Assembly (NCBI GenBank): GCA_019873655.1
Contig: JAIOAU010000016.1
Coordinates: 1-64,000, forward strand
Direction: 5' to 3'
DNA: 64,000 nucleotides
From: Chloroflexota bacterium
GTDB lineage: Bacteria; Chloroflexota; Anaerolineae; Anaerolineales; Villigracilaceae
Shown piece after piece: positions 1 to 64,000 of this stretch. A program made the translations under genes and the position numbers. Below the pieces are notes generated by a model, which was given only the letters and a program-made list of their open reading frames with translations, ran no database searches and was not told the DNA's origin. Every line of letters begins with the position of its first letter. The first letter of the stretch is position 1.

Positions 1-41
1 GCTCTGCTACCGTCAATGGTCGCCGATGCGTTGACATTTCT

Positions 42-65
42 CCTCCAAAACCAAAGGTTTGGAGG
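42..65. other. Small hairpin in the left-edge non-coding stretch
   Basis: CCTCCAAA at 42-49 is complementary to TTTGGAGG at 58-65 across an 8-base loop. It lies in the non-coding bases 1-131, where I see no gene. With no T-run and no neighbouring gene in view, its role cannot be assigned. Confidence 0.3.
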
Positions 66-131
66 TACGATTTTATGAGATTGTAAAGGTACGAATTAAC
101 GAGACACTACACAGTGTTCAGTAAGCGGTAA

Positions 132-164
132 AAAGGCTTCCGGGCCGAGGGCGCGGAAGCCTTT
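132..164 (-). terminator. Rho-independent terminator of the ACP/deacetylase operon
   Basis: An 11-bp stem (AAAGGCTTCCG at 132-142 with CGGAAGCCTTT at 154-164) encloses an 11-base loop. Read on the minus strand it ends in a T-run and lies about 25 bases past the stop codon of the deacetylase gene, as expected for the end of this operon. Confidence 0.75.
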
Positions 165-187
165 CGATTTCTTTGGCAGGGGGATGC

Positions 188-1207
188 TTAAAGCGTCATC
201 ACCCGCCGCAGACGGTTGATGCGCATAGCCAAAGCGCCGGAGGCGATCAGGTCCAGGTAGCGCGGGTCGGGGAAGTGGCCCATGTCGTAGCGCGGCAGGG
301 CGAGGGGCGCGGCGGCGTGGGCGGGGAAAATGTTGCCGTAGCGGGTGGTCAGGGCGGTCTCGAAGCCGTATTCGGCGGCCAGGCGCGCCTCGCGCGCCCC
401 GGCTTCGTAGCGGGAACCGTAGGGGTAGGCGAAATGCGTCACCGGACGCCCCAGCCGCTCTTCCAGGATGCGCTTTGCCCCGGCGATTTCGGCGCGCGCC
501 TCGGCCTCGTCCAGCCGGCTGAGGACGCGGTGATTCGTGGCGTGAGCGCCGATGGTCACCAGCGGGTCGGCGTCCAGGCGGCGAATCTCGTCCCAGGTCA
601 GGGCGAGGGCGTCGGTGGGAGCGAGCGGGTCGAGGCCGCGGGCGCGGAAGAGGACTTCCACCAGGCGGGCAAATTCAGGCGGGGAAGCGTACTTGAGCAG
701 CGGGCGCAGAGCGGCGCGGGTCTGGGCGGCCGCGGCGGGGGAGTCTGTCTCGAAGCGGCGGACCTGGCCGTTGATTTCCAGGGTGATGGGTTCCCCCTGC
801 GCCAGCAGGTCTTCGAGCAGATACCACCACAGGACGGCCGTCCGGTCGGGCAGGCCGACGGCGACGTGGATGGTGAAGGGGACGCCGCGCCGCTGGAAGA
901 CGGGGTAGGCCAGGGTCAGGTTGTCGCGGTAGCCGTCGTCGAAGGTGAACAGGACGAAGGGCCGCTCGGGCCGCGTTTCGCCGCGCAGGAAGCGGCGCAG
1001 GTCGGCGGGGGAATAGAAAAGATAGTTGCGGCGTTCGAACCAGGCGATGATTTCGTCCAGCCGGGCGGGGGTGGTTTCGAGCGTCGGCAGGCGCGGCCGT
1101 TCGCCCTCGGGGATGAGGCGGTGGAACATCAACACCAGGCCGGCGCCCCCGTAGAGGGGACGGACGAGGGGGGCGAGGGGGCGCAGGAGGAGGTCGAGGC
1201 GGTTCAC
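188..1207 (-). CDS. Polysaccharide deacetylase (NodB/CE4 family)
   Basis: A 339-residue protein with NodB-fold signatures. The FTFDDGYRDN motif near residues 108-117 carries the Asp-Asp pair (general base and metal ligand in CE4 enzymes). A downstream GAHATNHRVLS motif supplies the His-x3-His metal ligands, followed by FAYPYGSRY. The family removes N- or O-acetyl groups from polysaccharides with a divalent metal. There is no clear signal peptide; the N-terminus looks like a GT/deacetylase membrane-surface type. The GTG start overlaps the stop codon of the preceding gene (GTGA), so translation is probably coupled and no separate Shine-Dalgarno is seen. It is the last gene of the ACP operon, which suggests an acylated or deacetylated glycan product; the substrate is unknown. 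Confidence 0.85.
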   Translation of the reverse strand: MNRLDLLLRPLAPLVRPLYGGAGLVLMFHRLIPEGERPRLPTLETTPARLDEIIAWFERRNYLFYSPADLRRFLRGETRPERPFVLFTFDDGYRDNLTLAYPVFQRRGVPFTIHVAVGLPDRTAVLWWYLLEDLLAQGEPITLEINGQVRRFETDSPAAAAQTRAALRPLLKYASPPEFARLVEVLFRARGLDPLAPTDALALTWDEIRRLDADPLVTIGAHATNHRVLSRLDEAEARAEIAGAKRILEERLGRPVTHFAYPYGSRYEAGAREARLAAEYGFETALTTRYGNIFPAHAAAPLALPRYDMGHFPDPRYLDLIASGALAMRINRLRRVMTL

Positions 1208-2046
1208 AGGTCGAGGACTTGCAGTTCCGAGTAGAGCGTGTCCATCGCCTGGCGCGGCACGCTGACGGAGCGGAACAGGCGCGGGATGCGTTGAGGGATG
1301 GTCGCACCGGGCAGGCGCGTCGTCTGGCCGGCCAGGTAGTGTTCGCCGACCAGCAGGCCGAAGACGCCCAGCCGCAGGCAGAGACGGCCCAGCAGGCCCG
1401 GGGCGAGGCGAGCAAAGACGGCCGGATGACTCAGATAATGCACCTCGGCCAGCGGCAGGCGTTTGCGGCGCACGGTTTTGACGAGCAGATAGGTGTACTC
1501 ATCGCCGCGCCGCAGCAGGACGTGCGGGAAGGCGAAGGGGCGGTGATCCTCGAGGATGCGCCGGTCGTGGTCGTCCAGATGGGGGGCGATTCGATCGGGG
1601 TCGAGCGAGATTTCGCCCGACCCGGCGAGGGGCAGAGGGAGCAGGACGCGGGCGCGCTCATCCAGGGTCTGGAAGCCGAAGCGGCGCAAAATCGGCGCGA
1701 CTTTGACGCCGGTGAAGTTGGTAAAGGTCGTCGCGGCGCGGTTCAGGACGCGGGAAAGCAGCGACAGCCCTTCGCTGCGATGGTCGGGAGCGACGATCCA
1801 GGTCGTCAGGTTGCAGAATTTCTCCTCCCGGCCGCCGATTTCGCGCCGGCTAAAAAGCGTCCCCAGGAAACCGACCGGCTGTCCCTCGTCTTCGAGCAGG
1901 TAGCCGAAGGGGTCGTCCACGTTGCCCCAGCGGCGGACGAAGAGGCGGCGAAAGGTCTCTTTCGAGGGGCGCGGCTCGTTGAAGCCCAGGAAGAGCGGGT
2001 AGAGGCGCTCGAAGTCTTCGGGTTCGGCGGGGCGGATGAGGGTCAT
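1204..2046 (-). CDS. GNAT-like acyltransferase
   Basis: A 280-residue protein starting MTLIRPAEPEDFERLYPLF, the typical first strand and helix of a GNAT N-acyltransferase. It continues with a PVGFLGTLFSRREI strand and a WIVAPDHRSEGLSLLSRVL segment that resembles the acyl-CoA pyrophosphate-binding loop of the family. The second half (about residues 150-280) is not typical GNAT and I do not recognise it. The frame is open much further upstream, but that part lies inside the ligase gene; the ATG at 2046, six bases past the ligase stop, is the sensible start. By context it could transfer the acyl group carried by the operon's ACP to a sugar or amine, which is an inference. Confidence 0.65.
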   Translation of the reverse strand: MTLIRPAEPEDFERLYPLFLGFNEPRPSKETFRRLFVRRWGNVDDPFGYLLEDEGQPVGFLGTLFSRREIGGREEKFCNLTTWIVAPDHRSEGLSLLSRVLNRAATTFTNFTGVKVAPILRRFGFQTLDERARVLLPLPLAGSGEISLDPDRIAPHLDDHDRRILEDHRPFAFPHVLLRRGDEYTYLLVKTVRRKRLPLAEVHYLSHPAVFARLAPGLLGRLCLRLGVFGLLVGEHYLAGQTTRLPGATIPQRIPRLFRSVSVPRQAMDTLYSELQVLDL

Positions 2047-2051
2047 CGGGG

Positions 2052-3398
2052 CTAGGGACGCAGGCGGATTTTCTTGTAGCGCTCGGAGTACATTTCCTCG
2101 TCCACGAACTCGATCTTGACCGGCACTTTGAAGGCCGGCAGGACGGCGCGGCAGGCCTTCTTCAGGCGCAGGGCGGCGGCTTTGGGGTCTTCCGGTTCCT
2201 TGAGCCGCACCAGGGCGCAGACGATGTTGCCGGTGATGGGATTCTTCTCGCCGTAGACGGTCGCCTCGGCGACGTTGGGCTGCTCTTGCAGGACCGACTC
2301 GACCTCGGCCGGATAGACCTTTTCGCCGCCGACGTTGATCAACTCGGAGCGGCGGCCCAGGATGCGGAAGTACTCGCCGTCCACCAGCACCTCGTCGCCG
2401 GTGACGAACCAGCCGTCCTCGGTGAACGGGCTGGGGGCGTTGAGGTAGCCGAGCATGGCGCTCTTGGCCTTGATGTGCAGAATCCCGTCCACGACGCGCG
2501 TCTCGAAGCCCTCGCCGCCCAGTTTGACCCACAGCGAGTCCGAACTCTTCGACTTGGAGCGCAGGATGCCGACCTCGGAAAGTCCGTAGGTTTGCTGGAG
2601 GGTGATGTGCGGGAACAGTTCGTGGAAGCGTTTGAGCGTGCTTTCCGGCATCGGCTCGGTGCCGTAGGTGACGGTCTGGAGCGAGGACAGGTCGTAGCGT
2701 TTGTAGGCTTCGCTGAGCAGAATCAGGTTGATGAAGGTCGGCGAGGTGGGCAGCATCTCGACGCGGTACTTTTCGACGGCGGCCAGCACCGCCTCGGGGC
2801 TGCGGTCCTGGACGGTGATGATCGTCCCGCCGTTGGAGAGGATGTAGAGCATGGTGTTGACGCCGCCGATGTGATCGTAGAGCAGGAAGGTGATCGTCCG
2901 CTTGGTGTGGCGGCGGACTTTGAATTTCTCCAGGATGCCGGTCAGGTCGTGCAGGGCGGCCTTGTTCTTGCCGGTCGAGCCGGAGGAGAAGAGAATCAGG
3001 CCGGGGTGGCCGCGCCGGCGCAGTTCGGCGTAGAGGGGATGGTCGGCCCGATAGGGGAGGCGCTCGAAACGGACCTGGTCCTGCTCGTCAATGACGATGC
3101 GCACTTCGCCCTGGGCGGTTTCGATGAACTCGGCCTTTTTGGCCTCCACCGAGCGGGTCAGCGGCACCAGGACGCAGTTGTGTTCGATGAGCGCCAGGAA
3201 GAGCGCCACCGCGTTGGGCGAGAAGTCGGCCTCCAGGATGACCACCGCGCCGGCCGGGACCTGCTGCTCGGTCAGCGCCGCCTGCCACTCTGCCAGCCGG
3301 TCGAGCAGCCAGGCGTAGGAATAGGCCTGGTCGCGCCAGATGATGGCCTCGTTCTGGCGGTTTTCGCGGAAGACATCCAGCATGAATTCGATGGTCAT
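2052..3398 (-). CDS. AMP-forming acyl-CoA/acyl-ACP ligase (ANL superfamily)
   Basis: A 448-residue adenylating enzyme, shorter than the usual 500-550. The P-loop-like motif ILFSSGSTGKNKAAL lies near residue 137, the QTYGLSEVG motif (A5) near residue 266, the GWFVTGDEV motif (A7) near residue 330, then GRRSELINVGGEKVYPAEVE, the hinge into the C-terminal lid. Such enzymes activate a carboxylate with ATP and transfer it to CoA or to a phosphopantetheine arm. The start overlaps the stop of the SDR gene by ATGA. With an ACP two genes upstream, ACP loading is plausible, but the substrate cannot be read from sequence. Confidence 0.85.
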   Translation of the reverse strand: MTIEFMLDVFRENRQNEAIIWRDQAYSYAWLLDRLAEWQAALTEQQVPAGAVVILEADFSPNAVALFLALIEHNCVLVPLTRSVEAKKAEFIETAQGEVRIVIDEQDQVRFERLPYRADHPLYAELRRRGHPGLILFSSGSTGKNKAALHDLTGILEKFKVRRHTKRTITFLLYDHIGGVNTMLYILSNGGTIITVQDRSPEAVLAAVEKYRVEMLPTSPTFINLILLSEAYKRYDLSSLQTVTYGTEPMPESTLKRFHELFPHITLQQTYGLSEVGILRSKSKSSDSLWVKLGGEGFETRVVDGILHIKAKSAMLGYLNAPSPFTEDGWFVTGDEVLVDGEYFRILGRRSELINVGGEKVYPAEVESVLQEQPNVAEATVYGEKNPITGNIVCALVRLKEPEDPKAAALRLKKACRAVLPAFKVPVKIEFVDEEMYSERYKKIRLRP

Positions 3399-4096
3399 AC
3401 GCCTCCCAGGTAGATCACCTGGCCGGTGATCAGCCCGCTTTCGGGCCGCAGGAAGAAGTCGATGACGTTGACGATGTCGGCGAATTCGCCGAAGCGCGGG
3501 ATGGCCTGGCGGGCGAGCAGGGCCTGGAGTTTCTCATCCGGGACGGCCGCCACCAGGTCGGTGCGGACGGCGGTCGGGCCGACGGCGTTGACGGTAACGC
3601 CGAGGGGGGCCAGTTCGCGCGCCAGGATGCGGGTCAGGGTTTCGACGGCGGCTTTCGAGGCGGCGTACACGGCTTCGCCTTCCAGGTCGAGCGGCACGGC
3701 CACGCTGGAGAAGTTGACGATGCGTCCGAATTTGCGCTTCTGCATCAGGCGGGCGGATTCCCGGCAGAGCAGGAACGCGCCGATGACATTCGTCTCGAAG
3801 ACGCGCCGCGCCGTTTCGACGGGCGTCAGCAGGGCGTGGTTGAGGACCGCGATGCCGGCGTTGTTGATGAGGGCGTCCAGTCGCCCGTAGGTTTTGCGAA
3901 TCTCGCCAAGCATGGCCTGCACAGCCGGTTCGTCGTTCACGTCCAGGCAGAAGTGGCGGTAGTTGGGGAGCGCCAGGTCCGACGGCTTGCGGCTGCAGCC
4001 GATGACCTGCCAGCCGCGGCCGGCGTAGGTCTCGGCCAGGTGGCGGCCGATGCCCTTGCGCGTCCCGCTGATGAGCATGACGGCGGTTTCGCTCAT
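3395..4096 (-). CDS. Short-chain dehydrogenase/reductase, FabG-like
   Basis: A 233-residue classical SDR. The N-terminal SGTRKGIGRH matches the TGxxxGxG dinucleotide-binding motif. NNAGIAVLN follows near residue 82, a Ser in the NFSSVA strand, then the catalytic YAASKAA (YxxxK) near residue 147. The C-terminus GQVIYLGGV matches the FabG ending. The ATG at 4096 overlaps the ACP stop (ATGA); the frame runs open upstream but lacks homology there. It probably reduces a 3-oxoacyl or similar keto group on the ACP-bound intermediate made by this operon. Confidence 0.87.
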   Translation of the reverse strand: MSETAVMLISGTRKGIGRHLAETYAGRGWQVIGCSRKPSDLALPNYRHFCLDVNDEPAVQAMLGEIRKTYGRLDALINNAGIAVLNHALLTPVETARRVFETNVIGAFLLCRESARLMQKRKFGRIVNFSSVAVPLDLEGEAVYAASKAAVETLTRILARELAPLGVTVNAVGPTAVRTDLVAAVPDEKLQALLARQAIPRFGEFADIVNVIDFFLRPESGLITGQVIYLGGV

Positions 4097-4392
4097 TTCT
4101 TTTCCGTCAACAGCAGATGGGCGTACTCGGCGAGCGACTGCACGCTGCGGAAGGGACTGCGTTCCTGCGACATGGCGCGCTCGTCGGCCAGGGTCAGATG
4201 GACCCCATAGCGGTCGGCGATTTTCTCTTCGACCAGCACGATCAGGTTGACCAGGCCGAGCGAGTCGAGTTTCGAATTCCGCCCGAGCAGGCGCGTTTCG
4301 GGAGAGATCTCCAGGCGCTGTTCGTCCTCGGCCTGCTGATTCCACTCTTCGACGGCTTCCAGGACGAGCGCCAACACTTCTTCTTTTTCCAT
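4093..4392 (-). CDS. Acyl carrier protein (dedicated, second ACP of the window)
   Basis: A 99-residue protein with the phosphopantetheine attachment motif KLDSLGLVNL; the Ser follows Asp. It is acidic and helical like other carrier proteins, but longer than the housekeeping ACP at 57054, with which it shares little beyond the motif. I chose the ATG at 4392 because GAGGAG sits five bases upstream; an ATG at 4413 would add seven residues but has no comparable ribosome-binding site. It is the first gene of a five-gene overlapping operon and presumably carries the acyl chain handled by the downstream ligase, SDR and GNAT-like enzymes. Confidence 0.85.
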   Translation of the reverse strand: MEKEEVLALVLEAVEEWNQQAEDEQRLEISPETRLLGRNSKLDSLGLVNLIVLVEEKIADRYGVHLTLADERAMSQERSPFRSVQSLAEYAHLLLTEKK

Positions 4393-4421
4393 GACGGCTC
4401 CTCGATGAGACATTTGCTCGA

Positions 4422-4427
4422 ATTATA
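4422..4427 (-). promoter_or_regulatory. Candidate -10 box of the ACP operon
   Basis: A perfect TATAAT read on the minus strand, 30 bases before the ACP start. No good -35 hexamer is visible at 16-18 bases, so only the -10 is supported. Confidence 0.45.
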
Positions 4428-4468
4428 CTGCCAAAGGCGGCGGCATCGGGGGATGCGCCCAACGCGAA

Positions 4469-4490
4469 CCTCCCCGCGCAGACGGGGAGG
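4469..4490 (-). terminator. GC hairpin between hflX cluster and ACP operon
   Basis: CCTCCCCG at 4469-4476 pairs with CGGGGAGG at 4483-4490 over a 6-base loop, 35 bases beyond the stop of the small membrane protein gene. There is no T-run on either side, so termination activity is uncertain. Confidence 0.4.
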
Positions 4491-4524
4491 CCTTTCGAAC
4501 GATGAACGGTGGGCGCGTCCCGGT

Positions 4525-4734
4525 TTAAAGCGCCCAGGCCAGCATGATGCCGAAGATAGCGATGATGACGCCGAGATGCAGCAACAAGTTGCTGCTCCCG
4601 AACCAACCGGGGACGAAGAACTGCACCACGTAGTTGGCAACGACCAGCAGGAGGCCGATCATTGGCAGCAGGCCCTTGCGCGGCGCCAGATAATTGGAAA
4701 GTTTGTCGAGCATTTTATTCAACCAGCGAAACAT
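4525..4734 (-). CDS. Small two-helix membrane protein, unknown function
   Basis: A 69-residue protein with a basic amphipathic N-terminus (MFRWLNKMLDKLSNYL) and two hydrophobic helices, about residues 22-42 and 49-69. AAGGAGGA precedes the ATG at a good distance. The gene overlaps the 3' end of hflX by 20 bases, so it is probably co-expressed with it. I do not recognise the family. Two short helices with a cytoplasmic amphipathic start would suit a small regulatory or anchoring membrane protein, but this is only a description. Confidence 0.65.
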   Translation of the reverse strand: MFRWLNKMLDKLSNYLAPRKGLLPMIGLLLVVANYVVQFFVPGWFGSSNLLLHLGVIIAIFGIMLAWAL

Positions 4735-6079
4735 CTTGCTCCTCCTTGTCTGATTCGCCTGGCCGAATCTGCCAGGGGTGGAATTGCGCCAACAGCCTGC
4801 CCGGCAGCCGCCCCTCGATGAGGACGCTCTTGCGCCCGTGTTCGAGGCGCTCCACCTGGCCGAATTCGTGGAAAAGCGAGATCAATTGTCCCTGCTGATA
4901 GGGCAGGCGGACGCGCACCGGCGTCAGCGTTTCGTAGAGGACGCCGCGGATGCGTTCGATCAGGTCGGGCAGGCCCTCGCCGGTGCGGGCCGAGATGGCG
5001 ACTGCCTGCGGGAACCGGGCCGCGATCTGACGGGCGGCGGCCGGGTCGCTCAGACGGTCGATTTTGTTCAGGACGGTGATGACCGGCACATGCCCGGCCT
5101 CGATCTCGTTCAGCGTTCGATGGACGGCTTCGGCCTGGTTCATGGCGTTGGGGTGGGAAATGTCCACCACGTGTAGCAACAGGTCGGCGTCGGCGATTTC
5201 CTCGAGGGTGGCGCGGAAGGCGGCGACTAGGGTGGTGGGCAGTTTCTGGATGAATCCGACCGTGTCGGTGAAGAGGACGATGTTGCCGCCGGGGAATTCG
5301 ACCCGCCGGGTGGTGGGGTCGAGGGTGGCGAACAACTCGTCGGCGACGTAGACGCTTGCGCCGGCCAGGCGGTTAAGCAGGGTAGATTTCCCGGCATTCG
5401 TGTAGCCAACAAGGGTAACGACCGGGACGCGGTTGCGCCGCCGCTGGCCGCGCTGGCGCTGGCGCTGGGCGCGCACTTTTTCCAGGTCGTCCTTGATGCG
5501 GGCGATTTCGCGGCGGATGGTTCGCCGGTCCACTTCCAGTTGGGTCTCGCCGGGGCCGCGCAGGCCGACGCCGCCGACCGATCCGGCCCGTCCGCCGCCG
5601 CCGCCCGTCTGGCGGGCCAGATGGGTCCAGCGGCCGGTCAGACGCGGCAGGTAGTACTCGTACTGCGCCAGTTTGACCTGCTGCTGGCCCTCGCTGGTGT
5701 GGGCGTGCTGGGCGAAGATGTCGAGGATGACCGCTGTGCGGTCGAGCAGGCGCAGGTTGTTGCCGAGGGCCTCTTCCAGTTCGCGCTGGTGACGGGGGCT
5801 GAGTTCGTCGTCGAACACGATGACCTGGGCGAGGGTCTCTTCGGCCAGGGCCTTGAGTTCCTCGACTTTGCCTTTGCCGATGAGGGTCTGAGGGTTGGGG
5901 CGGTCGAGTTTTTGGGTCAGTTGGCCGACCACTTCCAGGCCGGCGGTGTCGCACAAGAGGGCCAGTTCGGCCAGCGAGTCATCCAGGCTGAGGAGACGTT
6001 CCTGGCCGTAGAGTTCCACGCCGACCAGGAACGCGCGTTCGCGCGGCGGGCTGGTCGGTTCGGGGGTCTTTTTTGCCAT
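4715..6079 (-). CDS. hflX: GTPase HflX, ribosome-associated
   Basis: A 454-residue TRAFAC GTPase. The N-terminal HflX domain carries the glycine-rich segment TGGGGGRAGSVGGVGLRGPGE typical of the family, then a coiled linker. The G domain has GYTNAGKSTLLN (G1), DTVGFIQKLP (G3), NKID (G4) and SARTGEG (G5). HflX splits or rescues stalled 70S ribosomes under stress in characterised bacteria. The ATG at 6079 shares one base with the stop of the upstream histidine kinase gene. The frame is open further upstream, but only inside that kinase, so the shorter start is right. Confidence 0.93.
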   Translation of the reverse strand: MAKKTPEPTSPPRERAFLVGVELYGQERLLSLDDSLAELALLCDTAGLEVVGQLTQKLDRPNPQTLIGKGKVEELKALAEETLAQVIVFDDELSPRHQRELEEALGNNLRLLDRTAVILDIFAQHAHTSEGQQQVKLAQYEYYLPRLTGRWTHLARQTGGGGGRAGSVGGVGLRGPGETQLEVDRRTIRREIARIKDDLEKVRAQRQRQRGQRRRNRVPVVTLVGYTNAGKSTLLNRLAGASVYVADELFATLDPTTRRVEFPGGNIVLFTDTVGFIQKLPTTLVAAFRATLEEIADADLLLHVVDISHPNAMNQAEAVHRTLNEIEAGHVPVITVLNKIDRLSDPAAARQIAARFPQAVAISARTGEGLPDLIERIRGVLYETLTPVRVRLPYQQGQLISLFHEFGQVERLEHGRKSVLIEGRLPGRLLAQFHPWQIRPGESDKEEQDVSLVE

Positions 6080-7338
6080 CAAGCCTGTTCGTCCTTCGGG
6101 GAGGAGGGGGTCGATTCGGCGATCTGGCGCGCCTGGCTGCCGAACAGTTTGGCCAGTTTGGGATCGGGCGCCTCGGTGCGCAGCGGCAGAAGAACGTGGA
6201 AGGTGGAGCCTGGGCAACGGACCTCGTCGTGGCCTTCCGATTCGACCCACACCGTCCCCCCGTGGGCCTCGAAGATGCCGCGGGCGATGGGCAGTCCGAG
6301 GCCCGGTCCGCCGCCCTTGAATTTGGTCTTGCCGCTCGAGTGCAGCGAAACGTTCCCCAGCCCGCCGAATTTCTCGAAGATGATTTCCTGATCTTCCAGC
6401 GAGATGCCAATGCCGGTGTCGGCGATGGTGACTTCGATGAAACCGGGCAGGGTGCGGCCGTCAATGGTGATTTGGCCGCCGTCGGGGGTGTATTTGACGG
6501 CGTTGCTCAGGATGTTGCGAAAGGCCTGGTAGAGCCGTTCGGGGTCGGCGAAAATCATCTGCTCGCTGCCCGGGAATTTGCGCACGGTCAGACGCTGATT
6601 ACGGCTGGCGATGTCGTCCTTGAATTCATTGGCCAGCAGGTTGAGCAGTTGACCGAGCCAGACCGGCTGGAAGGCGAGCGAGAGCATGTTGTTGTCGATG
6701 AGCGAGACGTCGATCATGTCGTCCACGATGGCGCGCAGGCGGCGGATGCCGTTGTTGATGCCTTCCATGAGCGAATCGGCCATGCCATTGGGGGCCGAGC
6801 GCAGGATGTCGTGCATCATGGCGGCATAGCCTTCGATCAGCGTGAGGGGCGTCTTGAGTTCGTGGGCGGCGACGGCGATAAAGTTGGATTTGCTGCGGTC
6901 GAGTTTTTCCAGTTTTTGCTGTACTTCGAACAATTCGCTCGAAATGAAGGCGATGCTGGTCTCCATTTCGATGCGGGCGGCTTTTTCGAGAGCGTGGGTG
7001 AAGATGGGGATGAGCGCGCCGGTCAGGTCGAGGGCTTCCTGCTCGGTCAGATTTTCCCGGATGAGATCGTAGGTCATCAGGAAGATTTGGTTGAGGACGG
7101 CGGTGATGTTCTTCTCGCCGGCGCGCAGGTCGCTGGTGGTGGGCGAGTTGGACCAATCCAGGATGATGGGGTCCAGCCAGGCGGGGTCGCCGGTGTCCAT
7201 GGCGTGGGCGAGCATGTCGAAGAAACGGTTGAGTTGCGCCTCGAAGGTCTCGCGCACCCCCGCGCCGCGCGCCAGGGCGTTGGTGAGCCGGTAAATCCAG
7301 GCAGGTTGAATCTTAGCCAGAAGAAGCAGGACGCTCAT
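6079..7338 (-). CDS. Soluble sensor histidine kinase
   Basis: A 419-residue protein without membrane helices. Residues 1-140 are an all-helical N-terminal region that I cannot assign, though it recalls RsbR-type or globin-like helical sensor domains. The H-box VAAHELKTPLT has the phosphoacceptor His at 159. The ATPase domain follows with the N-box (RNILSNAVKYTPDGG), G1 (IADTGIGIS) and G2 (GPGLGLPIA). No REC domain or cognate regulator lies beside it; it sits directly upstream of hflX with a one-base overlap. It may work with a regulator elsewhere. Confidence 0.87.
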   Translation of the reverse strand: MSVLLLLAKIQPAWIYRLTNALARGAGVRETFEAQLNRFFDMLAHAMDTGDPAWLDPIILDWSNSPTTSDLRAGEKNITAVLNQIFLMTYDLIRENLTEQEALDLTGALIPIFTHALEKAARIEMETSIAFISSELFEVQQKLEKLDRSKSNFIAVAAHELKTPLTLIEGYAAMMHDILRSAPNGMADSLMEGINNGIRRLRAIVDDMIDVSLIDNNMLSLAFQPVWLGQLLNLLANEFKDDIASRNQRLTVRKFPGSEQMIFADPERLYQAFRNILSNAVKYTPDGGQITIDGRTLPGFIEVTIADTGIGISLEDQEIIFEKFGGLGNVSLHSSGKTKFKGGGPGLGLPIARGIFEAHGGTVWVESEGHDEVRCPGSTFHVLLPLRTEAPDPKLAKLFGSQARQIAESTPSSPKDEQA

Positions 7339-7349
7339 GCGGAGTTAAG

Positions 7350-7376
7350 TTTATACGAGGTTGGGCGATTTGGCAA
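7350..7376 (-). promoter_or_regulatory. Candidate promoter of the kinase-hflX operon
   Basis: On the minus strand TTGCCA (7371-7376) and TATAAA (7350-7355) are separated by 15 bases, slightly short for sigma-70, in the 59-base gap before the kinase start. Confidence 0.4.
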
Positions 7377-7397
7377 TTACAGTTTAACAACAGATGC

Positions 7398-8279
7398 TCA
7401 ACGCCGGGAAGCGATCCAATGCCAGAGGGTGTCGCCGACGGCTTGCAGGCTTTCGGCGGAGACTTTGTCGGCGGTGTCGGCGCGGGTGTGCCAGTAGGGG
7501 TAATCGAAGTCGATGAGCAGGACGGCGGGAATGCCCAGTTCGAGGAAGGGGGTGTGGTCGTCGAGCATGCTGTATTTGCGTTCGGGGATGAATTGCTGCT
7601 CGTACCCGAGGGCGGCGGCCTGCGACCAGATTTCGGCGCGCAGGACGGGATCGGAGTTGTGTTCGTAGTACAGGTTCAGGTCGGCGTCTCCGACCATGTC
7701 CACGATGACCACTGCCTGCGGCGCGACGTCCAGGGAGGCGGCGAAGGCGCGCGAGCCGGCAATCCATTCGCCGCCCGGCAGGCCGCCGCCGTCTTCGGCG
7801 TCGAAGAAGACTAGCCAGAGAGGAACGACATCGGGGGGCAAACTGCGCGCCAGTTCGAGCAGGACGGCCACGCCCGACGCCCCGTCGTTGGCGCCCGGGA
7901 CGGGCAGGCTGCTTTCCGGGCCGGGGTCGCGGTCGGCAACGGGCCGGCTGTCGTAGTGCGCGCCCAAAAGGAGGACGGGCGGCTCGTCCGAGCGGTAGGC
8001 CAGCAGGTTGCGGACGGGGCGGCCGTTCCATTCGGTCTCTTGAAGGGCGACCTGCCAACCGGCGCTTTCGAGTTCGGCGCGCATCCATTCGACTGCCCGG
8101 GCGTGCGCCGGGCTGCCGGGGACGCGCGGCCCCAGATTGACCTGGTAGAGCACGTCGGCGTAGGCGCGCTGACCGTCGAAGGCGCGCGGGGCGGCCGGTC
8201 TGAGCCAGCGGGCGAGCGACAGGCCGCCCAGGGCAACCAGGCCGACCAGGAGGAGCCAGAGGAAGGGTTTGCGTTTCAT
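7398..8279 (-). CDS. M28-family zinc peptidase / glutaminyl-peptide cyclotransferase-like protein
   Basis: A 293-residue exported protein: a basic start, one hydrophobic helix (about residues 6-25), then an M28 fold. Zn-ligand motifs are visible: [28 protein letters not shown] and [37 protein letters not shown] closely resembles glutaminyl cyclases, where the aromatic and His residues bind the N-terminal Gln. The enzyme may therefore make pyroglutamyl N-termini rather than cleave peptides. The N-terminal helix has no lipobox and may be an anchor. The start overlaps the trmFO stop (ATGA). Confidence 0.82.
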
Positions 8280-9628
8280 TCTAGAGGATTTCGTCTCAGG
8301 AACTCATCCAGGTCGGTCAGGGCGCGTTCGGCCAGGGCGCGGGCGCGCTCGCGGCGGCCCATGCGCCATCCCTCGATGGGCGGCAGGATGCCGAAATTGG
8401 CCTTCATCGGCTGGAAATGCTTCAGTTCGGCGTGCGTGACGTAGCGGCACAGCGCGCCGAGCATGGTCGTTTCGGGCAGGGAGAGCGGTTCCTGGCCGCG
8501 CGCCAGGCGGGCGGCGTTCCAGCCGGCCAGCAGACCGGTGGCGATGTTGCCGAGATAGCCCTCCACGCCGGTGATTTGACCGGCAAAGAAGAGATCGCCG
8601 CGGCTGCGCAGTTGCAGAGTCGGAAGAAGCAGCCGGGGCGAAGCGAGAAAGGTGTTGCGGTGCATCTGACCGTAGCGGACGAATTCGGCCCGTTCCAGGC
8701 CGGGAATCATGCGCAGGACGCGCTGTTGTTCGGGATAGGTCAGGTTGGTCTGAAAACCGACCAGGTTGTACAACTGGCCGGCCAGGTCATCCTGGCGCAA
8801 TTGGACGACGGCGTAGGGGCGCGAGCCATCGTGCGGGTTGATCAGGCCGACCGGCCGCATCGGGCCGAAGGCCAGAGCCTGGCGTCCGCGGGCGGCGAGG
8901 ACTTCGATCGGCAGACAGCCCTCGAAGAAATGGCCGGCCCGCACGCCGCTTTGGATTTCGGCCTCGAAATCGCGCAAGGGGATGCGTTCTGCGCTCAGCA
9001 GGGCGTCCACGAAGGCTTCGTATTGCGCCTGGTCGAGCGGACAGTTGATGTAATCCCCTTCGCTTTCCTGGCCCTGGTCGTAGCGCGAGGCCCGGAAAGC
9101 GATGTTCATATCGATCGAGTCGGCGGAGACGATTGGGGCGATGGCGTCGAAGAAGAACAGGTGCTCCTCGCCGGTCAGGCGGGCGATGGCCTGGGCCAGG
9201 GAAGCCGACGTCAGCGGGCCGGAAGCGATGACAGCAAGACCGGCAGGAACTTCCTGCACTTCCTGGCGGACGACCTCGATGTTGGGATGACCGGAAATCC
9301 GTTCGGTGACGCGGCGGGCAAAGATTTCGCGGTCCACTGCCAGGGCGCTTCCGGCAGGCAGGGCGCTGGCCTCGGCGCATTCCAGCAGAAGCGAGCCCAG
9401 GCGGCGGAGTTCGGCTTTCAAGACGCCGCCAGGTCGGTCGGGCAGGAGAGAACCCAGCGAGTTGGAGCAGACCAGTTCGGCCAGATGGTCCGTCTGGTGA
9501 GCGCCGGTCTGCACGGCGGGACGCATTTCGTAGAGGCGGACGCGCAGGCCGCGTTGGGCCGCCTGCCAGGCGGCCTCGCTGCCTGCCAGCCCGCCGCCGA
9601 CGACGGTGAGATCGGGGGTCGCGGTCAT
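8276..9628 (-). CDS. trmFO: Methylenetetrahydrofolate-tRNA-(uracil-54-C5)-methyltransferase TrmFO
   Basis: A 450-residue flavoprotein with the FAD motif [13 protein letters not shown] at its N-terminus, the family segment [12 protein letters not shown], and [21 protein letters not shown] at the C-terminal FAD-binding region. TrmFO makes ribothymidine at position 54 of tRNA using methylene-THF as carbon donor and FADH2 as reductant, in place of the SAM-dependent TrmA. Length and motifs match the family throughout. It is divergent from the kinase gene at 9694. Confidence 0.95.
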
Positions 9629-9673
9629 AGTTGGCGCGCTTATTGTACCATCACAAGATTCGAAGGGATGGGC

Positions 9674-9679
9674 TATAAT
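9674..9679 (+). promoter_or_regulatory. Candidate -10 box of the GAF-kinase operon
   Basis: A perfect TATAAT 14 bases upstream of the kinase ATG. No convincing -35 hexamer is present and the leader would be very short, so this is only a candidate. Confidence 0.35.
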
Positions 9680-9693
9680 TCGTTAAGGACAGC

Positions 9694-12309
9694 ATGTCAA
9701 CCGACTTATTGGAACGACAATTGAAAGAGACCAGCCTGCTGACAGCGGCATGCTGGGCGATCTGGCTGGAACGAGGGGCGGCCGAGTGGTTCGTTTTGGC
9801 CGCCTATCGATTGCCGCGCGCCAAGCAGATGCAGTTGATGCGTTATTTGGAGCAGCCATCGGTCGCCTCCTGGCTGGCCGGCGCCCTGACGGCGCGTCAC
9901 AACCGATCGCGTCGTTTGCCCGAAACGGCCGGGCTGGCCTGCGCGCGCCTGTATTTGTTCCCCGAGCCGACCAGCCGGCGCGTCGTTGTGGTGGGGGCGG
10001 ACAATCTCAATGAGCGAGCGGTGAAAATCTGGCGGTTGATCGCTCTGGGAGGCGGCGGGTTTTCGCCTGCGCCTGTCGTTGGGCAGGGAGAGGCGCTCGA
10101 GTGGATGAGCGGCATCCCTTACGACCTGCCGAAGGCGCTCGACCGGGCCTTGCGAGGCGTCTTGCGGGAGATTCCCTGCCAGGGGGGATGGCTGGCCATT
10201 CGTTCGGGGGATTTTCTCGAAGTGCGGGCGCAATCGGGCTGCCCGGAGTGTCAAGGCAGCCAGATTTCTCTCGACGCCAATCCCCTTTTGCGTTCCATCA
10301 GTCAGAAGCGGAGCGGCGCGATGGTCTTGGCCGAGACGAGCGATTGGGCGATGACGCCGCGCACAGGGTTCAAGGCGAACACCCGCGCCTGGGCTTGCGT
10401 GCCGTTGACGATTGGTCAGCGGGTAATTGGGATGATTGCGCTTTGGCGCGAACAGCCGTTGACCAAGAGCGAGCGTCAGCAACTCGAGCGCCTGGCGACG
10501 CGGATAGCGCCTCTGGTCGAGGCCAGCGAGACGTTCACCAGCCTGACCGACCATCTGCGCCGCCTGGCGCTGTTGAACGATTTCGCGCTGACGGTTTCTT
10601 CGGCCCTCGATCTGGACCAGATCGCCCAGCGCGTCTTTGGCCTGCTGCGGCGCGCCCTTGGACCGGAGTGGATTACCCTGGCCCTCCTTTCGACCGATGG
10701 CAACACCCTGCATCACTACTTCGACCAGGACGGACGCGTGGTCCTGCACACCTCTCCGGCCGAGGAGGATTCGATTCTGCGATTTGTCCACCAGGGAGAG
10801 GTCTATCGCCTGGACGACCTGGATGAAAACGCCGATTATCGGCCGTTCCACAAGGGGACGCGCTCGGTTCTGCTGGTGCCGCTGAAATACCGCCGTCAAT
10901 TGATTGGCCTGTTGGGGCTGGAAAGTTCACGGCCGGCGGCTTTCAAAGTCTTCGATGAGCATCTACTGGTGGTCGTTGCCAGTTATCTGGCCGGGTTGGT
11001 GGAGAACGGCCGTTTGCGCCAGGAGGCCGAAGGGCGCGCTCGCAACCTGGAGTTGATCCACGATGTGGTCCAGCAGGTCATGGGGCTGACGGATGTCGAA
11101 AAAATCGCCCAGATTGCAGCCGAGTTGATGGCTCGCAATTTTGCCTACGAACTTTCGGTCGTTGCGCTGGCGGACGAGGAGAATTTCTTCCGGGTCGTCG
11201 GGATTGGCGGGAGCGCGGCCGAGACCGTCCAGCGCGGGTTGCGCGAACTGGACGCGGCCGCTCACGGCGGAATCACCTACCGGGTCTTTGTCACCGGCGA
11301 GAGTATGCTGGTCAATGATGTCACCCTCGACCCGTTCTATCTGCCCATTCCGGGATGGGAAGCAGGCTCGGAGATGTGCGTCGCTCTGCGCGAGGGCGAC
11401 CGCATTCTGGGGATCATCGACGTCGAGAGCCGCCAGAAGAACAATTTTTCGCACAACGATCTTCTGGTGCTGGAGGCGCTGGCCGGAATTCTGTCCAACG
11501 TCATCGCCAATGCGGGTCAGTATCAGAAATTGCAAAGCACCGTCCATCAGTTGCAGGCGGCCCGCGAGGAATTGCAGGAACGCATGACCGCTCAACGGGT
11601 GGCCGAGACGCGTCTGATTCAGGCGGCCAAACTGGCGGCGGTCGGCGAAATGGCGGCTGGCATCGCCCACGAATTGAACAATCCGCTCACGACCATCGCC
11701 GGTTTTGCCGAATTGGTCCTGGCCGATTTGCCCCAGGACGATCCCATGCGCCCCGACCTGGAACTGGTCCTGCGGGAGGCGCACCGCGCCCGCAGCGTCA
11801 TCCGCCGCCTGCTGGACTTTTCCCGCCAGACCGAGAGCGTGCGGGTGCGCGCCGACATCAACGAGATCGTTTCGGACGTCCTGGCCCTGATGAATCACTT
11901 GCTCCACACCAGCGGCGTGGAGGTGCAAATCGAACTGGGCGAGCAGTTGCCGTGGATCTCGGTGGATCGCAATCAAATCAAACAGGTTTTGCTCAATTTG
12001 CTGCACAATGCGCTTCATGCCATGCCTGCCGGCGGCCGCCTGGCCGTCCAGACGGCGAGCCGACAGAGGGAAGGCGAACGCTGGCTGGTCATTTCCATTC
12101 GGGATAGCGGGGTGGGGATTTCGCCCGAAAACTTGAGCCGCATTTTCGAGCCTTTCTTCACCACGCGGGCCAGGCAGGGAGGCACAGGACTGGGTTTGTC
12201 GGTCTCTTATGGCATCGTGACCGACCACGGCGGGTTCATCGAGGTCGAAAGCCGCGAGGGGCAAGGTTCGACGTTCAGCGTCTGGCTGCCGGTCGAGGTG
12301 GAAAAATGA
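9694..12309 (+). CDS. Multi-GAF sensor histidine kinase, soluble
   Basis: An 871-residue protein without obvious membrane helices. Residues 1-140 form a conserved-looking but unassigned region. GAF-like domains follow at about 145-280, 290-440 and 450-610, then a coiled coil, an H-box GIAHELNNPLTT with phosphoacceptor His659, and an HATPase domain with LLHNALHAM, IRDSGVGIS and GGTGLGLSVS. The first GAF contains a Cys-Pro-Glu-Cys pair (183 and 186), which could be redox-active or bind metal. ATGA coupling to the next gene suggests phosphotransfer to the REC domains downstream. The ligand is unknown. Confidence 0.88.
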   Translation: MSTDLLERQLKETSLLTAACWAIWLERGAAEWFVLAAYRLPRAKQMQLMRYLEQPSVASWLAGALTARHNRSRRLPETAGLACARLYLFPEPTSRRVVVVGADNLNERAVKIWRLIALGGGGFSPAPVVGQGEALEWMSGIPYDLPKALDRALRGVLREIPCQGGWLAIRSGDFLEVRAQSGCPECQGSQISLDANPLLRSISQKRSGAMVLAETSDWAMTPRTGFKANTRAWACVPLTIGQRVIGMIALWREQPLTKSERQQLERLATRIAPLVEASETFTSLTDHLRRLALLNDFALTVSSALDLDQIAQRVFGLLRRALGPEWITLALLSTDGNTLHHYFDQDGRVVLHTSPAEEDSILRFVHQGEVYRLDDLDENADYRPFHKGTRSVLLVPLKYRRQLIGLLGLESSRPAAFKVFDEHLLVVVASYLAGLVENGRLRQEAEGRARNLELIHDVVQQVMGLTDVEKIAQIAAELMARNFAYELSVVALADEENFFRVVGIGGSAAETVQRGLRELDAAAHGGITYRVFVTGESMLVNDVTLDPFYLPIPGWEAGSEMCVALREGDRILGIIDVESRQKNNFSHNDLLVLEALAGILSNVIANAGQYQKLQSTVHQLQAAREELQERMTAQRVAETRLIQAAKLAAVGEMAAGIAHELNNPLTTIAGFAELVLADLPQDDPMRPDLELVLREAHRARSVIRRLLDFSRQTESVRVRADINEIVSDVLALMNHLLHTSGVEVQIELGEQLPWISVDRNQIKQVLLNLLHNALHAMPAGGRLAVQTASRQREGERWLVISIRDSGVGISPENLSRIFEPFFTTRARQGGTGLGLSVSYGIVTDHGGFIEVESREGQGSTFSVWLPVEVEK

Positions 12310-13895
12310 CAGCGCCGACCATTTTGGTTGTGGATGACGAGGCCGGAATCACCCGTCTGTGCGAACGCCTGTTGAAGCGCGCCGATTTCTCGGTGGTCTC
12401 TTTTACCGATCCGTTTCAGGCGCTGGACTACGCCGAACGCAATCACATCGATCTGCTGCTGGTGGACATCCGCATGCCAGACATCAACGGCTTCGAGGTG
12501 ATTACGCGGGTGCGTCAGCATCAGCCCGACGTTGCCATTCTGGTCATGACCGGCTTTGGCACGCTGGAGATGGCCGTTCAGGCGCTGCGTCAGGGGGTGG
12601 ATGGCCTGATTCTGAAACCTTTCGAGGCCGGCGACGAATTGGTGCAATCGGTCCGGCAGGCGTTGCAGGACAATCAGCGCAAACGCGAGGCGGCCCGCAT
12701 CCAGGCCTTGCGTCCGCTCTTCGACATCACCGAAGCGCTCCTGGCCGAGACCCGACCCGACCGGCTGCTGGGCCTGATTCTGACGGCGGCGTGCGGTCAG
12801 TTGCGCTGCGAGCACGCCGGCTTTTACGAATATGTGCCCGAGGAGCAGGTGTTGCGCTTGCTGGCCGTTCAGGGAGAGGCCTTTTCCGATGGCGAGGGGC
12901 GGGAACAGGGCGTTCTGTGGCGCGCCAATGAAACCGGCGCGCCCTTGTGGGTCAACGCCAGCGGCCCCGGCGATTCCCAGATGCAGACTTATCTGGTCGA
13001 ACGAGGGCTGGTTTCCATTATGGCCGCCCCGATTCGGTACGCGAATTCGAGCGGGGTCATGTACGCGGCTCGTCAGGAGGGGAACGAACCGTTCCGCGAG
13101 GTGGACTGGGAGATGTTCCTGCTCCTTTCCCGCCAGGCGGCGATTGCGATGGAAAACGCCCGCCTGTACGCCGAACTGCGCGATTACGTCCAGCGGGTCG
13201 AGGATTCGCAACAGGCGCTCATCCGGGCCGAGAAAATGGCCACCGCTGGCCGTCTGACGGCTTCGATTGCCCACGAAATCAACAATCCCCTCCAGGCGGT
13301 GCAGAACTGCCTGCACCTGGCCACGCGCAGCGACATGCCGCCCGAAAAACAGCAGGAGTATCTCAATCTTGCCAAGACGGAACTGGATCGCCTGATGAGC
13401 ACGGTGCAGCGAATGCTCGACTTCTACCGTCCCAGCGGCGTGGAGCCGCAGCGGGTAGATGTCGCTGATTTGTTGCGGCATGTGATCGGCTTGCTCTCGC
13501 CGCAGTTGACCGCCCGCGGCATCCGCGTGACGACCGGCTTCTCGTCTAAATTGCCGCGCATTCTGGCCGTCAGCAGTCAGTTGCAGCAAGTGTTCATCAA
13601 TCTCATCTTGAACGCCTATGATGTCATGCCGGAGGGAGGGGAACTGCGCATCACGGCGCGGCCGGTCAAGGACACGGTCGAAATCTTGTTCCAGGATACG
13701 GGACCGGGAATTCCGCCCGAAAATCGCAGTAAAATTTTCGAGCCGTTTGTCAGCACCAAGGAAGGAGGCATTGGCCTGGGGCTGTCGGTCAGTTATGGAA
13801 TCGTTTCGGCGCATGGCGGGAGCCTCGACTTCCTCCCCGACCGCGGACCCGGGGCCTGCTTCCGGGTGACGTTGCCTGTCAAGGATGAGAGATGA
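12306..13895 (+). CDS. REC-GAF-histidine kinase
   Basis: A 529-residue protein: an N-terminal receiver (residues 1-120; ILVVDDEAG start, acceptor Asp54 in LLVDIRMPDINGF, LILKPF with the conserved Lys), a GAF domain at about 137-288, an H-box SIAHEINNPLQAV with His323, and an HATPase domain (LILNAYDVM, FQDTGPGIP, GGIGLGLSVS). A receiver at the N-terminus means this kinase is itself controlled by phosphorylation, probably by the upstream kinase whose stop codon it overlaps (ATGA). It would then act on the DNA-binding regulator downstream. Confidence 0.88.
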   Translation: MTAPTILVVDDEAGITRLCERLLKRADFSVVSFTDPFQALDYAERNHIDLLLVDIRMPDINGFEVITRVRQHQPDVAILVMTGFGTLEMAVQALRQGVDGLILKPFEAGDELVQSVRQALQDNQRKREAARIQALRPLFDITEALLAETRPDRLLGLILTAACGQLRCEHAGFYEYVPEEQVLRLLAVQGEAFSDGEGREQGVLWRANETGAPLWVNASGPGDSQMQTYLVERGLVSIMAAPIRYANSSGVMYAARQEGNEPFREVDWEMFLLLSRQAAIAMENARLYAELRDYVQRVEDSQQALIRAEKMATAGRLTASIAHEINNPLQAVQNCLHLATRSDMPPEKQQEYLNLAKTELDRLMSTVQRMLDFYRPSGVEPQRVDVADLLRHVIGLLSPQLTARGIRVTTGFSSKLPRILAVSSQLQQVFINLILNAYDVMPEGGELRITARPVKDTVEILFQDTGPGIPPENRSKIFEPFVSTKEGGIGLGLSVSYGIVSAHGGSLDFLPDRGPGACFRVTLPVKDER

Positions 13896-14650
13896 TGCAA
13901 AAAGCCAGCATTCTTGTGGTCGATGATGAACCCATTGAGCGTCAAACCCTGACGGATATCCTCCGCCTGGAAGGGTATCGGGTTTCTTCGGTGGCCAACG
14001 GCGAGGCGGCGGTTGATTTTGTCCGCAATAACACGGTGGATTTGATCGTGCTCGATTTGCGGATGCCGGGCATGAGCGGGCTGGACGTCGTCAAGGTGCT
14101 GGGGCGAACCGCCCCGGACATCGAAATCATCCTCCTGACGGCCCACGGCTCCATGGAATCGGCCATCGACGCCTTGCGCAGCCGGGTGCATGATTACCTG
14201 CTCAAACCCGCCTCGCCGACTCAAATTCTGGAAAGCGTGGCGCGTGGGCTGGCGCGGCGGGCGGCCCGTCTCGCCGCGGGCGCCGATCTGGGAGGAATGG
14301 CCGAGGAAGAACCGGTCGTCCGGTTAGAGGATGGAACCGTGATCGATTTCAAGCGGCGGTCTCTGGTTTCGGGGGGGAAGACGATCTGGCTGACGCCCGC
14401 CGAGGGGCGGTTGCTGAAGGTGTTTGTCGAAAATATCGGCAAGGTGTTTACCCACCGCGAACTGGTGCTGCTGGTTCAGGGGTATGCCACCTCGCAGCAA
14501 GAAGCGCCCGAGATTTTGCGGCCCCTGGTCAGCCGGCTGAGGCAGAAGTTGGCCTCTGTTCCCGCTTTGATGGAAAGGATTGTCAGTGTGCGCGGGACCG
14601 GCTATGTATTCGAGGCGACAAAAGAGGGGAAGGAGCGTCCTTCTGCGTGA
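13892..14650 (+). CDS. REC-winged-helix response regulator (OmpR/PhoB-like output)
   Basis: A 252-residue protein. The receiver (1-120) has VVDDEP, acceptor Asp55 in IVLDLRMPGMSG, the Thr/Ser switch region LLTAHGS and the Lys in YLLKPA. The receiver reads more like the NtrC/hybrid group than OmpR. The C-terminal domain (about 145-245) is an OmpR-type winged helix with LTPAEGRLLKVFVEN, a recognition helix around EILRPLVSRLRQKL and the wing IVSVRGTGYVF. It is probably the transcriptional output of this three-gene relay. The start is either of two adjacent ATGs (13892 or 13895); the first overlaps the kinase stop. Confidence 0.9.
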   Translation: MMQKASILVVDDEPIERQTLTDILRLEGYRVSSVANGEAAVDFVRNNTVDLIVLDLRMPGMSGLDVVKVLGRTAPDIEIILLTAHGSMESAIDALRSRVHDYLLKPASPTQILESVARGLARRAARLAAGADLGGMAEEEPVVRLEDGTVIDFKRRSLVSGGKTIWLTPAEGRLLKVFVENIGKVFTHRELVLLVQGYATSQQEAPEILRPLVSRLRQKLASVPALMERIVSVRGTGYVFEATKEGKERPSA

Positions 14651-14661
14651 GGGGCGCTCGG

Positions 14662-15615
14662 TCATTCGCCTGCGCCCCAGGTGATGTCGGGGGGAATGCC
14701 AGGCGGCCGCAGCCACTTGAGCCAGCCGCTCTTCTGGCGTTGTTGCGGGGGAATCTTCTCCCAGCCGATGAGGATGATGCTGAGGGTAAGGAAAGCGGCG
14801 CCGGCCCATTGCAAGGGGAGAAGGCTTTCGTGTAGCCACAAATGGCTGGCGAGGATCGTAATCAGCAGTTCGCTGAGGCCAAGCAGGGCGGTTTGCATGC
14901 CGCCCAGATGTTTGACGCCCAGGAAGAGGGTCAGGCGGGAGAAAAAGGTCACCATCGTCAGCCCCAGGACGGGGTTCCAGGAGACGCTGGCGGCCGGAAG
15001 GCTGCGGTCAAAGACGAGATAGGCAGGCACGACCACCATGCTCATGGCCAGAAGGGTGTAGAGGGTCACCGTCGGGGCGGGGATGTCGTAGAGCACGCGC
15101 TGATTGATGGGGAGGTGGAAAGCGTACATCGCCGACGCCCCCAGCATGAGGGCGACGCCGATCCAGTCGATTTCTGCGGTTTTCGTGTAGGTAAGAAGGA
15201 GGACGCCCAGCGTGGCAACGGCCATGCGCAGACGCGTGATTCGACCGGGGGGTTGGAAGTCGAGCGCCAGCCAGAGGGCGAGAAAGATGGGGTAGAGCGA
15301 GTAGAGCAGTTGGCCGATGCTGGCCGTCAGACGTTGGAGCGCCAGGTAGTACAGGATGGAGCCGAGGCCGTTGATGACGCCTGCCAGTCCGCAGCCCAAC
15401 AGGCCGGCCGGATAGATATATAGAAACGGACGCTTGAACAGCGCCACGAGGACGAGTAGCAACAAGGCGGCCAGGGCGGTGCGCACGGCCACGACCAGCA
15501 GAGGGGAGAATCCGACCCCAAAGGCTTGTTTGCCAAAGATGGGCGCCAGGCCAAGGAAAACGGCCGCGCTCAGGGCGGCTCCGATTCCCTTAGCGCGGCC
15601 CAGGATTCTTTTCAT
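14662..15615 (-). CDS. EamA/DMT-superfamily permease
   Basis: A 317-residue integral membrane protein with about ten hydrophobic helices in two EamA repeats. Small-residue-rich helices begin the first half (AAVFLGLAPIFGKQAF) and the second (ALMLGASAMYAFHLPINQRVL). Family members export amino acids or other small metabolites. The gene lies 25 bases downstream of the threonine synthase-REC gene on the same strand and is probably the last gene of the sensor operon. Threonine or a related amino acid is a tempting substrate, but that is inference from position only. It converges on the regulator at 14650 with an 11-base gap. Confidence 0.82.
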   Translation of the reverse strand: MKRILGRAKGIGAALSAAVFLGLAPIFGKQAFGVGFSPLLVVAVRTALAALLLLVLVALFKRPFLYIYPAGLLGCGLAGVINGLGSILYYLALQRLTASIGQLLYSLYPIFLALWLALDFQPPGRITRLRMAVATLGVLLLTYTKTAEIDWIGVALMLGASAMYAFHLPINQRVLYDIPAPTVTLYTLLAMSMVVVPAYLVFDRSLPAASVSWNPVLGLTMVTFFSRLTLFLGVKHLGGMQTALLGLSELLITILASHLWLHESLLPLQWAGAAFLTLSIILIGWEKIPPQQRQKSGWLKWLRPPGIPPDITWGAGE

Positions 15616-15640
15616 ATTTTCCTGCCTCGTCGCCGGCGGC

Positions 15641-17317
15641 TCATTTGATCAGGGAGCGAACCTCTTCCAGGAACTCGTCGCTCAGGAAATCGCCTTTTTG
15701 CATCAGCGCCTGAATCTGTCCTTTGAGGCGGTTCTTCTCTTCGGCGGTCAATTCTTTGGCAGTGGCGACAATGACCGGGATGTTGGCGGTTTCCGGTTTG
15801 GCCCGTAGGGCGTCCAGGACGGCAAAGCCGTCCATTTCTGGCATCATCAGGTCGAGGACGATGAGATCGGGCAGTTCGCGCTCGATGAGTTTGAGGGCTT
15901 CCTGACCGCTTTCGGCTTCGAAGATTTTGAAGTCGCCTTGCGATTGCAGGATGCGGCGGATTAAGATGCGCGCCTCGCGGCTGTCGTCTACGATGGCGAT
16001 GTTGGGGAAGCGATCGGGGGCGACGCGGTTGAGGGCGGCCAACAGCCCCTCTTGCGGCGTCTCTTCCATGACGCGGGAGGGCAACACCACGTTGCGTGCC
16101 CAGTTGTCGCCCAGGACGAACGGCTCGGCCGGCATGGTGTGACCGGTGCAGTTGACCACCACCACGTCGGTGGGTTTGATGACGCCGGCGCGCACCAGTT
16201 TGAACAGCCCGGCAAACGCCACCGCTGCGGCAGGTTCGGCGGAAATGCCCTCCATCTTTGCCAGGACGTGCATGGCCCGGAAGGCCTCCTCGTCGCTGAC
16301 GCTTTCGAACGCGCCATGCGTTTCGTTGACCCATTTACGCAGTAAGGTGTAGGTCCGACCGGGATCGCCGGTTGCCAGGGTCTCGATGTGGGTGCGCGGC
16401 GAGGTGACCGGCGTGGCGACTTCCTTTCCGTCTTTCCAGGCCTGAACCATCGGGGCGCAACCCTCGGCCTGAATCGCAGCAATGGCTGGGATGCGGTCGA
16501 TGAGGTTCATGCGCTGGAGTTCGGCAAAGCCCTTGGCCAGGCCGAGCGGCCCCATCCCGCCGCTGATGGATTGGATGTACCAGTCGGGGGTGCGCCAGAT
16601 GGGGTAGGGCTTGCCGTTGTTTCCGGAGACGGGTCCCAGGGCGGCGGTTACCTGCTCGGCGATTTCGAAGGCGATGGTTTTCATGGCCTCGATGGAGGTG
16701 ATGGTGCGGGCGCCCATATCGAGGTACAGGCCGCGCTGACGGGCGAATTCGGCGGCGACCTGTTTGGCCTGGTCGTAGGAGCCGGTCACTTTGATGACCT
16801 GGCTGCCGTAGAGGGCGATTTCACGCATTTTCACCGCCGGCACCAGGCTGGTGACGAACGCCCACAGTTTGATGCCGGCGCGGGCGGCGTAGGCCGAGTA
16901 GGAGATGGCGACGTTGCCGGTCGAGGCGACGACCATTTCGGTGATGCCGGCTTCTTTCAGGGCGGCGATGGTCACTGCCGCCTGGCGGTCTTTGAAGGAG
17001 GCGGTCGGGCCCTGGCGTTCGTCTTTGATGAAGAGGTTGGGGCAGCCAAGCATCATGCCCAGGTTGATCGCCTGGATGAGCGGCGTGCCGCCTTCGCCGA
17101 GGCGGATGGCCGGGTTGGGACTGCGGACGGGCAGCAATTCGCGGTAGCGCCACAGGTCGAACGGACGGCTGGGCAATTGGAGCACCAGGCTCTTTGCCAC
17201 CGTGTCGTAGTCATATTCCGCCTGACGCCATTGACTGCTGCAACGGGGGCAGTTGACGGAGGTGGGAAAGTACGGCGCGGCATGTCCGCAGTCGAGGCAT
17301 TTGATGATGAAGGACAT
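15641..17317 (-). CDS. Threonine synthase-like PLP enzyme fused to a response-regulator receiver domain
   Basis: A 558-residue protein. Residues 1-430 match the fold-type II threonine synthase family. A Cys4 zinc-ribbon (Cys7/10 and Cys23/26) precedes GEGGTPL, the PLP-lysine motif TASFKD (Lys109), the STGNVA phosphate/substrate loop and a glycine-rich SGGMGPLGLAKGF. Residues 437-558 are a complete CheY-like receiver: VDDS, acceptor Asp489 in IVLDLMMPEMDG, VATAK and Lys541. The ATG start, continuous frame and absence of an internal start at the junction argue against two genes. Six bases separate it from the hybrid kinase, so that kinase is the obvious phosphodonor. Phosphorylation may switch threonine synthesis, or the PLP domain may be a sensor; neither is shown. 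Confidence 0.88.
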   Translation of the reverse strand: MSFIIKCLDCGHAAPYFPTSVNCPRCSSQWRQAEYDYDTVAKSLVLQLPSRPFDLWRYRELLPVRSPNPAIRLGEGGTPLIQAINLGMMLGCPNLFIKDERQGPTASFKDRQAAVTIAALKEAGITEMVVASTGNVAISYSAYAARAGIKLWAFVTSLVPAVKMREIALYGSQVIKVTGSYDQAKQVAAEFARQRGLYLDMGARTITSIEAMKTIAFEIAEQVTAALGPVSGNNGKPYPIWRTPDWYIQSISGGMGPLGLAKGFAELQRMNLIDRIPAIAAIQAEGCAPMVQAWKDGKEVATPVTSPRTHIETLATGDPGRTYTLLRKWVNETHGAFESVSDEEAFRAMHVLAKMEGISAEPAAAVAFAGLFKLVRAGVIKPTDVVVVNCTGHTMPAEPFVLGDNWARNVVLPSRVMEETPQEGLLAALNRVAPDRFPNIAIVDDSREARILIRRILQSQGDFKIFEAESGQEALKLIERELPDLIVLDLMMPEMDGFAVLDALRAKPETANIPVIVATAKELTAEEKNRLKGQIQALMQKGDFLSDEFLEEVRSLIK

Positions 17318-17323
17318 AGGATT

Positions 17324-20300
17324 TCAGCCTTTCTGTCCTGGCTCGAGGCGTTTGAGGGCGCGGTCGAGCAGGGTCAGGAGTTCCTGTTCGTTGAGTGTGC
17401 CTTTGCGGAGTAATTTTTGTCCGAAATCGGCCAATTGTTTTTGCTGGATATTGGTCAGATCGCCGCCGCTGACGACGACGACCGGGATGTCGGTCAGCCG
17501 CGGGGTGGTGCGCATCTTTTCGAGGATGGCGAAGCCGTCCATTTCGGGCATAAACAGGTCGAGGATGACGGCGTGGGGCAGCGGCTCGCTGGAGAGTCGC
17601 TGCCAGCCCTGGGTTCCGCCTTGCGCCAGGATGGGGCGATAGCGGCTGCGTTCTTCGAGGATTTTGGCAATCAGGCGCAGGTCTTTGGGATCGTCGTCGA
17701 TGATGAGGACTTCTTTGATGCTGCCGTCGCCGTTCAAGCGGTTGAGGGCGTTGAGCAAATCGTCTTCCAGGATGGGCTTGACGAGGTAATCGGCTGCGCC
17801 GAGGCTGAAGCCTTTTTCTTCTTCCTCGAGGATGCTGCAGATGATGACCGGCACATCGCGCGTTTCGGGGTCGGTTTTGAGTTCGTTGAGGAGCGTCCAG
17901 CCGTCTTTGCCGGGCATCATGATGTCGAGGGTGACGGCGAAGGGTCTGAGTTGGCGGATGCGTTCTTTGGCCTGCAGGGGGTCGGTGAGCGGGATGACCT
18001 GGAATCCCTGAGGCTGCAAATAGCGCTCGTAGAGGGAGATGACCTGGGCGTCGTCGTCGATGGCCAGGATGATTCGATCGCCGCGGCGGCCTTCCTCTTG
18101 CCCTTTGCCGGTTTCTTTGACGCGCGGCAGAGGCAGGGTGAAGTAGAAAGTGCTGCCTTTGCCAACTTCGCTGTGGACGCCGATGCGCCCGCCGTGGAGT
18201 TCGATCAGACGGCGCGAGATGGACAGGCCGAGGCCCGTTCCGCCCGTCTTGCGGGTCGGCGAAGCGTCCACCTGGGAGAAGGGCTGGAAGAGTTTGTTCT
18301 GGTCTTCGGGCGAGATGCCGGGGCCGGTGTCGATGACCTTGACCATGATTTCGGGCTGGCCCATCTCGTTGGTCTCGACCTGGGCCGAGACAGTGATCGA
18401 GCCTCGTTCGGTGAACTTGGCGGCGTTGGACAGCAAATTGATAAGCACCTGGCGGATGCGGACGGCGTCGGCGCGCACAGCGGGCAGGTTTTCGGCAATC
18501 TCTTTCTGGAGGACGACGGGCTTGTCTTTGATGAGGCCTGAGACGGTGGGCAGCACGCTGTTGATGGTGTCGGCGATGTTGACGTCGTCGAAGGCAAGTT
18601 CCATCTTGCCGGCTTCGATCTTGGACAGGTCGAGGATGTCATTGATGAGGCGCAACAGGTGCTGGCCGGAGTTGTAGATGGCGTTGAGGTCCTGCTCTTG
18701 CAATTCGGTGACCGGGCCGTCGATGCCTTTGAGGATGACGCGCGAGAAACCGATGATCGAGTTGAGCGGGGTGCGCAATTCGTGGCTCATGTTGGCCAGG
18801 AATTGGGTCTTGAGGCGGTCGAGTTCGCGCATTTCGCGGATGGCTTGCTGGGCCAGTTCGTAGGAGCGGGCGTTGTCGATGGCCACAGCGACCTGGTCGG
18901 CCAGGGTTTGCAGGACGGCGACGTCGCCGCTGGTGAAGGCGTTGGGGACGGTGGATTGGATGTCGATGGCGCCGATGATGCGGTCGCCGATGCGCAGGGG
19001 GATGGCGGCTTCGGCGCGGGTGTCGGGCAGGAGCGGGTTGGGACGGTGGGTGGGATCAGTGGCGGTGTCGTTGACGATCAGGGGTTGCCCGGAAGAGGTC
19101 ACTGCGCCGACGATGGACTTGGAGCCGACCGGCAGGGAATGGCCGCGGCGCAGCATCTCCTCGCCGGCTTTGCCGGTGGCGGCCGCCAGGACAGCGTTGA
19201 AGCCGGTCTCTTCGATGATGAAGATGGCGGCGTGATAGAAGTCGAAGCGCTCGAGAATCAGGTTGACGGTGCGGTTCAGGAGCGTCTCCATGTCGAGGGT
19301 GGAGGTGACCAGGCGGCCGATTTCGGCCGAGGTGGCCAGGTATTCGTTCTGGCGCTGGATGGCGCTGGCGGCCTCCTGACGACCCAGGGCGGTGACGATG
19401 GTTTCGGCCGCCAGCCGCAGGAGGTTGATCTCTTCTTTGTTCCAGCGGCGCTCTTTCTTGATGGCGTCGAGGCCGAGGAGGCCGATCAACTCTCCGCGGC
19501 TGATGAGCGGGGCGCAGATGATGGACTGAATGCCCTCGCTTTCGAATTGCTTGCGTTCGATCTCCGCTTCGGGCGGCAGAGCGTCAAGACTCGGGGCATA
19601 AAAGATTTCGGCGCGGCTGAGGACTTTCAGCAGATAGGGGAAGGCCTCCCTCGGGACGTTTTGCATGGTTTTGATGAGCGGCGGGATGCCTTCGGCGCAC
19701 CATTCGTTGGTGTTGCTGACGGTGACGCCATCGGGGTTGAGCAGGAAGACGTAGGCGCGGTCCACGCCGGCAAAGACGCCCAATTTTTCGAGGGCTTCGT
19801 CAATGCCGCGCGGAGTTTCGAGGGGGTCGATGCTGACGAAGATGGAGGAGATTTCGCTCGTGACGCGTTCGATTTCGGCCCGGCGGCGGGTTTCTTCGAA
19901 CAGGCGGGCGTTTTGGACGGCGATGGCTGCCTGGTTGGCGATGGCGGCCAGCAGACCCTGGTCATGCTGGTTGAAGGCTTGCGGGTCGGTATAACTCTGG
20001 AGGGCCAGGACGCCCAGGGTTTGTTCGCCCAGCAACATGGGCACGCCTAGCCAGCAGGCGGCCGGTTCGCCGACCGATTCGATGTTATGCTCTTGCAGCC
20101 ATTCGTCTACATTACCCTGAATCAGGAGGCCCTGACGGGTGCGGGCGACGTAGGCGGTCAGGCCCTGGTCGGCGGGCAGGCGCAGGATTTCGCGGTCCAC
20201 GACCGACTCGGAGACGTTGAGGGGGAAGATCAATTCGTTGTTCTCGCGGTCGTAGAGGGCGATGTAGAAATTGGTCGCATCGAGCAGGCGGCTGACGCCG

Positions 20301-22828
20301 CGATAGACTTCTTCCAGGACCTGGTCTAGGTTGAGTTGGGAGGCCAGGCCGCGAGCGAGGTCGTTCAACGCGGCCATTTCCTCGGCGCGCAACTGAGTGT
20401 TGCGGAACAGGCGGGCGTTTTCGAAGGCGATGGCGGCCTGGCTGGCGATGGCGGTCAACAGTTCCAGGTCGTGGAGCGTGTAGACGCGCGGCCGCTCTTC
20501 GCTCTGGGCGGCGATGACGCCGATGACGCGCTCGCCAATCATCATGGGGACGCCCATCCAGCATTGGGCGGCGACGTTTTCGCCGACAATAACTTTTTGG
20601 ATGCCGAGGTCTTTCATCGCGCCTTCGACATCTTCAGGTACGAAAACCGGCTGACGGGTCTTGATAATGTAGTCGGTGAATCCGCCGGCGAGCGGCCGGG
20701 GGGCTGTATCGAAGCGCTTGTTGGCGTCAATGGTCAGCGGGAAGGAAAGCATGCCCGTTTCTTCGTCGTAGAGGGCGATGAAGAACGTCGAGGTGTCCAT
20801 CAGGCGCGAGGTCTGGCGGTAGAGGGTCTCGGCAATGGCGGCGGGCTCGAGGGTGGCGGTCAGTTCGCGGCCCATCTCGTTCAGGATGGCCAGTTCTTCG
20901 GCTTGCCGCTGGGATTGTTGGAAGAGGCGGGCGTTATCGATGGCGGCGCCAGCCTGGCTGGCGATGGCCTGCAGGATGGACAGGCTTTCCTCGTCGTAGG
21001 CGTTCAAGCGGTCGCTTTGGACGTCCAGCACGCCGATGACGCGGCCTTTCACCGTAATCGGGACGGCGATTTCGGCGCGCGTATCGGGCAGTTCGGGCGT
21101 GGCCATGTAGCGCGGGTCTTGGGAGACGTCGTTGACCATGACGGGCTGGTTGGTCTTGGCCGCCTCGCTAATCAGGCTGGGGCCTTCGGTCAGGTCCACA
21201 TTGGTGCGCTCGAAACGGGCGCGGGTGTCCCCGATCGTGCTGCCGACCTTGAAGAGCAAGCGGTCATTTTCATAGAGGGAGATGCCGACGAAATAGTGGC
21301 CGAAACGGGCCTTGATCAGGTCCACCAGGATGGTCAGCACTTCTTCCAGGTCGAGCAGGGAGGTGACGGCGCGGCCGACTTCGTTCAGGGCTTCGAGGGC
21401 GGCGGCGCGCTTGCGGGTCTCCTCGAACAGGCGGGCGTTTTCGAGAATGATCGCCGCCTGACCGGCGATGGACATCAACAGGTTCAGCGAAGTGACGTTG
21501 AAGGCGCGCGGCTTGGTGTAACTCTGGATGCCGATCACGCCGATGACTTTCGAGCCGATCATCATCGGCACGCCCAGCCAGGAGAGCGCCTCCTCGCCGA
21601 TCATGTCGATGCCGAGTTCGCGCACCTTCGCGCCGACGTTTTCCTCGATGAGCAGCGGCTGGCCGGTGCGGATGATGTATTCGGTCAGGCCGCGTCCCTG
21701 GCGGCGTTTGCGCCAGGGACGGCGCTCGCCTTTTTCGAACGAGATCCGGAATTCGACTTCGTCTGCCTGTTCGTCGTAGAGGGCGATGTAGAAGTTGGTC
21801 GTATCGAGCAGGCGCGAGGTGAACTGGTAGAGGGTTTCGGTAATTTGCTGGACGTCGGTCAGGGCCGTCAGGGCGCGGCTCATCTCGTTGAGGATGGTCA
21901 ACTCTTCGGCGCGCGATTGAGCCTCCCGGAACAGTTTCGTGTTCTGAATGCTGATGGCGGTCTGGCGGGCGATCGAGGTGAGCAGTTCCAGGTGATGGGG
22001 GGTATAGAGGTTGGCGGTTGTGGTGCTTTGCAGGCCGAGCGCGCCCAACACTTCGTCGCCGACCATCAGCGGCACGCCCATCCAGCATTGGGGCATCAGG
22101 CCTTGGCCGATGATGATTTTTTCGATGCCCAGGGCGGTCATGTGTTCTTCGACGTTGTTGGGCATGAAGATGGGCTTGCGGTTGATGAGCATGTAATCGG
22201 TCAGCCCCTGACGCAGCGGGCGGGTCATGCCGGAGGTGTCGGCCTGCCTCTGGCCGTCCTGGTAGTAGAAGGGGTAGGTGATGAGTTCGGCCTGGGGGTC
22301 GTACAGCGCCACGAAGAAACTATGAATGGGCATCAGGCGAGCGGTGTATTTGTGGACGGTGGTGACGATGCCTTCGATGTCCAACTGGGCAGAGAGTTCC
22401 TGGCCCATTTCGTTCAGGATGGCCAGTTCCTGCGCCTGGCGCTGAGTCTGCTGGAAGAGGCGGGCGTTTTCCAGGGCCAGCGAGAGTTGGTCGGTGACCT
22501 GCCTGACCAGGGCTTGTTCGTCCGGCGTCCAGACGCGCTCGTGCGGGCTGACGATTTCGATGACGCTCCATTGGTCAGCATCCAGGCGGACAGGCAGGGC
22601 GAGGCTGGTCGGCGTGGTGACGACGGCGGTTTCGATGGGCGATTTGCTTACCGGCGAGGTCTGCGAGGGCAGACGCGCGGCCGGACGGGACGCCGCCGTC
22701 TCTTGTGCAGCAGGCTGGGGCCGGGGCCGAACGGGGCGCGTTTTCTCGACCGGAGGCGGCGCGCCCTCGGCTTGCTTGATGTCGCTAAAGAGTTGGTCAA
22801 GCCGTTTCTGAAGGCGTTTGTTCGACAT
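17324..22828 (-). CDS. Giant soluble hybrid histidine kinase: half-GAF, seven GAFs, HK, two REC
   Basis: An 1834-residue protein without membrane helices. Residues 1-67 are Pro/Ala-rich and probably disordered. Residues 68-124 are the C-terminal half of a GAF only. Full GAF domains follow at about 137-298, 305-465, 475-633, 645-805, 812-974, 985-1148 and 1160-1320, joined by similar coiled linkers (AEELAILNEMGRELTA-type). The H-box NMSHELRTPLNS has His1349; HATPase at about 1450-1567 (LLSNAAKFTE, TGPGIS, GGTGLGLSIS). REC1 has acceptor Asp1635 and YLVKP; REC2 has Asp1757 and a Lys-Gly instead of Lys-Pro. I chose ATG 22828; a TTG at 22834 has closer spacing to GAGGAG. It overlaps parA by 32 bases. 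It is the only kinase of the operon and so the likely convergence point of the ten sensors. Confidence 0.92.
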   Translation of the reverse strand: MSNKRLQKRLDQLFSDIKQAEGAPPPVEKTRPVRPRPQPAAQETAASRPAARLPSQTSPVSKSPIETAVVTTPTSLALPVRLDADQWSVIEIVSPHERVWTPDEQALVRQVTDQLSLALENARLFQQTQRQAQELAILNEMGQELSAQLDIEGIVTTVHKYTARLMPIHSFFVALYDPQAELITYPFYYQDGQRQADTSGMTRPLRQGLTDYMLINRKPIFMPNNVEEHMTALGIEKIIIGQGLMPQCWMGVPLMVGDEVLGALGLQSTTTANLYTPHHLELLTSIARQTAISIQNTKLFREAQSRAEELTILNEMSRALTALTDVQQITETLYQFTSRLLDTTNFYIALYDEQADEVEFRISFEKGERRPWRKRRQGRGLTEYIIRTGQPLLIEENVGAKVRELGIDMIGEEALSWLGVPMMIGSKVIGVIGIQSYTKPRAFNVTSLNLLMSIAGQAAIILENARLFEETRKRAAALEALNEVGRAVTSLLDLEEVLTILVDLIKARFGHYFVGISLYENDRLLFKVGSTIGDTRARFERTNVDLTEGPSLISEAAKTNQPVMVNDVSQDPRYMATPELPDTRAEIAVPITVKGRVIGVLDVQSDRLNAYDEESLSILQAIASQAGAAIDNARLFQQSQRQAEELAILNEMGRELTATLEPAAIAETLYRQTSRLMDTSTFFIALYDEETGMLSFPLTIDANKRFDTAPRPLAGGFTDYIIKTRQPVFVPEDVEGAMKDLGIQKVIVGENVAAQCWMGVPMMIGERVIGVIAAQSEERPRVYTLHDLELLTAIASQAAIAFENARLFRNTQLRAEEMAALNDLARGLASQLNLDQVLEEVYRGVSRLLDATNFYIALYDRENNELIFPLNVSESVVDREILRLPADQGLTAYVARTRQGLLIQGNVDEWLQEHNIESVGEPAACWLGVPMLLGEQTLGVLALQSYTDPQAFNQHDQGLLAAIANQAAIAVQNARLFEETRRRAEIERVTSEISSIFVSIDPLETPRGIDEALEKLGVFAGVDRAYVFLLNPDGVTVSNTNEWCAEGIPPLIKTMQNVPREAFPYLLKVLSRAEIFYAPSLDALPPEAEIERKQFESEGIQSIICAPLISRGELIGLLGLDAIKKERRWNKEEINLLRLAAETIVTALGRQEAASAIQRQNEYLATSAEIGRLVTSTLDMETLLNRTVNLILERFDFYHAAIFIIEETGFNAVLAAATGKAGEEMLRRGHSLPVGSKSIVGAVTSSGQPLIVNDTATDPTHRPNPLLPDTRAEAAIPLRIGDRIIGAIDIQSTVPNAFTSGDVAVLQTLADQVAVAIDNARSYELAQQAIREMRELDRLKTQFLANMSHELRTPLNSIIGFSRVILKGIDGPVTELQEQDLNAIYNSGQHLLRLINDILDLSKIEAGKMELAFDDVNIADTINSVLPTVSGLIKDKPVVLQKEIAENLPAVRADAVRIRQVLINLLSNAAKFTERGSITVSAQVETNEMGQPEIMVKVIDTGPGISPEDQNKLFQPFSQVDASPTRKTGGTGLGLSISRRLIELHGGRIGVHSEVGKGSTFYFTLPLPRVKETGKGQEEGRRGDRIILAIDDDAQVISLYERYLQPQGFQVIPLTDPLQAKERIRQLRPFAVTLDIMMPGKDGWTLLNELKTDPETRDVPVIICSILEEEEKGFSLGAADYLVKPILEDDLLNALNRLNGDGSIKEVLIIDDDPKDLRLIAKILEERSRYRPILAQGGTQGWQRLSSEPLPHAVILDLFMPEMDGFAILEKMRTTPRLTDIPVVVVSGGDLTNIQQKQLADFGQKLLRKGTLNEQELLTLLDRALKRLEPGQKG

Positions 22829-23582
22829 AAGCAATCAACTCCTCAGCCAGGCTGCGGTACTGCGTCGCGCCTCGGCTGGTAGGTCTGTACTGGGTGATGG
22901 GCAGGCCCAGGATGGGGCTTTCGCGCAATTTGGTATCCACTTCGATGATGGTTTTGAACAGCCCTTCTCCAAAGGTGCGCTCCAGTTGTTCGAGGATGTT
23001 GCGGTGGGTGCGGTTGCGCTGGTCGAGCAGGGTGACCAGGATGCGATAGGCCAGGTTGGGGTTGTCATCGGCGCGCACCTGGCGGACGATGGTCATCATG
23101 TCGCGCAGGGCGTAGGCGGAGAAGTATTCGGCCTGCGTGGGGATGATGAGCAGGTTCGCGGCGCTCAGGGCGTTGACGGTGATGGCCCCAAGAGACGGCG
23201 GGCAATCCATGATGATGAAATCGTAAGGGAGAGGAGAGGCTTTTTCGATGGCGCTGCGCAGGCGGGAGGTGTAATCAAGGTAAACGGGCAGCACTTGCTC
23301 GGCATGTTCGAGGCTCAAATTGGCCGGAATCAGTTCCAGGCCAACGAAGTTGGTCTGCAGGCGGGCTTCGAGCAGGGGGGCGGCGTCGAGCAGGATTTCG
23401 CCGCTGGTGTGTTCCACTTTCGCGGGTTCGAATCCGAGGGCGAGGGTCAGGTTGGCCTGCGGATCGAGATCGATCAGCAAGACGCGGCGTCCGAGTTCGC
23501 CGAGGGCCGCGCCCAGCGACAGGGTGGTGGTCGTCTTGGCCACCCCGCCTTTTTCGTTGCTAATTGCAATCACATGAGTCAT
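22797..23582 (-). CDS. ParA/Soj-family ATPase
   Basis: A 261-residue P-loop ATPase with the deviant Walker A EKGGVAKTTTT (signature Lys11 and Lys16), the A' motif LLIDLDPQANLT and Walker B FIIMDCPPS. These are the hallmarks of dimerising ParA ATPases that move plasmids, chromosomes or protein clusters over the nucleoid. There is no parB and no parS-like repeat nearby, so this is not a standard par locus. Its place between the last membrane sensor and the hybrid kinase, overlapping the latter by 32 bases, suggests it positions the signalling complex, as PpfA and ParC do for chemoreceptor clusters. The analogy is an inference. Confidence 0.92.
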   Translation of the reverse strand: MTHVIAISNEKGGVAKTTTTLSLGAALGELGRRVLLIDLDPQANLTLALGFEPAKVEHTSGEILLDAAPLLEARLQTNFVGLELIPANLSLEHAEQVLPVYLDYTSRLRSAIEKASPLPYDFIIMDCPPSLGAITVNALSAANLLIIPTQAEYFSAYALRDMMTIVRQVRADDNPNLAYRILVTLLDQRNRTHRNILEQLERTFGEGLFKTIIEVDTKLRESPILGLPITQYRPTSRGATQYRSLAEELIAYVEQTPSETA

Positions 23583-23612
23583 GACGTCCTCTCCATCCTG
23601 TATGAGCAGACG

Positions 23613-25373
23613 TTATTTCTTCCCGCCGCTCCTGGCCGAAGATTTCTTCTGCGCTGGAGGTTCTGGCGAGGGCGGGACGGCCGGCTGGTAAGGCCGGATG
23701 ATGACGTCGCTGGCGCCCAGGGCGCGCTTGAGTTCCTCGAGCGCCATTTCCAGCATGGTCTGCGGGTCGGAGGTGGTGCGGATTTTGGTGCTGATTTCGG
23801 AGACCGTTCGTTCGCGCTCGGCGCGGCGGGTGGTTTCTTCGAAGAGACGGGCGTTTTCGAGCGCCAGGGCGACTCGCTCGGCGACGGCGCGGATGAGGGT
23901 CAACTGGCTTTCGGAGAACTTGCGGCCCGGTTCGCGGCTGCGCACGTCCAGGACGCCGATGACCTGGTCGCGCAGTTTGAGCGGCACCGCGAAAACGGAA
24001 CCGGCTTCGCTTTCCGCGACCGGCGCGCCGCTTTGCAGGGCGGTTTGGATTTCGGGCAGATCGAGCGGCTGTTCGAGCGGGTCGGGTTCTCCGCCGCGGT
24101 AGAGGAAGCCGGCCAGGCGCATTTGTTGGGGGATTTGCGTCCAGGTCTGGCGCAGATACTGACCGTAGACGGTGCGGGCTTCCTGGAGGGCTTGCGAGGT
24201 TTCGCTGAACAGGCGGGCGCTTTCGATAGCAATGGCAATTTGATCAGCCATAATGGCCAGCACTTCCACATCTTCGGAGGGAAAAGCCTCGGGCATTTCG
24301 CTTTGAATATCCAGCGCGCCGATGATGCGCTCGCCGGCGCGCAAGGGCAGGACGGCTTCCGAGCGCGTGCGCGGCAGGTCGGGATAATTAAATTCGGCGC
24401 TGCTGGCAACGCGCGGCTGACCCGACGCGATGACCAGGCCGACCAGGTCGGCGTCGGCAATGTTGATGCGGAAGCGGTCGGCCAGCATTTTCTGACCTTC
24501 GGGGCTGTTGGCGGCGCGCAGGGTGGCGGTGAGTCCGCTTTCGTCGAGCAGGAAGATGCCAACGTGATAATGGCCGAATTGCTCCGAAATCAGGCGGGTC
24601 GCCTCGACCAGCAGAGCGGCGGGATCGCGCTGGGCGGTCGTGGCGCGGGCGATTTCGGCGACGGCCTGGAACTGACGGGCGCGGCGCTGATTGAGTTGGG
24701 AGGTTCTCTCCAGTTCGGCGGTGCGTTCCTGGATTTGTTGTTCCAGACCGAATCGCAGGGCGTTCAGTTCTTCGTTGCTGGCCTTCAGGCTGGCCTCGCT
24801 GCGGGCGGCGCGTTCCAGCGACCGATTCAGGTTGTAAACGGATAGATAGGCAAAAAGGCCGACCGTGATGAAGACGACGGTCATATAGACGGCGCTGTTG
24901 ATGGGCGGGTCGGGCGTAGCGGCGATGAGGCCGTTGATTTCGGCGTAGGCCAGTCCCCAGCCGGTCAGGGCGCTGATGACGGCCATGCCAATGGTACCCC
25001 AATAGCCCAGAAAGACGCTGGCCAGCAGGATGAGCGCCGTCAGTCCGACGAAGGCGCTGTCGCGCACCCCGGCTTCGATCCAGGCTGTGTACGTAAAGCC
25101 GAGATAACACATCACCAAGAAAATGATGGCAGATGAGCGCAAATGGCCGCGGCGCATCCAGGCGAGCAGGATGATCACGAGCAGCGCCAATCCGGAGAAC
25201 AGCCAGTAGCCTGGCGTGGAGAGCGGATAGCCCAGGATGGCAAACGAGATCACCAGCGAAACGAACGCCAGGATGGTGACCAGGAAAATCCCGTTCAACT
25301 GGCGCGCCAGGCGCGTCTTTTCCTCGCTTTCGAACTCTTGGACGGTTAGAATGGTGCGGAGCCAGTTACGCAT
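23613..25373 (-). CDS. Six-helix membrane GAF sensor without output domain (sensor 10)
   Basis: A 586-residue protein: about six membrane helices in residues 25-190 with short loops, a coiled coil (190-245), a full GAF (250-405) with HYHVGIFLLDE and LPRTRSEAVLPLRAGERIIGALDIQS, a linker, a C-terminal half-GAF (475-530, FAVPLKLRDQVIGVLDV), and a final segment (535-586) resembling the first helix and strand of another GAF. The tail ends in a Pro/Lys-rich stretch. There is no kinase, cyclase, EAL or DNA-binding domain. It sits 30 bases upstream of parA and is the last of the ten sensors to be transcribed. The membrane part may sense membrane state or a lipophilic signal; the ligand is unknown. 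Confidence 0.85.
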   Translation of the reverse strand: MRNWLRTILTVQEFESEEKTRLARQLNGIFLVTILAFVSLVISFAILGYPLSTPGYWLFSGLALLVIILLAWMRRGHLRSSAIIFLVMCYLGFTYTAWIEAGVRDSAFVGLTALILLASVFLGYWGTIGMAVISALTGWGLAYAEINGLIAATPDPPINSAVYMTVVFITVGLFAYLSVYNLNRSLERAARSEASLKASNEELNALRFGLEQQIQERTAELERTSQLNQRRARQFQAVAEIARATTAQRDPAALLVEATRLISEQFGHYHVGIFLLDESGLTATLRAANSPEGQKMLADRFRINIADADLVGLVIASGQPRVASSAEFNYPDLPRTRSEAVLPLRAGERIIGALDIQSEMPEAFPSEDVEVLAIMADQIAIAIESARLFSETSQALQEARTVYGQYLRQTWTQIPQQMRLAGFLYRGGEPDPLEQPLDLPEIQTALQSGAPVAESEAGSVFAVPLKLRDQVIGVLDVRSREPGRKFSESQLTLIRAVAERVALALENARLFEETTRRAERERTVSEISTKIRTTSDPQTMLEMALEELKRALGASDVIIRPYQPAVPPSPEPPAQKKSSARSGGKK

Positions 25374-25385
25374 AGGCAGCCTCTC

Positions 25386-27323
25386 TCAGGGCGCATCCTT
25401 GCCTTGATCGCTCTGGAATTGCAGGATGATTTCTGAATCGGGCAGGACGCGCCCCAGTTCGCGGACGGTCGTCTGCAGGACGTTTTGCAGGTTGATGGAA
25501 CTGCTGATTTTCGAGGTGATCTCGCCGATGAGGCGCTCGGTGTCAGCCCGCAGGCGCGACTCTTCGAGCAGGAGAGCGTTCTCGATAGCCAGGGAGAGGC
25601 GGGCGGCGACCGCTTCGGCGATGTCGATGTTGTCCTGCTCCCACTCCCAGGCTTCGGCTTGCGGGACGAGGACGTTCATCACGCCGATCACCTCGCCGCG
25701 CAGACGCAGGGGGACGGCCAGACTGGCCGGCGCGCGCGCCCCGCCGCGGGCGGCAACAACCTTGCCGCGGGCAAGCGCCTCCTCGATTTGGGGATTGCGA
25801 AGCGGCTGTTCGAGCCGCTGGACAGCGCCGCCGGCGACGCGATATCCCACTCTCGGCCTGGTGACTTGCAGGGATTTCCAGGCCTCCTGCATCTGGCTGC
25901 CGATGGCGCGCTGCGCTTCGGCCAGGAGCCGCTCGGATTGTTCGAAGGAACGGGCGTTTTGAATGGCGATGGCAATCTGGTCGGCCAGGGTGGAGAAGAC
26001 GGCCGCATCTTCCTCCGAGAAAGCGTTCTGGTCCTTGCTCTGGATGTCCAGCACGCCGATGGTCTGACGTCCGATTTTCAGCGGCAGCGCCATTTCGGCC
26101 TGCGTGTCGGGAAGATCGGGGTTCTTGAAGTGGACGGCGTCCGCGCCGACGTTTTCGGCGATGCGCGGGTTGCCGGTAGCCGCTACGTAGCCGACGATGC
26201 CGACCTTGCCGACCTGCAAGCGGTGGCCGCGCGCCACCATCCGGCGGCCGCCTTCGCTGTTGGCGGCCAGCAGATAGGCGTATTGACCCTGCTCATCGAT
26301 GAGGAAGATGCCGACGTGGTAGAACCCGAACAGGTTGCTGATGAGGACGACCAGACGGTTGAGCAGGGTGTTCAAATCCTGGATGGATGTCACCGTTTTG
26401 GACACCTGGGCGATGGCCTCGAACTGGGCGGCGCGGCGCGCCAGTTGCAGCGAGGCGGAGGTCAGTTCCTCGGTGCGGGTCGCGACGCGGGTTTCCAACG
26501 TTCCCACCATTTCTTTCAGTTGCCGGGCCATGGTTTCGAAGGAGATGTCCAGCAGGCGCAATTCGGGGATGTTCGTTTGGATTTTGGCCTCGTATTCCAG
26601 GTCGCCGGCGGCGATGCGGGCGGTGGCTTCGGTGAGGGCCTGGATGGGGTTGGCCAGCAGACGGCCCAACAGCCATCCGACCAGGCCGAGGAGCGGCAAG
26701 AGGGCTGCAAAAATCGCCAGGTTGGTGAGCAGGAAGGTGCGTTCGGCTTGCAAGACTTTTTCCGCCGTGAAGTCGATCCCGATGATTCCGACCAGTTTTC
26801 CCTGGCTGTTGTTGATGGGGGCATAGGCGGAGAGGAAGGTCCCGTAGGCGTCGGTGTAGAAGTCTTCGTCTACGATGGGTTCCGAGAGGGTGCGGTAATT
26901 GGCGGCCAGCGCCGGGCTGGGGTCTTCGTAGCGTTCGCCATAGGCGGCGATTCCCTCCTCGCCCGGTTCGCCGGCGTCCACCACGAAGTACAATCCCTGG
27001 TCGTCGAAACGCGCCGTAAAGACGTAGCGGATATCCGGGCTGGAGCGGCGGATGGCCAGGTTTTGAATCCGGACGCGATCGAATTCGGGGTCGAGCGGCG
27101 AGCGGATGGTGTCGAAAGCGTCGCCGTCTTGCTGCAGGGCGGCCAGGGTGACCAGGTCGAGCAGGCGCTGACGGAAGACCGCCCGCGATTCGCGGCGGAA
27201 GTTGATGTAGGAAATGGTCAGGGTAACGGCCGACGCCAGGGCAGCCAGGGCGACGAAAGCCAGGGCCAGGCGAGTAGCAAAGTTCAGGCGGTTGGACGGC
27301 CGTGGAGCGGGTGCGGTTTCCAT
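25386..27323 (-). CDS. Membrane sensor: extracytoplasmic domain, HAMP, GAF (sensor 9)
   Basis: A 645-residue protein with helices at about 15-37 and 200-225 bounding an extracytoplasmic domain (38-195). Its IRYVFTARFDDQGLYFVVDAG and LVGIIGIDF strands look Cache/PAS-like. A HAMP domain (226-280, NPIQALTEATARIAAGDLEYEA) and coiled coil lead to a GAF (305-465), a half-GAF (545-597) and the shared C-terminal tail (600-645). It has no output domain. Twelve bases separate it from the next gene. The Cache-type domain suggests a small external ligand. Confidence 0.85.
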   Translation of the reverse strand: METAPAPRPSNRLNFATRLALAFVALAALASAVTLTISYINFRRESRAVFRQRLLDLVTLAALQQDGDAFDTIRSPLDPEFDRVRIQNLAIRRSSPDIRYVFTARFDDQGLYFVVDAGEPGEEGIAAYGERYEDPSPALAANYRTLSEPIVDEDFYTDAYGTFLSAYAPINNSQGKLVGIIGIDFTAEKVLQAERTFLLTNLAIFAALLPLLGLVGWLLGRLLANPIQALTEATARIAAGDLEYEAKIQTNIPELRLLDISFETMARQLKEMVGTLETRVATRTEELTSASLQLARRAAQFEAIAQVSKTVTSIQDLNTLLNRLVVLISNLFGFYHVGIFLIDEQGQYAYLLAANSEGGRRMVARGHRLQVGKVGIVGYVAATGNPRIAENVGADAVHFKNPDLPDTQAEMALPLKIGRQTIGVLDIQSKDQNAFSEEDAAVFSTLADQIAIAIQNARSFEQSERLLAEAQRAIGSQMQEAWKSLQVTRPRVGYRVAGGAVQRLEQPLRNPQIEEALARGKVVAARGGARAPASLAVPLRLRGEVIGVMNVLVPQAEAWEWEQDNIDIAEAVAARLSLAIENALLLEESRLRADTERLIGEITSKISSSINLQNVLQTTVRELGRVLPDSEIILQFQSDQGKDAP

Positions 27324-27334
27324 CCGGTCTCTCC

Positions 27335-29251
27335 TTACGCTTTCTGGTGGAACTGGATGACGACTTCGGCGCCGGGCAGGTTGCGGCTCATTTCCTGGGC
27401 GGCGGTTTGCAGCAGGTTGTCGATATCGACCAGGGCGCCGATGCGAGCGGAGACCTCGGCAATCGTACGTTCCTTGGCGGCCCGGCGGGAACTTTCCTCG
27501 AACAGGCGGGCGTTTTCGGCGGAGAGGGCGATGCGCTCGGCGACTGCGTTCAGAATATCCAGGTCATCCTCGGTCCACTTGCCCTCTTGGGCGTTGACGT
27601 TGACGACGCCGACCACCCGGCCGCGCAGGATGATCGGGACAATCAGGCGCGCCGGTTCCCCTTTCTTGCCGGCCTGTTTGACGATTGGCTTTCCGGTCTT
27701 GATGACGCTCCGAATGTCGGCGTCTTCTACGGGACGGTCGATCACGGTCGCGCCTCCGTCTGCGTAGCGGAAACCGGCCAGTCTTTGTTCGCGGGCCAGG
27801 CGTCCCCATTCGGCGCGCAGGAATTGCTGGTAGAGGGCCTCGGTTTGGGCCAGGGCGCGGCGGGTCTCCTCGAACAGGCGGGCGTTTTCGATGGCGATGC
27901 TGACCTGATCGGCCAGAATGGCGAGCGCTTCGGCGTCGCTCTCGGAGAAGGCGTTGGGTTCGCTGCTCTGCACATCCAGGACGCCGATGACCCGGCCGCC
28001 GATCTTGAGCGGCAGGGCAATTTCGGAGCGCGTTTGAGGCAGATCGGGGTTCTGGAAGAAGACGGCGTCGGCGCCGGTGTCCAGGGCGATGCGCGTCCGG
28101 CCGGTGCCGGCGACGTAGCCGACGATGCCGACCTCGCCGACCTTGAGGCGGTGGCCGCGCGCCAGCATGCGCTGTCCGCCTTCGCTGCTGGCCGCTTGCA
28201 GGACGGCGTACTCTTCGTTTTCGTCCAGCAGGAAGATGCCGGCGTGATAGACGCCGAAGTGTTCGGCGATTTGAGCGGTGATGTGGCCAAGCAGTTCGGA
28301 CGGTTCTTGAATGCTGGCGATGGCGCGCGAGACCTCGGCGATGGCCTGGAATTGGGAGGCGCGCGTCTCCAGGTCGGCGGTGCGCTGGCGGATGCGTTCT
28401 TCCAGGGTGGCGACCATTTCACGGATGCGGGCGGCCATCAGGTTGAAGGTCGAGGCTAGTTGGCCCATCTCGTCTTTTCTGTCGAGGAGGACTTGCTGGT
28501 TCAGGTCGCCCCGTTCGATGCGCGCTGCGGCTTCGGTCAGACGAGAGAGGGGGTTGACCAGCCGGCTGCCGAAATACCAGGCGGAGGCTCCGGCAAAGAC
28601 CAGGGAAATGGCGACGGTGACGACGGTCGTCCAGATGGCGCGATTGACGACGCGATTCAGGTTGGCGATCAGGGTTTGGGTAGGGGCGGAGAATTCGTCA
28701 ATGTAGGTGGTGGCCGCCACCATCAGGTCGGTGCCCGGCACGGGGACGATGACCATGTATTTCTGGCGGATGGTGACGCCGTCCGGTTCGAGCCAGTCGT
28801 AGTAACCTTCGACGGTGGCGCCGCGCATCGAGATGGCGATCAGGTTCCAGAATTGCGGCAGGCGGTCGGCCAGGGTGCTCAAGTCGGTGCCGACCAGGGC
28901 GGGGTTGACGTGGAAGTGGTTGATGCCGCGCCGATCGTGGACGGCGGTGTAACCGGTCCGGCCGACGGGCTGGACGGCGATGGCGATCAGATCTGGGTTG
29001 GTTTCGAGGGCGCGGTAGTTGCGCGGGTCGATGTCCGGGTGGTAGGCGAGGTACATGGCGATTTCTCTAGCGACCGTTTCGGCCTTCTCGCGAATTGCCT
29101 GGCGGCCGGCGGCCTCGAGCGCCTGTTGACTGCGGGCAATCGAAAGATTACGGATGTTGGCAATGGTCCAGGAGAGGCCGCTGGCAATCAATAGCAGCGG
29201 CAGGAAGCCCATTAAGATCAGGCTGAGGATGAGTCGGGTGCGGATTTTCAT
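27335..29251 (-). CDS. Membrane sensor: Cache domain, HAMP, GAF (sensor 8)
   Basis: A 638-residue protein. One N-terminal helix (7-28) and a second at about 205-228 flank an extracytoplasmic domain (35-195) of single-Cache type. It contains a long first helix (SQQALEAAGRQAIREKAETVA) and strands with HDRRGINHFHVNPALVG and QKYMVIVPVPGTDLMVAAT. HAMP (229-282, NPLSRLTEAAARIERGDLN), GAF (305-465), half-GAF (540-595) and the common tail (597-638) follow, with no catalytic domain. The GAF is very close in sequence to those of sensors 6, 7 and 9, indicating recent tandem duplication with exchange of the input part. Confidence 0.85.
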   Translation of the reverse strand: MKIRTRLILSLILMGFLPLLLIASGLSWTIANIRNLSIARSQQALEAAGRQAIREKAETVAREIAMYLAYHPDIDPRNYRALETNPDLIAIAVQPVGRTGYTAVHDRRGINHFHVNPALVGTDLSTLADRLPQFWNLIAISMRGATVEGYYDWLEPDGVTIRQKYMVIVPVPGTDLMVAATTYIDEFSAPTQTLIANLNRVVNRAIWTTVVTVAISLVFAGASAWYFGSRLVNPLSRLTEAAARIERGDLNQQVLLDRKDEMGQLASTFNLMAARIREMVATLEERIRQRTADLETRASQFQAIAEVSRAIASIQEPSELLGHITAQIAEHFGVYHAGIFLLDENEEYAVLQAASSEGGQRMLARGHRLKVGEVGIVGYVAGTGRTRIALDTGADAVFFQNPDLPQTRSEIALPLKIGGRVIGVLDVQSSEPNAFSESDAEALAILADQVSIAIENARLFEETRRALAQTEALYQQFLRAEWGRLAREQRLAGFRYADGGATVIDRPVEDADIRSVIKTGKPIVKQAGKKGEPARLIVPIILRGRVVGVVNVNAQEGKWTEDDLDILNAVAERIALSAENARLFEESSRRAAKERTIAEVSARIGALVDIDNLLQTAAQEMSRNLPGAEVVIQFHQKA

Positions 29252-29303
29252 CGTTCACTCCCAGGCGCGAACCGCAACAGGAAATTCGTCAGGGGACGGG
29301 CGC

Positions 29304-32129
29304 TCATTCTCCTTCCTCCTTGTGCAACTGGACGATGACTTCGGAGCCAGGGAAGGCGCGCCCGATTTCCTGGGCGGCGGTTTCGAAGACGCTGCGGACG
29401 TCCACCGAGGCGCTGATTCGGGCGGTGATTTCGCCGATGGCGCGTTCTTTCAACGCCCGGCGGTTGATGTCGGTAAAGAGGCGGGCGCTTTCGAGCGAGG
29501 TGCTCAGTTGGTCGACCAGGGCGTTGGCCGAGACGATGTCCTCCTGAGACCAGGCGCCGGCTTCGGCCGGCCGGTCGAGGCGGATGGCGCCAATCGTCAG
29601 GTCGCGGCTGGTGATGGGCAGATAGACGGTCAGGCCTTCATTCGAGAAAACGGGTTTGCCGGTTTTGATGGCTTCGACGTATTCGGGTTCGGGGTCTCCG
29701 GCGACGGCGGTCAGGATGCCGTTGGCCAGGCTCAGGTAGCCGGGGTTGCTCGCTTCGCCCAGCAGGAGTTGCCGCCAGGCGGTTTGGCTGACCGCTCCAT
29801 AGGCGCGGCGGGCGGATTCGAGGGCGGCCTGGCTTTCTTGGAGCAGGCGGGCGTTGTCGAAGGCGATGGCGATTTGGTCGGCCATGATTTGCAGGGCGGC
29901 CACGTCTTCGCTGGTGAAGGCGGCCTCTTCGGTGCTTTGCACGTCCAGCGCGCCGATGACTTTGCCAGCGACGATGAGCGGCAGGCACAACTCGGAGCGG
30001 GTTTCGGGCAGGTCGGGGTTCTTGAAGAAGGCGGCGTCTTCGCCGACGTCGAGGGCGATGCGGGGCTGGCCGGTCTGGGTCACCTGGCCGACGATGCCGA
30101 CCTGTCCGACCCGCAGGCGGTGGCCGCGGGCGAGCATGCGCTGCCCGCCCTCGCTGTTGGAGGCGCGCAGGACGGCGTATTCGCCGCGCTCGTCGAGCAG
30201 GAAGATGCCCACGTGGTAGAAGCCGAAGCGCTGGCTGATCAGTCTGGCGACTTGGGCGAACAGGGCGTCCAGGTTGCGCAGGCGGGCGGCGGCGCTGCCT
30301 ACGTCGGCGGCGGCGCGAATCTGCTCGGCGCGGCGGGCGAGGGCGCGGGTGCGCTCTTCAACGCGCGCCTCCAGCGAGGTGATCAGGTCGCGCAGGCGGG
30401 CGGTCATGTTGTTGAGGGTCAGGGCCAGTTCGCCCACCTCGTCCCGTTCGATGACTTCCGCCTGGGCGTTCAAGTCGCCTTGTTCGATGCGGCGGGCGGC
30501 GTCGCTCAGTTTTTCCAATGGGTTCGAGAGACGCTGGGCAAGGAACCAGGAGGCGACGGTGGCAAAGAACATGACGCCGGCGACCATCAGCAGGAGCGAA
30601 TCGCTTTCGGCTTCGAGGGGCTGCAAGAAGAGGTATTCGGGCTGGAAGAAGATGACGGTCCAGTTGGTGGTGTCCACTCTGGAAGCGGCCGCGGCGGCGC
30701 GTCCGGCCCCGGGTCCCGTTTGCGGGCCGATGTCGATGGGCACGTAGAAGAGTTCGCCTTGCGGCAGGTTCAGTCCGGCTGCGATTTCCGGCTGGTTGAG
30801 GGATAGTTGTTCGGCGCTGCCGGCCGGCAGGCGGCCCCAGTTTTGCAGCGAGGTGAGCGTGGCGGGGTCGAGCGGCGTGGGGGTGCGGAGAACCAGATCG
30901 GGGTTGAGGCCGTTGGCCAGGTACACGTGGTAATTGTCCAGGACGACGGCGTAGGAGCCTTCACCCAACAGGCCGCTTTTCTTGCGGACGATATTCTGGA
31001 CAGTCAGGGCGCGGTAACGGGCGCGCAGGATGCCGATGACGCGGCCCTCTTCGTCGCGGATGGCGGCGCTGAAGGTGATGGCGGGGACGCCTTCCGGGCC
31101 GATCATGACTGGCGAGATGTAAGGGGTGCCGGCCCGGAAAGGATGGGTGAAGTATTCGAAAGCGGCTTCGACTCGTCCGATGCCGTTGGAGTTGGTATCG
31201 TAGATGTTGACGCCGCGGACGTTGAGGATGGCGTAGGAGAGCAGCATGCCGGGGTCTTTGGTCGCCAGGGTATCGAGGTAATCCCGGGCTTCGGTAAAGG
31301 CATCGGGGTCTTCCGAGTAACCGACCTGGAAGGCCTGGACGTAGTCGGTGAGGATGGGGATTTGGGCTTCGAGGAAGACCGTATCGCGTGTTTGGGTCAG
31401 GAAGTCGTTGATTTCGCTGGCGGTTTGGTCGGCGGCATTCCGCAGGGCGGAGCGGGCGCTCAGGGTGAGCGCGGTTTGGGAGGTGTTATAGTTGATGATG
31501 CCGACGACGATGGCGGGAATGGCGGCCGCCAGGTTGAAGGCGACGATCAGTTTGGTGTGCAGGTTGAAGGAGCGGTAGCGCCGTATGACGAAGATGACCA
31601 GACCGAGCGCGATGAGGGCGGTCAGGATGGCGCTTGCCAGCGGGAAAGCGGCGATGGAGGCCGGGAGGCGTTCGAAGGGCCAATAGGCTTCGAGAATTAG
31701 GATAATTGCCGCCAAGATGATGCTTAGCGAGATGGCGCGGTTGGCCGAGCGGGGCGGCAGGTACAAGAAGCCTATCACAGAAATGAAGCCAATCCCGATC
31801 AGGCTGCCCAGGACGCCAACCCCGAAGGTCGAGAGCGTTTTGTCGATCAAGGCAACGGCGATGCCCAGGATGAGTATCCAGACGCCGCGTTCTTGCCGGC
31901 CTCGCCGACTCATCACCAGGGTGGTGATAGCGTGCAAGACCAGGGCGAGCATGCCGGCGGCGTTGAGGTAGGCTTGCCAGGCGCCGCTGCGGAGGATGGT
32001 TAAGACGGCGATGACAAAATCTGCCCCGCCCCCCAGGATGGCGACTGCGACCGGCCAGATCAGGCTGCGGCGGGGGGACGTTTCGGCGGCAGGATTAGGA
32101 GAGGTGGGAAGAGAGGGCGTTTCGCTCAT
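29304..32129 (-). CDS. Membrane sensor: six helices, double Cache, HAMP, GAF (sensor 7)
   Basis: A 941-residue protein. An N-terminal block of about six helices (25-190) is followed by another helix (196-215), a large extracytoplasmic double-Cache domain (215-505, including TFSAAIRDEEGRVIGILRARY and a NYHVYLANG strand), a helix (510-530), HAMP (531-585), GAF (610-770), half-GAF (830-890) and the shared tail (895-941). Combining an integral-membrane block with a Cache domain suggests two inputs in one chain. The start overlaps no gene; the stop overlaps none, but the ATG of this gene lies within the stop of the preceding sensor (ATGA). Confidence 0.85.
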   Translation of the reverse strand: MSETPSLPTSPNPAAETSPRRSLIWPVAVAILGGGADFVIAVLTILRSGAWQAYLNAAGMLALVLHAITTLVMSRRGRQERGVWILILGIAVALIDKTLSTFGVGVLGSLIGIGFISVIGFLYLPPRSANRAISLSIILAAIILILEAYWPFERLPASIAAFPLASAILTALIALGLVIFVIRRYRSFNLHTKLIVAFNLAAAIPAIVVGIINYNTSQTALTLSARSALRNAADQTASEINDFLTQTRDTVFLEAQIPILTDYVQAFQVGYSEDPDAFTEARDYLDTLATKDPGMLLSYAILNVRGVNIYDTNSNGIGRVEAAFEYFTHPFRAGTPYISPVMIGPEGVPAITFSAAIRDEEGRVIGILRARYRALTVQNIVRKKSGLLGEGSYAVVLDNYHVYLANGLNPDLVLRTPTPLDPATLTSLQNWGRLPAGSAEQLSLNQPEIAAGLNLPQGELFYVPIDIGPQTGPGAGRAAAAASRVDTTNWTVIFFQPEYLFLQPLEAESDSLLLMVAGVMFFATVASWFLAQRLSNPLEKLSDAARRIEQGDLNAQAEVIERDEVGELALTLNNMTARLRDLITSLEARVEERTRALARRAEQIRAAADVGSAAARLRNLDALFAQVARLISQRFGFYHVGIFLLDERGEYAVLRASNSEGGQRMLARGHRLRVGQVGIVGQVTQTGQPRIALDVGEDAAFFKNPDLPETRSELCLPLIVAGKVIGALDVQSTEEAAFTSEDVAALQIMADQIAIAFDNARLLQESQAALESARRAYGAVSQTAWRQLLLGEASNPGYLSLANGILTAVAGDPEPEYVEAIKTGKPVFSNEGLTVYLPITSRDLTIGAIRLDRPAEAGAWSQEDIVSANALVDQLSTSLESARLFTDINRRALKERAIGEITARISASVDVRSVFETAAQEIGRAFPGSEVIVQLHKEEGE

Positions 32130-33904
32130 GGATTGCTCCCGGCGGCGGATTTACGAGGCTTTGTTTCGGCAGGGGTTAAACCGAGGCGCACTTCGGCGGC
32201 TTGCAGGTTCAGAGCCTGGCGCAATTCCTCGGCGGCCGTCTTGAGGACGGTGTCCAGGTCGAGGGTCTGGCGGAGGCGGTTGCCGACTTTGCCGATGACT
32301 TGCTCGCGTTGAGCGCGTTTCTCCGATTCGGCCAGCAGGCGGGCGCTCTCCAAAGCCAGCGCAGCGCGCTCGGCGACGCGTTGAACCGACTCAATATCGT
32401 CGGCGCTCCAGGCGCGGCGCGCGTCGGGACTCTTGATGTGCAGGACGCCGATGGTCTCGCCGCGCACCCGCAGCGGAACAGCCAGGGTGGGCAATTCGGC
32501 GCTTCCGCTGGCCGGTTTGCCCGAACGGAGGGCGAGTTGGATTTCTGGATAGTCCAGTTCCTTTTCCAGAGGCTGGATGCCGCTTGGCGTGGCGAGGTAG
32601 CCGGCGCGCTGTCTTTCCAGGGCGATGCGGTTCCACTCGCGGGCGATGAAACGATTGTAGATGGTCTCGGCCTCCTGCAAGGCGCGGCGGGTTTCGCTGA
32701 ACAGGCGGGTGTTTTCGATGGCAACGGCAATCTGATCGGCCAGGGTGTGCATGACTTCGATGTCGTCGTCGCTGAAGGCGGCCGGTTCGGTGCTTTGCAC
32801 GTCGAGGACGCCGATGATCCGGCCTGCGACGATGAGGGGCAGCGCCATTTCGGAACGCGTGTCGGGCAGGTCGGGGTTGTCGAAGAAGACGGCGTCGCTG
32901 CCGACATCCAGGGCGACGCGCGCTTCGCCCTGGGCGGCCACGTAGCCGACGATGCCGGCTTCGCCGATTTTCAGTTTGTGACCGCGTTCGAGCATGCGCT
33001 GTCCGCCCTCGCTGTTGGACGCCTGCAGGACGGTAAATTCTTGCGCTTCGTCGTTCAAGAAGATTCCGATATGATAGAAACCGAAACGTTCGCTGATCAG
33101 AGCGCAGACCGAGCGCAACAGGGCGTTGAGATCGCTGACCAGGGAGATGGTGTGGGCCACTTCGGCGATGGTCTGCAACTGGCTGGCGTGACGGGCGGCC
33201 CGGAAGGTGGTGGTGCGCAGTTCGTCGGTGCGCTCCTCGACGCGCTGTTCGAGCGTCAATTGGATTTGTCGCAGTTCCTGGTTGACCTTGTCCAGTTCGT
33301 TCAGGCGTTGTTGCTCCAGGGCGTTGCGGAACGCAGCGCTGACAGCCAGCAGGACGCCGGTTGTTATAAAGACGCCAATAAGGGAGGTGATTTGGGAAGC
33401 GGCCATTCCCGGCACGCCAAACAGGGCCATGATCAGGACGCTGAGAGTCAGCAGTGTAACCATTTCCCAAAGGGGGAGCAGGAGACTAGCAAGGATGTAG
33501 GCAGGGATCAGGCTGGCCTCTAGCGCAAGGGCGGGGTTGTTGGAACCGGCTGGGATGGCAAAGAATCCAACTGCCCCAAATCCCCAGATTTGGAGTGAAA
33601 TGCCGATGCGGTAATTGCGGCTGCGGATCAGACCATAAGTGATCAAGAGGAACACTGTCAGCCCAATGAGAGGGTATTCGATAGGATCGAACCGACCTCC
33701 GCGCGTAAACAGGGTGCCTACAATGGCCGCCATAACCAACAGGATTAAGGCCAGGTTGACCGTCGCGGCAAATTCGACCTGACGGCGCGTGACCGTATCT
33801 TGCACCGAGGCGTGGGGGCTGATGAGTTGCTGCCAGAAACGCTGCCATTCGGAGGGCGGGCGCGGCGGCTTTTGGACAGTTCCTGGGAGGGGTTGCATCG
33901 TCAT
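32126..33904 (-). CDS. Six-helix membrane GAF sensor without output domain (sensor 6)
   Basis: A 592-residue protein. Its N-terminus is distantly like that of sensor 1 (a VTRRQVEFAATVNLALILL start). About six membrane helices (40-195) lead into a long coiled coil with LEQRVEERTDELR, a GAF (245-405) with FYHIGIFLNDE and LPDTRSEMALPLIVAGRIIG, a half-GAF (490-540) and the common tail (545-592). AGAGG lies seven bases before ATG 33904. No output domain is present. The stop overlaps the next sensor's start by ATGA, indicating coupled translation. Confidence 0.85.
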   Translation of the reverse strand: MTMQPLPGTVQKPPRPPSEWQRFWQQLISPHASVQDTVTRRQVEFAATVNLALILLVMAAIVGTLFTRGGRFDPIEYPLIGLTVFLLITYGLIRSRNYRIGISLQIWGFGAVGFFAIPAGSNNPALALEASLIPAYILASLLLPLWEMVTLLTLSVLIMALFGVPGMAASQITSLIGVFITTGVLLAVSAAFRNALEQQRLNELDKVNQELRQIQLTLEQRVEERTDELRTTTFRAARHASQLQTIAEVAHTISLVSDLNALLRSVCALISERFGFYHIGIFLNDEAQEFTVLQASNSEGGQRMLERGHKLKIGEAGIVGYVAAQGEARVALDVGSDAVFFDNPDLPDTRSEMALPLIVAGRIIGVLDVQSTEPAAFSDDDIEVMHTLADQIAVAIENTRLFSETRRALQEAETIYNRFIAREWNRIALERQRAGYLATPSGIQPLEKELDYPEIQLALRSGKPASGSAELPTLAVPLRVRGETIGVLHIKSPDARRAWSADDIESVQRVAERAALALESARLLAESEKRAQREQVIGKVGNRLRQTLDLDTVLKTAAEELRQALNLQAAEVRLGLTPAETKPRKSAAGSNP

Positions 33905-33914
33905 CGGATGACCT

Positions 33915-35618
33915 CTATTCGTTCTTGACGGCCGGCGTCAATTGGACGGCAATCTCGGCTTCGCCAACCAAGCGGCGCATTTCTTTGACCGTGGCTTGCA
34001 GAATGGACTCCATATCCACCTGGCCGGAGATGCGGCCGATGATTTCCGAAATGGTCGCTTCGCGCTCGGCGCGCTGCTGGGCCTCGGCCACCAGACGGCT
34101 GTTTTCGAGAGCCAGGCTTACCTGCGAAGAGATGGTTTCGAGCAGAATTCTTTCGTCTTCCTGCCATTCGCGATTCGGATCGGGATCCTCGTAACCCAGA
34201 ATACCGATCACCTGTTCGCGCAAGACGAGCGGCGCAATCAGGCGCGAGCGGGGTTCTTTGTCCTGACTCACATAAACGACCGATTTGCCCCTCGACAACT
34301 GTTCGAACACGTCGGGCGGCAATTTTTCGTCGGCGGGCAGGAGTTGCAGACGGTCATAAGCGTAGCCGATCGTAGCGCCACGATGGACTTGTTCCCAGGC
34401 CTGGCGCATGGTTTTGCCCACGAGCGCGCCGATTTCGTTGAGGCGCTCTTGCAACTGGGCCACCAGGCGGATGTTCTCCAGCATCAGGGCCAGTTGGTCG
34501 GCAAGGGTGTGCAGGATTTCTTGTTCTTCGCGGCCGGGGGGCGCGGCGCTGGTCTGTATGTTCAGGAGGCCGATCAGGCGTTTTTCAGAGATGAGCGGGA
34601 AGGAGATGTTCGCCTGCACGCCGGCAACGGGGACGGGGCCGGCCACGCGAAAGATTTGATTCCCAATCCGATAGCGCAACAGTTCCGTGCCGGTTGCCAG
34701 GAAGGCCAGTTCGCCGCGCGCCATGCGCAGTTGATAGTTGTCGGCGATGAGGGCCTGACCGGCCTCGCTGTTGGCGGCGCGTAGAATGAGCGCTTCGCCG
34801 GTGGCTTCGGCCAGGAAGATGCCGACATGGAAGTATCCCAGGCGCTCGGCAATCAACCTGGCGGCCTCGTCGAGCAGGGTGTTCTCGTCGGTGGTCCGGG
34901 TCGAGAGGCGCACCAGGTCGGCGATGGTCTGCAGGGCGGCGTCGCGGCGCTGGAGGGCCAGGTTGCGTTCCTGTAGCAGGGCTTCGCTTTCTGCAAGTTT
35001 TTGACTGGCCTCTTGATAAGCGTTCCGATTTTCGGTTGCCAGTTGCGAGACGACGGCGATGCCGCGAAGGGCCAGGTAGAGGACCAGTTGGATGATGATA
35101 AAAATGGCCAGGTAGACGAAGAAGATAAAGGAGAGCGGAGCGGGCGCTACTGGAGGCAGCGCGCCATTTTGCTCGGCGATGATGAACCCGATTGCGGCCA
35201 GGATAGTGAGGACGGTGTAGATAATCCCGGTGCGCAAGCCCAGGATGAGCGTGGCAATTGCGATGACGATGATGAAGCCCATAAAACCAGCGCCGCGAAT
35301 GCCACCGTAGGCAAATTCCTGGAAGAAAACCGCGCTCCAGAACAGGGAGGTCAGCATGATCCCGACGAATTCGATCCGCCCCTGACGAAGCATGTGTTGA
35401 AGCCAGATTTCGGCAATAATAAAGAGTACCGCCACCAGCGCCTGGACGACGGGGGATATGGCCCGGTCGATAATGGCTACGATGATGGCAAAAATGAGAT
35501 AGGCGACGCTCAGAAAGAACAACGTGACCAGGATGGCAAATACATTCCGGATCTGGATGTTTCTGGCCGGGTCGTCGAAAGTAGGCAGTTGCAAGAATTC
35601 GCGAATGCGTTCGATCAT
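33915..35618 (-). CDS. Six-helix membrane GAF sensor, divergent GAF (sensor 5)
   Basis: A 567-residue protein with about six membrane helices in residues 20-190, a coiled coil, then a GAF (225-390) that differs most from its neighbours: the HRL/VG loop reads NYQLRMARGELAFL and the DLPDTRSE motif is replaced by VAGVQANISFPL. A half-GAF (450-510) and the shared tail (512-567) end the protein. The altered loop implies a different or lost ligand in the main GAF. There is no output domain. It is tightly packed between sensors 4 and 6. Confidence 0.84.
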   Translation of the reverse strand: MIERIREFLQLPTFDDPARNIQIRNVFAILVTLFFLSVAYLIFAIIVAIIDRAISPVVQALVAVLFIIAEIWLQHMLRQGRIEFVGIMLTSLFWSAVFFQEFAYGGIRGAGFMGFIIVIAIATLILGLRTGIIYTVLTILAAIGFIIAEQNGALPPVAPAPLSFIFFVYLAIFIIIQLVLYLALRGIAVVSQLATENRNAYQEASQKLAESEALLQERNLALQRRDAALQTIADLVRLSTRTTDENTLLDEAARLIAERLGYFHVGIFLAEATGEALILRAANSEAGQALIADNYQLRMARGELAFLATGTELLRYRIGNQIFRVAGPVPVAGVQANISFPLISEKRLIGLLNIQTSAAPPGREEQEILHTLADQLALMLENIRLVAQLQERLNEIGALVGKTMRQAWEQVHRGATIGYAYDRLQLLPADEKLPPDVFEQLSRGKSVVYVSQDKEPRSRLIAPLVLREQVIGILGYEDPDPNREWQEDERILLETISSQVSLALENSRLVAEAQQRAEREATISEIIGRISGQVDMESILQATVKEMRRLVGEAEIAVQLTPAVKNE

Positions 35619-35632
35619 GGCGATCCTCTCGG

Positions 35633-38359
35633 TTAACCTTGCGAGGCGTCTTCTGCGGGCATCAGACCAATCTGGATGAAAGTGCGCGGGACTCCCAGGG
35701 CGTTGCCCAATTCTCGAATGGTGTTCTTCAGCACGGCTTCCAGGTCGGTGGCTTGCTGAACGCGTGCGGTGATGAGATTGATTTGCTGTTCGCGGGTGGC
35801 CAGTCGTTGGGCGTCTTGAACCAGGCGGGCGTTTTCCAGCGCCAGAGCCAGACGGTTGGCGGCTTCTTCGACCAGGAGGGCGGTCTCAGCCGGGACTTCG
35901 TGTCCCTGGAAGCGCAGGTTGAGGGTACCGATCGTTTGGCCGCGCAGCCGAATGGGTACGGCCAGGACGCTGCCTCCTTTTGCTTCCTCAGCGCGCAGGA
36001 TGACCGAGGACCCTTTTCGCAGGGCTTCCAGGCTTTCGGGGGGCGGAGCGCTGAGGGGTTCGGGGGTGATGCCGTCGTAGCGGTAGCCCGCGGTTTGAGC
36101 AGCCTGCTGCAGGAAAGCGCGCCAGGTGCGGCTGGTGTATTCGCGGTACGAACGCTCCATCTCGGCGATGCTGCGCTCCACTTCCTGCAAGAGGTTGGCT
36201 TTTTCGATGGCGACCGCCAGTTGGTCGGCCATGACCTGCATGATGGTGATGTCGTTTTGGTCGAAGGCGTTGACCTTGTCGCTCTGCACATCGAGCGCGC
36301 CGATGATTCGGTCGCCGACGCGCAGCGGCAGGGCCATCTCGGAGTGCGTATAGGGGAGAAGGGGATTGCGGAAGTGAACGGCGTCGGCGCCGGTGTCGAG
36401 AGCGATGCGCGGTTCGCCCGTCTTGGTGACGTAGCCGACGATGCCGACCTCGCCGACGCGCAGTTTGTGCTTGCTGGCCAGCATCAGTTGGCCGGCCTCG
36501 CCGCCCGCGGCTCGCAAGACGGCGTAGTCGTTGTTCTCGTCTACCAGGAAGATGCCCACATGATAGAAGCCGAAGCGCTCGCGAATCAGACGAGCGGCGC
36601 GGTTGAGCAACTCGTCCAGGTTTTCGGCGATGGAGGCGTCGCGGGCGACCTCGGCGGCGGTTTGCAGTTCGATGGTGCGTCGTTCCAGGTCGCGGGTCCG
36701 TTCGGCGACCCGCATTTCCAATTCGTTGATCAGGGCTTTGAGTTGGGAGGTCATGTCGTTCATGGCCTGTCCCAGCATGCCGAGTTCATCTTCGCGCTGG
36801 ATTTGGGCGCGGGCATCCAGGTTGCCGGCCGCGACCTGCCGGGCCACTTCGCCGAGTTGGGTCAGGGGTTCATCCAGGTTGCGGATGGTGAAGTAAGCGC
36901 CCAGCACGGCGATGACGGCCGACATAATCGTCAGTCCGATATTGGTTCGCAACAGGAGGCCTACTTTGGCGTAAGCGATGGCTTGGGGCAGTTCGGCGAT
37001 GAGGACCGAGTCCAGGGCGGGCATCCAGCGATAGACGCTGAAGACCGGCACGCCGCGATAGTTCTGGTACTCCATCACTCCGCTGCGGCGGCTGAGGATG
37101 GCTTCGCGTATGGCGTCATCCTCGACGACGCTTGGGGCGCCGATGGCCGAGGTCGTCAGCAGGCGGTAGTTCGACTCGACCAGGTAAAAGTTGACGTCGC
37201 GCGCGTCGGGATCGGTGGCTGCGACCATCATGTTGAACTGGCGCATGTTCGCTCGGCCGGCCACGACGCCGATCACGCGGCCGGTCCGATCGAGAACGGG
37301 ATAGGAGACCACAATCGTAATTTCGTCTGGATCGCGGAAATGGAAGGGCGGGTTGATAAACAATCCCTCCAGGCCGCGCCGGAAGAATTCTTGATTGCTG
37401 TAATTGGCGCCTCTGTAGGTGGAGATGGTGTCGATGACCACGACGCCGTCCAGATTCATCAGGAACAGTTCTTGCAGGCGGGGCGACTGGTAGAGCAGGG
37501 TATAGAAGCGCTCGGTCGTTTGTCCTTCCAGGGCGGCTGGGTTGTCGCCGGGCGCGAGGGTGAGCAGGTCGCGCATGTATCCTAATGTTTGCACGTCGCG
37601 CGCTGTCAGAATCACGTCGCCTTGCAGGCCTTGCATCCAGATGTTGATGGCGCTTTCTTTCTTTTCGATCGAGGTTTCCAATTGATCGATAGCGTATTGC
37701 CGGTCGGTCTGGATGCGTTCGATGGTGACGGCGCTGCCCAGGGCGGCGACCGGGATGAAGGCGATCAGCAGGAAGGAGAGCAGCAGGCGGGCGAAAAGGC
37801 GTCCGCCAGCCACGCCGCGGATGAGCAGGAGCAGCGAGAGGGCGCCTCCCAGCAGGATGATCAGCGGCAGCAGCCAGCGCAAAATGTTGAGTTCGGTGAT
37901 GACCAGCCGGTCCAGCCCGGGCAGGTTATCGAAGGCGATGATGGCCGCGGAGGCGATAAGACTGATGAGGGGGCCGACCAGCCGTCGGCGTCCGGGCGCG
38001 ATTCCCATGACGGCCACGATGTTGACGGCCGCCCACATGCCGATCAACAGGGTGAGCGTCACCGCTGTCCCGGTCCAGAACGCGGCGAACATGACGAAGA
38101 GGCCCGCCACGGCAGCCGTCATGAGGAGGCCCGCCGGCCATAGGCGTCCTTTTCTGAGCAGCCAGCCCCCGATCACGAAGACCAGAGGGCCCACCAGCGA
38201 AGCGACGGCCACGGCCAGGATTTGCCAGTGCTCAAACAGCAAATACAGCGTGGCGTAGGCAAATGCTGAAATCAGTCCGATGACCGGCACGAAGGTGGCG
38301 AGAGCGCTCAAGAAGAGAGCAAAGCGTTTTTCTTCGGTTGGGCGAGAAGGCGTTTCCAC
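35633..38359 (-). CDS. Membrane sensor: six helices, double Cache, HAMP, GAF (sensor 4)
   Basis: A 908-residue protein. An N-terminal integral-membrane block (about residues 10-210) precedes a double-Cache domain (215-475) with NLDGVVVIDTISTYRG, YSNQEFFRRGLEG and EITIVVSYPVLDRTGRVIGVVAG, which are classic dCache features. A helix (477-497), HAMP (498-552), GAF (575-735), half-GAF (805-860) and the common tail (865-908) follow. The start is a GTG with AAAGGA seven bases upstream. The architecture is the same as sensor 7, but the Cache sequences differ, so different ligands are likely. Confidence 0.85.
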   Translation of the reverse strand: METPSRPTEEKRFALFLSALATFVPVIGLISAFAYATLYLLFEHWQILAVAVASLVGPLVFVIGGWLLRKGRLWPAGLLMTAAVAGLFVMFAAFWTGTAVTLTLLIGMWAAVNIVAVMGIAPGRRRLVGPLISLIASAAIIAFDNLPGLDRLVITELNILRWLLPLIILLGGALSLLLLIRGVAGGRLFARLLLSFLLIAFIPVAALGSAVTIERIQTDRQYAIDQLETSIEKKESAINIWMQGLQGDVILTARDVQTLGYMRDLLTLAPGDNPAALEGQTTERFYTLLYQSPRLQELFLMNLDGVVVIDTISTYRGANYSNQEFFRRGLEGLFINPPFHFRDPDEITIVVSYPVLDRTGRVIGVVAGRANMRQFNMMVAATDPDARDVNFYLVESNYRLLTTSAIGAPSVVEDDAIREAILSRRSGVMEYQNYRGVPVFSVYRWMPALDSVLIAELPQAIAYAKVGLLLRTNIGLTIMSAVIAVLGAYFTIRNLDEPLTQLGEVARQVAAGNLDARAQIQREDELGMLGQAMNDMTSQLKALINELEMRVAERTRDLERRTIELQTAAEVARDASIAENLDELLNRAARLIRERFGFYHVGIFLVDENNDYAVLRAAGGEAGQLMLASKHKLRVGEVGIVGYVTKTGEPRIALDTGADAVHFRNPLLPYTHSEMALPLRVGDRIIGALDVQSDKVNAFDQNDITIMQVMADQLAVAIEKANLLQEVERSIAEMERSYREYTSRTWRAFLQQAAQTAGYRYDGITPEPLSAPPPESLEALRKGSSVILRAEEAKGGSVLAVPIRLRGQTIGTLNLRFQGHEVPAETALLVEEAANRLALALENARLVQDAQRLATREQQINLITARVQQATDLEAVLKNTIRELGNALGVPRTFIQIGLMPAEDASQG

Positions 38360-38382
38360 GTCACAGTCCTTTGCGCTGGAGA

Positions 38383-40377
38383 TTAGTTGGACGGCGTTTC
38401 GGGCGCTTTGGCCTCGGGCGGGTTGAGGTACACCGATACCTCGGTCACGCTCGGGAGTTGACGCAATTCACGCACGGCAATTTGCATGATGGTGTCAGGG
38501 TCGAGCGACTGGCCCAGGTGGGCCGTCAGTTCGCTCAGCGCCTGTTCCTGGGCTGCTCGGTACTGAGCCATTTCGAGCAGACGCACGTTTTCGATTGCCA
38601 GGGCGACCTGGTTGGCGACTTCAACGGCCAGCAGCCGCTCGGCTTCCGGCCAGGAGGCGTTGTCGCGGCGCCGGAAGACCAGGGACCCGATTTTCTGATT
38701 GCGGAGCGTGATGGGAACTTCCAGGCGGTTGGGGGCGTTCTCGTCCTCTTGCCCTTCTGCCTCGGCAGGCGTGTAAGGGGCGGTGCCAAGCGGCGTGTAG
38801 CGATAGGCGCGTTTCTGCTGGCTGATTCGTTCTCTCCAGGCTTTGCGCACGCCTTCGCTCGTCAGCGCCTGGAGGCGTTGGACGGCTTCCTGGCTTTCGG
38901 CCAGCAGACGGGCGTTTTGGATGGCCAGCGCGATTTGGTCAGCCATGGCCTGGAGAAGTTCGATGGTTTCGGGAGGAAAAGCGTTGAGTTCGATGGATTG
39001 AATATCCAGGACGCCGATGACCCGTCCGCGCACGCTGAGGGGCAGGGCGGCTTCGGAGCGCGTGGCTGGCAAGTCTGGATTGTCGAAGAAGACCGCGTCT
39101 TCGCCCACATTGGTGGCGATTCGGGCGCGGTTGAAATAGGCGGCGTTGCCGACGATGCCCTGCCGTCCAACGGCCAGGCGGTGACCGCGCTCGAGCATCC
39201 GTTTGCCGCCCTCCGACGAGGCGGCATGCAAGACGGCATACTCGCCACGTTCATCGAGCAGGAAGATGGCGGCGTGGTAGTAATTGAACCGCTCGCTGAT
39301 CAGGTGGACGGTCTCGTTGAGCAGCATGTTCAGGTCTTGCGAAGCGACCGCCTGACGGGCGACGCTGGTGGCGGCCTGCAGCATGATGGCCCGGCGGGTG
39401 AGTTCCTCGGTGCGCTCGGCGACCCGTTTTTCCAGGTCGGTTTGGGCAATCTGCAGTTGATCGAGCATGTGATTCAGCCGCAGGGTGAGTTCGGCGGTTT
39501 CGTCCGAAGTGGTCAGAACGGCGCGCCGGCCGAGATGTCCCTGTTCGATGTCTTTCATGGCCTCGATGATGTTTTTGATGGGCGTGGAGATGATGACAGC
39601 CTGGAGCGTCGCAATTCCCAGCGTGATGATGATTCCCACCAGGCTGACGATGCTCACCTGGAGGACGAAATCGCTCAACGCGCTGGCTTGCACCTCTGCC
39701 GCCTGCCTCAGTTTTTCGTAGCCAAGCGGCGCGATCATCAGCGTGTTGATGAGCAAAATCATGACCACGGTGATTTGGAGGCGGGTCTGGAGTCTGATTC
39801 CGCCGCTGACGATTTGTTTTTCGCGATCGGCAGGGAGCAGGGCGTTGCGCACGGGCGCCATGACGCGGTCGAGGAACATCGTATTTTGCATGGCAAAGCC
39901 CATGGCAAAAATCAGCCCGGCGAGGACGATATGGGTGGTCTGAACCGGCGTGACATTTGCCAGGTTGTTCATGTAGACTGCCACGCTTAAGATGACCGGC
40001 GAACAGATGGTCAGGAAAGCAGCGGGCGCGACGCGCCAGGGCAGGCGGATGGCGTCTTCCCAGGCTGCTTCTTCGTCGGTCGGCTGCGGAGGGACGCTGA
40101 TACCTCGCGCCTGTTCGTACAGACGCCTGCGGGCCCGGCTGCTGGCGGAGGCGGCGTAGAGCGGCAGGAGTAGATTGGCGATCAACATCGAGAAGAGCAC
40201 GCTGAAGACCAGGTGCGTTGCTTGCAGGCGGGATAAATGGGCGTTGAGCCAGAGATAGAGGATGCTGGGCAGCGCCGATATCAACGCGATTTGTTGCGCC
40301 AAAACCTGGACGCGCAGAATGTATTTATCTTGCCAGCGATCGAACAGGCGGTCGAAGGGCGAGGCTTTTGGAATCAT
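38383..40377 (-). CDS. Membrane sensor: six helices, HAMP, GAF (sensor 3)
   Basis: A 664-residue protein. About six membrane helices are spread over residues 25-262, with a sizeable polar stretch after the second (75-118). HAMP (263-318, STPIKNIIEAMKDIEQGHLG) follows directly, as in the six-helix-HAMP arrangement of some adenylate cyclases, then a coiled coil, GAF (345-505), half-GAF (570-625) and the common tail (625-664). No cyclase or kinase is attached. The tail here ends in a short acidic/Pro stretch. Confidence 0.85.
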   Translation of the reverse strand: MIPKASPFDRLFDRWQDKYILRVQVLAQQIALISALPSILYLWLNAHLSRLQATHLVFSVLFSMLIANLLLPLYAASASSRARRRLYEQARGISVPPQPTDEEAAWEDAIRLPWRVAPAAFLTICSPVILSVAVYMNNLANVTPVQTTHIVLAGLIFAMGFAMQNTMFLDRVMAPVRNALLPADREKQIVSGGIRLQTRLQITVVMILLINTLMIAPLGYEKLRQAAEVQASALSDFVLQVSIVSLVGIIITLGIATLQAVIISTPIKNIIEAMKDIEQGHLGRRAVLTTSDETAELTLRLNHMLDQLQIAQTDLEKRVAERTEELTRRAIMLQAATSVARQAVASQDLNMLLNETVHLISERFNYYHAAIFLLDERGEYAVLHAASSEGGKRMLERGHRLAVGRQGIVGNAAYFNRARIATNVGEDAVFFDNPDLPATRSEAALPLSVRGRVIGVLDIQSIELNAFPPETIELLQAMADQIALAIQNARLLAESQEAVQRLQALTSEGVRKAWRERISQQKRAYRYTPLGTAPYTPAEAEGQEDENAPNRLEVPITLRNQKIGSLVFRRRDNASWPEAERLLAVEVANQVALAIENVRLLEMAQYRAAQEQALSELTAHLGQSLDPDTIMQIAVRELRQLPSVTEVSVYLNPPEAKAPETPSN

Positions 40378-40396
40378 GCGGTACGCTCCTGAAGGT

Positions 40397-42007
40397 TCAA
40401 TCCAGTTTCAGTTCGATCGTGGCTTCGTCGGCGCGCAGGGCGCGGCCAAGTTCTTTGACCGCCGTCTGCAGGATGAGGTCTGTGTTCGGCGAGGACCAGA
40501 TTTTGCTGGTGATCTCGGCAATCAAGCGTTCTTGCAGAGCCATTTGCTGGCTCTCCTCAAGCAGGCGGGCGTTTTCGAGGGCCAGCGCCGCCTGGGTGGC
40601 AATCGACTCGATCAAGGCGCGTTCCTCGGGGGTCCACTCGGTTGAGCCTTCGAGGGTGAGTTGACCGATGATTTGTTCGCGCAAAGTGAGGGGGATTTCC
40701 AGAGCGGTCAACTCTTCGGCCTCCTCAGCGCCAGGGCCAAGACGGAATTCGGCCTCTTGCGGCCCGCCGGGTCGCTGCGACCAGACGCCTTGCAGATACT
40801 GTCCGTGCAGGCGGCGGATTTCATCCAGGTTGCTCTCCAGTTCGGTGAACAGACGAGCGTTCTCGAGGGCGATGGCGAGCGTGTCGCTGATGTTTTGCAG
40901 GATGATGATGTCGTCCTCATCGAAAGCGCTGGGGAGTTCCGATTGGATGGTCAGGGCTCCCAGCACTCGTTCTCCCGAGATGAGCGGCAGGGCCAATTCC
41001 GAGCGGGTGTTGGGCAGATAGGGATTGGCAAACCGGACGGCGTCTTTTCCGACGTCGAGAGCGATGCGCGCCTGACGGTTGAGGATCGTCCAGCCGACCA
41101 TGGAGGATTCGCCGATGGGAAGTTTGTGGCCGGCCTGAATCATCGCCCGGCCTTCTTCGCCCGTCCCGGCGTGGAGGACGGCGAAGCGCCTTTGTTCGTC
41201 CACCAGGAAGACGCCGGCGTAGTACAGCCCAAAACGTTCTTTGATGAGGTCTACCACTTCTTGCAGCAGCGCCTGCGGATTGAGCACGCCCGTAATGGCG
41301 CGCGAAATTTCTGCCGCGGTGCGGATTTGCCGCGACCGCCGCTCCAGGTTGGTCGAATGCTCGTGCAGTCTCTGCCGGTCGTGTTCGATTTGAGCGGCAA
41401 ACTGGAGCGTCTTTTGCAGGTTGCTTTGCATCCCGCGCAGCATGGTCGCCAGCGAGGCGGAGATCACCGTTCCCAGCAGCAAGATGACCACAATCCGGTT
41501 AATCCATGCCGAGAGGTAGTCGTAAGCAAATATCTGAGAGGGTGTGATGAGATGCTGGCTCATGGCGACGGCCAGGCTGGCGACGGTGACGATGCCAACC
41601 CCCAGCGCGTAAATCGAACCGCGCTCGCCGAGCAGAAGCGTTGCCATGAAAATGAACCCGACCATGAAGACGGCGCCGTCGGCGGTCACGCCCGATTGCA
41701 GGAAACTGGTGACGCTCAACAGGTAGACCATGACGGTCAGGCTGACGGCCCGGACCTCGAACTTGATCCGCCGCACGACGGCGACGACGATCATCCAGAC
41801 GATGACGGCGGTGTAGACGATGAGCGCGGCGAGCGGCGTTTCCTGGATCGAGCGAATCACGATCAGGAAGTAGGACAGCACACCGACGATGGCCGCCACC
41901 ACGCTCACGTTATTGAGAATCCGCAGCCGGATCGTCTGGAGCGTATCGGTCGTGGGGAGAGGAGGAGTCTCCTGAAGGTCGAGTTTCTTGTCGTAGGATG
42001 GAATCAT
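40397..42007 (-). CDS. Six-helix membrane GAF sensor without output domain (sensor 2)
   Basis: A 536-residue protein: about six membrane helices (33-190), coiled coil, GAF (230-385) with LYYAGVFLVDE and LPNTRSELALPLISGERVLG, half-GAF (430-482, LEIPLTLREQIIGQLTLEG) and the shared tail (485-536, ending in LKLD). I chose the ATG at 42007, with GGAG eight bases upstream; a TTG at 42025 would add six residues. It lies 27 bases downstream of sensor 1. The membrane block resembles that of sensor 10 around the LLGERGSIYALG loop. Confidence 0.84.
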   Translation of the reverse strand: MIPSYDKKLDLQETPPLPTTDTLQTIRLRILNNVSVVAAIVGVLSYFLIVIRSIQETPLAALIVYTAVIVWMIVVAVVRRIKFEVRAVSLTVMVYLLSVTSFLQSGVTADGAVFMVGFIFMATLLLGERGSIYALGVGIVTVASLAVAMSQHLITPSQIFAYDYLSAWINRIVVILLLGTVISASLATMLRGMQSNLQKTLQFAAQIEHDRQRLHEHSTNLERRSRQIRTAAEISRAITGVLNPQALLQEVVDLIKERFGLYYAGVFLVDEQRRFAVLHAGTGEEGRAMIQAGHKLPIGESSMVGWTILNRQARIALDVGKDAVRFANPYLPNTRSELALPLISGERVLGALTIQSELPSAFDEDDIIILQNISDTLAIALENARLFTELESNLDEIRRLHGQYLQGVWSQRPGGPQEAEFRLGPGAEEAEELTALEIPLTLREQIIGQLTLEGSTEWTPEERALIESIATQAALALENARLLEESQQMALQERLIAEITSKIWSSPNTDLILQTAVKELGRALRADEATIELKLD

Positions 42008-42034
42008 GCGATTATCTCCACGCAACGGTCTGAA

Positions 42035-45000
42035 TCACCGAGAGGATTTGGGGCCGGCGTCGTTTGGATTCAGACCGACTCGGATGCGCGTCCGCCGCGC
42101 CCCGAGCGCTTTGCTCAGTTCGCTGGCGGTGGTCTCCATAATGGTGCGCGTATCGGTCGAGCGGCGGATACGGCTGGTGACTTCGTAGAGCAGGCGTTCG
42201 CGGTCTACCTGGCGCCGAATCTGTTCGAGCAGGCGGGCGTTGGCGATGATCGCCGCCAGGCTGCCGCCCAGCGTGCCGAGCATTTCCTCGTCGTTCTCGC
42301 TGTAAGCGGCGATCCGGTCGCTTTCGACGTTCAACACGCCCAGCAGTTCGCCGCGATAGACCAGCGGGATGGCCAGTTCGGAGCGGGTGTCGCCGCTGAC
42401 CTGGATGTAGCGCGAGTCTTTGGTGACGTCGTCGATCCGCAAGGGCTGCAGATGAGCGGCCACCCAGCCGGTGATCCCCGAACCGATGGGGATGGAGAGA
42501 TTCTTGACCTCTTCGGAATAGCCGGTGGAGGCTTTGATTTCCAGCGAGCGGGTCTCTTTGTTGAGCAGCAGGATGGCTACCCGGTCTCCGCCCAGCGTCA
42601 CCTGCAGGCCCTGGGCGGCGCTGTTGAGGGCCTCTTCCAGGGTCGTGCCGGAGGCGGCCGCGGTGGTCACATGGTGCAATAGACGGTGCTGGGAGAGGTG
42701 TTCCTGCGTTTCGGAGAACAGTTCTGAGTTCAGGACGGCTACCGCCAGTTGGTCGGCCAGGATGCGCAGGACGTTGACGTCTTCCTCGCCGAAGGCATAC
42801 GGCTCGGTGCTTTGAACGTCCAGCACGCCCAGGATGCGCGGCCCGACGCGCAGGGGCAGCGCGACCTCCGAGCGGGTTTCGGGGAGCAGGGGGTTGGCGT
42901 AGTAGGTGGCGTCTTTGCTGGTGTCGGCCACGACCAGCGGCTCGCCGCTGCCGCTGACATACCCGACAATTGATTTCGATCCCACCGCCAGTTTGTGACC
43001 GGCGCGCTTCATCTGTAGGCCGGCCTCGCCAGTTGCCTCACGGATGACGGCGTATTCGCCGCTGGGGTCGATCAGGAAAACGGCGGCGTGGTAGAAGTTG
43101 AAGCGCTCGCGGATGAGCGAAACAGCGCGCACGAGCAATTCATTGACATCCAGCGAACCAGAAATGTCGCGCGCAATCTCGGCGGCGGTCTGCAGTTGCA
43201 GGGCGCGCCGGCGGGTCTCTTCCAGCAGACGGATGTTGTAGATCGCGCCCGCCACTTGCGAAGCCAGGGTGGAGACGAAGCGCAGATCGCCCTCGTCGAA
43301 GGCCCGTTCGCGTTCGGTATCCTGGACGACGATCGCGCCGATGGCCTCGCCGGCTACCAGCAGGGGAACGCCCAGCCAGGATTTGGCCGGTTTGCCGGTT
43401 ACTTTCGCGCCCAAGGCGGCCAGTCTTCGTTCGGTGTCTTCCACCACCATCAACGGCTGGCGGGTGCGAATCAGGATCGAGGTCAGACCCTCGCCCAGGG
43501 GGAAAGGTTCGTAAGAGACGATTTCCCCGCCGTTGGGCGAGGCCTCGTACATGTAAGGGATGCGAATCGAGTCGGTGGAAGAATCGTACAAGGCCAGCGT
43601 GAAAGAGACCTCGCCCATTGCCAGACGAATCTGCTCGTGCAGCGCCTCATACAACGCCTGCAGGTTGGGGGCCGAGGCGATGGCCCGGCTGGCAACCGTG
43701 ATCGCCTCCAGTTCGCTGAGGCGATGTTCGACGGTCTTTTGCTCCCGGATTCTTTCGATGGAGGCGGTCACCAATTCGGCCAGGCTGATGTACGGTTCGA
43801 CCGCCGCCGGCAGGATGGGGGTCGGCTCCCGGTTGCCGAGAATCAGCAGGGTTTCCAACCTTTCGTTGCGAAAGACCGGCACGAAGGCCAGGTTGCGCAA
43901 TTCTATCTGATGGAGCATTTTCCACAGGGCGGCCGGCAGCGTGGTGGTCAGTTCGTCCAGCGCGCCGATCAGGATGCCGGCGCGCAGCCGTTCGGCCAGG
44001 GGAGCGGTCGGGACGGCAAGCAATTCGGGGAGCGGCAGGCTGCGCAGCGGATCGTTGACGGCGACGATTTTCAGGCCGTCCTCGCTTGCTTGAAGCAGGA
44101 TGGAAATGAAGGGGGTTTGGCGCAGGGTGAGCGCCGCTGCCTCGATGACTCCCGCCTCTGTTTGGGCTTGGGCGATTTGATAACTGAAATGCAGAATTTC
44201 CATCATGCCTTGCACGTTGGCGCGGCCGGCTTCCATCAGGCGGATGTTTTCGAGGTTGGCGGCAATTTGACCGGCGATAGTCCGCAGGGTGACCAGTGCG
44301 TCCTCGTTCAACTCGCCTTCGACCTTGCTGTGAATATCGAGGGCGCCAAGCACCCGGTTGCCGGTCATGATGGGAATGCCGGCCTCGGCCACCGCCTCGG
44401 GGAGCAATTCGTTGTGAACGTAGAGCGGATTCTCGGTCAGACGGGTGATGACCTCGGCCTGCCTGGCAAGGATGACATGGCTGATGAGAGTACTGCCGTC
44501 GAGGGGAAGACGATAGGACTGAGCCAGCAGGGTTTCGGCGGCCGGTCCGCGGGCGGCGCGCAGGACGGCGAACCGCTCGGTTTCGTCGAGCAAGTAGATG
44601 GCCGTTTGATAGAAATCGAAGCGCTCCGATAGCAGAGCGAGGGCCTGCTCGATCAAGTCCTCGCGCGTCAGGACCGAGGCGATGCTCTGGGTCATTTCGG
44701 CCGCCGTGCGCACCTGGCGGGTTCGTTCTTCTACCTGCTGCTCGAGGTTTTGCCGCAAGGCCAGCAGATTTTCGTTGGCCTCTCTGATTTCTCTGATGCG
44801 CCGCCGCTCAAGGACGTTGCGGGCGACGGTCACGATCATGATGGCGCTGCCCAGGGCGACGAATTGAACCGCCAGCAGGTAGGCGCTTAAGCGCGGGAAA
44901 TTGGGGATGAAGAGGTTTCCCAGAGCAGTGGCAATGATGACGACGGCCATGATGCCAGCGGAGGCGTAGATAGGCAAGATGATGGCCGCCAGCAGCATGG

Positions 45001-45373
45001 TTAGCGGAACCGTAAAGAACAGCGCCGTGAAGATGGATTGGGGATAATTGATGGCCAGGTAAAACCCGATCAGGCTAGGACTAATTGTCAGCAAAATAGC
45101 GCCCAGCATGGGAATGCGGCTGCGACTGAGCAGGAGGGAAACGAACGCCACTCCGGCCATGAGCAGGAAGCCATAGATCAACGGCAGGACGTAGCGGCGG
45201 TCGTAATACAACAGCGCGGCAATGTACAGGCTCAAGATGACCATGGCAATCGCCAGCGAGGCAGACAATTCTGCTCGCTGGCGGGCAGCGCTTTCTTGGA
45301 TGGCAGGATGCGCAGTGATGAATTTTTGCAGAAACCGAACGATTTTCGACGGGCGCTTGTTCTCAGATGTCAT
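42035..45373 (-). CDS. Large membrane sensor with five GAF domains (sensor 1)
   Basis: An 1112-residue protein. About six membrane helices (38-185) lead into a coiled coil (185-225) and GAF domains at about 225-378, 390-545 (degenerate), 555-715, 725-885 and 895-1055, then the common tail (1060-1112). GAF4 has the family form seen in the other sensors (FYHAAVFLIDPSGEYAVI, KLAVGSKSIVGYV, LPETRSEVALPLRVG). GAF3 is close to those in the hybrid kinase (SWLGVPLLVAGEAIGAIVVQD). It shares traits with both the sensors and the kinase and may represent the ancestral form. No output domain. It lies 58 bases downstream of the second response regulator. Confidence 0.86.
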   Translation of the reverse strand: MTSENKRPSKIVRFLQKFITAHPAIQESAARQRAELSASLAIAMVILSLYIAALLYYDRRYVLPLIYGFLLMAGVAFVSLLLSRSRIPMLGAILLTISPSLIGFYLAINYPQSIFTALFFTVPLTMLLAAIILPIYASAGIMAVVIIATALGNLFIPNFPRLSAYLLAVQFVALGSAIMIVTVARNVLERRRIREIREANENLLALRQNLEQQVEERTRQVRTAAEMTQSIASVLTREDLIEQALALLSERFDFYQTAIYLLDETERFAVLRAARGPAAETLLAQSYRLPLDGSTLISHVILARQAEVITRLTENPLYVHNELLPEAVAEAGIPIMTGNRVLGALDIHSKVEGELNEDALVTLRTIAGQIAANLENIRLMEAGRANVQGMMEILHFSYQIAQAQTEAGVIEAAALTLRQTPFISILLQASEDGLKIVAVNDPLRSLPLPELLAVPTAPLAERLRAGILIGALDELTTTLPAALWKMLHQIELRNLAFVPVFRNERLETLLILGNREPTPILPAAVEPYISLAELVTASIERIREQKTVEHRLSELEAITVASRAIASAPNLQALYEALHEQIRLAMGEVSFTLALYDSSTDSIRIPYMYEASPNGGEIVSYEPFPLGEGLTSILIRTRQPLMVVEDTERRLAALGAKVTGKPAKSWLGVPLLVAGEAIGAIVVQDTERERAFDEGDLRFVSTLASQVAGAIYNIRLLEETRRRALQLQTAAEIARDISGSLDVNELLVRAVSLIRERFNFYHAAVFLIDPSGEYAVIREATGEAGLQMKRAGHKLAVGSKSIVGYVSGSGEPLVVADTSKDATYYANPLLPETRSEVALPLRVGPRILGVLDVQSTEPYAFGEEDVNVLRILADQLAVAVLNSELFSETQEHLSQHRLLHHVTTAAASGTTLEEALNSAAQGLQVTLGGDRVAILLLNKETRSLEIKASTGYSEEVKNLSIPIGSGITGWVAAHLQPLRIDDVTKDSRYIQVSGDTRSELAIPLVYRGELLGVLNVESDRIAAYSENDEEMLGTLGGSLAAIIANARLLEQIRRQVDRERLLYEVTSRIRRSTDTRTIMETTASELSKALGARRTRIRVGLNPNDAGPKSSR

Positions 45374-45431
45374 GCCGGTCTCCTCGGATGGAGGACGAGC
45401 AAGGATAACTCGGTACAGGCTTGGAACAGAC

Positions 45432-45902
45432 TCAACTCATCTCCCACACCGGTTCACCTGCCAGGATGCGGCGAATCTGGTCCGGGAAACGATCGGGATC
45501 GAGCGGCTTTCCCAAGAATCCGTCAAAGCCGGCCTCGCGGGCCTTGTTCATCTGCTCCAAACTGGCCTCGGCGGTCACGGCGACGATCGGGATGCTCTTG
45601 AGCCGCTCGGAGGAGCGGATTTTTCGCAGCGCGCCGTAACCGTCTTCGTAGGGCAGGCGGATGTCCATCAGAATCAGGTCCAGGCGCGGCAGGGTGTCGG
45701 CGTATTCGACCACTTCGTAGCCGGACGTCTTCCACTCGCAGTGGATTCCCAGAAAGCCCAGCATGCGGGCAATCAGGACAAAGTTGGCCACGTTGTCTTC
45801 CACGACCAGCACGGTGGCGTCTTTGGGGATGGCGGTTTTGCGGCCGGTCTGGGTTTCGGCGTTGGGGTTTCGGGCGGTATCTTGAGGGTCGTTGGCGCTC
45901 AT
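45432..45902 (-). CDS. Single-domain response regulator (DivK/CheY-like), second of pair
   Basis: A 156-residue protein: a 28-residue polar extension and then a receiver with VLVVEDN, acceptor Asp80 in LILMDIRLPYEDGYG, VAVTAEA and the conserved Lys in GFLGKPL. There is no output domain. It probably receives phosphate from the operon's hybrid kinase or acts as a diffusible messenger or phosphate sink. Its start overlaps the first regulator's stop (ATGA). Confidence 0.9.
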   Translation of the reverse strand: MSANDPQDTARNPNAETQTGRKTAIPKDATVLVVEDNVANFVLIARMLGFLGIHCEWKTSGYEVVEYADTLPRLDLILMDIRLPYEDGYGALRKIRSSERLKSIPIVAVTAEASLEQMNKAREAGFDGFLGKPLDPDRFPDQIRRILAGEPVWEMS

Positions 45903-46273
45903 CTTTTCCTCATGTATCGTTCGATTTGCTGCGGCAGCAGGTCGATATCCACGGGCTTTTGGATATAGCCGTCACAGCCTGCCTCGAGAGATTTTTCGCG
46001 ATCGCCGCGCATCACATTGGCGGTCAGGGCCACGATGGGGGTGTTCTCGAAACCCGGCATGCCGCGTATGCGGGCGGTCAGCGTGTAACCGTCTATATCC
46101 GGCATATTGATGTCCATGAGAATCAAATCGGGCTTGAGTTCTTTGAGCCTTTCCAGGGCCTGGGTGGCGTTCTCGGCTTCCATGACCTCGTAGCCCTCGG
46201 CCATCAAGATGCGGCGGATGAGAGTCCGGTTGTCCAGATTGTCCTCGACGTAAAGAATAGTTCCGTTGCTCAT
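45899..46273 (-). CDS. Single-domain response regulator (DivK-like), first gene of the sensor operon
   Basis: A 124-residue receiver, the DivK length: ILYVEDN, acceptor Asp54 in LILMDINMPDIDGY, VALTANVM and the conserved Lys in GYIQKPVD. There is no effector domain. Two starts are possible: ATG 46273, which fits homology, or TTG 46285, which lies at better distance from GGAGG and would add four residues. It opens the operon behind a TATAAT box. Confidence 0.9.
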   Translation of the reverse strand: MSNGTILYVEDNLDNRTLIRRILMAEGYEVMEAENATQALERLKELKPDLILMDINMPDIDGYTLTARIRGMPGFENTPIVALTANVMRGDREKSLEAGCDGYIQKPVDIDLLPQQIERYMRKR

Positions 46274-46299
46274 GGTCGCAATCAATCCTCCGATATCTC

Positions 46300-46305
46300 A
46301 TTATA
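46300..46305 (-). promoter_or_regulatory. -10 box of the 31-kb sensor operon
   Basis: A perfect TATAAT on the minus strand, 27 bases before the first regulator's ATG; a weak ATGTGA stands 17 bases upstream of it. It is the best promoter candidate I saw for the whole sensor operon, as the internal gaps are all short. Confidence 0.5.
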
Positions 46306-46374
46306 TTCGGCCTCCCCGCGCGTCACATAACAGCATCCTTGCAATCCCATTCGGACTGCGGATTTTCCCGAATC

Positions 46375-46383
46375 TGGTATGAT
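46375..46383 (+). promoter_or_regulatory. Extended -10 promoter of the mutarotase-tkt genes
   Basis: TGGTATGAT matches an extended -10 (TGnTATAAT with one mismatch), 32 bases before the ATG at 46416, which is itself preceded by TTGGAGG. Confidence 0.45.
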
Positions 46384-46415
46384 AGCCCTATCTCTCGTGT
46401 CTTCTTGGAGGCGAC

Positions 46416-47306
46416 ATGTCAGGAGATTTTCATGGCCTGAAGACGCGTTCGCTGCAAAACGAGCATCTGCGTCTGGACTATCTGACCGAGGCTGGGCCGC
46501 GTCTCGTGCGCCTCTTCCGCGCCGGGTCGGACGAGAATCTGCTGGCCGACGTCTTCGATTTCACCGTCCCGACCCCCTGGGGCGACTACGCCTTCCTGGG
46601 CGGTCACCGCCTGTGGTATGCGCCCGAGGAGATGCCGCGCACCTACCTCCCCGATCTGGAGGGGTTGCATGCCGAGGAATTTCCTGGCGGGGTGCGTCTT
46701 TCTCGTCCGGCGCCGCCCCAGACCGGGATTGCCAAGGCGCTCGAAGTGCGCCTCCTCGCCGACCGCCCGGCCCTGACTCTCCTGCACGAACTGCGCAACG
46801 ACGGCGCGTCTCCGGTCGAACTGGCCCCCTGGGCCTTGACCCAGTTGCCGCTCGGCGGAACGGCCATTTTGCCCCTGGCGGCCGAGCCGCTCGATTCCCC
46901 CGGTCTGCTTCCGAACCGCAATCTGGTGCTCTGGCCGTACACCTCCCTGGCCGACGACCGTCTGCGCTTGACCGATCAGGCCATCCTTGTCCGCGCCGAG
47001 GGGCGCATGCCGCCGCTCAAGGTCGGCTGCGCCTGTCTGCCGGGCTGGATGGCCTACTGGCGGGCAGGCGTCCTGTTCGTGAAACGCTTTCGTCATCACG
47101 CCGGGGCTGATTATCCCGATTTCGGCTCCAGCGCCGAATCGTACTGCGGCGACCGGTTCATCGAGTTGGAAAGTCTTGGGCCGCTGGTCCGCCTCGAACC
47201 GGGGCAGACGGTCTGCCACGAGGAATCTTGGGAACTGTATCCCGCTTGGGATTTGCCTTTTATCTCTGATGCCATCCGCGCCGTTCTGGAACGCGAAATT
47301 CTTTGA
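46416..47306 (+). CDS. Galactose-mutarotase-like beta-sandwich protein (DUF4380-like)
   Basis: A 296-residue soluble protein, rich in beta strands. It has an early LTEAGPRLVRLFRAG segment, a FLGGHRLWYAPEE motif (the GGHR-LW-APE signature I associate with the DUF4380 mutarotase-like group), a KALEVRLLADRPALTLLHELRNDG strand pair and a C-terminal CGDRFIELESLGPLVRLEPG like aldose 1-epimerases. It may bind or interconvert sugars; no catalytic activity can be claimed. It lies 12 bases upstream of transketolase, so a sugar role is plausible. Confidence 0.7.
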   Translation: MSGDFHGLKTRSLQNEHLRLDYLTEAGPRLVRLFRAGSDENLLADVFDFTVPTPWGDYAFLGGHRLWYAPEEMPRTYLPDLEGLHAEEFPGGVRLSRPAPPQTGIAKALEVRLLADRPALTLLHELRNDGASPVELAPWALTQLPLGGTAILPLAAEPLDSPGLLPNRNLVLWPYTSLADDRLRLTDQAILVRAEGRMPPLKVGCACLPGWMAYWRAGVLFVKRFRHHAGADYPDFGSSAESYCGDRFIELESLGPLVRLEPGQTVCHEESWELYPAWDLPFISDAIRAVLEREIL

Positions 47307-47318
47307 GGAGCATGTTCG

Positions 47319-49325
47319 ATGTCCAACCCTGCCGATTTACAGACCCGCGCCATCCACACCCTGCGATTTCTCTCGGCCGATGCCATCCAGCAGGCCAATT
47401 CGGGCCACCCCGGCCTGCCGATGGGCTGCGCCGCCATCGCCTACACGGTCTGGACCCGCCATCTGCGTCACAACCCGCGCAACCCCGCCTGGCCGAACCG
47501 CGACCGCTTCATCCTCTCCGGCGGACACGGCAGCATGCTGCTTTACGCCCTCCTCCACCTGACGGGCTACGACCTGCCCCTGGACGAATTGAAGCGGTTC
47601 CGTCAGTGGGGCAGCCGCACGCCCGGCCATCCCGAATACGGCCTGACCCCCGGCGTGGAGGCCACCACCGGCCCGCTCGGCCAGGGGTTTGCCAACGGCG
47701 TCGGCATGGCAGTGGCCGAGGCCCATCTGGCGGCGACCTTCAACCGCCCCGGCCATCTCGTGGTCGATCATTTCATCTATGCTCTCGTCACCGACGGCGA
47801 TCTGATGGAGGGCATCACCGCCGAAGCGGCCTCGCTCGCCGGACATCTGCGCCTGGGCAAGTTGATCTACCTCTACGATGACAACCGCATCTCGATCGAC
47901 GGCTCCACCGACCTCGCCTTCACCGAAGACCGCGCCGCCCGTTTCGCGGCTTACGGCTGGCACGTGCAGCACGTCGCCGACGGCAACGACGTCGAGGCCA
48001 TCGACGCCGCCATCCGCGCCGCCCAGGCCGATCCGCGCCCGTCGCTCATCGTTTGCCGGACGATCATCGGCTACGGCGCGCCGACCAAACAGGGCACGAA
48101 CAAAGTCCACGGCGAGCCGCTCGGCGACCAGGAACTGAACGCCGCCAAGCAGGCCCTCGGCTGGCCGCAGGAACCGCGCTTTTTCATCCCCGACGACGTG
48201 CTGGCTTTCTATCGCCAGGCGCTCGAGCGCGGCGCTGCGCTCGAGGCCGAGTGGCAGGAGCGGATGACCGCCTACCGCGCCGCCTTCCCCGCCGAGGCCG
48301 CCGAACTGGAGCGCCGCCTGGCCGGCAGACTGCCCCAAGACTGGCAGGCCGATTTGCCCGTCTTCCCGCCCGATTCCAAGGGGATGGGGACGCGGGTCGC
48401 CTCCGGCAAGGTCATCAACGCCCTGGCGCCCCGCCTGCCCGAACTGTTCGGCGGCTCGGCCGATCTGGCCCCCTCGACCAAGACCTGGATCGAGGGCCAG
48501 CCGGCCTTTCAAGCCGAGACTCCTCTCGGCCGCAACTTCCATTTCGGGGTGCGCGAGCACGCCATGGGGGCGATGGTCAACGGCCTGGCGCTCCACGGCG
48601 GCCTGATTCCCTACGGCGCAACTTTCCTTGTCTTTGCCGATTACATGCGCCCGGCGCTGCGGCTGGCCGCCCTCTCCCATTATCCGAGCATTTGGGTCTT
48701 TACCCACGACAGCATCGGGGTGGGGGAGGACGGCCCCACCCATCAGCCGGTCGAACACCTGGCCGCGTTGCGCGCCATTCCGGGGCTGGTCGTCATCCGC
48801 CCGGCGGACGCCAACGAGACCGCCGCCGCCTGGAAAGTGGCCGTCGAGAGACGCCGCGGCCCGACGGCCCTCATCCTGACCCGCCAGAACGTTCCGACCC
48901 TCGACCGCAGCCTGTACGCCCCGGCCGACGGCCTGGCGCGCGGCGCTTACGTCCTGGCCGATCTCGGCGACGGCGAGCCGGACCTGATTCTGATGGCTTC
49001 CGGTTCCGAAGTCCATTTGATCGTCGAGGCGGGTCTGCGCCTGGCGGCCGAGGCCCGAAATGTGCGCCTGGTCTCTTTCCCCTCGTGGGAGTTGTTCGCC
49101 GCCCAGGACGAGTCCTACCGCGAACTCGTCCTGCCGCGGCGCGTCAAGAAGCGCCTGGCCGTGGAGGCCGGCGTCAGCCTGGGCTGGGAGCGTTGGGTCG
49201 GGGCGGAAGGCGCAGTCCTGGCGGTGGATCGCTTTGGCGCTTCTGCGCCGTTCGAGAAGATCTACCAGGCCTTCGGCCTGACGGTCGAGAATATCCTGGC
49301 CGCGGCCCAGCGACTGGGAGGCTGA
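47319..49325 (+). CDS. tkt: Transketolase
   Basis: A 668-residue enzyme of full length. The N-terminal region has [13 protein letters not shown] and [17 protein letters not shown]; the thiamine-diphosphate motif TDGDLMEGI... DDNRIS lies near residues 160-190. The middle domain has [20 protein letters not shown] and the C-terminal domain follows. It interconverts pentose-phosphate sugars by two-carbon transfer with ThDP and Mg. It appears co-transcribed with the mutarotase-like gene and ends in a terminator shared with the convergent GH42 gene. Confidence 0.96.
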
Positions 49326-49335
49326 TTGACCTGCG

Positions 49336-49358
49336 GAGAGGCCGGCCTCTCTTTATTT
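49336..49358 (+). terminator. Terminator after transketolase
   Basis: The perfect 16-base palindrome GAGAGGCCGGCCTCTC (49336-49351) is followed by TTTATTT, 11 bases past the tkt stop. It overlaps the stop codon of the convergent GH42 gene. Confidence 0.7.
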
Positions 49359-51338
49359 CTCCCTTGTCAGCACCGCCGCGCTGTAGGATGGCAGGCTGAG
49401 CGTCCCGCGCGCCGCCTGCTTATGGAGATGCTCATAGCCCTCCCACGGCAGGCGGATTTTGGCTTCGTAGCGGTTGTGATTGATAACGATGTAGATGTCC
49501 GTCCCGTCCGGGCGGGTGCGGACGCGGATTTCCACCCCCGGCGGCGATTCGATTTGCGGGACTTCCGCCGCGTTCAGGATGCGGGCCATCAATTTGTCCT
49601 GGGCGGCCGAGTCCAGGTTGACGCCCACGTACCACACCCGGCCGGGGCCGATTTCCCTCTCCGTGATGGCGGGCTGTCCATCGAGCCAGCCGTTGCAGGG
49701 TCCGTAACGGGCGACGACGCTGCACTCCGGCGCGAGCGGTTTGAGCCGCTCGGCCCACAGCAGGCTGCTGCCCCGCAGTCCTTCCCCCTGCACCGGGACC
49801 GGCGTTTCGAGGGCGTAATAGTCCTCCACCTCGACCCCGGCCAGGTCGGCGAGCGGGCCGGGCGGACGGGAGGGCAGGAGGGCGTTGTATTCGTCCTTGA
49901 CGCCCGTGCGGATGGTGAGGACGAGATGCCCGCCGTTCTCGACAAAGGCTTTCAACTGCCGGACGCGGGTCTCGTTCAGGATGGCCAGCGCCGGGGCGAT
50001 GACCAGCCGGTAGCCGTCGAGCGGCTGGTCGGCGTGCAGGACGTCCACGTTGACGTTGCGGGCCGCCAGCGGACGGTAATAGTGGGTGAAATGTTCCACG
50101 TAATCGAAGTCGCGGTGATGACGCTGCGCCTCCAGCGACCAGCGGCTGTCGTAGTCGTTGAGCATGGCCACCCGGGCACGGACCTCGGAGCCGCTCAGCA
50201 GGTCCGAGACCGCGGCAAACTCCCGCGCCAGCCACTGCGCTTCCTGGTAGAAGGGCCGCGGCCGGCCGGACGGGTCTACGAGCGTGCCGTGGTATTGTTC
50301 TTGCCCGCCCAGCGCCGAGCGCCACTGCCAGTAGAGGACGGCGTCCGCCCCGTGGGCGACGGCGTGCCAGGCCATGGCGTGGGCCTCGCCCATGTACAGC
50401 GAGTTGTTGACGCCCGCCCAGTTGACGTTGCCGGGCTGGGTCTCCATCAGCCAGAAGTTCTTGCGCTTGAAGCCGCGCGTCAGGTCGTGGATGACGCCCT
50501 TCGTCAGCGGATCGTTGTGGCCGCTGCCGATGTACCAGTCCCAGGCGGCCAGGTCGAGGTCGGCGGTGAGTTCATAATGGTCGAAACCGCCGAACCAGCC
50601 CATGAAGTTGTGCGTCACCCAGTCGGACGGTTTCAGGCGCGGGCGCAGGGCGTCCAGTTGGAGTTTCTGGAAGCGGCGGTAACTGGCGCTGACGAAGCGC
50701 CGGAATTCGAGCATCAGGCCGGGGTTGTGCGGCCCGATGGGGAGGGGAATCTGCTCCCAGGCCGAGTAGGTCTGGCTCCAGTAGGCCGTCGTCCAGCGGG
50801 CGTTCAGATGGTCCAGCGAGCCGTATTTCTGGCGCAGGAACTTCTGGAATTCCAGGCGGCAGGTATCGCAGTAGCAGACGCGGTTGTATTCGTTGTCGAT
50901 TTGCCAGCCGATGACGTGCGGATTCGGGCCGAAGCGTTTCGCCATGGCCTCGACCAGACGCCTGACCGCGGCGTGGAAGTCCGGCGAATTGACGCAGTAG
51001 TGACAGCGGTTGCCGAATTGCACCCGCCGGCCGGTCTCGTCCACGGCCAGGCTGTCAGGATACTTCGTTACCAGCCAGGCGGGCGGGGCGGCGGTCGGCG
51101 TGCCGAGGACGGTCAGGATGCCGTTCTCGGCCAGCAGGGCGATGGCGCGTTCGAGCCAGTCGAAGCGGTACCGGCCCTCCGACGGCTCCATCGTCGACCA
51201 GGCGAATTCGGCCATGCGCACGACCGTCAGCCCGGCTTCTTTCATCAAGCGGATGTCTTCCGGCCAGCGTTCTTCCGGCCAGTGTTCGGGGTAATAAGCG
51301 GCCCCGATGTGCAGGCGGGAGGGAGGTAGCGTGTTCAT
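49353..51338 (-). CDS. Beta-galactosidase, glycoside hydrolase family 42
   Basis: A 661-residue intracellular enzyme (no signal peptide). It starts with AAYYPEHWPEERWPEDIRLMKEAGLTVVRMAEFAW, typical of GH42. The acid/base is Glu150 in GWQIDNEY and the nucleophile Glu299 in WLMETQPGNVNW. The Zn-binding Cys cluster of the family is visible (Cys112 and a CYCDTC group at 155-160). A trimerisation domain and a C-terminal beta-sandwich complete it. I chose ATG 51338 because AGGAG lies six bases upstream; ATG 51344 would directly touch it. It hydrolyses beta-galactosides. A cre/LacI-like site precedes it. Confidence 0.93.
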   Translation of the reverse strand: MNTLPPSRLHIGAAYYPEHWPEERWPEDIRLMKEAGLTVVRMAEFAWSTMEPSEGRYRFDWLERAIALLAENGILTVLGTPTAAPPAWLVTKYPDSLAVDETGRRVQFGNRCHYCVNSPDFHAAVRRLVEAMAKRFGPNPHVIGWQIDNEYNRVCYCDTCRLEFQKFLRQKYGSLDHLNARWTTAYWSQTYSAWEQIPLPIGPHNPGLMLEFRRFVSASYRRFQKLQLDALRPRLKPSDWVTHNFMGWFGGFDHYELTADLDLAAWDWYIGSGHNDPLTKGVIHDLTRGFKRKNFWLMETQPGNVNWAGVNNSLYMGEAHAMAWHAVAHGADAVLYWQWRSALGGQEQYHGTLVDPSGRPRPFYQEAQWLAREFAAVSDLLSGSEVRARVAMLNDYDSRWSLEAQRHHRDFDYVEHFTHYYRPLAARNVNVDVLHADQPLDGYRLVIAPALAILNETRVRQLKAFVENGGHLVLTIRTGVKDEYNALLPSRPPGPLADLAGVEVEDYYALETPVPVQGEGLRGSSLLWAERLKPLAPECSVVARYGPCNGWLDGQPAITEREIGPGRVWYVGVNLDSAAQDKLMARILNAAEVPQIESPPGVEIRVRTRPDGTDIYIVINHNRYEAKIRLPWEGYEHLHKQAARGTLSLPSYSAAVLTREK

Positions 51339-51369
51339 CGGCATCTCCTGGATTGCGTGTAGCCAGTAT

Positions 51370-51383
51370 GGGTAACGGTTTCA
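51370..51383 (-). promoter_or_regulatory. Weak LacI/CcpA-type operator candidate upstream of GH42
   Basis: Read on the minus strand, TGAAACCGTTACCC matches 12 of 14 positions of the cre-type consensus TGWAANCGNTNWCA. It lies 32 bases upstream of the GH42 start. The match is imperfect and no regulator gene is in the window. Confidence 0.3.
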
Positions 51384-51419
51384 AGCGCCAAAGTTCAGCG
51401 TTTCCGGATATAATGAAAG

Positions 51420-51440
51420 ACCGGCTCAAGGCGAGCCGGT
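51420..51440 (-). terminator. Terminator downstream of tRNA-Gly
   Basis: On the minus strand an 8-bp stem (ACCGGCTC with GAGCCGGT, 5-base loop) is followed by CTTTCATT, beginning 10 bases past the tRNA 3' end. Confidence 0.7.
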
Positions 51441-51450
51441 TTGCGGTAGA

Positions 51451-51521
51451 GCGGGCGATGGGATTCGAACCCACGATATCATGCTTGGGAAGCATGCGTT
51501 CTACCACTGAACTACGCCCGC
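51451..51521 (-). tRNA. tRNA-Gly (anticodon CCC)
   Basis: A 71-base cloverleaf on the minus strand. The acceptor arm is GCGGGCG with CGCCCGC, the D arm GTTC-AGTGGTA-GAAC, the anticodon stem CATGC with GCATG around the loop TTCCCAA (anticodon CCC, reading GGG), a 5-base variable loop, and the T arm GTGGG-TTCGAAT-CCCAT. CCA is not encoded. Its own promoter and terminator flank it. Confidence 0.96.
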
Positions 51522-51533
51522 AGAGCAGCCCCG

Positions 51534-51562
51534 ATTATAGCGGGCGCGGGGGGCGGCGTCAA
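51534..51562 (-). promoter_or_regulatory. Sigma-70 promoter of tRNA-Gly
   Basis: TTGACG (51557-51562) and TATAAT (51534-51539) on the minus strand with exactly 17 bases between, 12 bases before the mature tRNA 5' end. The spacer is almost all G/C. Confidence 0.8.
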
Positions 51563-51693
51563 GCGCCCATATGTGGCCGAATCGGCCAAAATATCGCCGT
51601 ATTCGCCAGATATGCCTGGCAGAAACAGCGGTATTATGCCCATGAAAACGAAAGTCGAGCGAAAATGGAATCTTGCCTCCCTTGGTGGTTGTG

Positions 51694-51797
51694 ATAACCG
51701 CCATGACGTAAAGACGCCAAAGGAAATAAAGACCGCCAAGACCTGCTCTTGGCGGATTTGATGTCTTTCTTGGCGCTCTCCGCGCCTTGGCGGTTAA
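51694..51797. repeat. Imperfect palindrome built of CGCCAAG-type units
   Basis: The two halves mirror each other. The centre is a perfect 9-bp stem CCGCCAAGA (51733-51741) with TCTTGGCGG (51747-51755). Outward come CGCCAA (51715-51720) opposite TTGGCG (51770-51775), and AACCGCC (51696-51702) opposite GGCGGTT (51789-51795). The arms differ in between. It ends next to the stop codon of the prenyl synthase gene and could act as its 3' hairpin. Similar CGCCAAG-rich intergenic elements are, from memory, common in related genomes. Confidence 0.6.
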
Positions 51798-51806
51798 CGT
51801 GATTCG

Positions 51807-52820
51807 TCACGCCTGCCGGCCGAGCAGTTTCTGGGTCAATTCGAACAGGGCGTCGCCGGCCTCGCCCTGGGGGTCGGCGGTGCGCAGGGCGGCCAGGGCC
51901 AGGTCGGTCATCTGGTCGGCGGTTTCCTGGGTCAGGAGTTTGACGCCTTCGGCGGCCAGCCGGTCGGCCAGGGCGGGGACCTCCTCCGGCCGAATCGGCC
52001 CCTCGGCCCAGCGCCGGGCAAACGCGCCGCCTTTGGCCAGTCCGGCCAGCACGGGGAAGGACTTCTTGCCGGTCGCCAGGTCCGACTCGGCCGATTTGCC
52101 GGTCAGGGCGCTGTCGCCCCAGATGCCCAGGTAATCGTCCTGCACCTGGAAGGCCAGCCCCAGATAGTTGCCGAAACTCTTGTAGGAGGCCTGGACGGTT
52201 TCGTCCGCGCCGCCCAGGACGGCGCCGATTTCACAGCAGGCGGCCAGCAGGGCGGCGGTCTTGCCGGCGACCATCGGCCAGTAGGCTTCCAGGCTCAAGT
52301 CGGCGCGCTGTTCGTAGGCGATGTCCAGGAACTGGCCGCGGGTCAGGTCGAGGCAGGTTTCGTCGAAGAGGCGGAAGACTTTCAGGATGGTCTCGGGCGG
52401 GAATTTTCCTTCCAGGTCGGCCAGGGCCAGGTGGGCGAGGACGAACAGCCCGTCGCCGGCGTTGATGGCCTGGGGCATGCCCCAGCGCTTCCAGACGGTG
52501 GGACGGCCGCGGCGCAGGTCGCTGTTGTCCTGGATGTCGTCGTGGACGAGGGAGAAGTTGTGGATGAGTTCGACGGCCGCCGCCGCCGGAATTGCGTGTA
52601 GCCAATTCCCCCCAGACGCCTGACAAGATAACAGCACCAGCAAAGGCCGCACCCGTTTGCCGGTCGCCTCCGGCCCGGCGCCCTCACCGCTCCAGCCCAT
52701 GTGGTAGGTCAGCATCTCGTGATAGGCCTGCGTGTGCGGCTGGTTCAACCGGGCGACGACGCGCTGCAACTCCGCCTCGAGGGCGGGTAGCATTTCGGCG
52801 GTCAGTTCGTTCAGGCTCAT
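51807..52820 (-). CDS. Trans-polyprenyl diphosphate synthase
   Basis: A 337-residue protein with the first aspartate motif LVHDDIQDNSDLRRG (DDxxD, Asp94-98), the GKRVRPLLVLLSC basic motif before it, and the second motif QVQDDYLGIWGD. These enzymes chain IPP onto an allylic diphosphate; the product length (GGPP or longer) cannot be told safely. GGAGG precedes the ATG. It is the last gene of a minus-strand series with two lipoproteins and a TIM-barrel protein, and supplies the same isoprenoid route as the IPP isomerase at 55909. Confidence 0.9.
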   Translation of the reverse strand: MSLNELTAEMLPALEAELQRVVARLNQPHTQAYHEMLTYHMGWSGEGAGPEATGKRVRPLLVLLSCQASGGNWLHAIPAAAAVELIHNFSLVHDDIQDNSDLRRGRPTVWKRWGMPQAINAGDGLFVLAHLALADLEGKFPPETILKVFRLFDETCLDLTRGQFLDIAYEQRADLSLEAYWPMVAGKTAALLAACCEIGAVLGGADETVQASYKSFGNYLGLAFQVQDDYLGIWGDSALTGKSAESDLATGKKSFPVLAGLAKGGAFARRWAEGPIRPEEVPALADRLAAEGVKLLTQETADQMTDLALAALRTADPQGEAGDALFELTQKLLGRQA

Positions 52821-52844
52821 GGTTTCCTCCGCGACCAGGGGATG

Positions 52845-54002
52845 TCAATGCCAAACAGCGCGAATGGTATCCAAATATTCGAGCGGTGTCAACCACAAAT
52901 CCCAGGAGATGACCAGCCCGTCAGCGGCGCGGCAGGCCTCCAGGTCGGCCTGCGCCTGGGCGGGCGTGATGCTGTGGACGCCCGGCAGATGGACCAACGC
53001 CGCCCCGGCCAGCAGCCGCCTGACGCCCATCTGCCGGCCGCGGGCAATTTCGATCCGCAGCGCCTCGGACCCCAGGCCGGCCTGCCGCAGGGAGTCGGAC
53101 TCCGTGGGGAGGGGCAGACCGCTGGCCGCCGTCAGCGCGGCGTGCGCCTCGGCGGGGTTCGCGCCGCGGCCGCTCAGCCAGTCCAGCAGGCCGAGCAATT
53201 CGAACGGCAGTCCGGCCGGGCCGAAGACGCGCGGGTAGGTCATCACTTTGATCCAATCGCAGACGGCGTCCAGGGCGGACAGGTCTTGCCCCACCATGCG
53301 GGTCAGGGCCGGCGAGAAGCAGTCCAGGCCGACCTCCAGCCCGGCCTGGGCAGCCTGACGAGCGGCGGTCTGCACCAGGCGGGTGATGCTGCGCTGGCGG
53401 AAGTCCAGGAAGGCGGCCAGGCGCGGGTCGCCGGGCGCGCCGAGCAGGCCGCGCACCAGGTCGAGGGGATCGGCGTCCAGGGCGCGGCGGGCAGCTTCGA
53501 GGTCCAGACCGGAGTCGGCGGCCAGGCGGGCGCAGGCGCGGCAGAAGCAGCCCAGGCGAGTCGTCGGGTCGGGGGCCGGGGAGGGGAAACGGATGCGGTC
53601 GAGGAAGACGCCGTCGAACAGGCCGCGGGCGGCGAGGGTCTCGATGCGTTCGGCGACGAATTCCGCCACGGCCGGACGGTTGGGGCAGACGAAGGTGAAT
53701 TCGGCCAGCCCGCCGTGGCCGGGGACGGGCGCGCCGCCCGGGCCGAGGACGGCCCATTCGGGCGGCAGGTCGAGGCGGCGCGCGCCGGTCAGCAGGGGCT
53801 GCCAGCGGAAGAGGCGCGCCCCGGCGCGGCGCGTCTCGGCGGCGACGGCCTCCTCGAGGGCGGGCGGCAGGTCCCAGCCGAGCAGAATCGCTTCGAGCGG
53901 CAGGCGGTCGAAGGCCTGGCGCAGACGGGCGCGCGCCTGGGCCGGGCCGGCGCCGCGCGGCCGGCTTTCGAGATACTGGGCGGCCAGCCGCGGCGCGTTC
54001 AT
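52845..54002 (-). CDS. Putative TIM-barrel glycosidase-like protein, unknown function
   Basis: A 385-residue soluble protein with no signal peptide. Several barrel-like strands are visible, including FTFVCPNRPAVAEFVAERIETLAARGLFDGVFLDRIRFPSP, where the Asp-Arg-Ile-Arg-Phe strand end is like those of putative glycosidases, and WIKVMTYPRVFGPAG. A Cys-x-Cys-x2-Cys group (CFCRAC) follows the FLDRIRFP strand, as in some cysteine-bearing glycosidases. The ATG at 54002 overlaps the upstream lipoprotein's stop (ATGA). The frame is open further upstream but carries no recognisable continuation. I cannot name a substrate. Confidence 0.65.
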   Translation of the reverse strand: MNAPRLAAQYLESRPRGAGPAQARARLRQAFDRLPLEAILLGWDLPPALEEAVAAETRRAGARLFRWQPLLTGARRLDLPPEWAVLGPGGAPVPGHGGLAEFTFVCPNRPAVAEFVAERIETLAARGLFDGVFLDRIRFPSPAPDPTTRLGCFCRACARLAADSGLDLEAARRALDADPLDLVRGLLGAPGDPRLAAFLDFRQRSITRLVQTAARQAAQAGLEVGLDCFSPALTRMVGQDLSALDAVCDWIKVMTYPRVFGPAGLPFELLGLLDWLSGRGANPAEAHAALTAASGLPLPTESDSLRQAGLGSEALRIEIARGRQMGVRRLLAGAALVHLPGVHSITPAQAQADLEACRAADGLVISWDLWLTPLEYLDTIRAVWH

Positions 54003-54856
54003 GGCTGTGGGAGCAGTTCCTGCGGCGGGAAGACGCGCAAGACGGTGAAATCCACCCAGAACAGGGCTTTCGTGTTCGGGACGGCCTCCAGGATGGCGCG
54101 GCCGATCTCGCCGGGCGGGTCTTGCAACTGGCTCCACCAGGGCGTATCGGAGGGGTAGCCGAATTGATAGCCGACCGGCGCGGGGGCAAAGTGGTCGCCC
54201 CACTCTTTGAAGTAGGCGATCATCGAGTCGAAACTGTCGAATTGCTGGCGGTCGTTGATGAAAACCAGGCCGTCGCGGTAGGTCGGCGGCATCCAGGCGA
54301 TTTCCCAATGCTTGAGGAACAGGCGGTAGTCGCGGTCGTGGGCGCGGACGGCGCGCACCCAGGCGGCGGCGACCTCGTCGCTGATCGGCACGCCCTCCGA
54401 ACCGAGCGGGGTCTGATACCACTCCACGTCCACGCCGAAGCCGATGACGCAGCGGTGGTGGCGGTATTGGGTCAGGACCAGGTCGATGACCTCGTCCATG
54501 TCGGCCTTGCCCGGCTCGACTTGCAGCCAGACCTGGATGCCACGTTCATCGAACAGGTCGAGATAGGCTTCGTTCATGTCGATCACGCCGCAGTGGATGA
54601 GCGGGTCTTCGGCCTGGCAGGGGAAGTTGAGATAGGTGCCGTCTCCATAGATGCCGCCGATGATCCAGACGGCCTGGGGCGTCGCGCCGGGGAAGCGGGC
54701 GGCCATCGCCTCGCCGACCGCGGCCCAGTACTCCGGGCCGGGGTTCATGCCCGGGCCGGTGGTCGAGTAACGGAAGCCGGCGCCCAGGCCGGGCTCGGCG
54801 GGCCGGCAGGCGGCGAGCAGGAAGAGCAAGGAGAGGAAACCGAGCAGACGTTTCAT
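53999..54856 (-). CDS. Predicted lipoprotein, tandem paralogue B
   Basis: A 285-residue protein with a lipoprotein signal (MKRLLGFLSLLFLLAACRP, lipobox LAAC with Cys17). The mature part starts with GLGAGFRYSTTGPGMNPGPEYW, near-identical in layout to its neighbour at 54871. Conserved segments VWLQVEPGKADM, VIGFGVDVEWY (acidic Asp-Val-Glu-Trp) and MPPTYRDGLVFINDRQQF look like a TIM-barrel hydrolase-like fold with possible acidic active-site residues. I do not recognise a named family. A surface glycan or peptide role is possible given the lipid anchor. Confidence 0.72.
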   Translation of the reverse strand: MKRLLGFLSLLFLLAACRPAEPGLGAGFRYSTTGPGMNPGPEYWAAVGEAMAARFPGATPQAVWIIGGIYGDGTYLNFPCQAEDPLIHCGVIDMNEAYLDLFDERGIQVWLQVEPGKADMDEVIDLVLTQYRHHRCVIGFGVDVEWYQTPLGSEGVPISDEVAAAWVRAVRAHDRDYRLFLKHWEIAWMPPTYRDGLVFINDRQQFDSFDSMIAYFKEWGDHFAPAPVGYQFGYPSDTPWWSQLQDPPGEIGRAILEAVPNTKALFWVDFTVLRVFPPQELLPQP

Positions 54857-54870
54857 GGAAAGGTTCTCTT

Positions 54871-55719
54871 TTATGGACCGGGCGGGAAGACATCCAGGAC
54901 GGTGAAATCCACCCAGAACAGCGCGCTGGTATTGGGGACCGCGGCCAGGATGGCGCGGCCGATCTCGCCGGGCGGATCGGCCAGTTGACTCCACCAGGGA
55001 CGGTCGGCGGGGTATCCGTATTGGAAGGCGACCGGCGCGGGGGCGAAGGTTTCGCCCCAGACGGCGAATTCGGCCGTCATTTGTTCGAGCGATTCGAACT
55101 GCTGGCTGTCATCTACGAAGACGATGCCGTCGCGGTAAGTCGGCGGCATCCAGTTGATGTCCCAGTGTTTGAGGAACAACAGGTAGCGGCGGTCGTGGGC
55201 GCGGACGGCCTGCACCCAGCGGCGGGCCTCTTCGTCCGTGACCGGCGTGCCTTGGGCCGAACCATCCGACTTGTACCATTCCACATCCACGCCGAAGCCG
55301 ATGACGCAGCGGTGGCGGCCATACCGGCCCAGGACGAGGTCGATCAGTTCGACCACGTCGGCGTTGCCCGGCTCAACTTGCAGCCAGACCTGAACGCCGC
55401 GCCGGTCGAACAGGTCGAGGGCCGCCTCGTTCATGTCGGCGTAGGTGAAGGTGATGTTGGGGTCATCGGTCTCGACCGGGAAGTTGAGGAACGTCCCTCT
55501 GCCGGTGAAATTGCCGACGATCCAGATGGCCTGGGGCGTCGCGCCGGGGAAGCGGGCGGCCATCGCCTCGCCGACCGCGGCCCAGTACTCCGGGCCAGGG
55601 TTGGTGGGCGGGCCGTAGGTCGAGAAGCGAAAGCCGGCGCCCAGGCCGGGTTCGGCCGGTTTGGGGACGCAGCCGGCCAGCAGCAACAGGATGAAGGGGA
55701 AAAGATGGAAATATTTCAC
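54871..55719 (-). CDS. Predicted lipoprotein, tandem paralogue A
   Basis: A 282-residue protein. A GTG start at 55719 is favoured: GGGAGG lies six bases upstream and it gives a compact lipoprotein signal (KYFHLFPFILLLLAGC, lipobox LLAG-Cys). An earlier in-frame start at 55746 would add nine residues but overlap the operator. The mature protein is roughly two-thirds identical by eye to paralogue B, sharing GPEYWAAVGEAMAARFPGATPQ, VDVEWY and DPPGEIGRAIL. It is the first gene of the lipoprotein/TIM-barrel/prenyl-synthase series. Confidence 0.72.
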   Translation of the reverse strand: MKYFHLFPFILLLLAGCVPKPAEPGLGAGFRFSTYGPPTNPGPEYWAAVGEAMAARFPGATPQAIWIVGNFTGRGTFLNFPVETDDPNITFTYADMNEAALDLFDRRGVQVWLQVEPGNADVVELIDLVLGRYGRHRCVIGFGVDVEWYKSDGSAQGTPVTDEEARRWVQAVRAHDRRYLLFLKHWDINWMPPTYRDGIVFVDDSQQFESLEQMTAEFAVWGETFAPAPVAFQYGYPADRPWWSQLADPPGEIGRAILAAVPNTSALFWVDFTVLDVFPPGP

Positions 55720-55746
55720 GAGGTTCCTCCCTGATTGAGTGTCCAT

Positions 55747-55774
55747 CCCGCAATGTAACCGGTTACATCGCGGG
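55747..55774. promoter_or_regulatory. LacI-type operator
   Basis: ATGTAACCGGTTACAT is a perfect 16-base palindrome (55753-55768) and the dyad extends to 28 bases with one mismatched pair. The TGTAACCGGTTACA core with central CG is the form bound by many LacI-family repressors. It lies 28 bases upstream of the lipoprotein start, well placed for repression. Confidence 0.65.
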
Positions 55775-55782
55775 GATAAAAG

Positions 55783-55803
55783 TACGTCTCGGCGCGAGAC
55801 GTA
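55783..55803. repeat. Perfect inverted repeat 1 upstream of the lipoprotein operon
   Basis: TACGTCTCG (55783-55791) and CGAGACGTA (55795-55803) form a perfect 9-bp dyad around GCG. It could be a protein-binding site or an RNA hairpin in the leader. Confidence 0.7.
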
Positions 55804-55821
55804 TGAAACATGGATGTTTCA
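55804..55821. repeat. Perfect inverted repeat 2 upstream of the lipoprotein operon
   Basis: TGAAACAT (55804-55811) and ATGTTTCA (55814-55821) are complementary across two bases, directly adjoining the previous repeat. A minus-strand TACAAT (55822-55827) immediately precedes it and may be the -10 box, which would put this dyad at the transcription start. Confidence 0.65.
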
Positions 55822-55863
55822 ATTGTATCATGATTTCAGCGACCCGGCCCTCCAAGGGCTGTA

Positions 55864-55892
55864 GTAGGACAACTCTTGAAGAGTTGTCCTAC
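55864..55892. repeat. Long perfect palindrome downstream of fni
   Basis: GTAGGACAACTCTT (55864-55877) and its complement (55879-55892) flank one base: 14-bp arms. It starts 16 bases past the fni stop. No T-run follows on the minus strand, so it may be a mobile palindromic repeat or an mRNA 3' end stabiliser rather than a terminator. Confidence 0.75.
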
Positions 55893-55908
55893 AGTGCGTG
55901 CGTATCCT

Positions 55909-56946
55909 TCAAGCCGGATCCCGCCTGACGAGTTTGCCGGGCAGGTCGGTCAGGCGGGCGGCCCCGGCGGCGAACATGGCGACCTGAATTTGGCGGCGGG
56001 TCAGGGCGAGCATTTCGACCGCCTTCTCTTCGGAGACGGCGGCGGCTTTCAGGAACGGCCCGGCCATGCCGCCCAGCGTCGCGCCCAGGGCAATGCATTT
56101 GGCAATGTCCAGCCCGTCCTTCAGCCCGCCGCTGGCGAAGACGGTCATCTCCGGCGCGACTTTCTTGACGTGGAGGAGCGACTCGGCGGTGGGAATGCCC
56201 CAGCCGACGAAGGTCGCTGCCAGTTGACGGGTGAATTCGTCGGGGGCGCGGTGCATCTCGACCTGCGACCAGGAGGTGCCGCCCGCCCCGGCCACGTCGA
56301 TGGCGGCCACGCCGCATTCGGCCAGCCGCTTGGCCGTCTCCTCCGAAATGCCCCAGCCGACCTCTTTGACGATGACCGGCGTCTCCAGGGCTTTGCAGAT
56401 GGCCTCGATTTTCTTTGCCAGGCCGGCGAAGTTCGTGTCGCCGCCCGCCTGGACGGCTTCCTGCAGGGGGTTGAGGTGCAGAATCAAGGCGTCGGCAGCG
56501 ATCATGTCCACGGCGCGGCGGCACTCGTCGGGGCCGTAGCCGTAGTTCAGTTGGACTGCGCCCAGGTTGGCGAAGAGCAGGAGGTCCGGGGCGGCCTGGC
56601 GGGCGACGGCGAAGGTGGCGGCCAGTTCGGGGTGTTCGAGGGCGGCGCGTTGACTGCCGACGCCCATCGCCGCGCCGACGGCCTGGGCGGCGGCGGCCAG
56701 GCGGCGGTTGATTTCGCCCGCCTCGGGGGCGCCGCCGGTCATCGAGGAGATCAGAATCGGGGCGGCGAGTTTCTTACCGAACAGGGTCAGGGAGGTGTCC
56801 ACCGCCTCCAGGTCCAGTTCGGGCAGGGCCTGGTGGACGAAGCGGTAGTGTTCCAGGCCGCTGGTCAGGGCCGAGCGCACATCCTGTTCGAGGTTGATTT
56901 TGATGTGGTCGGCTTTGCGTTGGTCAATGGGCGCAACTTTTGACAT
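55909..56946 (-). CDS. fni: Isopentenyl-diphosphate delta-isomerase, type II
   Basis: A 345-residue FMN enzyme. It begins [25 protein letters not shown] is the type II signature. [22 protein letters not shown], the GVGSQRAAL loop, [11 protein letters not shown] and VKEVGWGIS (FMN/substrate contacts) follow. It isomerises IPP and DMAPP with reduced FMN and Mg. The ATG at 56946 is favoured; upstream residues in frame are not conserved. It feeds the prenyl synthase at 51807 and is divergent from acpP. Confidence 0.94.
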
Positions 56947-56970
56947 CGTTTTGTGTTCCTGTCTGTGAGT

Positions 56971-56976
56971 ATTATA
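56971..56976 (-). promoter_or_regulatory. Candidate -10 box of fni
   Basis: A perfect TATAAT on the minus strand, 25 bases before the fni ATG, without a good -35. It lies about 20 bases from the acpP promoter on the other strand, so the two polymerases would compete for one short region. Confidence 0.45.
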
Positions 56977-56997
56977 CTGGCAGTTTCCCGTCATGGG

Positions 56998-57025
56998 TTG
57001 ACAGGCGGGGAGGAATGATTACAAT
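56998..57025 (+). promoter_or_regulatory. Sigma-70 promoter of acpP
   Basis: A consensus TTGACA (56998-57003) and TACAAT (57020-57025) with a 16-base spacer, then AAAGGAGG five bases before the ATG. It is one of the strongest promoters in the window, as expected for a housekeeping ACP. Confidence 0.8.
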
Positions 57026-57053
57026 ATGCTCGTTAAATTCAAAGGAGGAAGGT

Positions 57054-57287
57054 ATGGCAGATACTTTCGAAGAAGTCAAGGCTGTGATCGTTGATTTGTT
57101 GGGCGTGGACGCCTCCAAGGTCACCCCGGAAGCCCGCTTTCGCGAGGACCTGGAAGCCGATTCCCTCGACCTGGTCGAATTGATCATGAAGTTCGAGGAC
57201 GTGTTCGGGGCCGAGATCTCCGACGAAGACGCCCAGAAGATCGTCACGGTCGGGGACGCGGTCGCCTACATCGACTCGCATAAATAA
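57054..57287 (+). CDS. acpP: Acyl carrier protein (fatty-acid synthesis)
   Basis: A 77-residue acidic protein of exact AcpP length and pattern: [19 protein letters not shown], then [14 protein letters not shown] with the phosphopantetheine Ser in DSLDLVE, and an [20 protein letters not shown] ending. It is the housekeeping carrier of fatty-acid synthesis, in contrast to the ACP of the 188-4392 operon. It is monocistronic here, ending in a strong terminator. The frame is open upstream, but the AAAGGAGG before 57054 settles the start. Confidence 0.96.
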
Positions 57288-57316
57288 TCCTCCCGACGAA
57301 GAAAGTCCCGAAATCG

Positions 57317-57348
57317 AAAGAGTCGCCCTGCGCGGGCGACTCTTTTTT
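57317..57348 (+). terminator. Strong terminator of acpP (possibly bidirectional)
   Basis: A 12-bp stem (57317-57328 with 57334-57345, 5-base loop) runs into six T residues. It is 29 bases past the acpP stop and 14 bases past the convergent sucD stop, so it may serve both. Confidence 0.9.
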
Positions 57349-57361
57349 GTGGAGGAGGAAG

Positions 57362-58225
<864 letters not shown>

Positions 58226-58235
58226 TTCGGCCTCC

Positions 58236-59369
58236 TTATGCTTGCGCGGCCGCGACGGCCTTGCGGGCCGCGTCGGCCAGGGTTTCAGCGGTGATCATCT
58301 TGGCGTCGGCCAGCAGGCGACGGCCTTCTTCGGCGTTGGTGCCGACCAGGCGGACGACCATCGGGATGTTGGGTTGGACTTCGGCCATGGCGGCCAGAAT
58401 GCCTTTGGCCACCTCGTCGCAGCGGGTGATGCCGCCGAAGACGTTGAACAGGATGGCTTTGACGTTCTTATCGGAGAGGATGATGCGCAGGGCGGCTGCG
58501 ACTTTCTCGGCGCTGGCGCCGCCGCCGATGTCGAGGAAGTTGGCCGGTTCGCCGCCGAACAGTTTGACGATGTCCATGGTGGTCATCGCCAGTCCTGCGC
58601 CGTTGACCATGCAGCCGATGTTGCCGTCCAGTTTGATGAACGAGAGGCCGTATTTGCGCGCCTCGGTTTCGGCGGGGGCTTCCTCGTCCACGTCGCGCAT
58701 CTCGGCCAGGTCGGGATGGCGGAAGAGGGCGTTGTCGTCGATGAGCATCTTGCCGTCCACGGCCAGCAGGCTCTTTTCCTTCAGGATGACGAGGGGGTTG
58801 ATTTCGGCCAGGGTGGCGTCGCATTCGACGTAGGCCCGCCACAGTCCGTGACAGATTTCGATGAACTGTTTCCAGTATTCCTTGGGCAGGTCGATGCCGA
58901 TGGCGATGTCGCGCGCCTGATAGTCGCGCAGACCCAGGAGGGGATCGATGTGGACTTTGATGATCTTTTCGGGGTGGGTGCGGGCGACCTCTTCGATGTC
59001 CACGCCGCCGGCAGCGGAGGCCATCAGGACCGGACGCCGGGCAGCGCGGTCGTTGGTGATGCCCAGGTAGATTTCCTGATCGATGTTGGCGGCCGGATCG
59101 ACCAGCACCTTGCGCACCGGCAGGCCCTTGATTTCCATGCCCAGAATCTGGGTGGCGACCTCTTCGGCTTCCTTGGGGCTTTTGGCCAGGCGGATGCCGC
59201 CCGCCTTGCCGCGTCCGCCCACCAGGACCTGGGATTTGACGACCACGCGGCCGCCGAGTTCCTCGGCGATCTGCCGCGCTTCGCTAGCGGTCGAGGCAAC
59301 CCGTCCTTTCGGAATCGGGATGCCGTACCTGGCGAAGATTTGTTTCGACTGATATTCATGAAGTTTCAT
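58236..59369 (-). CDS. sucC: Succinate-CoA ligase, beta subunit
   Basis: A 377-residue ATP-grasp subunit. It begins [22 protein letters not shown], has [17 protein letters not shown] (nucleotide-binding loop), [23 protein letters not shown] and [15 protein letters not shown], and ends with [17 protein letters not shown]. The ATG at 59369 gives the standard N-terminus; a start ten codons earlier is possible but adds unconserved residues. Together with sucD it forms a simple two-gene operon. Confidence 0.95.
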
Positions 59370-59407
59370 GGGTTCGATTCTCCCAAAAAGGGTTTCCAAG
59401 CGGGGGG

Positions 59408-59436
59408 ATTATACCACCCGCTTCATGGCCGGTCAT
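59408..59436 (-). promoter_or_regulatory. Sigma-70 promoter of sucCD
   Basis: ATGACC (59431-59436; 4 of 6 to consensus) and TATAAT (59408-59413) on the minus strand, 17 bases apart, 38 bases before the sucC start. Confidence 0.65.
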
Positions 59437-59472
59437 CTGTCATTCTACATACAAAGCGCATGAGAAAATTAC

Positions 59473-59492
59473 CCAAAACCGGCTGGCCGGTT
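59473..59492 (-). terminator. Terminator of the GT-C/NHL gene
   Basis: On the minus strand AACCGGC and GCCGGTT form a tight hairpin that overlaps the gene's last base and runs into TTTTGGG. It is compact but plausible. Confidence 0.55.
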
Positions 59493-62400
59493 CAGGGAAC
59501 CGGGAACGCCGGCGGAGAGAAGCGCAGAATCAGGTTGTTGCGGGCGTCGGCGACCCAGACGCGCCCCTGCGAATCGACCGCTACGCCGGAGGCGACGCCG
59601 ATCCGCCCGCCGCCCGGCCATTCCTCGCCCCAGGCGCGCACGAACGAGCCTTCGGCGTCGAATTGCAGGACGCGCCCGGCGTCGGGGTCGGTGACGTAGA
59701 CGTTGCCCTGGGCGTCCACGGCCAGGTAGGGCTTGTTGTCGAGCGATTGGCCGTACCAGCCGGAGAAATCCCACAGGGCGGCGGCGTAGAAGGCCGGGGC
59801 CTGAGGGTCGAGGCCGGGGACGAAAATCTGAATGCGCTGGTTCCAGGTGTCGGCAATGTAAATCTGGCCCGCGGCGTCGATGGCGATGCCGACCGGTTCG
59901 TTGAATTGACCGGCCAGCGCGCCGCCGCTGCCGAAGGATGTCAGGTGCGCGCCGTTCTCGTCATAGACTAGGACGCGCTTGTTGCCGGTGTCCACCACAT
60001 AAACGCGTCCGAGCGCGTCCACGGCGATGCCGCGCGGCCCCCAGTAACCGTAGGGATCGCTGGTCTGGCCGAAGCCGGGATGCCCCCACTGGGTGAGGAA
60101 CGCGCCCTCGGCGGTGAAGACCTGGACGCGGTGATTCCAGGTGTCGGCTACATAGACGCGGCGTCCGTCGGGAGAGACGGCCACGTCCCAGGGTTCGTTG
60201 AACGCGCCGGGGGCGGTGGGGTCGAGGCCGAATCCGCCCCAGGTATGGAGGAGTTCGCCCTCGGGGCTGAAGTGCTGGATGCGGTGATTGCGCGAATCGG
60301 CCACGTACAGACTGTCGTCGGGGGCGACGGCCAGGCCGCGCGGGGCATTCAAGAGGCCGGGGGCGCCGATGCGCAGGTCGGGGGGCAGGGGGATGAGGCC
60401 GCTGGCGTAGGGATCGGGCTGGAGGACGACCGGCGTGGCGGCGCCGTATTCCCAAATCTGCTCGGCCAGGTCTTTGCGGACGTAGAGGCGCATGCGGGCG
60501 GAGGGCGCCCAGTTTTCGGCCGTCAGGTTGACGCGGCCGGTGTAGGCGGCGTAGGCGCGGAAGTCGCGGTCCAGCCAGATGTCCAGCAGGGCCTGACGCA
60601 GGGCGGGGGTGGTCAGGGCCTCTTTCAGGCGCGCCCAGGTCAGGTTGTAGTAGTCCATGTCCGGCCAGACCATGCGGATGTACTCGAAGGCGCGGTAATC
60701 GCTTCCGAGGAGGACGTCTGCTTCGCCGAAGTGACTCTCATCCACCAGGATGATGGGTGTTTCGCGCAGGCTGGCGTCGGGGCTGGAGAAGACGCGCAGG
60801 TTGGAATAATGACGAAGATACCAGGTGAACGGCCAGGAGGTGCCGTAGCCGGTGCCGGCGTTGTCGTAGGCGATGGGGATGCTGTGATCCGCGCCGTAGG
60901 TGCGGTAGGAGAGGGTCTCGATTTGCGCCATGACCTGCCGCACGCCGCCCGCGCCGTGAGCATAGACCAGGTACTCGTTGGCCTGGTCGTAGTTGACGAA
61001 GGCGGCGCGGAACGCGGCGCGCCCGGTCAGGACGGCCAGCAGGCCGAAGAAGGCCAGCGTCCCCAGGCGCAGACTCCCGGCGCGTCCCAGGCGGAGGACC
61101 GCCGCCGCGCCGAGGGCCGCGGTCAGGATGGAGGCCAGGAAGCGGCCGGTGGCCTGCAACTGGACCAGTTCCTTGCCCTGGAAGGGCAGGTCCACGCCGA
61201 GCAGTTGGAACAGGGCGCGGAACAGACCGACGAACAGGACGAGCCAGGCGAGCAGAATCCAGCCGGCATGCCGGCGCCGAAGGTCGCCGCCCTCGATGAT
61301 TTTCCCCAGCGCCCAGCCGCTCAGCAGAATCATCGGCAGGGTGATGTGACAGGTCAGCCAGGGCATCTTTTCGCCGGCCAGGGTGTAGGCGGCGAAACTG
61401 CTCGCCGTCCACCAGAACAGGAGGGGCAGGAAGGGCGCGCTTTCGGCGGGCGGGGCGGACGCGCCTTCGGCGGCCGGGACGGGGGCGGGGCGCGCCCGGC
61501 GGAGCGCCAGGAACGCGGCCAGGACGACCCCCAGGGCGGGGAGGAATTCGTAGAGCGGAATCTGAATCAGCCCGTAGTAGTACCAGGGCTGGCCGCCGCG
61601 CCGGACCCCCTGCTGGGCCAGCCAGTGGCCGAGCGAGCCGACCGCGCCGGTGAAGAATCCGTCGGGGTTGGTGAACAGGCTGGTGTAGAAGAGGATGTAC
61701 ACACCCCAGAAGAGCAGGGCGTGTTTCCACCAGCGGGAGGCGTCCCAGGCCAGGCCGAGGCCGAGGGCGACGAGGGTCAGCAGGAGGAACAGGCGGCCGG
61801 TCACGGCCATGTCGCTCACCTGCCGCCACTCGAAGACGTTGAACACCTGGCCCAGGAAGGCGGACAGATTCCAGTCGGGGCGGAGCATGTCGTAGTAGGC
61901 GATCGGGTCGCGGCCGAGCATCCGCACCGGGAAGGGCGCCAGTTGCGGCAGGACAAACGTGCCGAGCAGGAGCAGCATGTCGAAGGCGCGCTCGCGGCGC
62001 AGGTTCGCCCAGCCGAAGCCGGCGACCAGCAGACCGGCGGCGGCCAGGAGGACGCCTCCCGCTGCCAGCCAGAGCAGGTTGGGGGTCGAGAGTCCGGCGG
62101 CGGCCGGGGCGGCCTCGGCGGCCGTCTCGCCGGGGATGACCGTCTCGGCCTGGACGGGTTCGGCGGATTCGGCCGCTTTTTCGGCTGCGCTTGCGCCTAA
62201 CGCCCCGCCGATCAGCAGGATGCCCGCCGCCAGGACGAGGAGGAAGGCGATGCGCAGTTTGGGTTTCGGCCAGGCCGGGCGCGTCACGCGTTCAATGAGA
62301 TAGGCGGCCAGGAAGAGCAGGGCCTGGGCCGTGTAAATGAAGGCCGTCTCTTTGGCGGTGAAGTGCAGGACGGTGGCGGCGGTCAGGAGGTAGAGATAGC

Positions 62401-62917
62401 GCTGGCGGCCGGTCTCCAGGTAGCGCAGGATGGCGTAGAGGGTCAGCACGCCGAACAGGCCGACGAAGGCCTCGTTGCGGGCGTAGCGTCCGTAGTAGAG
62501 CATGTAGGGCGAGAGGACCATCAGGCCGGCGGCGAGCAGCGCGCCGGAGCGGCCGAGGTAGCGCCGCCATTTCCAGAGGACCAGCACGGTCAGGACGCTG
62601 GCGACGGCGTGCGGCAGGCGGGCGGTGAAGTCGTTGTCGCCGAGCAGGAGGTAGGTGGCGGCGATGAGATGGAACTGAAGCGGCCCGTGCGTGCCGGGCG
62701 AGTGACGGTAGCCCTGGCCCTCGGAATAGGTCCAGGCGTAGTAAACGTGCAGGCCCTCGTCATGGCTGATGACGCGCTCGCCGAGGCGGTAGAAGCGGGT
62801 GAAGACGGCGGCCAGCAGGAGCAGGGCGAACAGGACGATTTCGCGCCGCAGACGCGGGAACCGGGGATGGATGGGCTGGTCGAGCCAGGGGGCGGGGGAG
62901 GGGGAGTCGGTCGTCAT
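59492..62917 (-). CDS. GT-C membrane protein (GT39/Agl23-like) fused to an NHL beta-propeller
   Basis: An 1141-residue protein. Residues 30-650 hold roughly a dozen membrane helices. An early lumenal-loop motif ERVISHDEGLHVYYAW carries the Asp53-Glu54 pair typical of GT-C enzymes that use lipid-linked sugars. After an extracytoplasmic region (650-860), residues about 865-1141 form six NHL blades with repeated GLAVAPDDSLYVADSRNHRIQ-like units. The first part resembles the TIGR03663 family, called flippase-associated Agl23. The propeller is extracytoplasmic and may bind the acceptor or cell-wall polymer. A good promoter precedes it, but the bases before the ATG are pyrimidine-rich with no Shine-Dalgarno. 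Confidence 0.8.
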   Translation of the reverse strand: MTTDSPSPAPWLDQPIHPRFPRLRREIVLFALLLLAAVFTRFYRLGERVISHDEGLHVYYAWTYSEGQGYRHSPGTHGPLQFHLIAATYLLLGDNDFTARLPHAVASVLTVLVLWKWRRYLGRSGALLAAGLMVLSPYMLYYGRYARNEAFVGLFGVLTLYAILRYLETGRQRYLYLLTAATVLHFTAKETAFIYTAQALLFLAAYLIERVTRPAWPKPKLRIAFLLVLAAGILLIGGALGASAAEKAAESAEPVQAETVIPGETAAEAAPAAAGLSTPNLLWLAAGGVLLAAAGLLVAGFGWANLRRERAFDMLLLLGTFVLPQLAPFPVRMLGRDPIAYYDMLRPDWNLSAFLGQVFNVFEWRQVSDMAVTGRLFLLLTLVALGLGLAWDASRWWKHALLFWGVYILFYTSLFTNPDGFFTGAVGSLGHWLAQQGVRRGGQPWYYYGLIQIPLYEFLPALGVVLAAFLALRRARPAPVPAAEGASAPPAESAPFLPLLFWWTASSFAAYTLAGEKMPWLTCHITLPMILLSGWALGKIIEGGDLRRRHAGWILLAWLVLFVGLFRALFQLLGVDLPFQGKELVQLQATGRFLASILTAALGAAAVLRLGRAGSLRLGTLAFFGLLAVLTGRAAFRAAFVNYDQANEYLVYAHGAGGVRQVMAQIETLSYRTYGADHSIPIAYDNAGTGYGTSWPFTWYLRHYSNLRVFSSPDASLRETPIILVDESHFGEADVLLGSDYRAFEYIRMVWPDMDYYNLTWARLKEALTTPALRQALLDIWLDRDFRAYAAYTGRVNLTAENWAPSARMRLYVRKDLAEQIWEYGAATPVVLQPDPYASGLIPLPPDLRIGAPGLLNAPRGLAVAPDDSLYVADSRNHRIQHFSPEGELLHTWGGFGLDPTAPGAFNEPWDVAVSPDGRRVYVADTWNHRVQVFTAEGAFLTQWGHPGFGQTSDPYGYWGPRGIAVDALGRVYVVDTGNKRVLVYDENGAHLTSFGSGGALAGQFNEPVGIAIDAAGQIYIADTWNQRIQIFVPGLDPQAPAFYAAALWDFSGWYGQSLDNKPYLAVDAQGNVYVTDPDAGRVLQFDAEGSFVRAWGEEWPGGGRIGVASGVAVDSQGRVWVADARNNLILRFSPPAFPVP

Positions 62918-62949
62918 GGCGGGCCAGGAGGAAGGAAGAATGCGGACTG

Positions 62950-62978
62950 ACTATACTGCAAAGCGGACATTCTGACAA
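62950..62978 (-). promoter_or_regulatory. Sigma-70 promoter of the GT-C/NHL gene
   Basis: TTGTCA (62973-62978) and TATAGT (62950-62955) on the minus strand with a 17-base spacer, 33 bases before the ATG. Confidence 0.7.
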
Positions 62979-63061
62979 GCGGCGGTGAAGGCGGGACGCC
63001 AGACTGGCCCCGCACGATTTTTCGCATAGCCATCTCCCCTAAAGCAAAGCAAAACCAAAGC

Positions 63062-64000
<939 letters not shown>

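Follow-up and report, generated by a model that had tools for sequence, protein, structure and literature searches.

The window, by which we mean the whole 64-kb stretch of DNA that was analysed, carries an operon of 16 genes, all on the minus strand and with intergenic distances of -38 to +58 bases, which reads from 5' to 3' as two receivers (REC1 and REC2), ten membrane GAF proteins (S1 to S10), ParA, a hybrid histidine kinase, a receiver-fused PLP enzyme (PALP-REC) and an EamA transporter. The original prediction was right that the genes are co-directional and at most 58 bases apart, but it gave their number as 15, the EamA gene having been omitted although it lies within the stretch described. 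Promoter-like hits inside the operon numbered 0 and 4 (shuffle means 1.8 and 3.0) and terminator-like hits 18 (shuffle mean 16.0) and 22 (16.0, sd 4.2), so near the level of shuffled sequence that these simple scans reveal nothing dividing the operon, and we reject internal breaks, the strong internal promoters or terminators that had been named in advance as the result that would count against the prediction. The first gene encodes the stand-alone receiver REC1 (45899..46285, Pfam Response_reg 9.4e-31) and is followed by the gene for a second stand-alone receiver, REC2 (45432..45902, Response_reg 2.3e-20).

The ten membrane proteins vary in their input regions and agree in having GAF domains and a C-terminal tail. 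S1 (42035..45373) has four GAF domains and S2 (40397..42025) has MASE11 and two. S3 (38383..40377) and S9 (25386..27323) have a TM region, HAMP and two GAF domains, and S5 (33915..35618), S6 (32126..33904) and S10 (23613..25373) a TM region and two GAF domains. S4 (35633..38359) combines a TM region, dCache, HAMP and two GAF domains, S7 (29304..32129) a TM region, dCache, HAMP and one GAF stretch, and S8 (27335..29251) sCache_2, HAMP and two GAF domains. Curated Pfam cut-offs are passed by the matches to GAF, HAMP, MASE11 and sCache_2; those to dCache_1 in S4 and S7 are significant, yet under the curated cut-off, and none of the few weak sub-threshold matches is to an output domain. The Pfam search found no kinase, GGDEF, HTH or MCP domain in any of the ten, which bears out the prediction of ten membrane GAF sensors without an output domain.

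The tail is well seen in the last 60 residues of S8 (27338..27517, minus strand), which comprise the helix and first strand of a GAF domain and then the stop, and S1 to S7, S9 and S10 share this type of ending. Such a GAF beginning, first helix plus strand, closes 559 of the 562 complete membrane GAF proteins that match neither a kinase nor a REC, and one Glu in it is conserved at 98%. In a structure model of GAF1, GAF2 and the tail of S8 there is a helix at 331-345 and the tail strand is left as coil. Tails of the same genome are no more alike than tails of different genomes (similarity 0.322 within vs 0.325 between), and concerted evolution of tails within genomes is therefore rejected.

The ParA protein (22797..23582, minus strand) is Soj-like (AAA_31 1.4e-46) with the deviant Walker A motif KGGVAKTT; K11, K16 and D40 are invariant in 16 of 16 aligned sequences. 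It had been named in the original prediction without being given any role. The gene is present in 123 of 152 family genomes (78 of 88 among those of good quality) and in the window it overlaps that of the soluble hybrid histidine kinase (17324..22834, minus strand), for which the likely start is the ATG at 22828. The kinase has a half-GAF, seven GAF domains (seven GAF_2 stretches in Pfam), HisKA (2.6e-22), HATPase_c (1.7e-31) and two receiver (Response_reg) stretches, and as HisKA, HATPase_c and receivers are in one protein it is a hybrid two-component kinase. It has no transmembrane segment in a hydropathy scan, and it is, as predicted, the only kinase of the operon.

The half-GAF (22448..22624) is the C-terminal third of a GAF domain, three strands and the last helix, and aligns to positions 103-161 of the 162 in the GAF model. 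The strands and helix are predicted in a structure model at block pLDDT of 86-97, and GAF domains, aligned over some 50 columns, make up most of the top eleven Foldseek ranks, although none of these matches is significant. In 87 of 88 kinases the first GAF match starts only in the C-terminal part of the GAF model. At the very N-terminus is a peptide with a ParB-like motif, MSNKRLQKRLDQLFSDIKQA (22769..22828), and the ParB of the same genome, which begins MPQKTGLGRGLSALIP, has the same spacing. The available text of PMC12462528 gives L11, R13, L15, L18 and I19 as the ParA-binding motif of Myxococcus xanthus ParB, and our test for exact spacing used the residue spacing of that motif: it is found in 44 of 88 kinases, vs a mean of 0.37 after shuffling and 16 among 616 sensor N-termini. 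The linker after the N-terminal helix is modelled with low confidence and is probably disordered. Mean identity over 18 kinases was 0.72 for the kinase core, 0.51 for the half-GAF, 0.44 for the peptide and 0.22 for the linker.

PALP-REC (15641..17317, minus strand) is a threonine-synthase-like PLP enzyme with a receiver (PALP 9.6e-66, Response_reg 3.1e-20), which misses the cut-offs for threonine synthase itself (250 vs 303 bits for PRK08197, 154 vs 167.1 for thrC). The EamA transporter (14662..15615, minus strand), recognised by Pfam, is encoded by the last gene. Convergent with the operon, on the plus strand, are genes for an OmpR-type response regulator (13892..14650), a conserved neighbour, and for two frequent neighbours, a REC-GAF-histidine kinase (12306..13895) and a 3-GAF histidine kinase (9694..12309). 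These convergent genes (9694-14650), and likewise the sensor tail, the half-GAF and the ParB-like peptide, had no place in the original prediction.

Among relatives in the anaerobic Chloroflexota, the gene set stays together across one family and, in varied form, in further families of its class; Anaerolinea thermolimosa IMO-1 has the cluster too (locus L082). S8 has matches at E<=1e-60 in 28 of 41 genomes (its own included), mostly on one contig among the hits listed, and tailed sensors lie upstream of ParA in 58 of the 60 regions fetched around ParA. Complete clusters share the order REC-REC, sensors, ParA, kinase, PALP-REC, EamA. The REC-REC pair stands at the start of all 17 clusters in which the start is covered (the window's included), EamA follows PALP-REC in 18 of 18 covered there, and a REC protein comparable in size to the OmpR-type regulator is encoded convergently in 15 of 17 with coverage at that end (again with the window's). 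Only the number of sensors varies, from 4 to 13 per complete cluster (n=17), the rest of the gene set being constant; the genomes G025 and G012 have sensor counts of 2 and 3. Conserved synteny had been proposed as the first check of the original prediction, and the result is strongly positive. Periplasmic binding proteins are encoded within clusters of relatives, and in a genome of another family of the class (G116) a membrane sensor and a multi-GAF kinase are fused as one protein.

Several output-less membrane sensors thus share one soluble hybrid kinase, a ParA, a pair of receivers and an enzyme fused to a receiver. The genome as a whole (99.82% complete) has no match to the MCP signalling domain PF00015 and none to the CheW-like domain PF01584 of CheW or CheA, each profile having matched 7 of 14 control genomes, and membership in a chemotaxis-type array is rejected because of this. 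The deep conservation of the gene set together with these two zero counts supports the predicted modular multi-sensor system with one kinase and without MCP or CheW, and the cluster looks like a new way of building a sensing hub that takes many inputs and does without chemotaxis proteins. A physical coupling of the sensors to the kinase in an array is something that we infer.

We give an even chance to the proposal that all the sensors plug into this single kinase and that ParA positions the kinase through its N-terminal peptide. Ligands, some perhaps delivered by periplasmic binding proteins such as those encoded in relatives, would bind to the sensors at their diverse extracellular or membrane domains, and the resulting change would travel through GAF1 and GAF2, by way of a coiled coil, to the tail at the C-terminus. 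This tail would dock on the kinase, the likeliest site in the family of the window being the N-terminal half-GAF, which would let any sensor address the same kinase. Phosphate would go via the two RECs of the kinase to the stand-alone receivers and PALP-REC, and possibly also to the convergent regulators. ParA would bind the ParB-like peptide and spread or partition the kinase-sensor assemblies over the nucleoid, and it is plausible that the kinase N-terminus supplies in this way a role for ParA.

The part given to ParA has a competitor in which ParA acts alone, for example to regulate or to partition some other cargo, and the kinase peptide has a different binding target, DNA or membrane for instance. 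ParA orthologues in genomes G422 and G513 are solitary, with no array genes nearby and, among the neighbouring stretches listed, no new partner with a ParB-like peptide; 44 of the 88 kinases fall outside the exact ParB-type spacing, and nucleic acid or lipid could be what a helix of basic amphipathic type binds. However ParA adjoins the kinase in the family clusters, a core motif is present in 85 of 88 kinase N-termini (by a looser pattern, counted without chance control), and the window's kinase shares the spacing of its own ParB. We consider independent action of ParA unlikely, though still a serious contender. The kinase peptide of one genome (G286) is without basic residues. ParA genes without nearby array genes make up 2 of the 60 regions fetched (L241 and L243) and 7 of 19 class-level loci, and ParA is rejected as a sure marker of the array at class level.

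The docking step is likewise open to another reading, in which the sensors, as tandem-duplicated receptors, do not dock on this kinase but signal via other partners (the convergent kinases or one another), with the tail serving just to cap a coiled coil or a dimer. In clusters of a different family (f24) the sensors are tailed, yet the five start and three end kinases seen there are without the N-terminal half-GAF, and at a second locus of the window's genome (contig C10) a tailed sensor lies beside a membrane kinase, so the half-GAF cannot be all that the tail depends on, and as a universal socket it is contradicted. Mutual information between tail and half-GAF is 1.49 times that of shuffles and lies among the controls (tail/ParA 1.62, GAF1 start/half-GAF 1.42, GAF2 helix/half-GAF 1.62). 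Against this, the kinase, itself without a membrane part, adjoins ParA in 88 of 90 sources and follows the sensors in the clusters read, and near-invariant residues are kept in the tail over 615 aligned of 616 tails, and we hold this other reading to be doubtful. We think it doubtful to a slightly greater degree that a GAF domain is split in trans, with the half in the sensor tail joining the half at the kinase N-terminus and ParA moving or spacing the hub on the nucleoid; if the halves did join, any number of sensors could address one kinase, and the ParB-type peptide on that kinase would let ParA move or space the whole hub.

A conventional hybrid two-component system that grew by gene duplication, its sensors redundant and without any special assembly, would accord with all parts being of widespread families and with the further GAF kinases in this window and on contig C10, but it is improbable given ten transmitter-less proteins encoded by a single operon, a layout that stays fixed over the family while the number of sensors varies, and terminal elements common to the sensors and to the kinases.

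If the proposed hub is real it would be a second bacterial route, besides MCP/CheA arrays, to the integration of many receptors on one kinase, with sensors that are swappable and inheritance or spacing based on ParA. The tail and the kinase N-terminus are short and defined, so docking and ParA activation could be tested directly on purified fragments; a standard plug would also serve in the construction of synthetic multi-input sensors. Among the papers listed in our searches of open-access literature we found no description of the gene set or of a split GAF domain.

In the chemosensory cluster of Rhodobacter sphaeroides several receptors feed one kinase pathway. The available portions of PMC6829392 and PMC7993993 describe the cytoplasmic cluster as positioned by the ParA homologue PpfA, with TlpT, its suggested partner, having a basic N-terminal extension; on that account the likeness lies in a ParA homologue with a sensory set and a basic N-terminus on the suggested partner, and the differences are that the window's genome gives no match to MCP or CheW, that the ParB-like peptide is on the kinase itself and that the sensors are membrane GAF proteins. 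For the conservon accessory protein CvnF8 the available part of PMC13343842, which has GAF domain among its keywords, reports that it stimulates a histidine kinase and that proteins of its type accompany kinases without an extracytoplasmic sensory domain. As far as that source goes, actinobacterial conservons (AGPS) resemble our cluster in having separate proteins beside a kinase that lacks an extracytoplasmic sensor, but there it is one accessory protein and here ten membrane sensors; the window's operon proteins include no Pfam match to an MglB-type roadblock protein or small GTPase. HisKA, HATPase_c, two RECs and stand-alone RECs are as in hybrid histidine kinase phosphorelays, which unlike our cluster do not usually have inputs that are separate and numerous, or ParA and a PLP enzyme-REC in the set. 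TlpT and McdB are among the partners with basic N-termini given for ParA/MinD proteins in the accessible text of PMC7993993 and PMC12204374. With ParABS, McdAB and PomXZ our cluster shares a deviant-Walker-A ParA and, encoded next to it, a protein whose N-terminal helix is mostly basic and is followed by a probably disordered linker, and it differs from all three in that the presumed partner of ParA, as judged from sequence, is a histidine kinase.

The array operon consists of 16 genes on the minus strand, running from 46285 to 14662 of the window with intergenic gaps of -38 to +58 bases. The original prediction had 15 genes with gaps of at most 58 bases; the gap limit and the co-directional run stand, and the EamA gene, which falls within the predicted coordinates, brings the count to 16. 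By Pfam the operon encodes two stand-alone receivers (REC), ten membrane GAF proteins (sensors S1-S10), a Soj-like ParA, a kinase, a PLP enzyme-receiver fusion (PALP-REC) and an EamA transporter. The sensors have GAF domains throughout, with HAMP, Cache or MASE11 in some, and Pfam found an output domain in none of the ten, so that the predicted set of ten output-less sensors beside one kinase holds. The kinase, of 1836 residues, has seven GAF_2 stretches, HisKA, HATPase_c and two receivers, and a hydropathy scan found no transmembrane segment in it. A pattern scan for strong internal promoters and terminators that would divide the operon gave promoter-like and terminator-like counts at about the level of shuffled sequence. 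Elsewhere in the window, at 53999-55746, two adjoining minus-strand ORFs look alike by eye (EPGLGAGFR...GPEYWAAVGEAMAARFPGATPQA) and are apparently tandem paralogues.

Conserved synteny had been proposed as a test, and the gene order is strongly kept. Matches to S8 at E<=1e-60 are present in at least 28 of 41 genomes (own genome included), among the matches listed mostly on one contig per genome. We read 19 clusters, including that of the window, and several were then extended. A REC-REC pair opens all 17 clusters with the start covered, and these have 4 to 13 sensors each; there are two sensors in genome G025 and three in G012. The order is sensors, ParA and kinase, followed by PALP-REC and EamA in all 18 clusters covered there. 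Beyond EamA, 15 of 17 covered clusters have a convergent gene whose product is a REC protein 237-275 residues long (in the window OmpR-type by Pfam); in two of the 15 an extra gene comes in between. Anaerolinea thermolimosa IMO-1 has ParA, kinase, PALP-REC, EamA and at least four sensors, the cluster start being outside the fetched piece. In a phylum survey with three candidates scored per genome, 33 of 400 genomes, among them 31 of Anaerolineae, had S8-like proteins (E<=1e-50).

Sensor clusters of relatives also encode periplasmic binding proteins (NMT1, Peripla_BP_6, Bmp), which make up six of seven extra proteins scanned (L048:1064-2038, L049:11184-12200, L050:4296-5486, L044:6417-7433, L057:5617-6576 and L045:16909-17886, all in fetched loci) and hint at ligand delivery. 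A family match was sought for the 524-aa membrane protein at L050:428-2002, and none was found.

A search from the ParA alignment found the gene in 123 of 152 family genomes, and in 78 of the 88 of good quality. Tailed sensors lie upstream of ParA in 58 of 60 fetched regions, one of which belongs to another family of the order. The two exceptions, in genomes G422 and G513 (L241:1178-1972 and L243:1176-1979), are orthologues close to the array ParA with no sensor or kinase genes within the 20 kb fetched. Across the class, ParA matches at E<=1e-75 occur in 59 of 396 genomes; of 19 loci read across the class 12 have array genes and 7 do not, and ParA alone thus overstates the spread of the array.

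All ten window sensors end alike over about 60 residues, with a coiled coil, a TAxxEL-like helix, one strand and a stop. Of 269 proteins scored initially, 156 have their last GAF match ending at positions 30-49 of the 162-position model, and in 93 the weak tail is unscored and the last match is the end of the preceding GAF. Among 562 complete membrane GAF proteins with no match to a kinase or receiver, a tail model built from the window's sensors, which takes in the last helix of GAF2, placed the tail 60 residues or fewer from the end in 559. The three exceptions are all in locus L210 (genome G495), where several sensor reading frames look broken, perhaps by assembly error. One Glu is 98% conserved (615 aligned tails of 616). 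The matching stretch of complete GAF1 domains has a different pattern, and the tail therefore seems to be kept for its own sake. When S8 GAF1-GAF2-tail was modelled (mean pLDDT 85), the helix of the tail formed and its last strand came out as coil.

The kinase adjoining ParA was obtained from 88 of 90 sources. For 87 of these kinases the first GAF match is confined to the C-terminal portion of the model, starting at position 57 to 136 and reaching position 150 or later out of 162; the kinase of L259 gave no match. The modelled N-terminus of the window kinase has a helix at 3-13 (moderate confidence), a linker of low confidence and after it, with high confidence, three strands and a long last helix. 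For this half-GAF Foldseek ranked GAF domains top over about 50 columns, with no significant matches. The peptide at the kinase start has the core R/K/N/Q-phi-x-x-phi-phi in 85 of 88; of the three remaining, two are one residue off and the third has its start misplaced. In the window kinase (MSNKRLQKRLDQLF) and in that genome's ParB (MPQKTGLGRGLSALIP) the spacing is that of the M. xanthus ParB ParA-binding motif, L11, R13, L15, L18 and I19 (PMC12462528). Of 88 kinases 44 have this spacing; shuffled sequences gave 0.37 on average and 3 at most, and the sensor N-termini taken as control gave 16 of 616. Compared over 18 kinases, the kinase core has the highest mean identity (0.72), followed by the half-GAF (0.51), the peptide (0.44) and the linker (0.22). 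What the kinases, 1049-2738 residues long, have in common in their otherwise variable front half is the peptide and the half-GAF. ParA/MinD activators have been described as short, basic N-terminal segments carried by proteins of varied kinds, TlpT and McdB being likely cases (PMC7993993), and McdB has been put to the test (PMC12204374).

Related loci were also seen. Contig C10 of the window's genome has a second locus, smaller but made of the same parts (L301:2943-18226): a GAF kinase, OmpR-type regulator, REC-REC-GAF protein, ABC substrate-binding protein, one tailed dCache-HAMP-GAF sensor, HAMP-GAF membrane kinase, PALP-REC (51% identical), REC and another PALP. A variant in another family, f24 (L261, L263, L264, L275, L276), has REC-REC, a membrane HAMP-GAF-type kinase opening with a conserved RGGLGRT segment, ParA and sensors; a very large multi-GAF kinase closes the cluster in three of five, and the other two run off the contig. 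Kinases in G116 (L264 with L280, 2679 residues), G286 (L273, 1190) and G027 (L267, 1225) combine transmembrane segments with GAF pairs of the sensor type and are by their domains natural fusions of sensor and kinase.

The simplest inference is that the sensors signal to the one soluble kinase, since output-less sensors need a partner and the kinase has no membrane input of its own. ParA, encoded directly upstream, would best be explained as binding the N-terminal peptide, and output would pass through the receivers and the PALP-REC enzyme, as their domains suggest. We give about an even chance to the wider form, in which the sensors address one kinase that ParA positions. The complementary truncations suggest a possible docking mode in which the tail meets the half-GAF; that the two complete one domain in trans we consider rather unlikely. 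Several results hold both estimates down. Similarity between the tails of different sensors is 0.322 within genomes and 0.325 between them, with no within-genome excess, and tail/half-GAF mutual information is 1.49 times that of shuffles (589 pairs, 82 genomes), no excess over control pairs at 1.36 to 1.93. In f24 the half-GAF is absent from the N-terminus of five start and three end kinases and the sensors keep the tail; at L301 the neighbours of the tailed sensor are a membrane kinase and another PALP-REC; and ParA occurs without array genes.

A chemosensory array by membership is ruled out, as the whole genome gave no MCPsignal or CheW match, in agreement with the prediction of a system without MCP or CheW parts. 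We found no description of this gene set in the open-access papers searched. As far as can be judged, the system would work like the ParA-positioned sensory cluster of PpfA/TlpT (PMC7993993, PMC6829392), combined with a kinase served by an accessory protein, as in the case of CvnF8 (PMC13343842).
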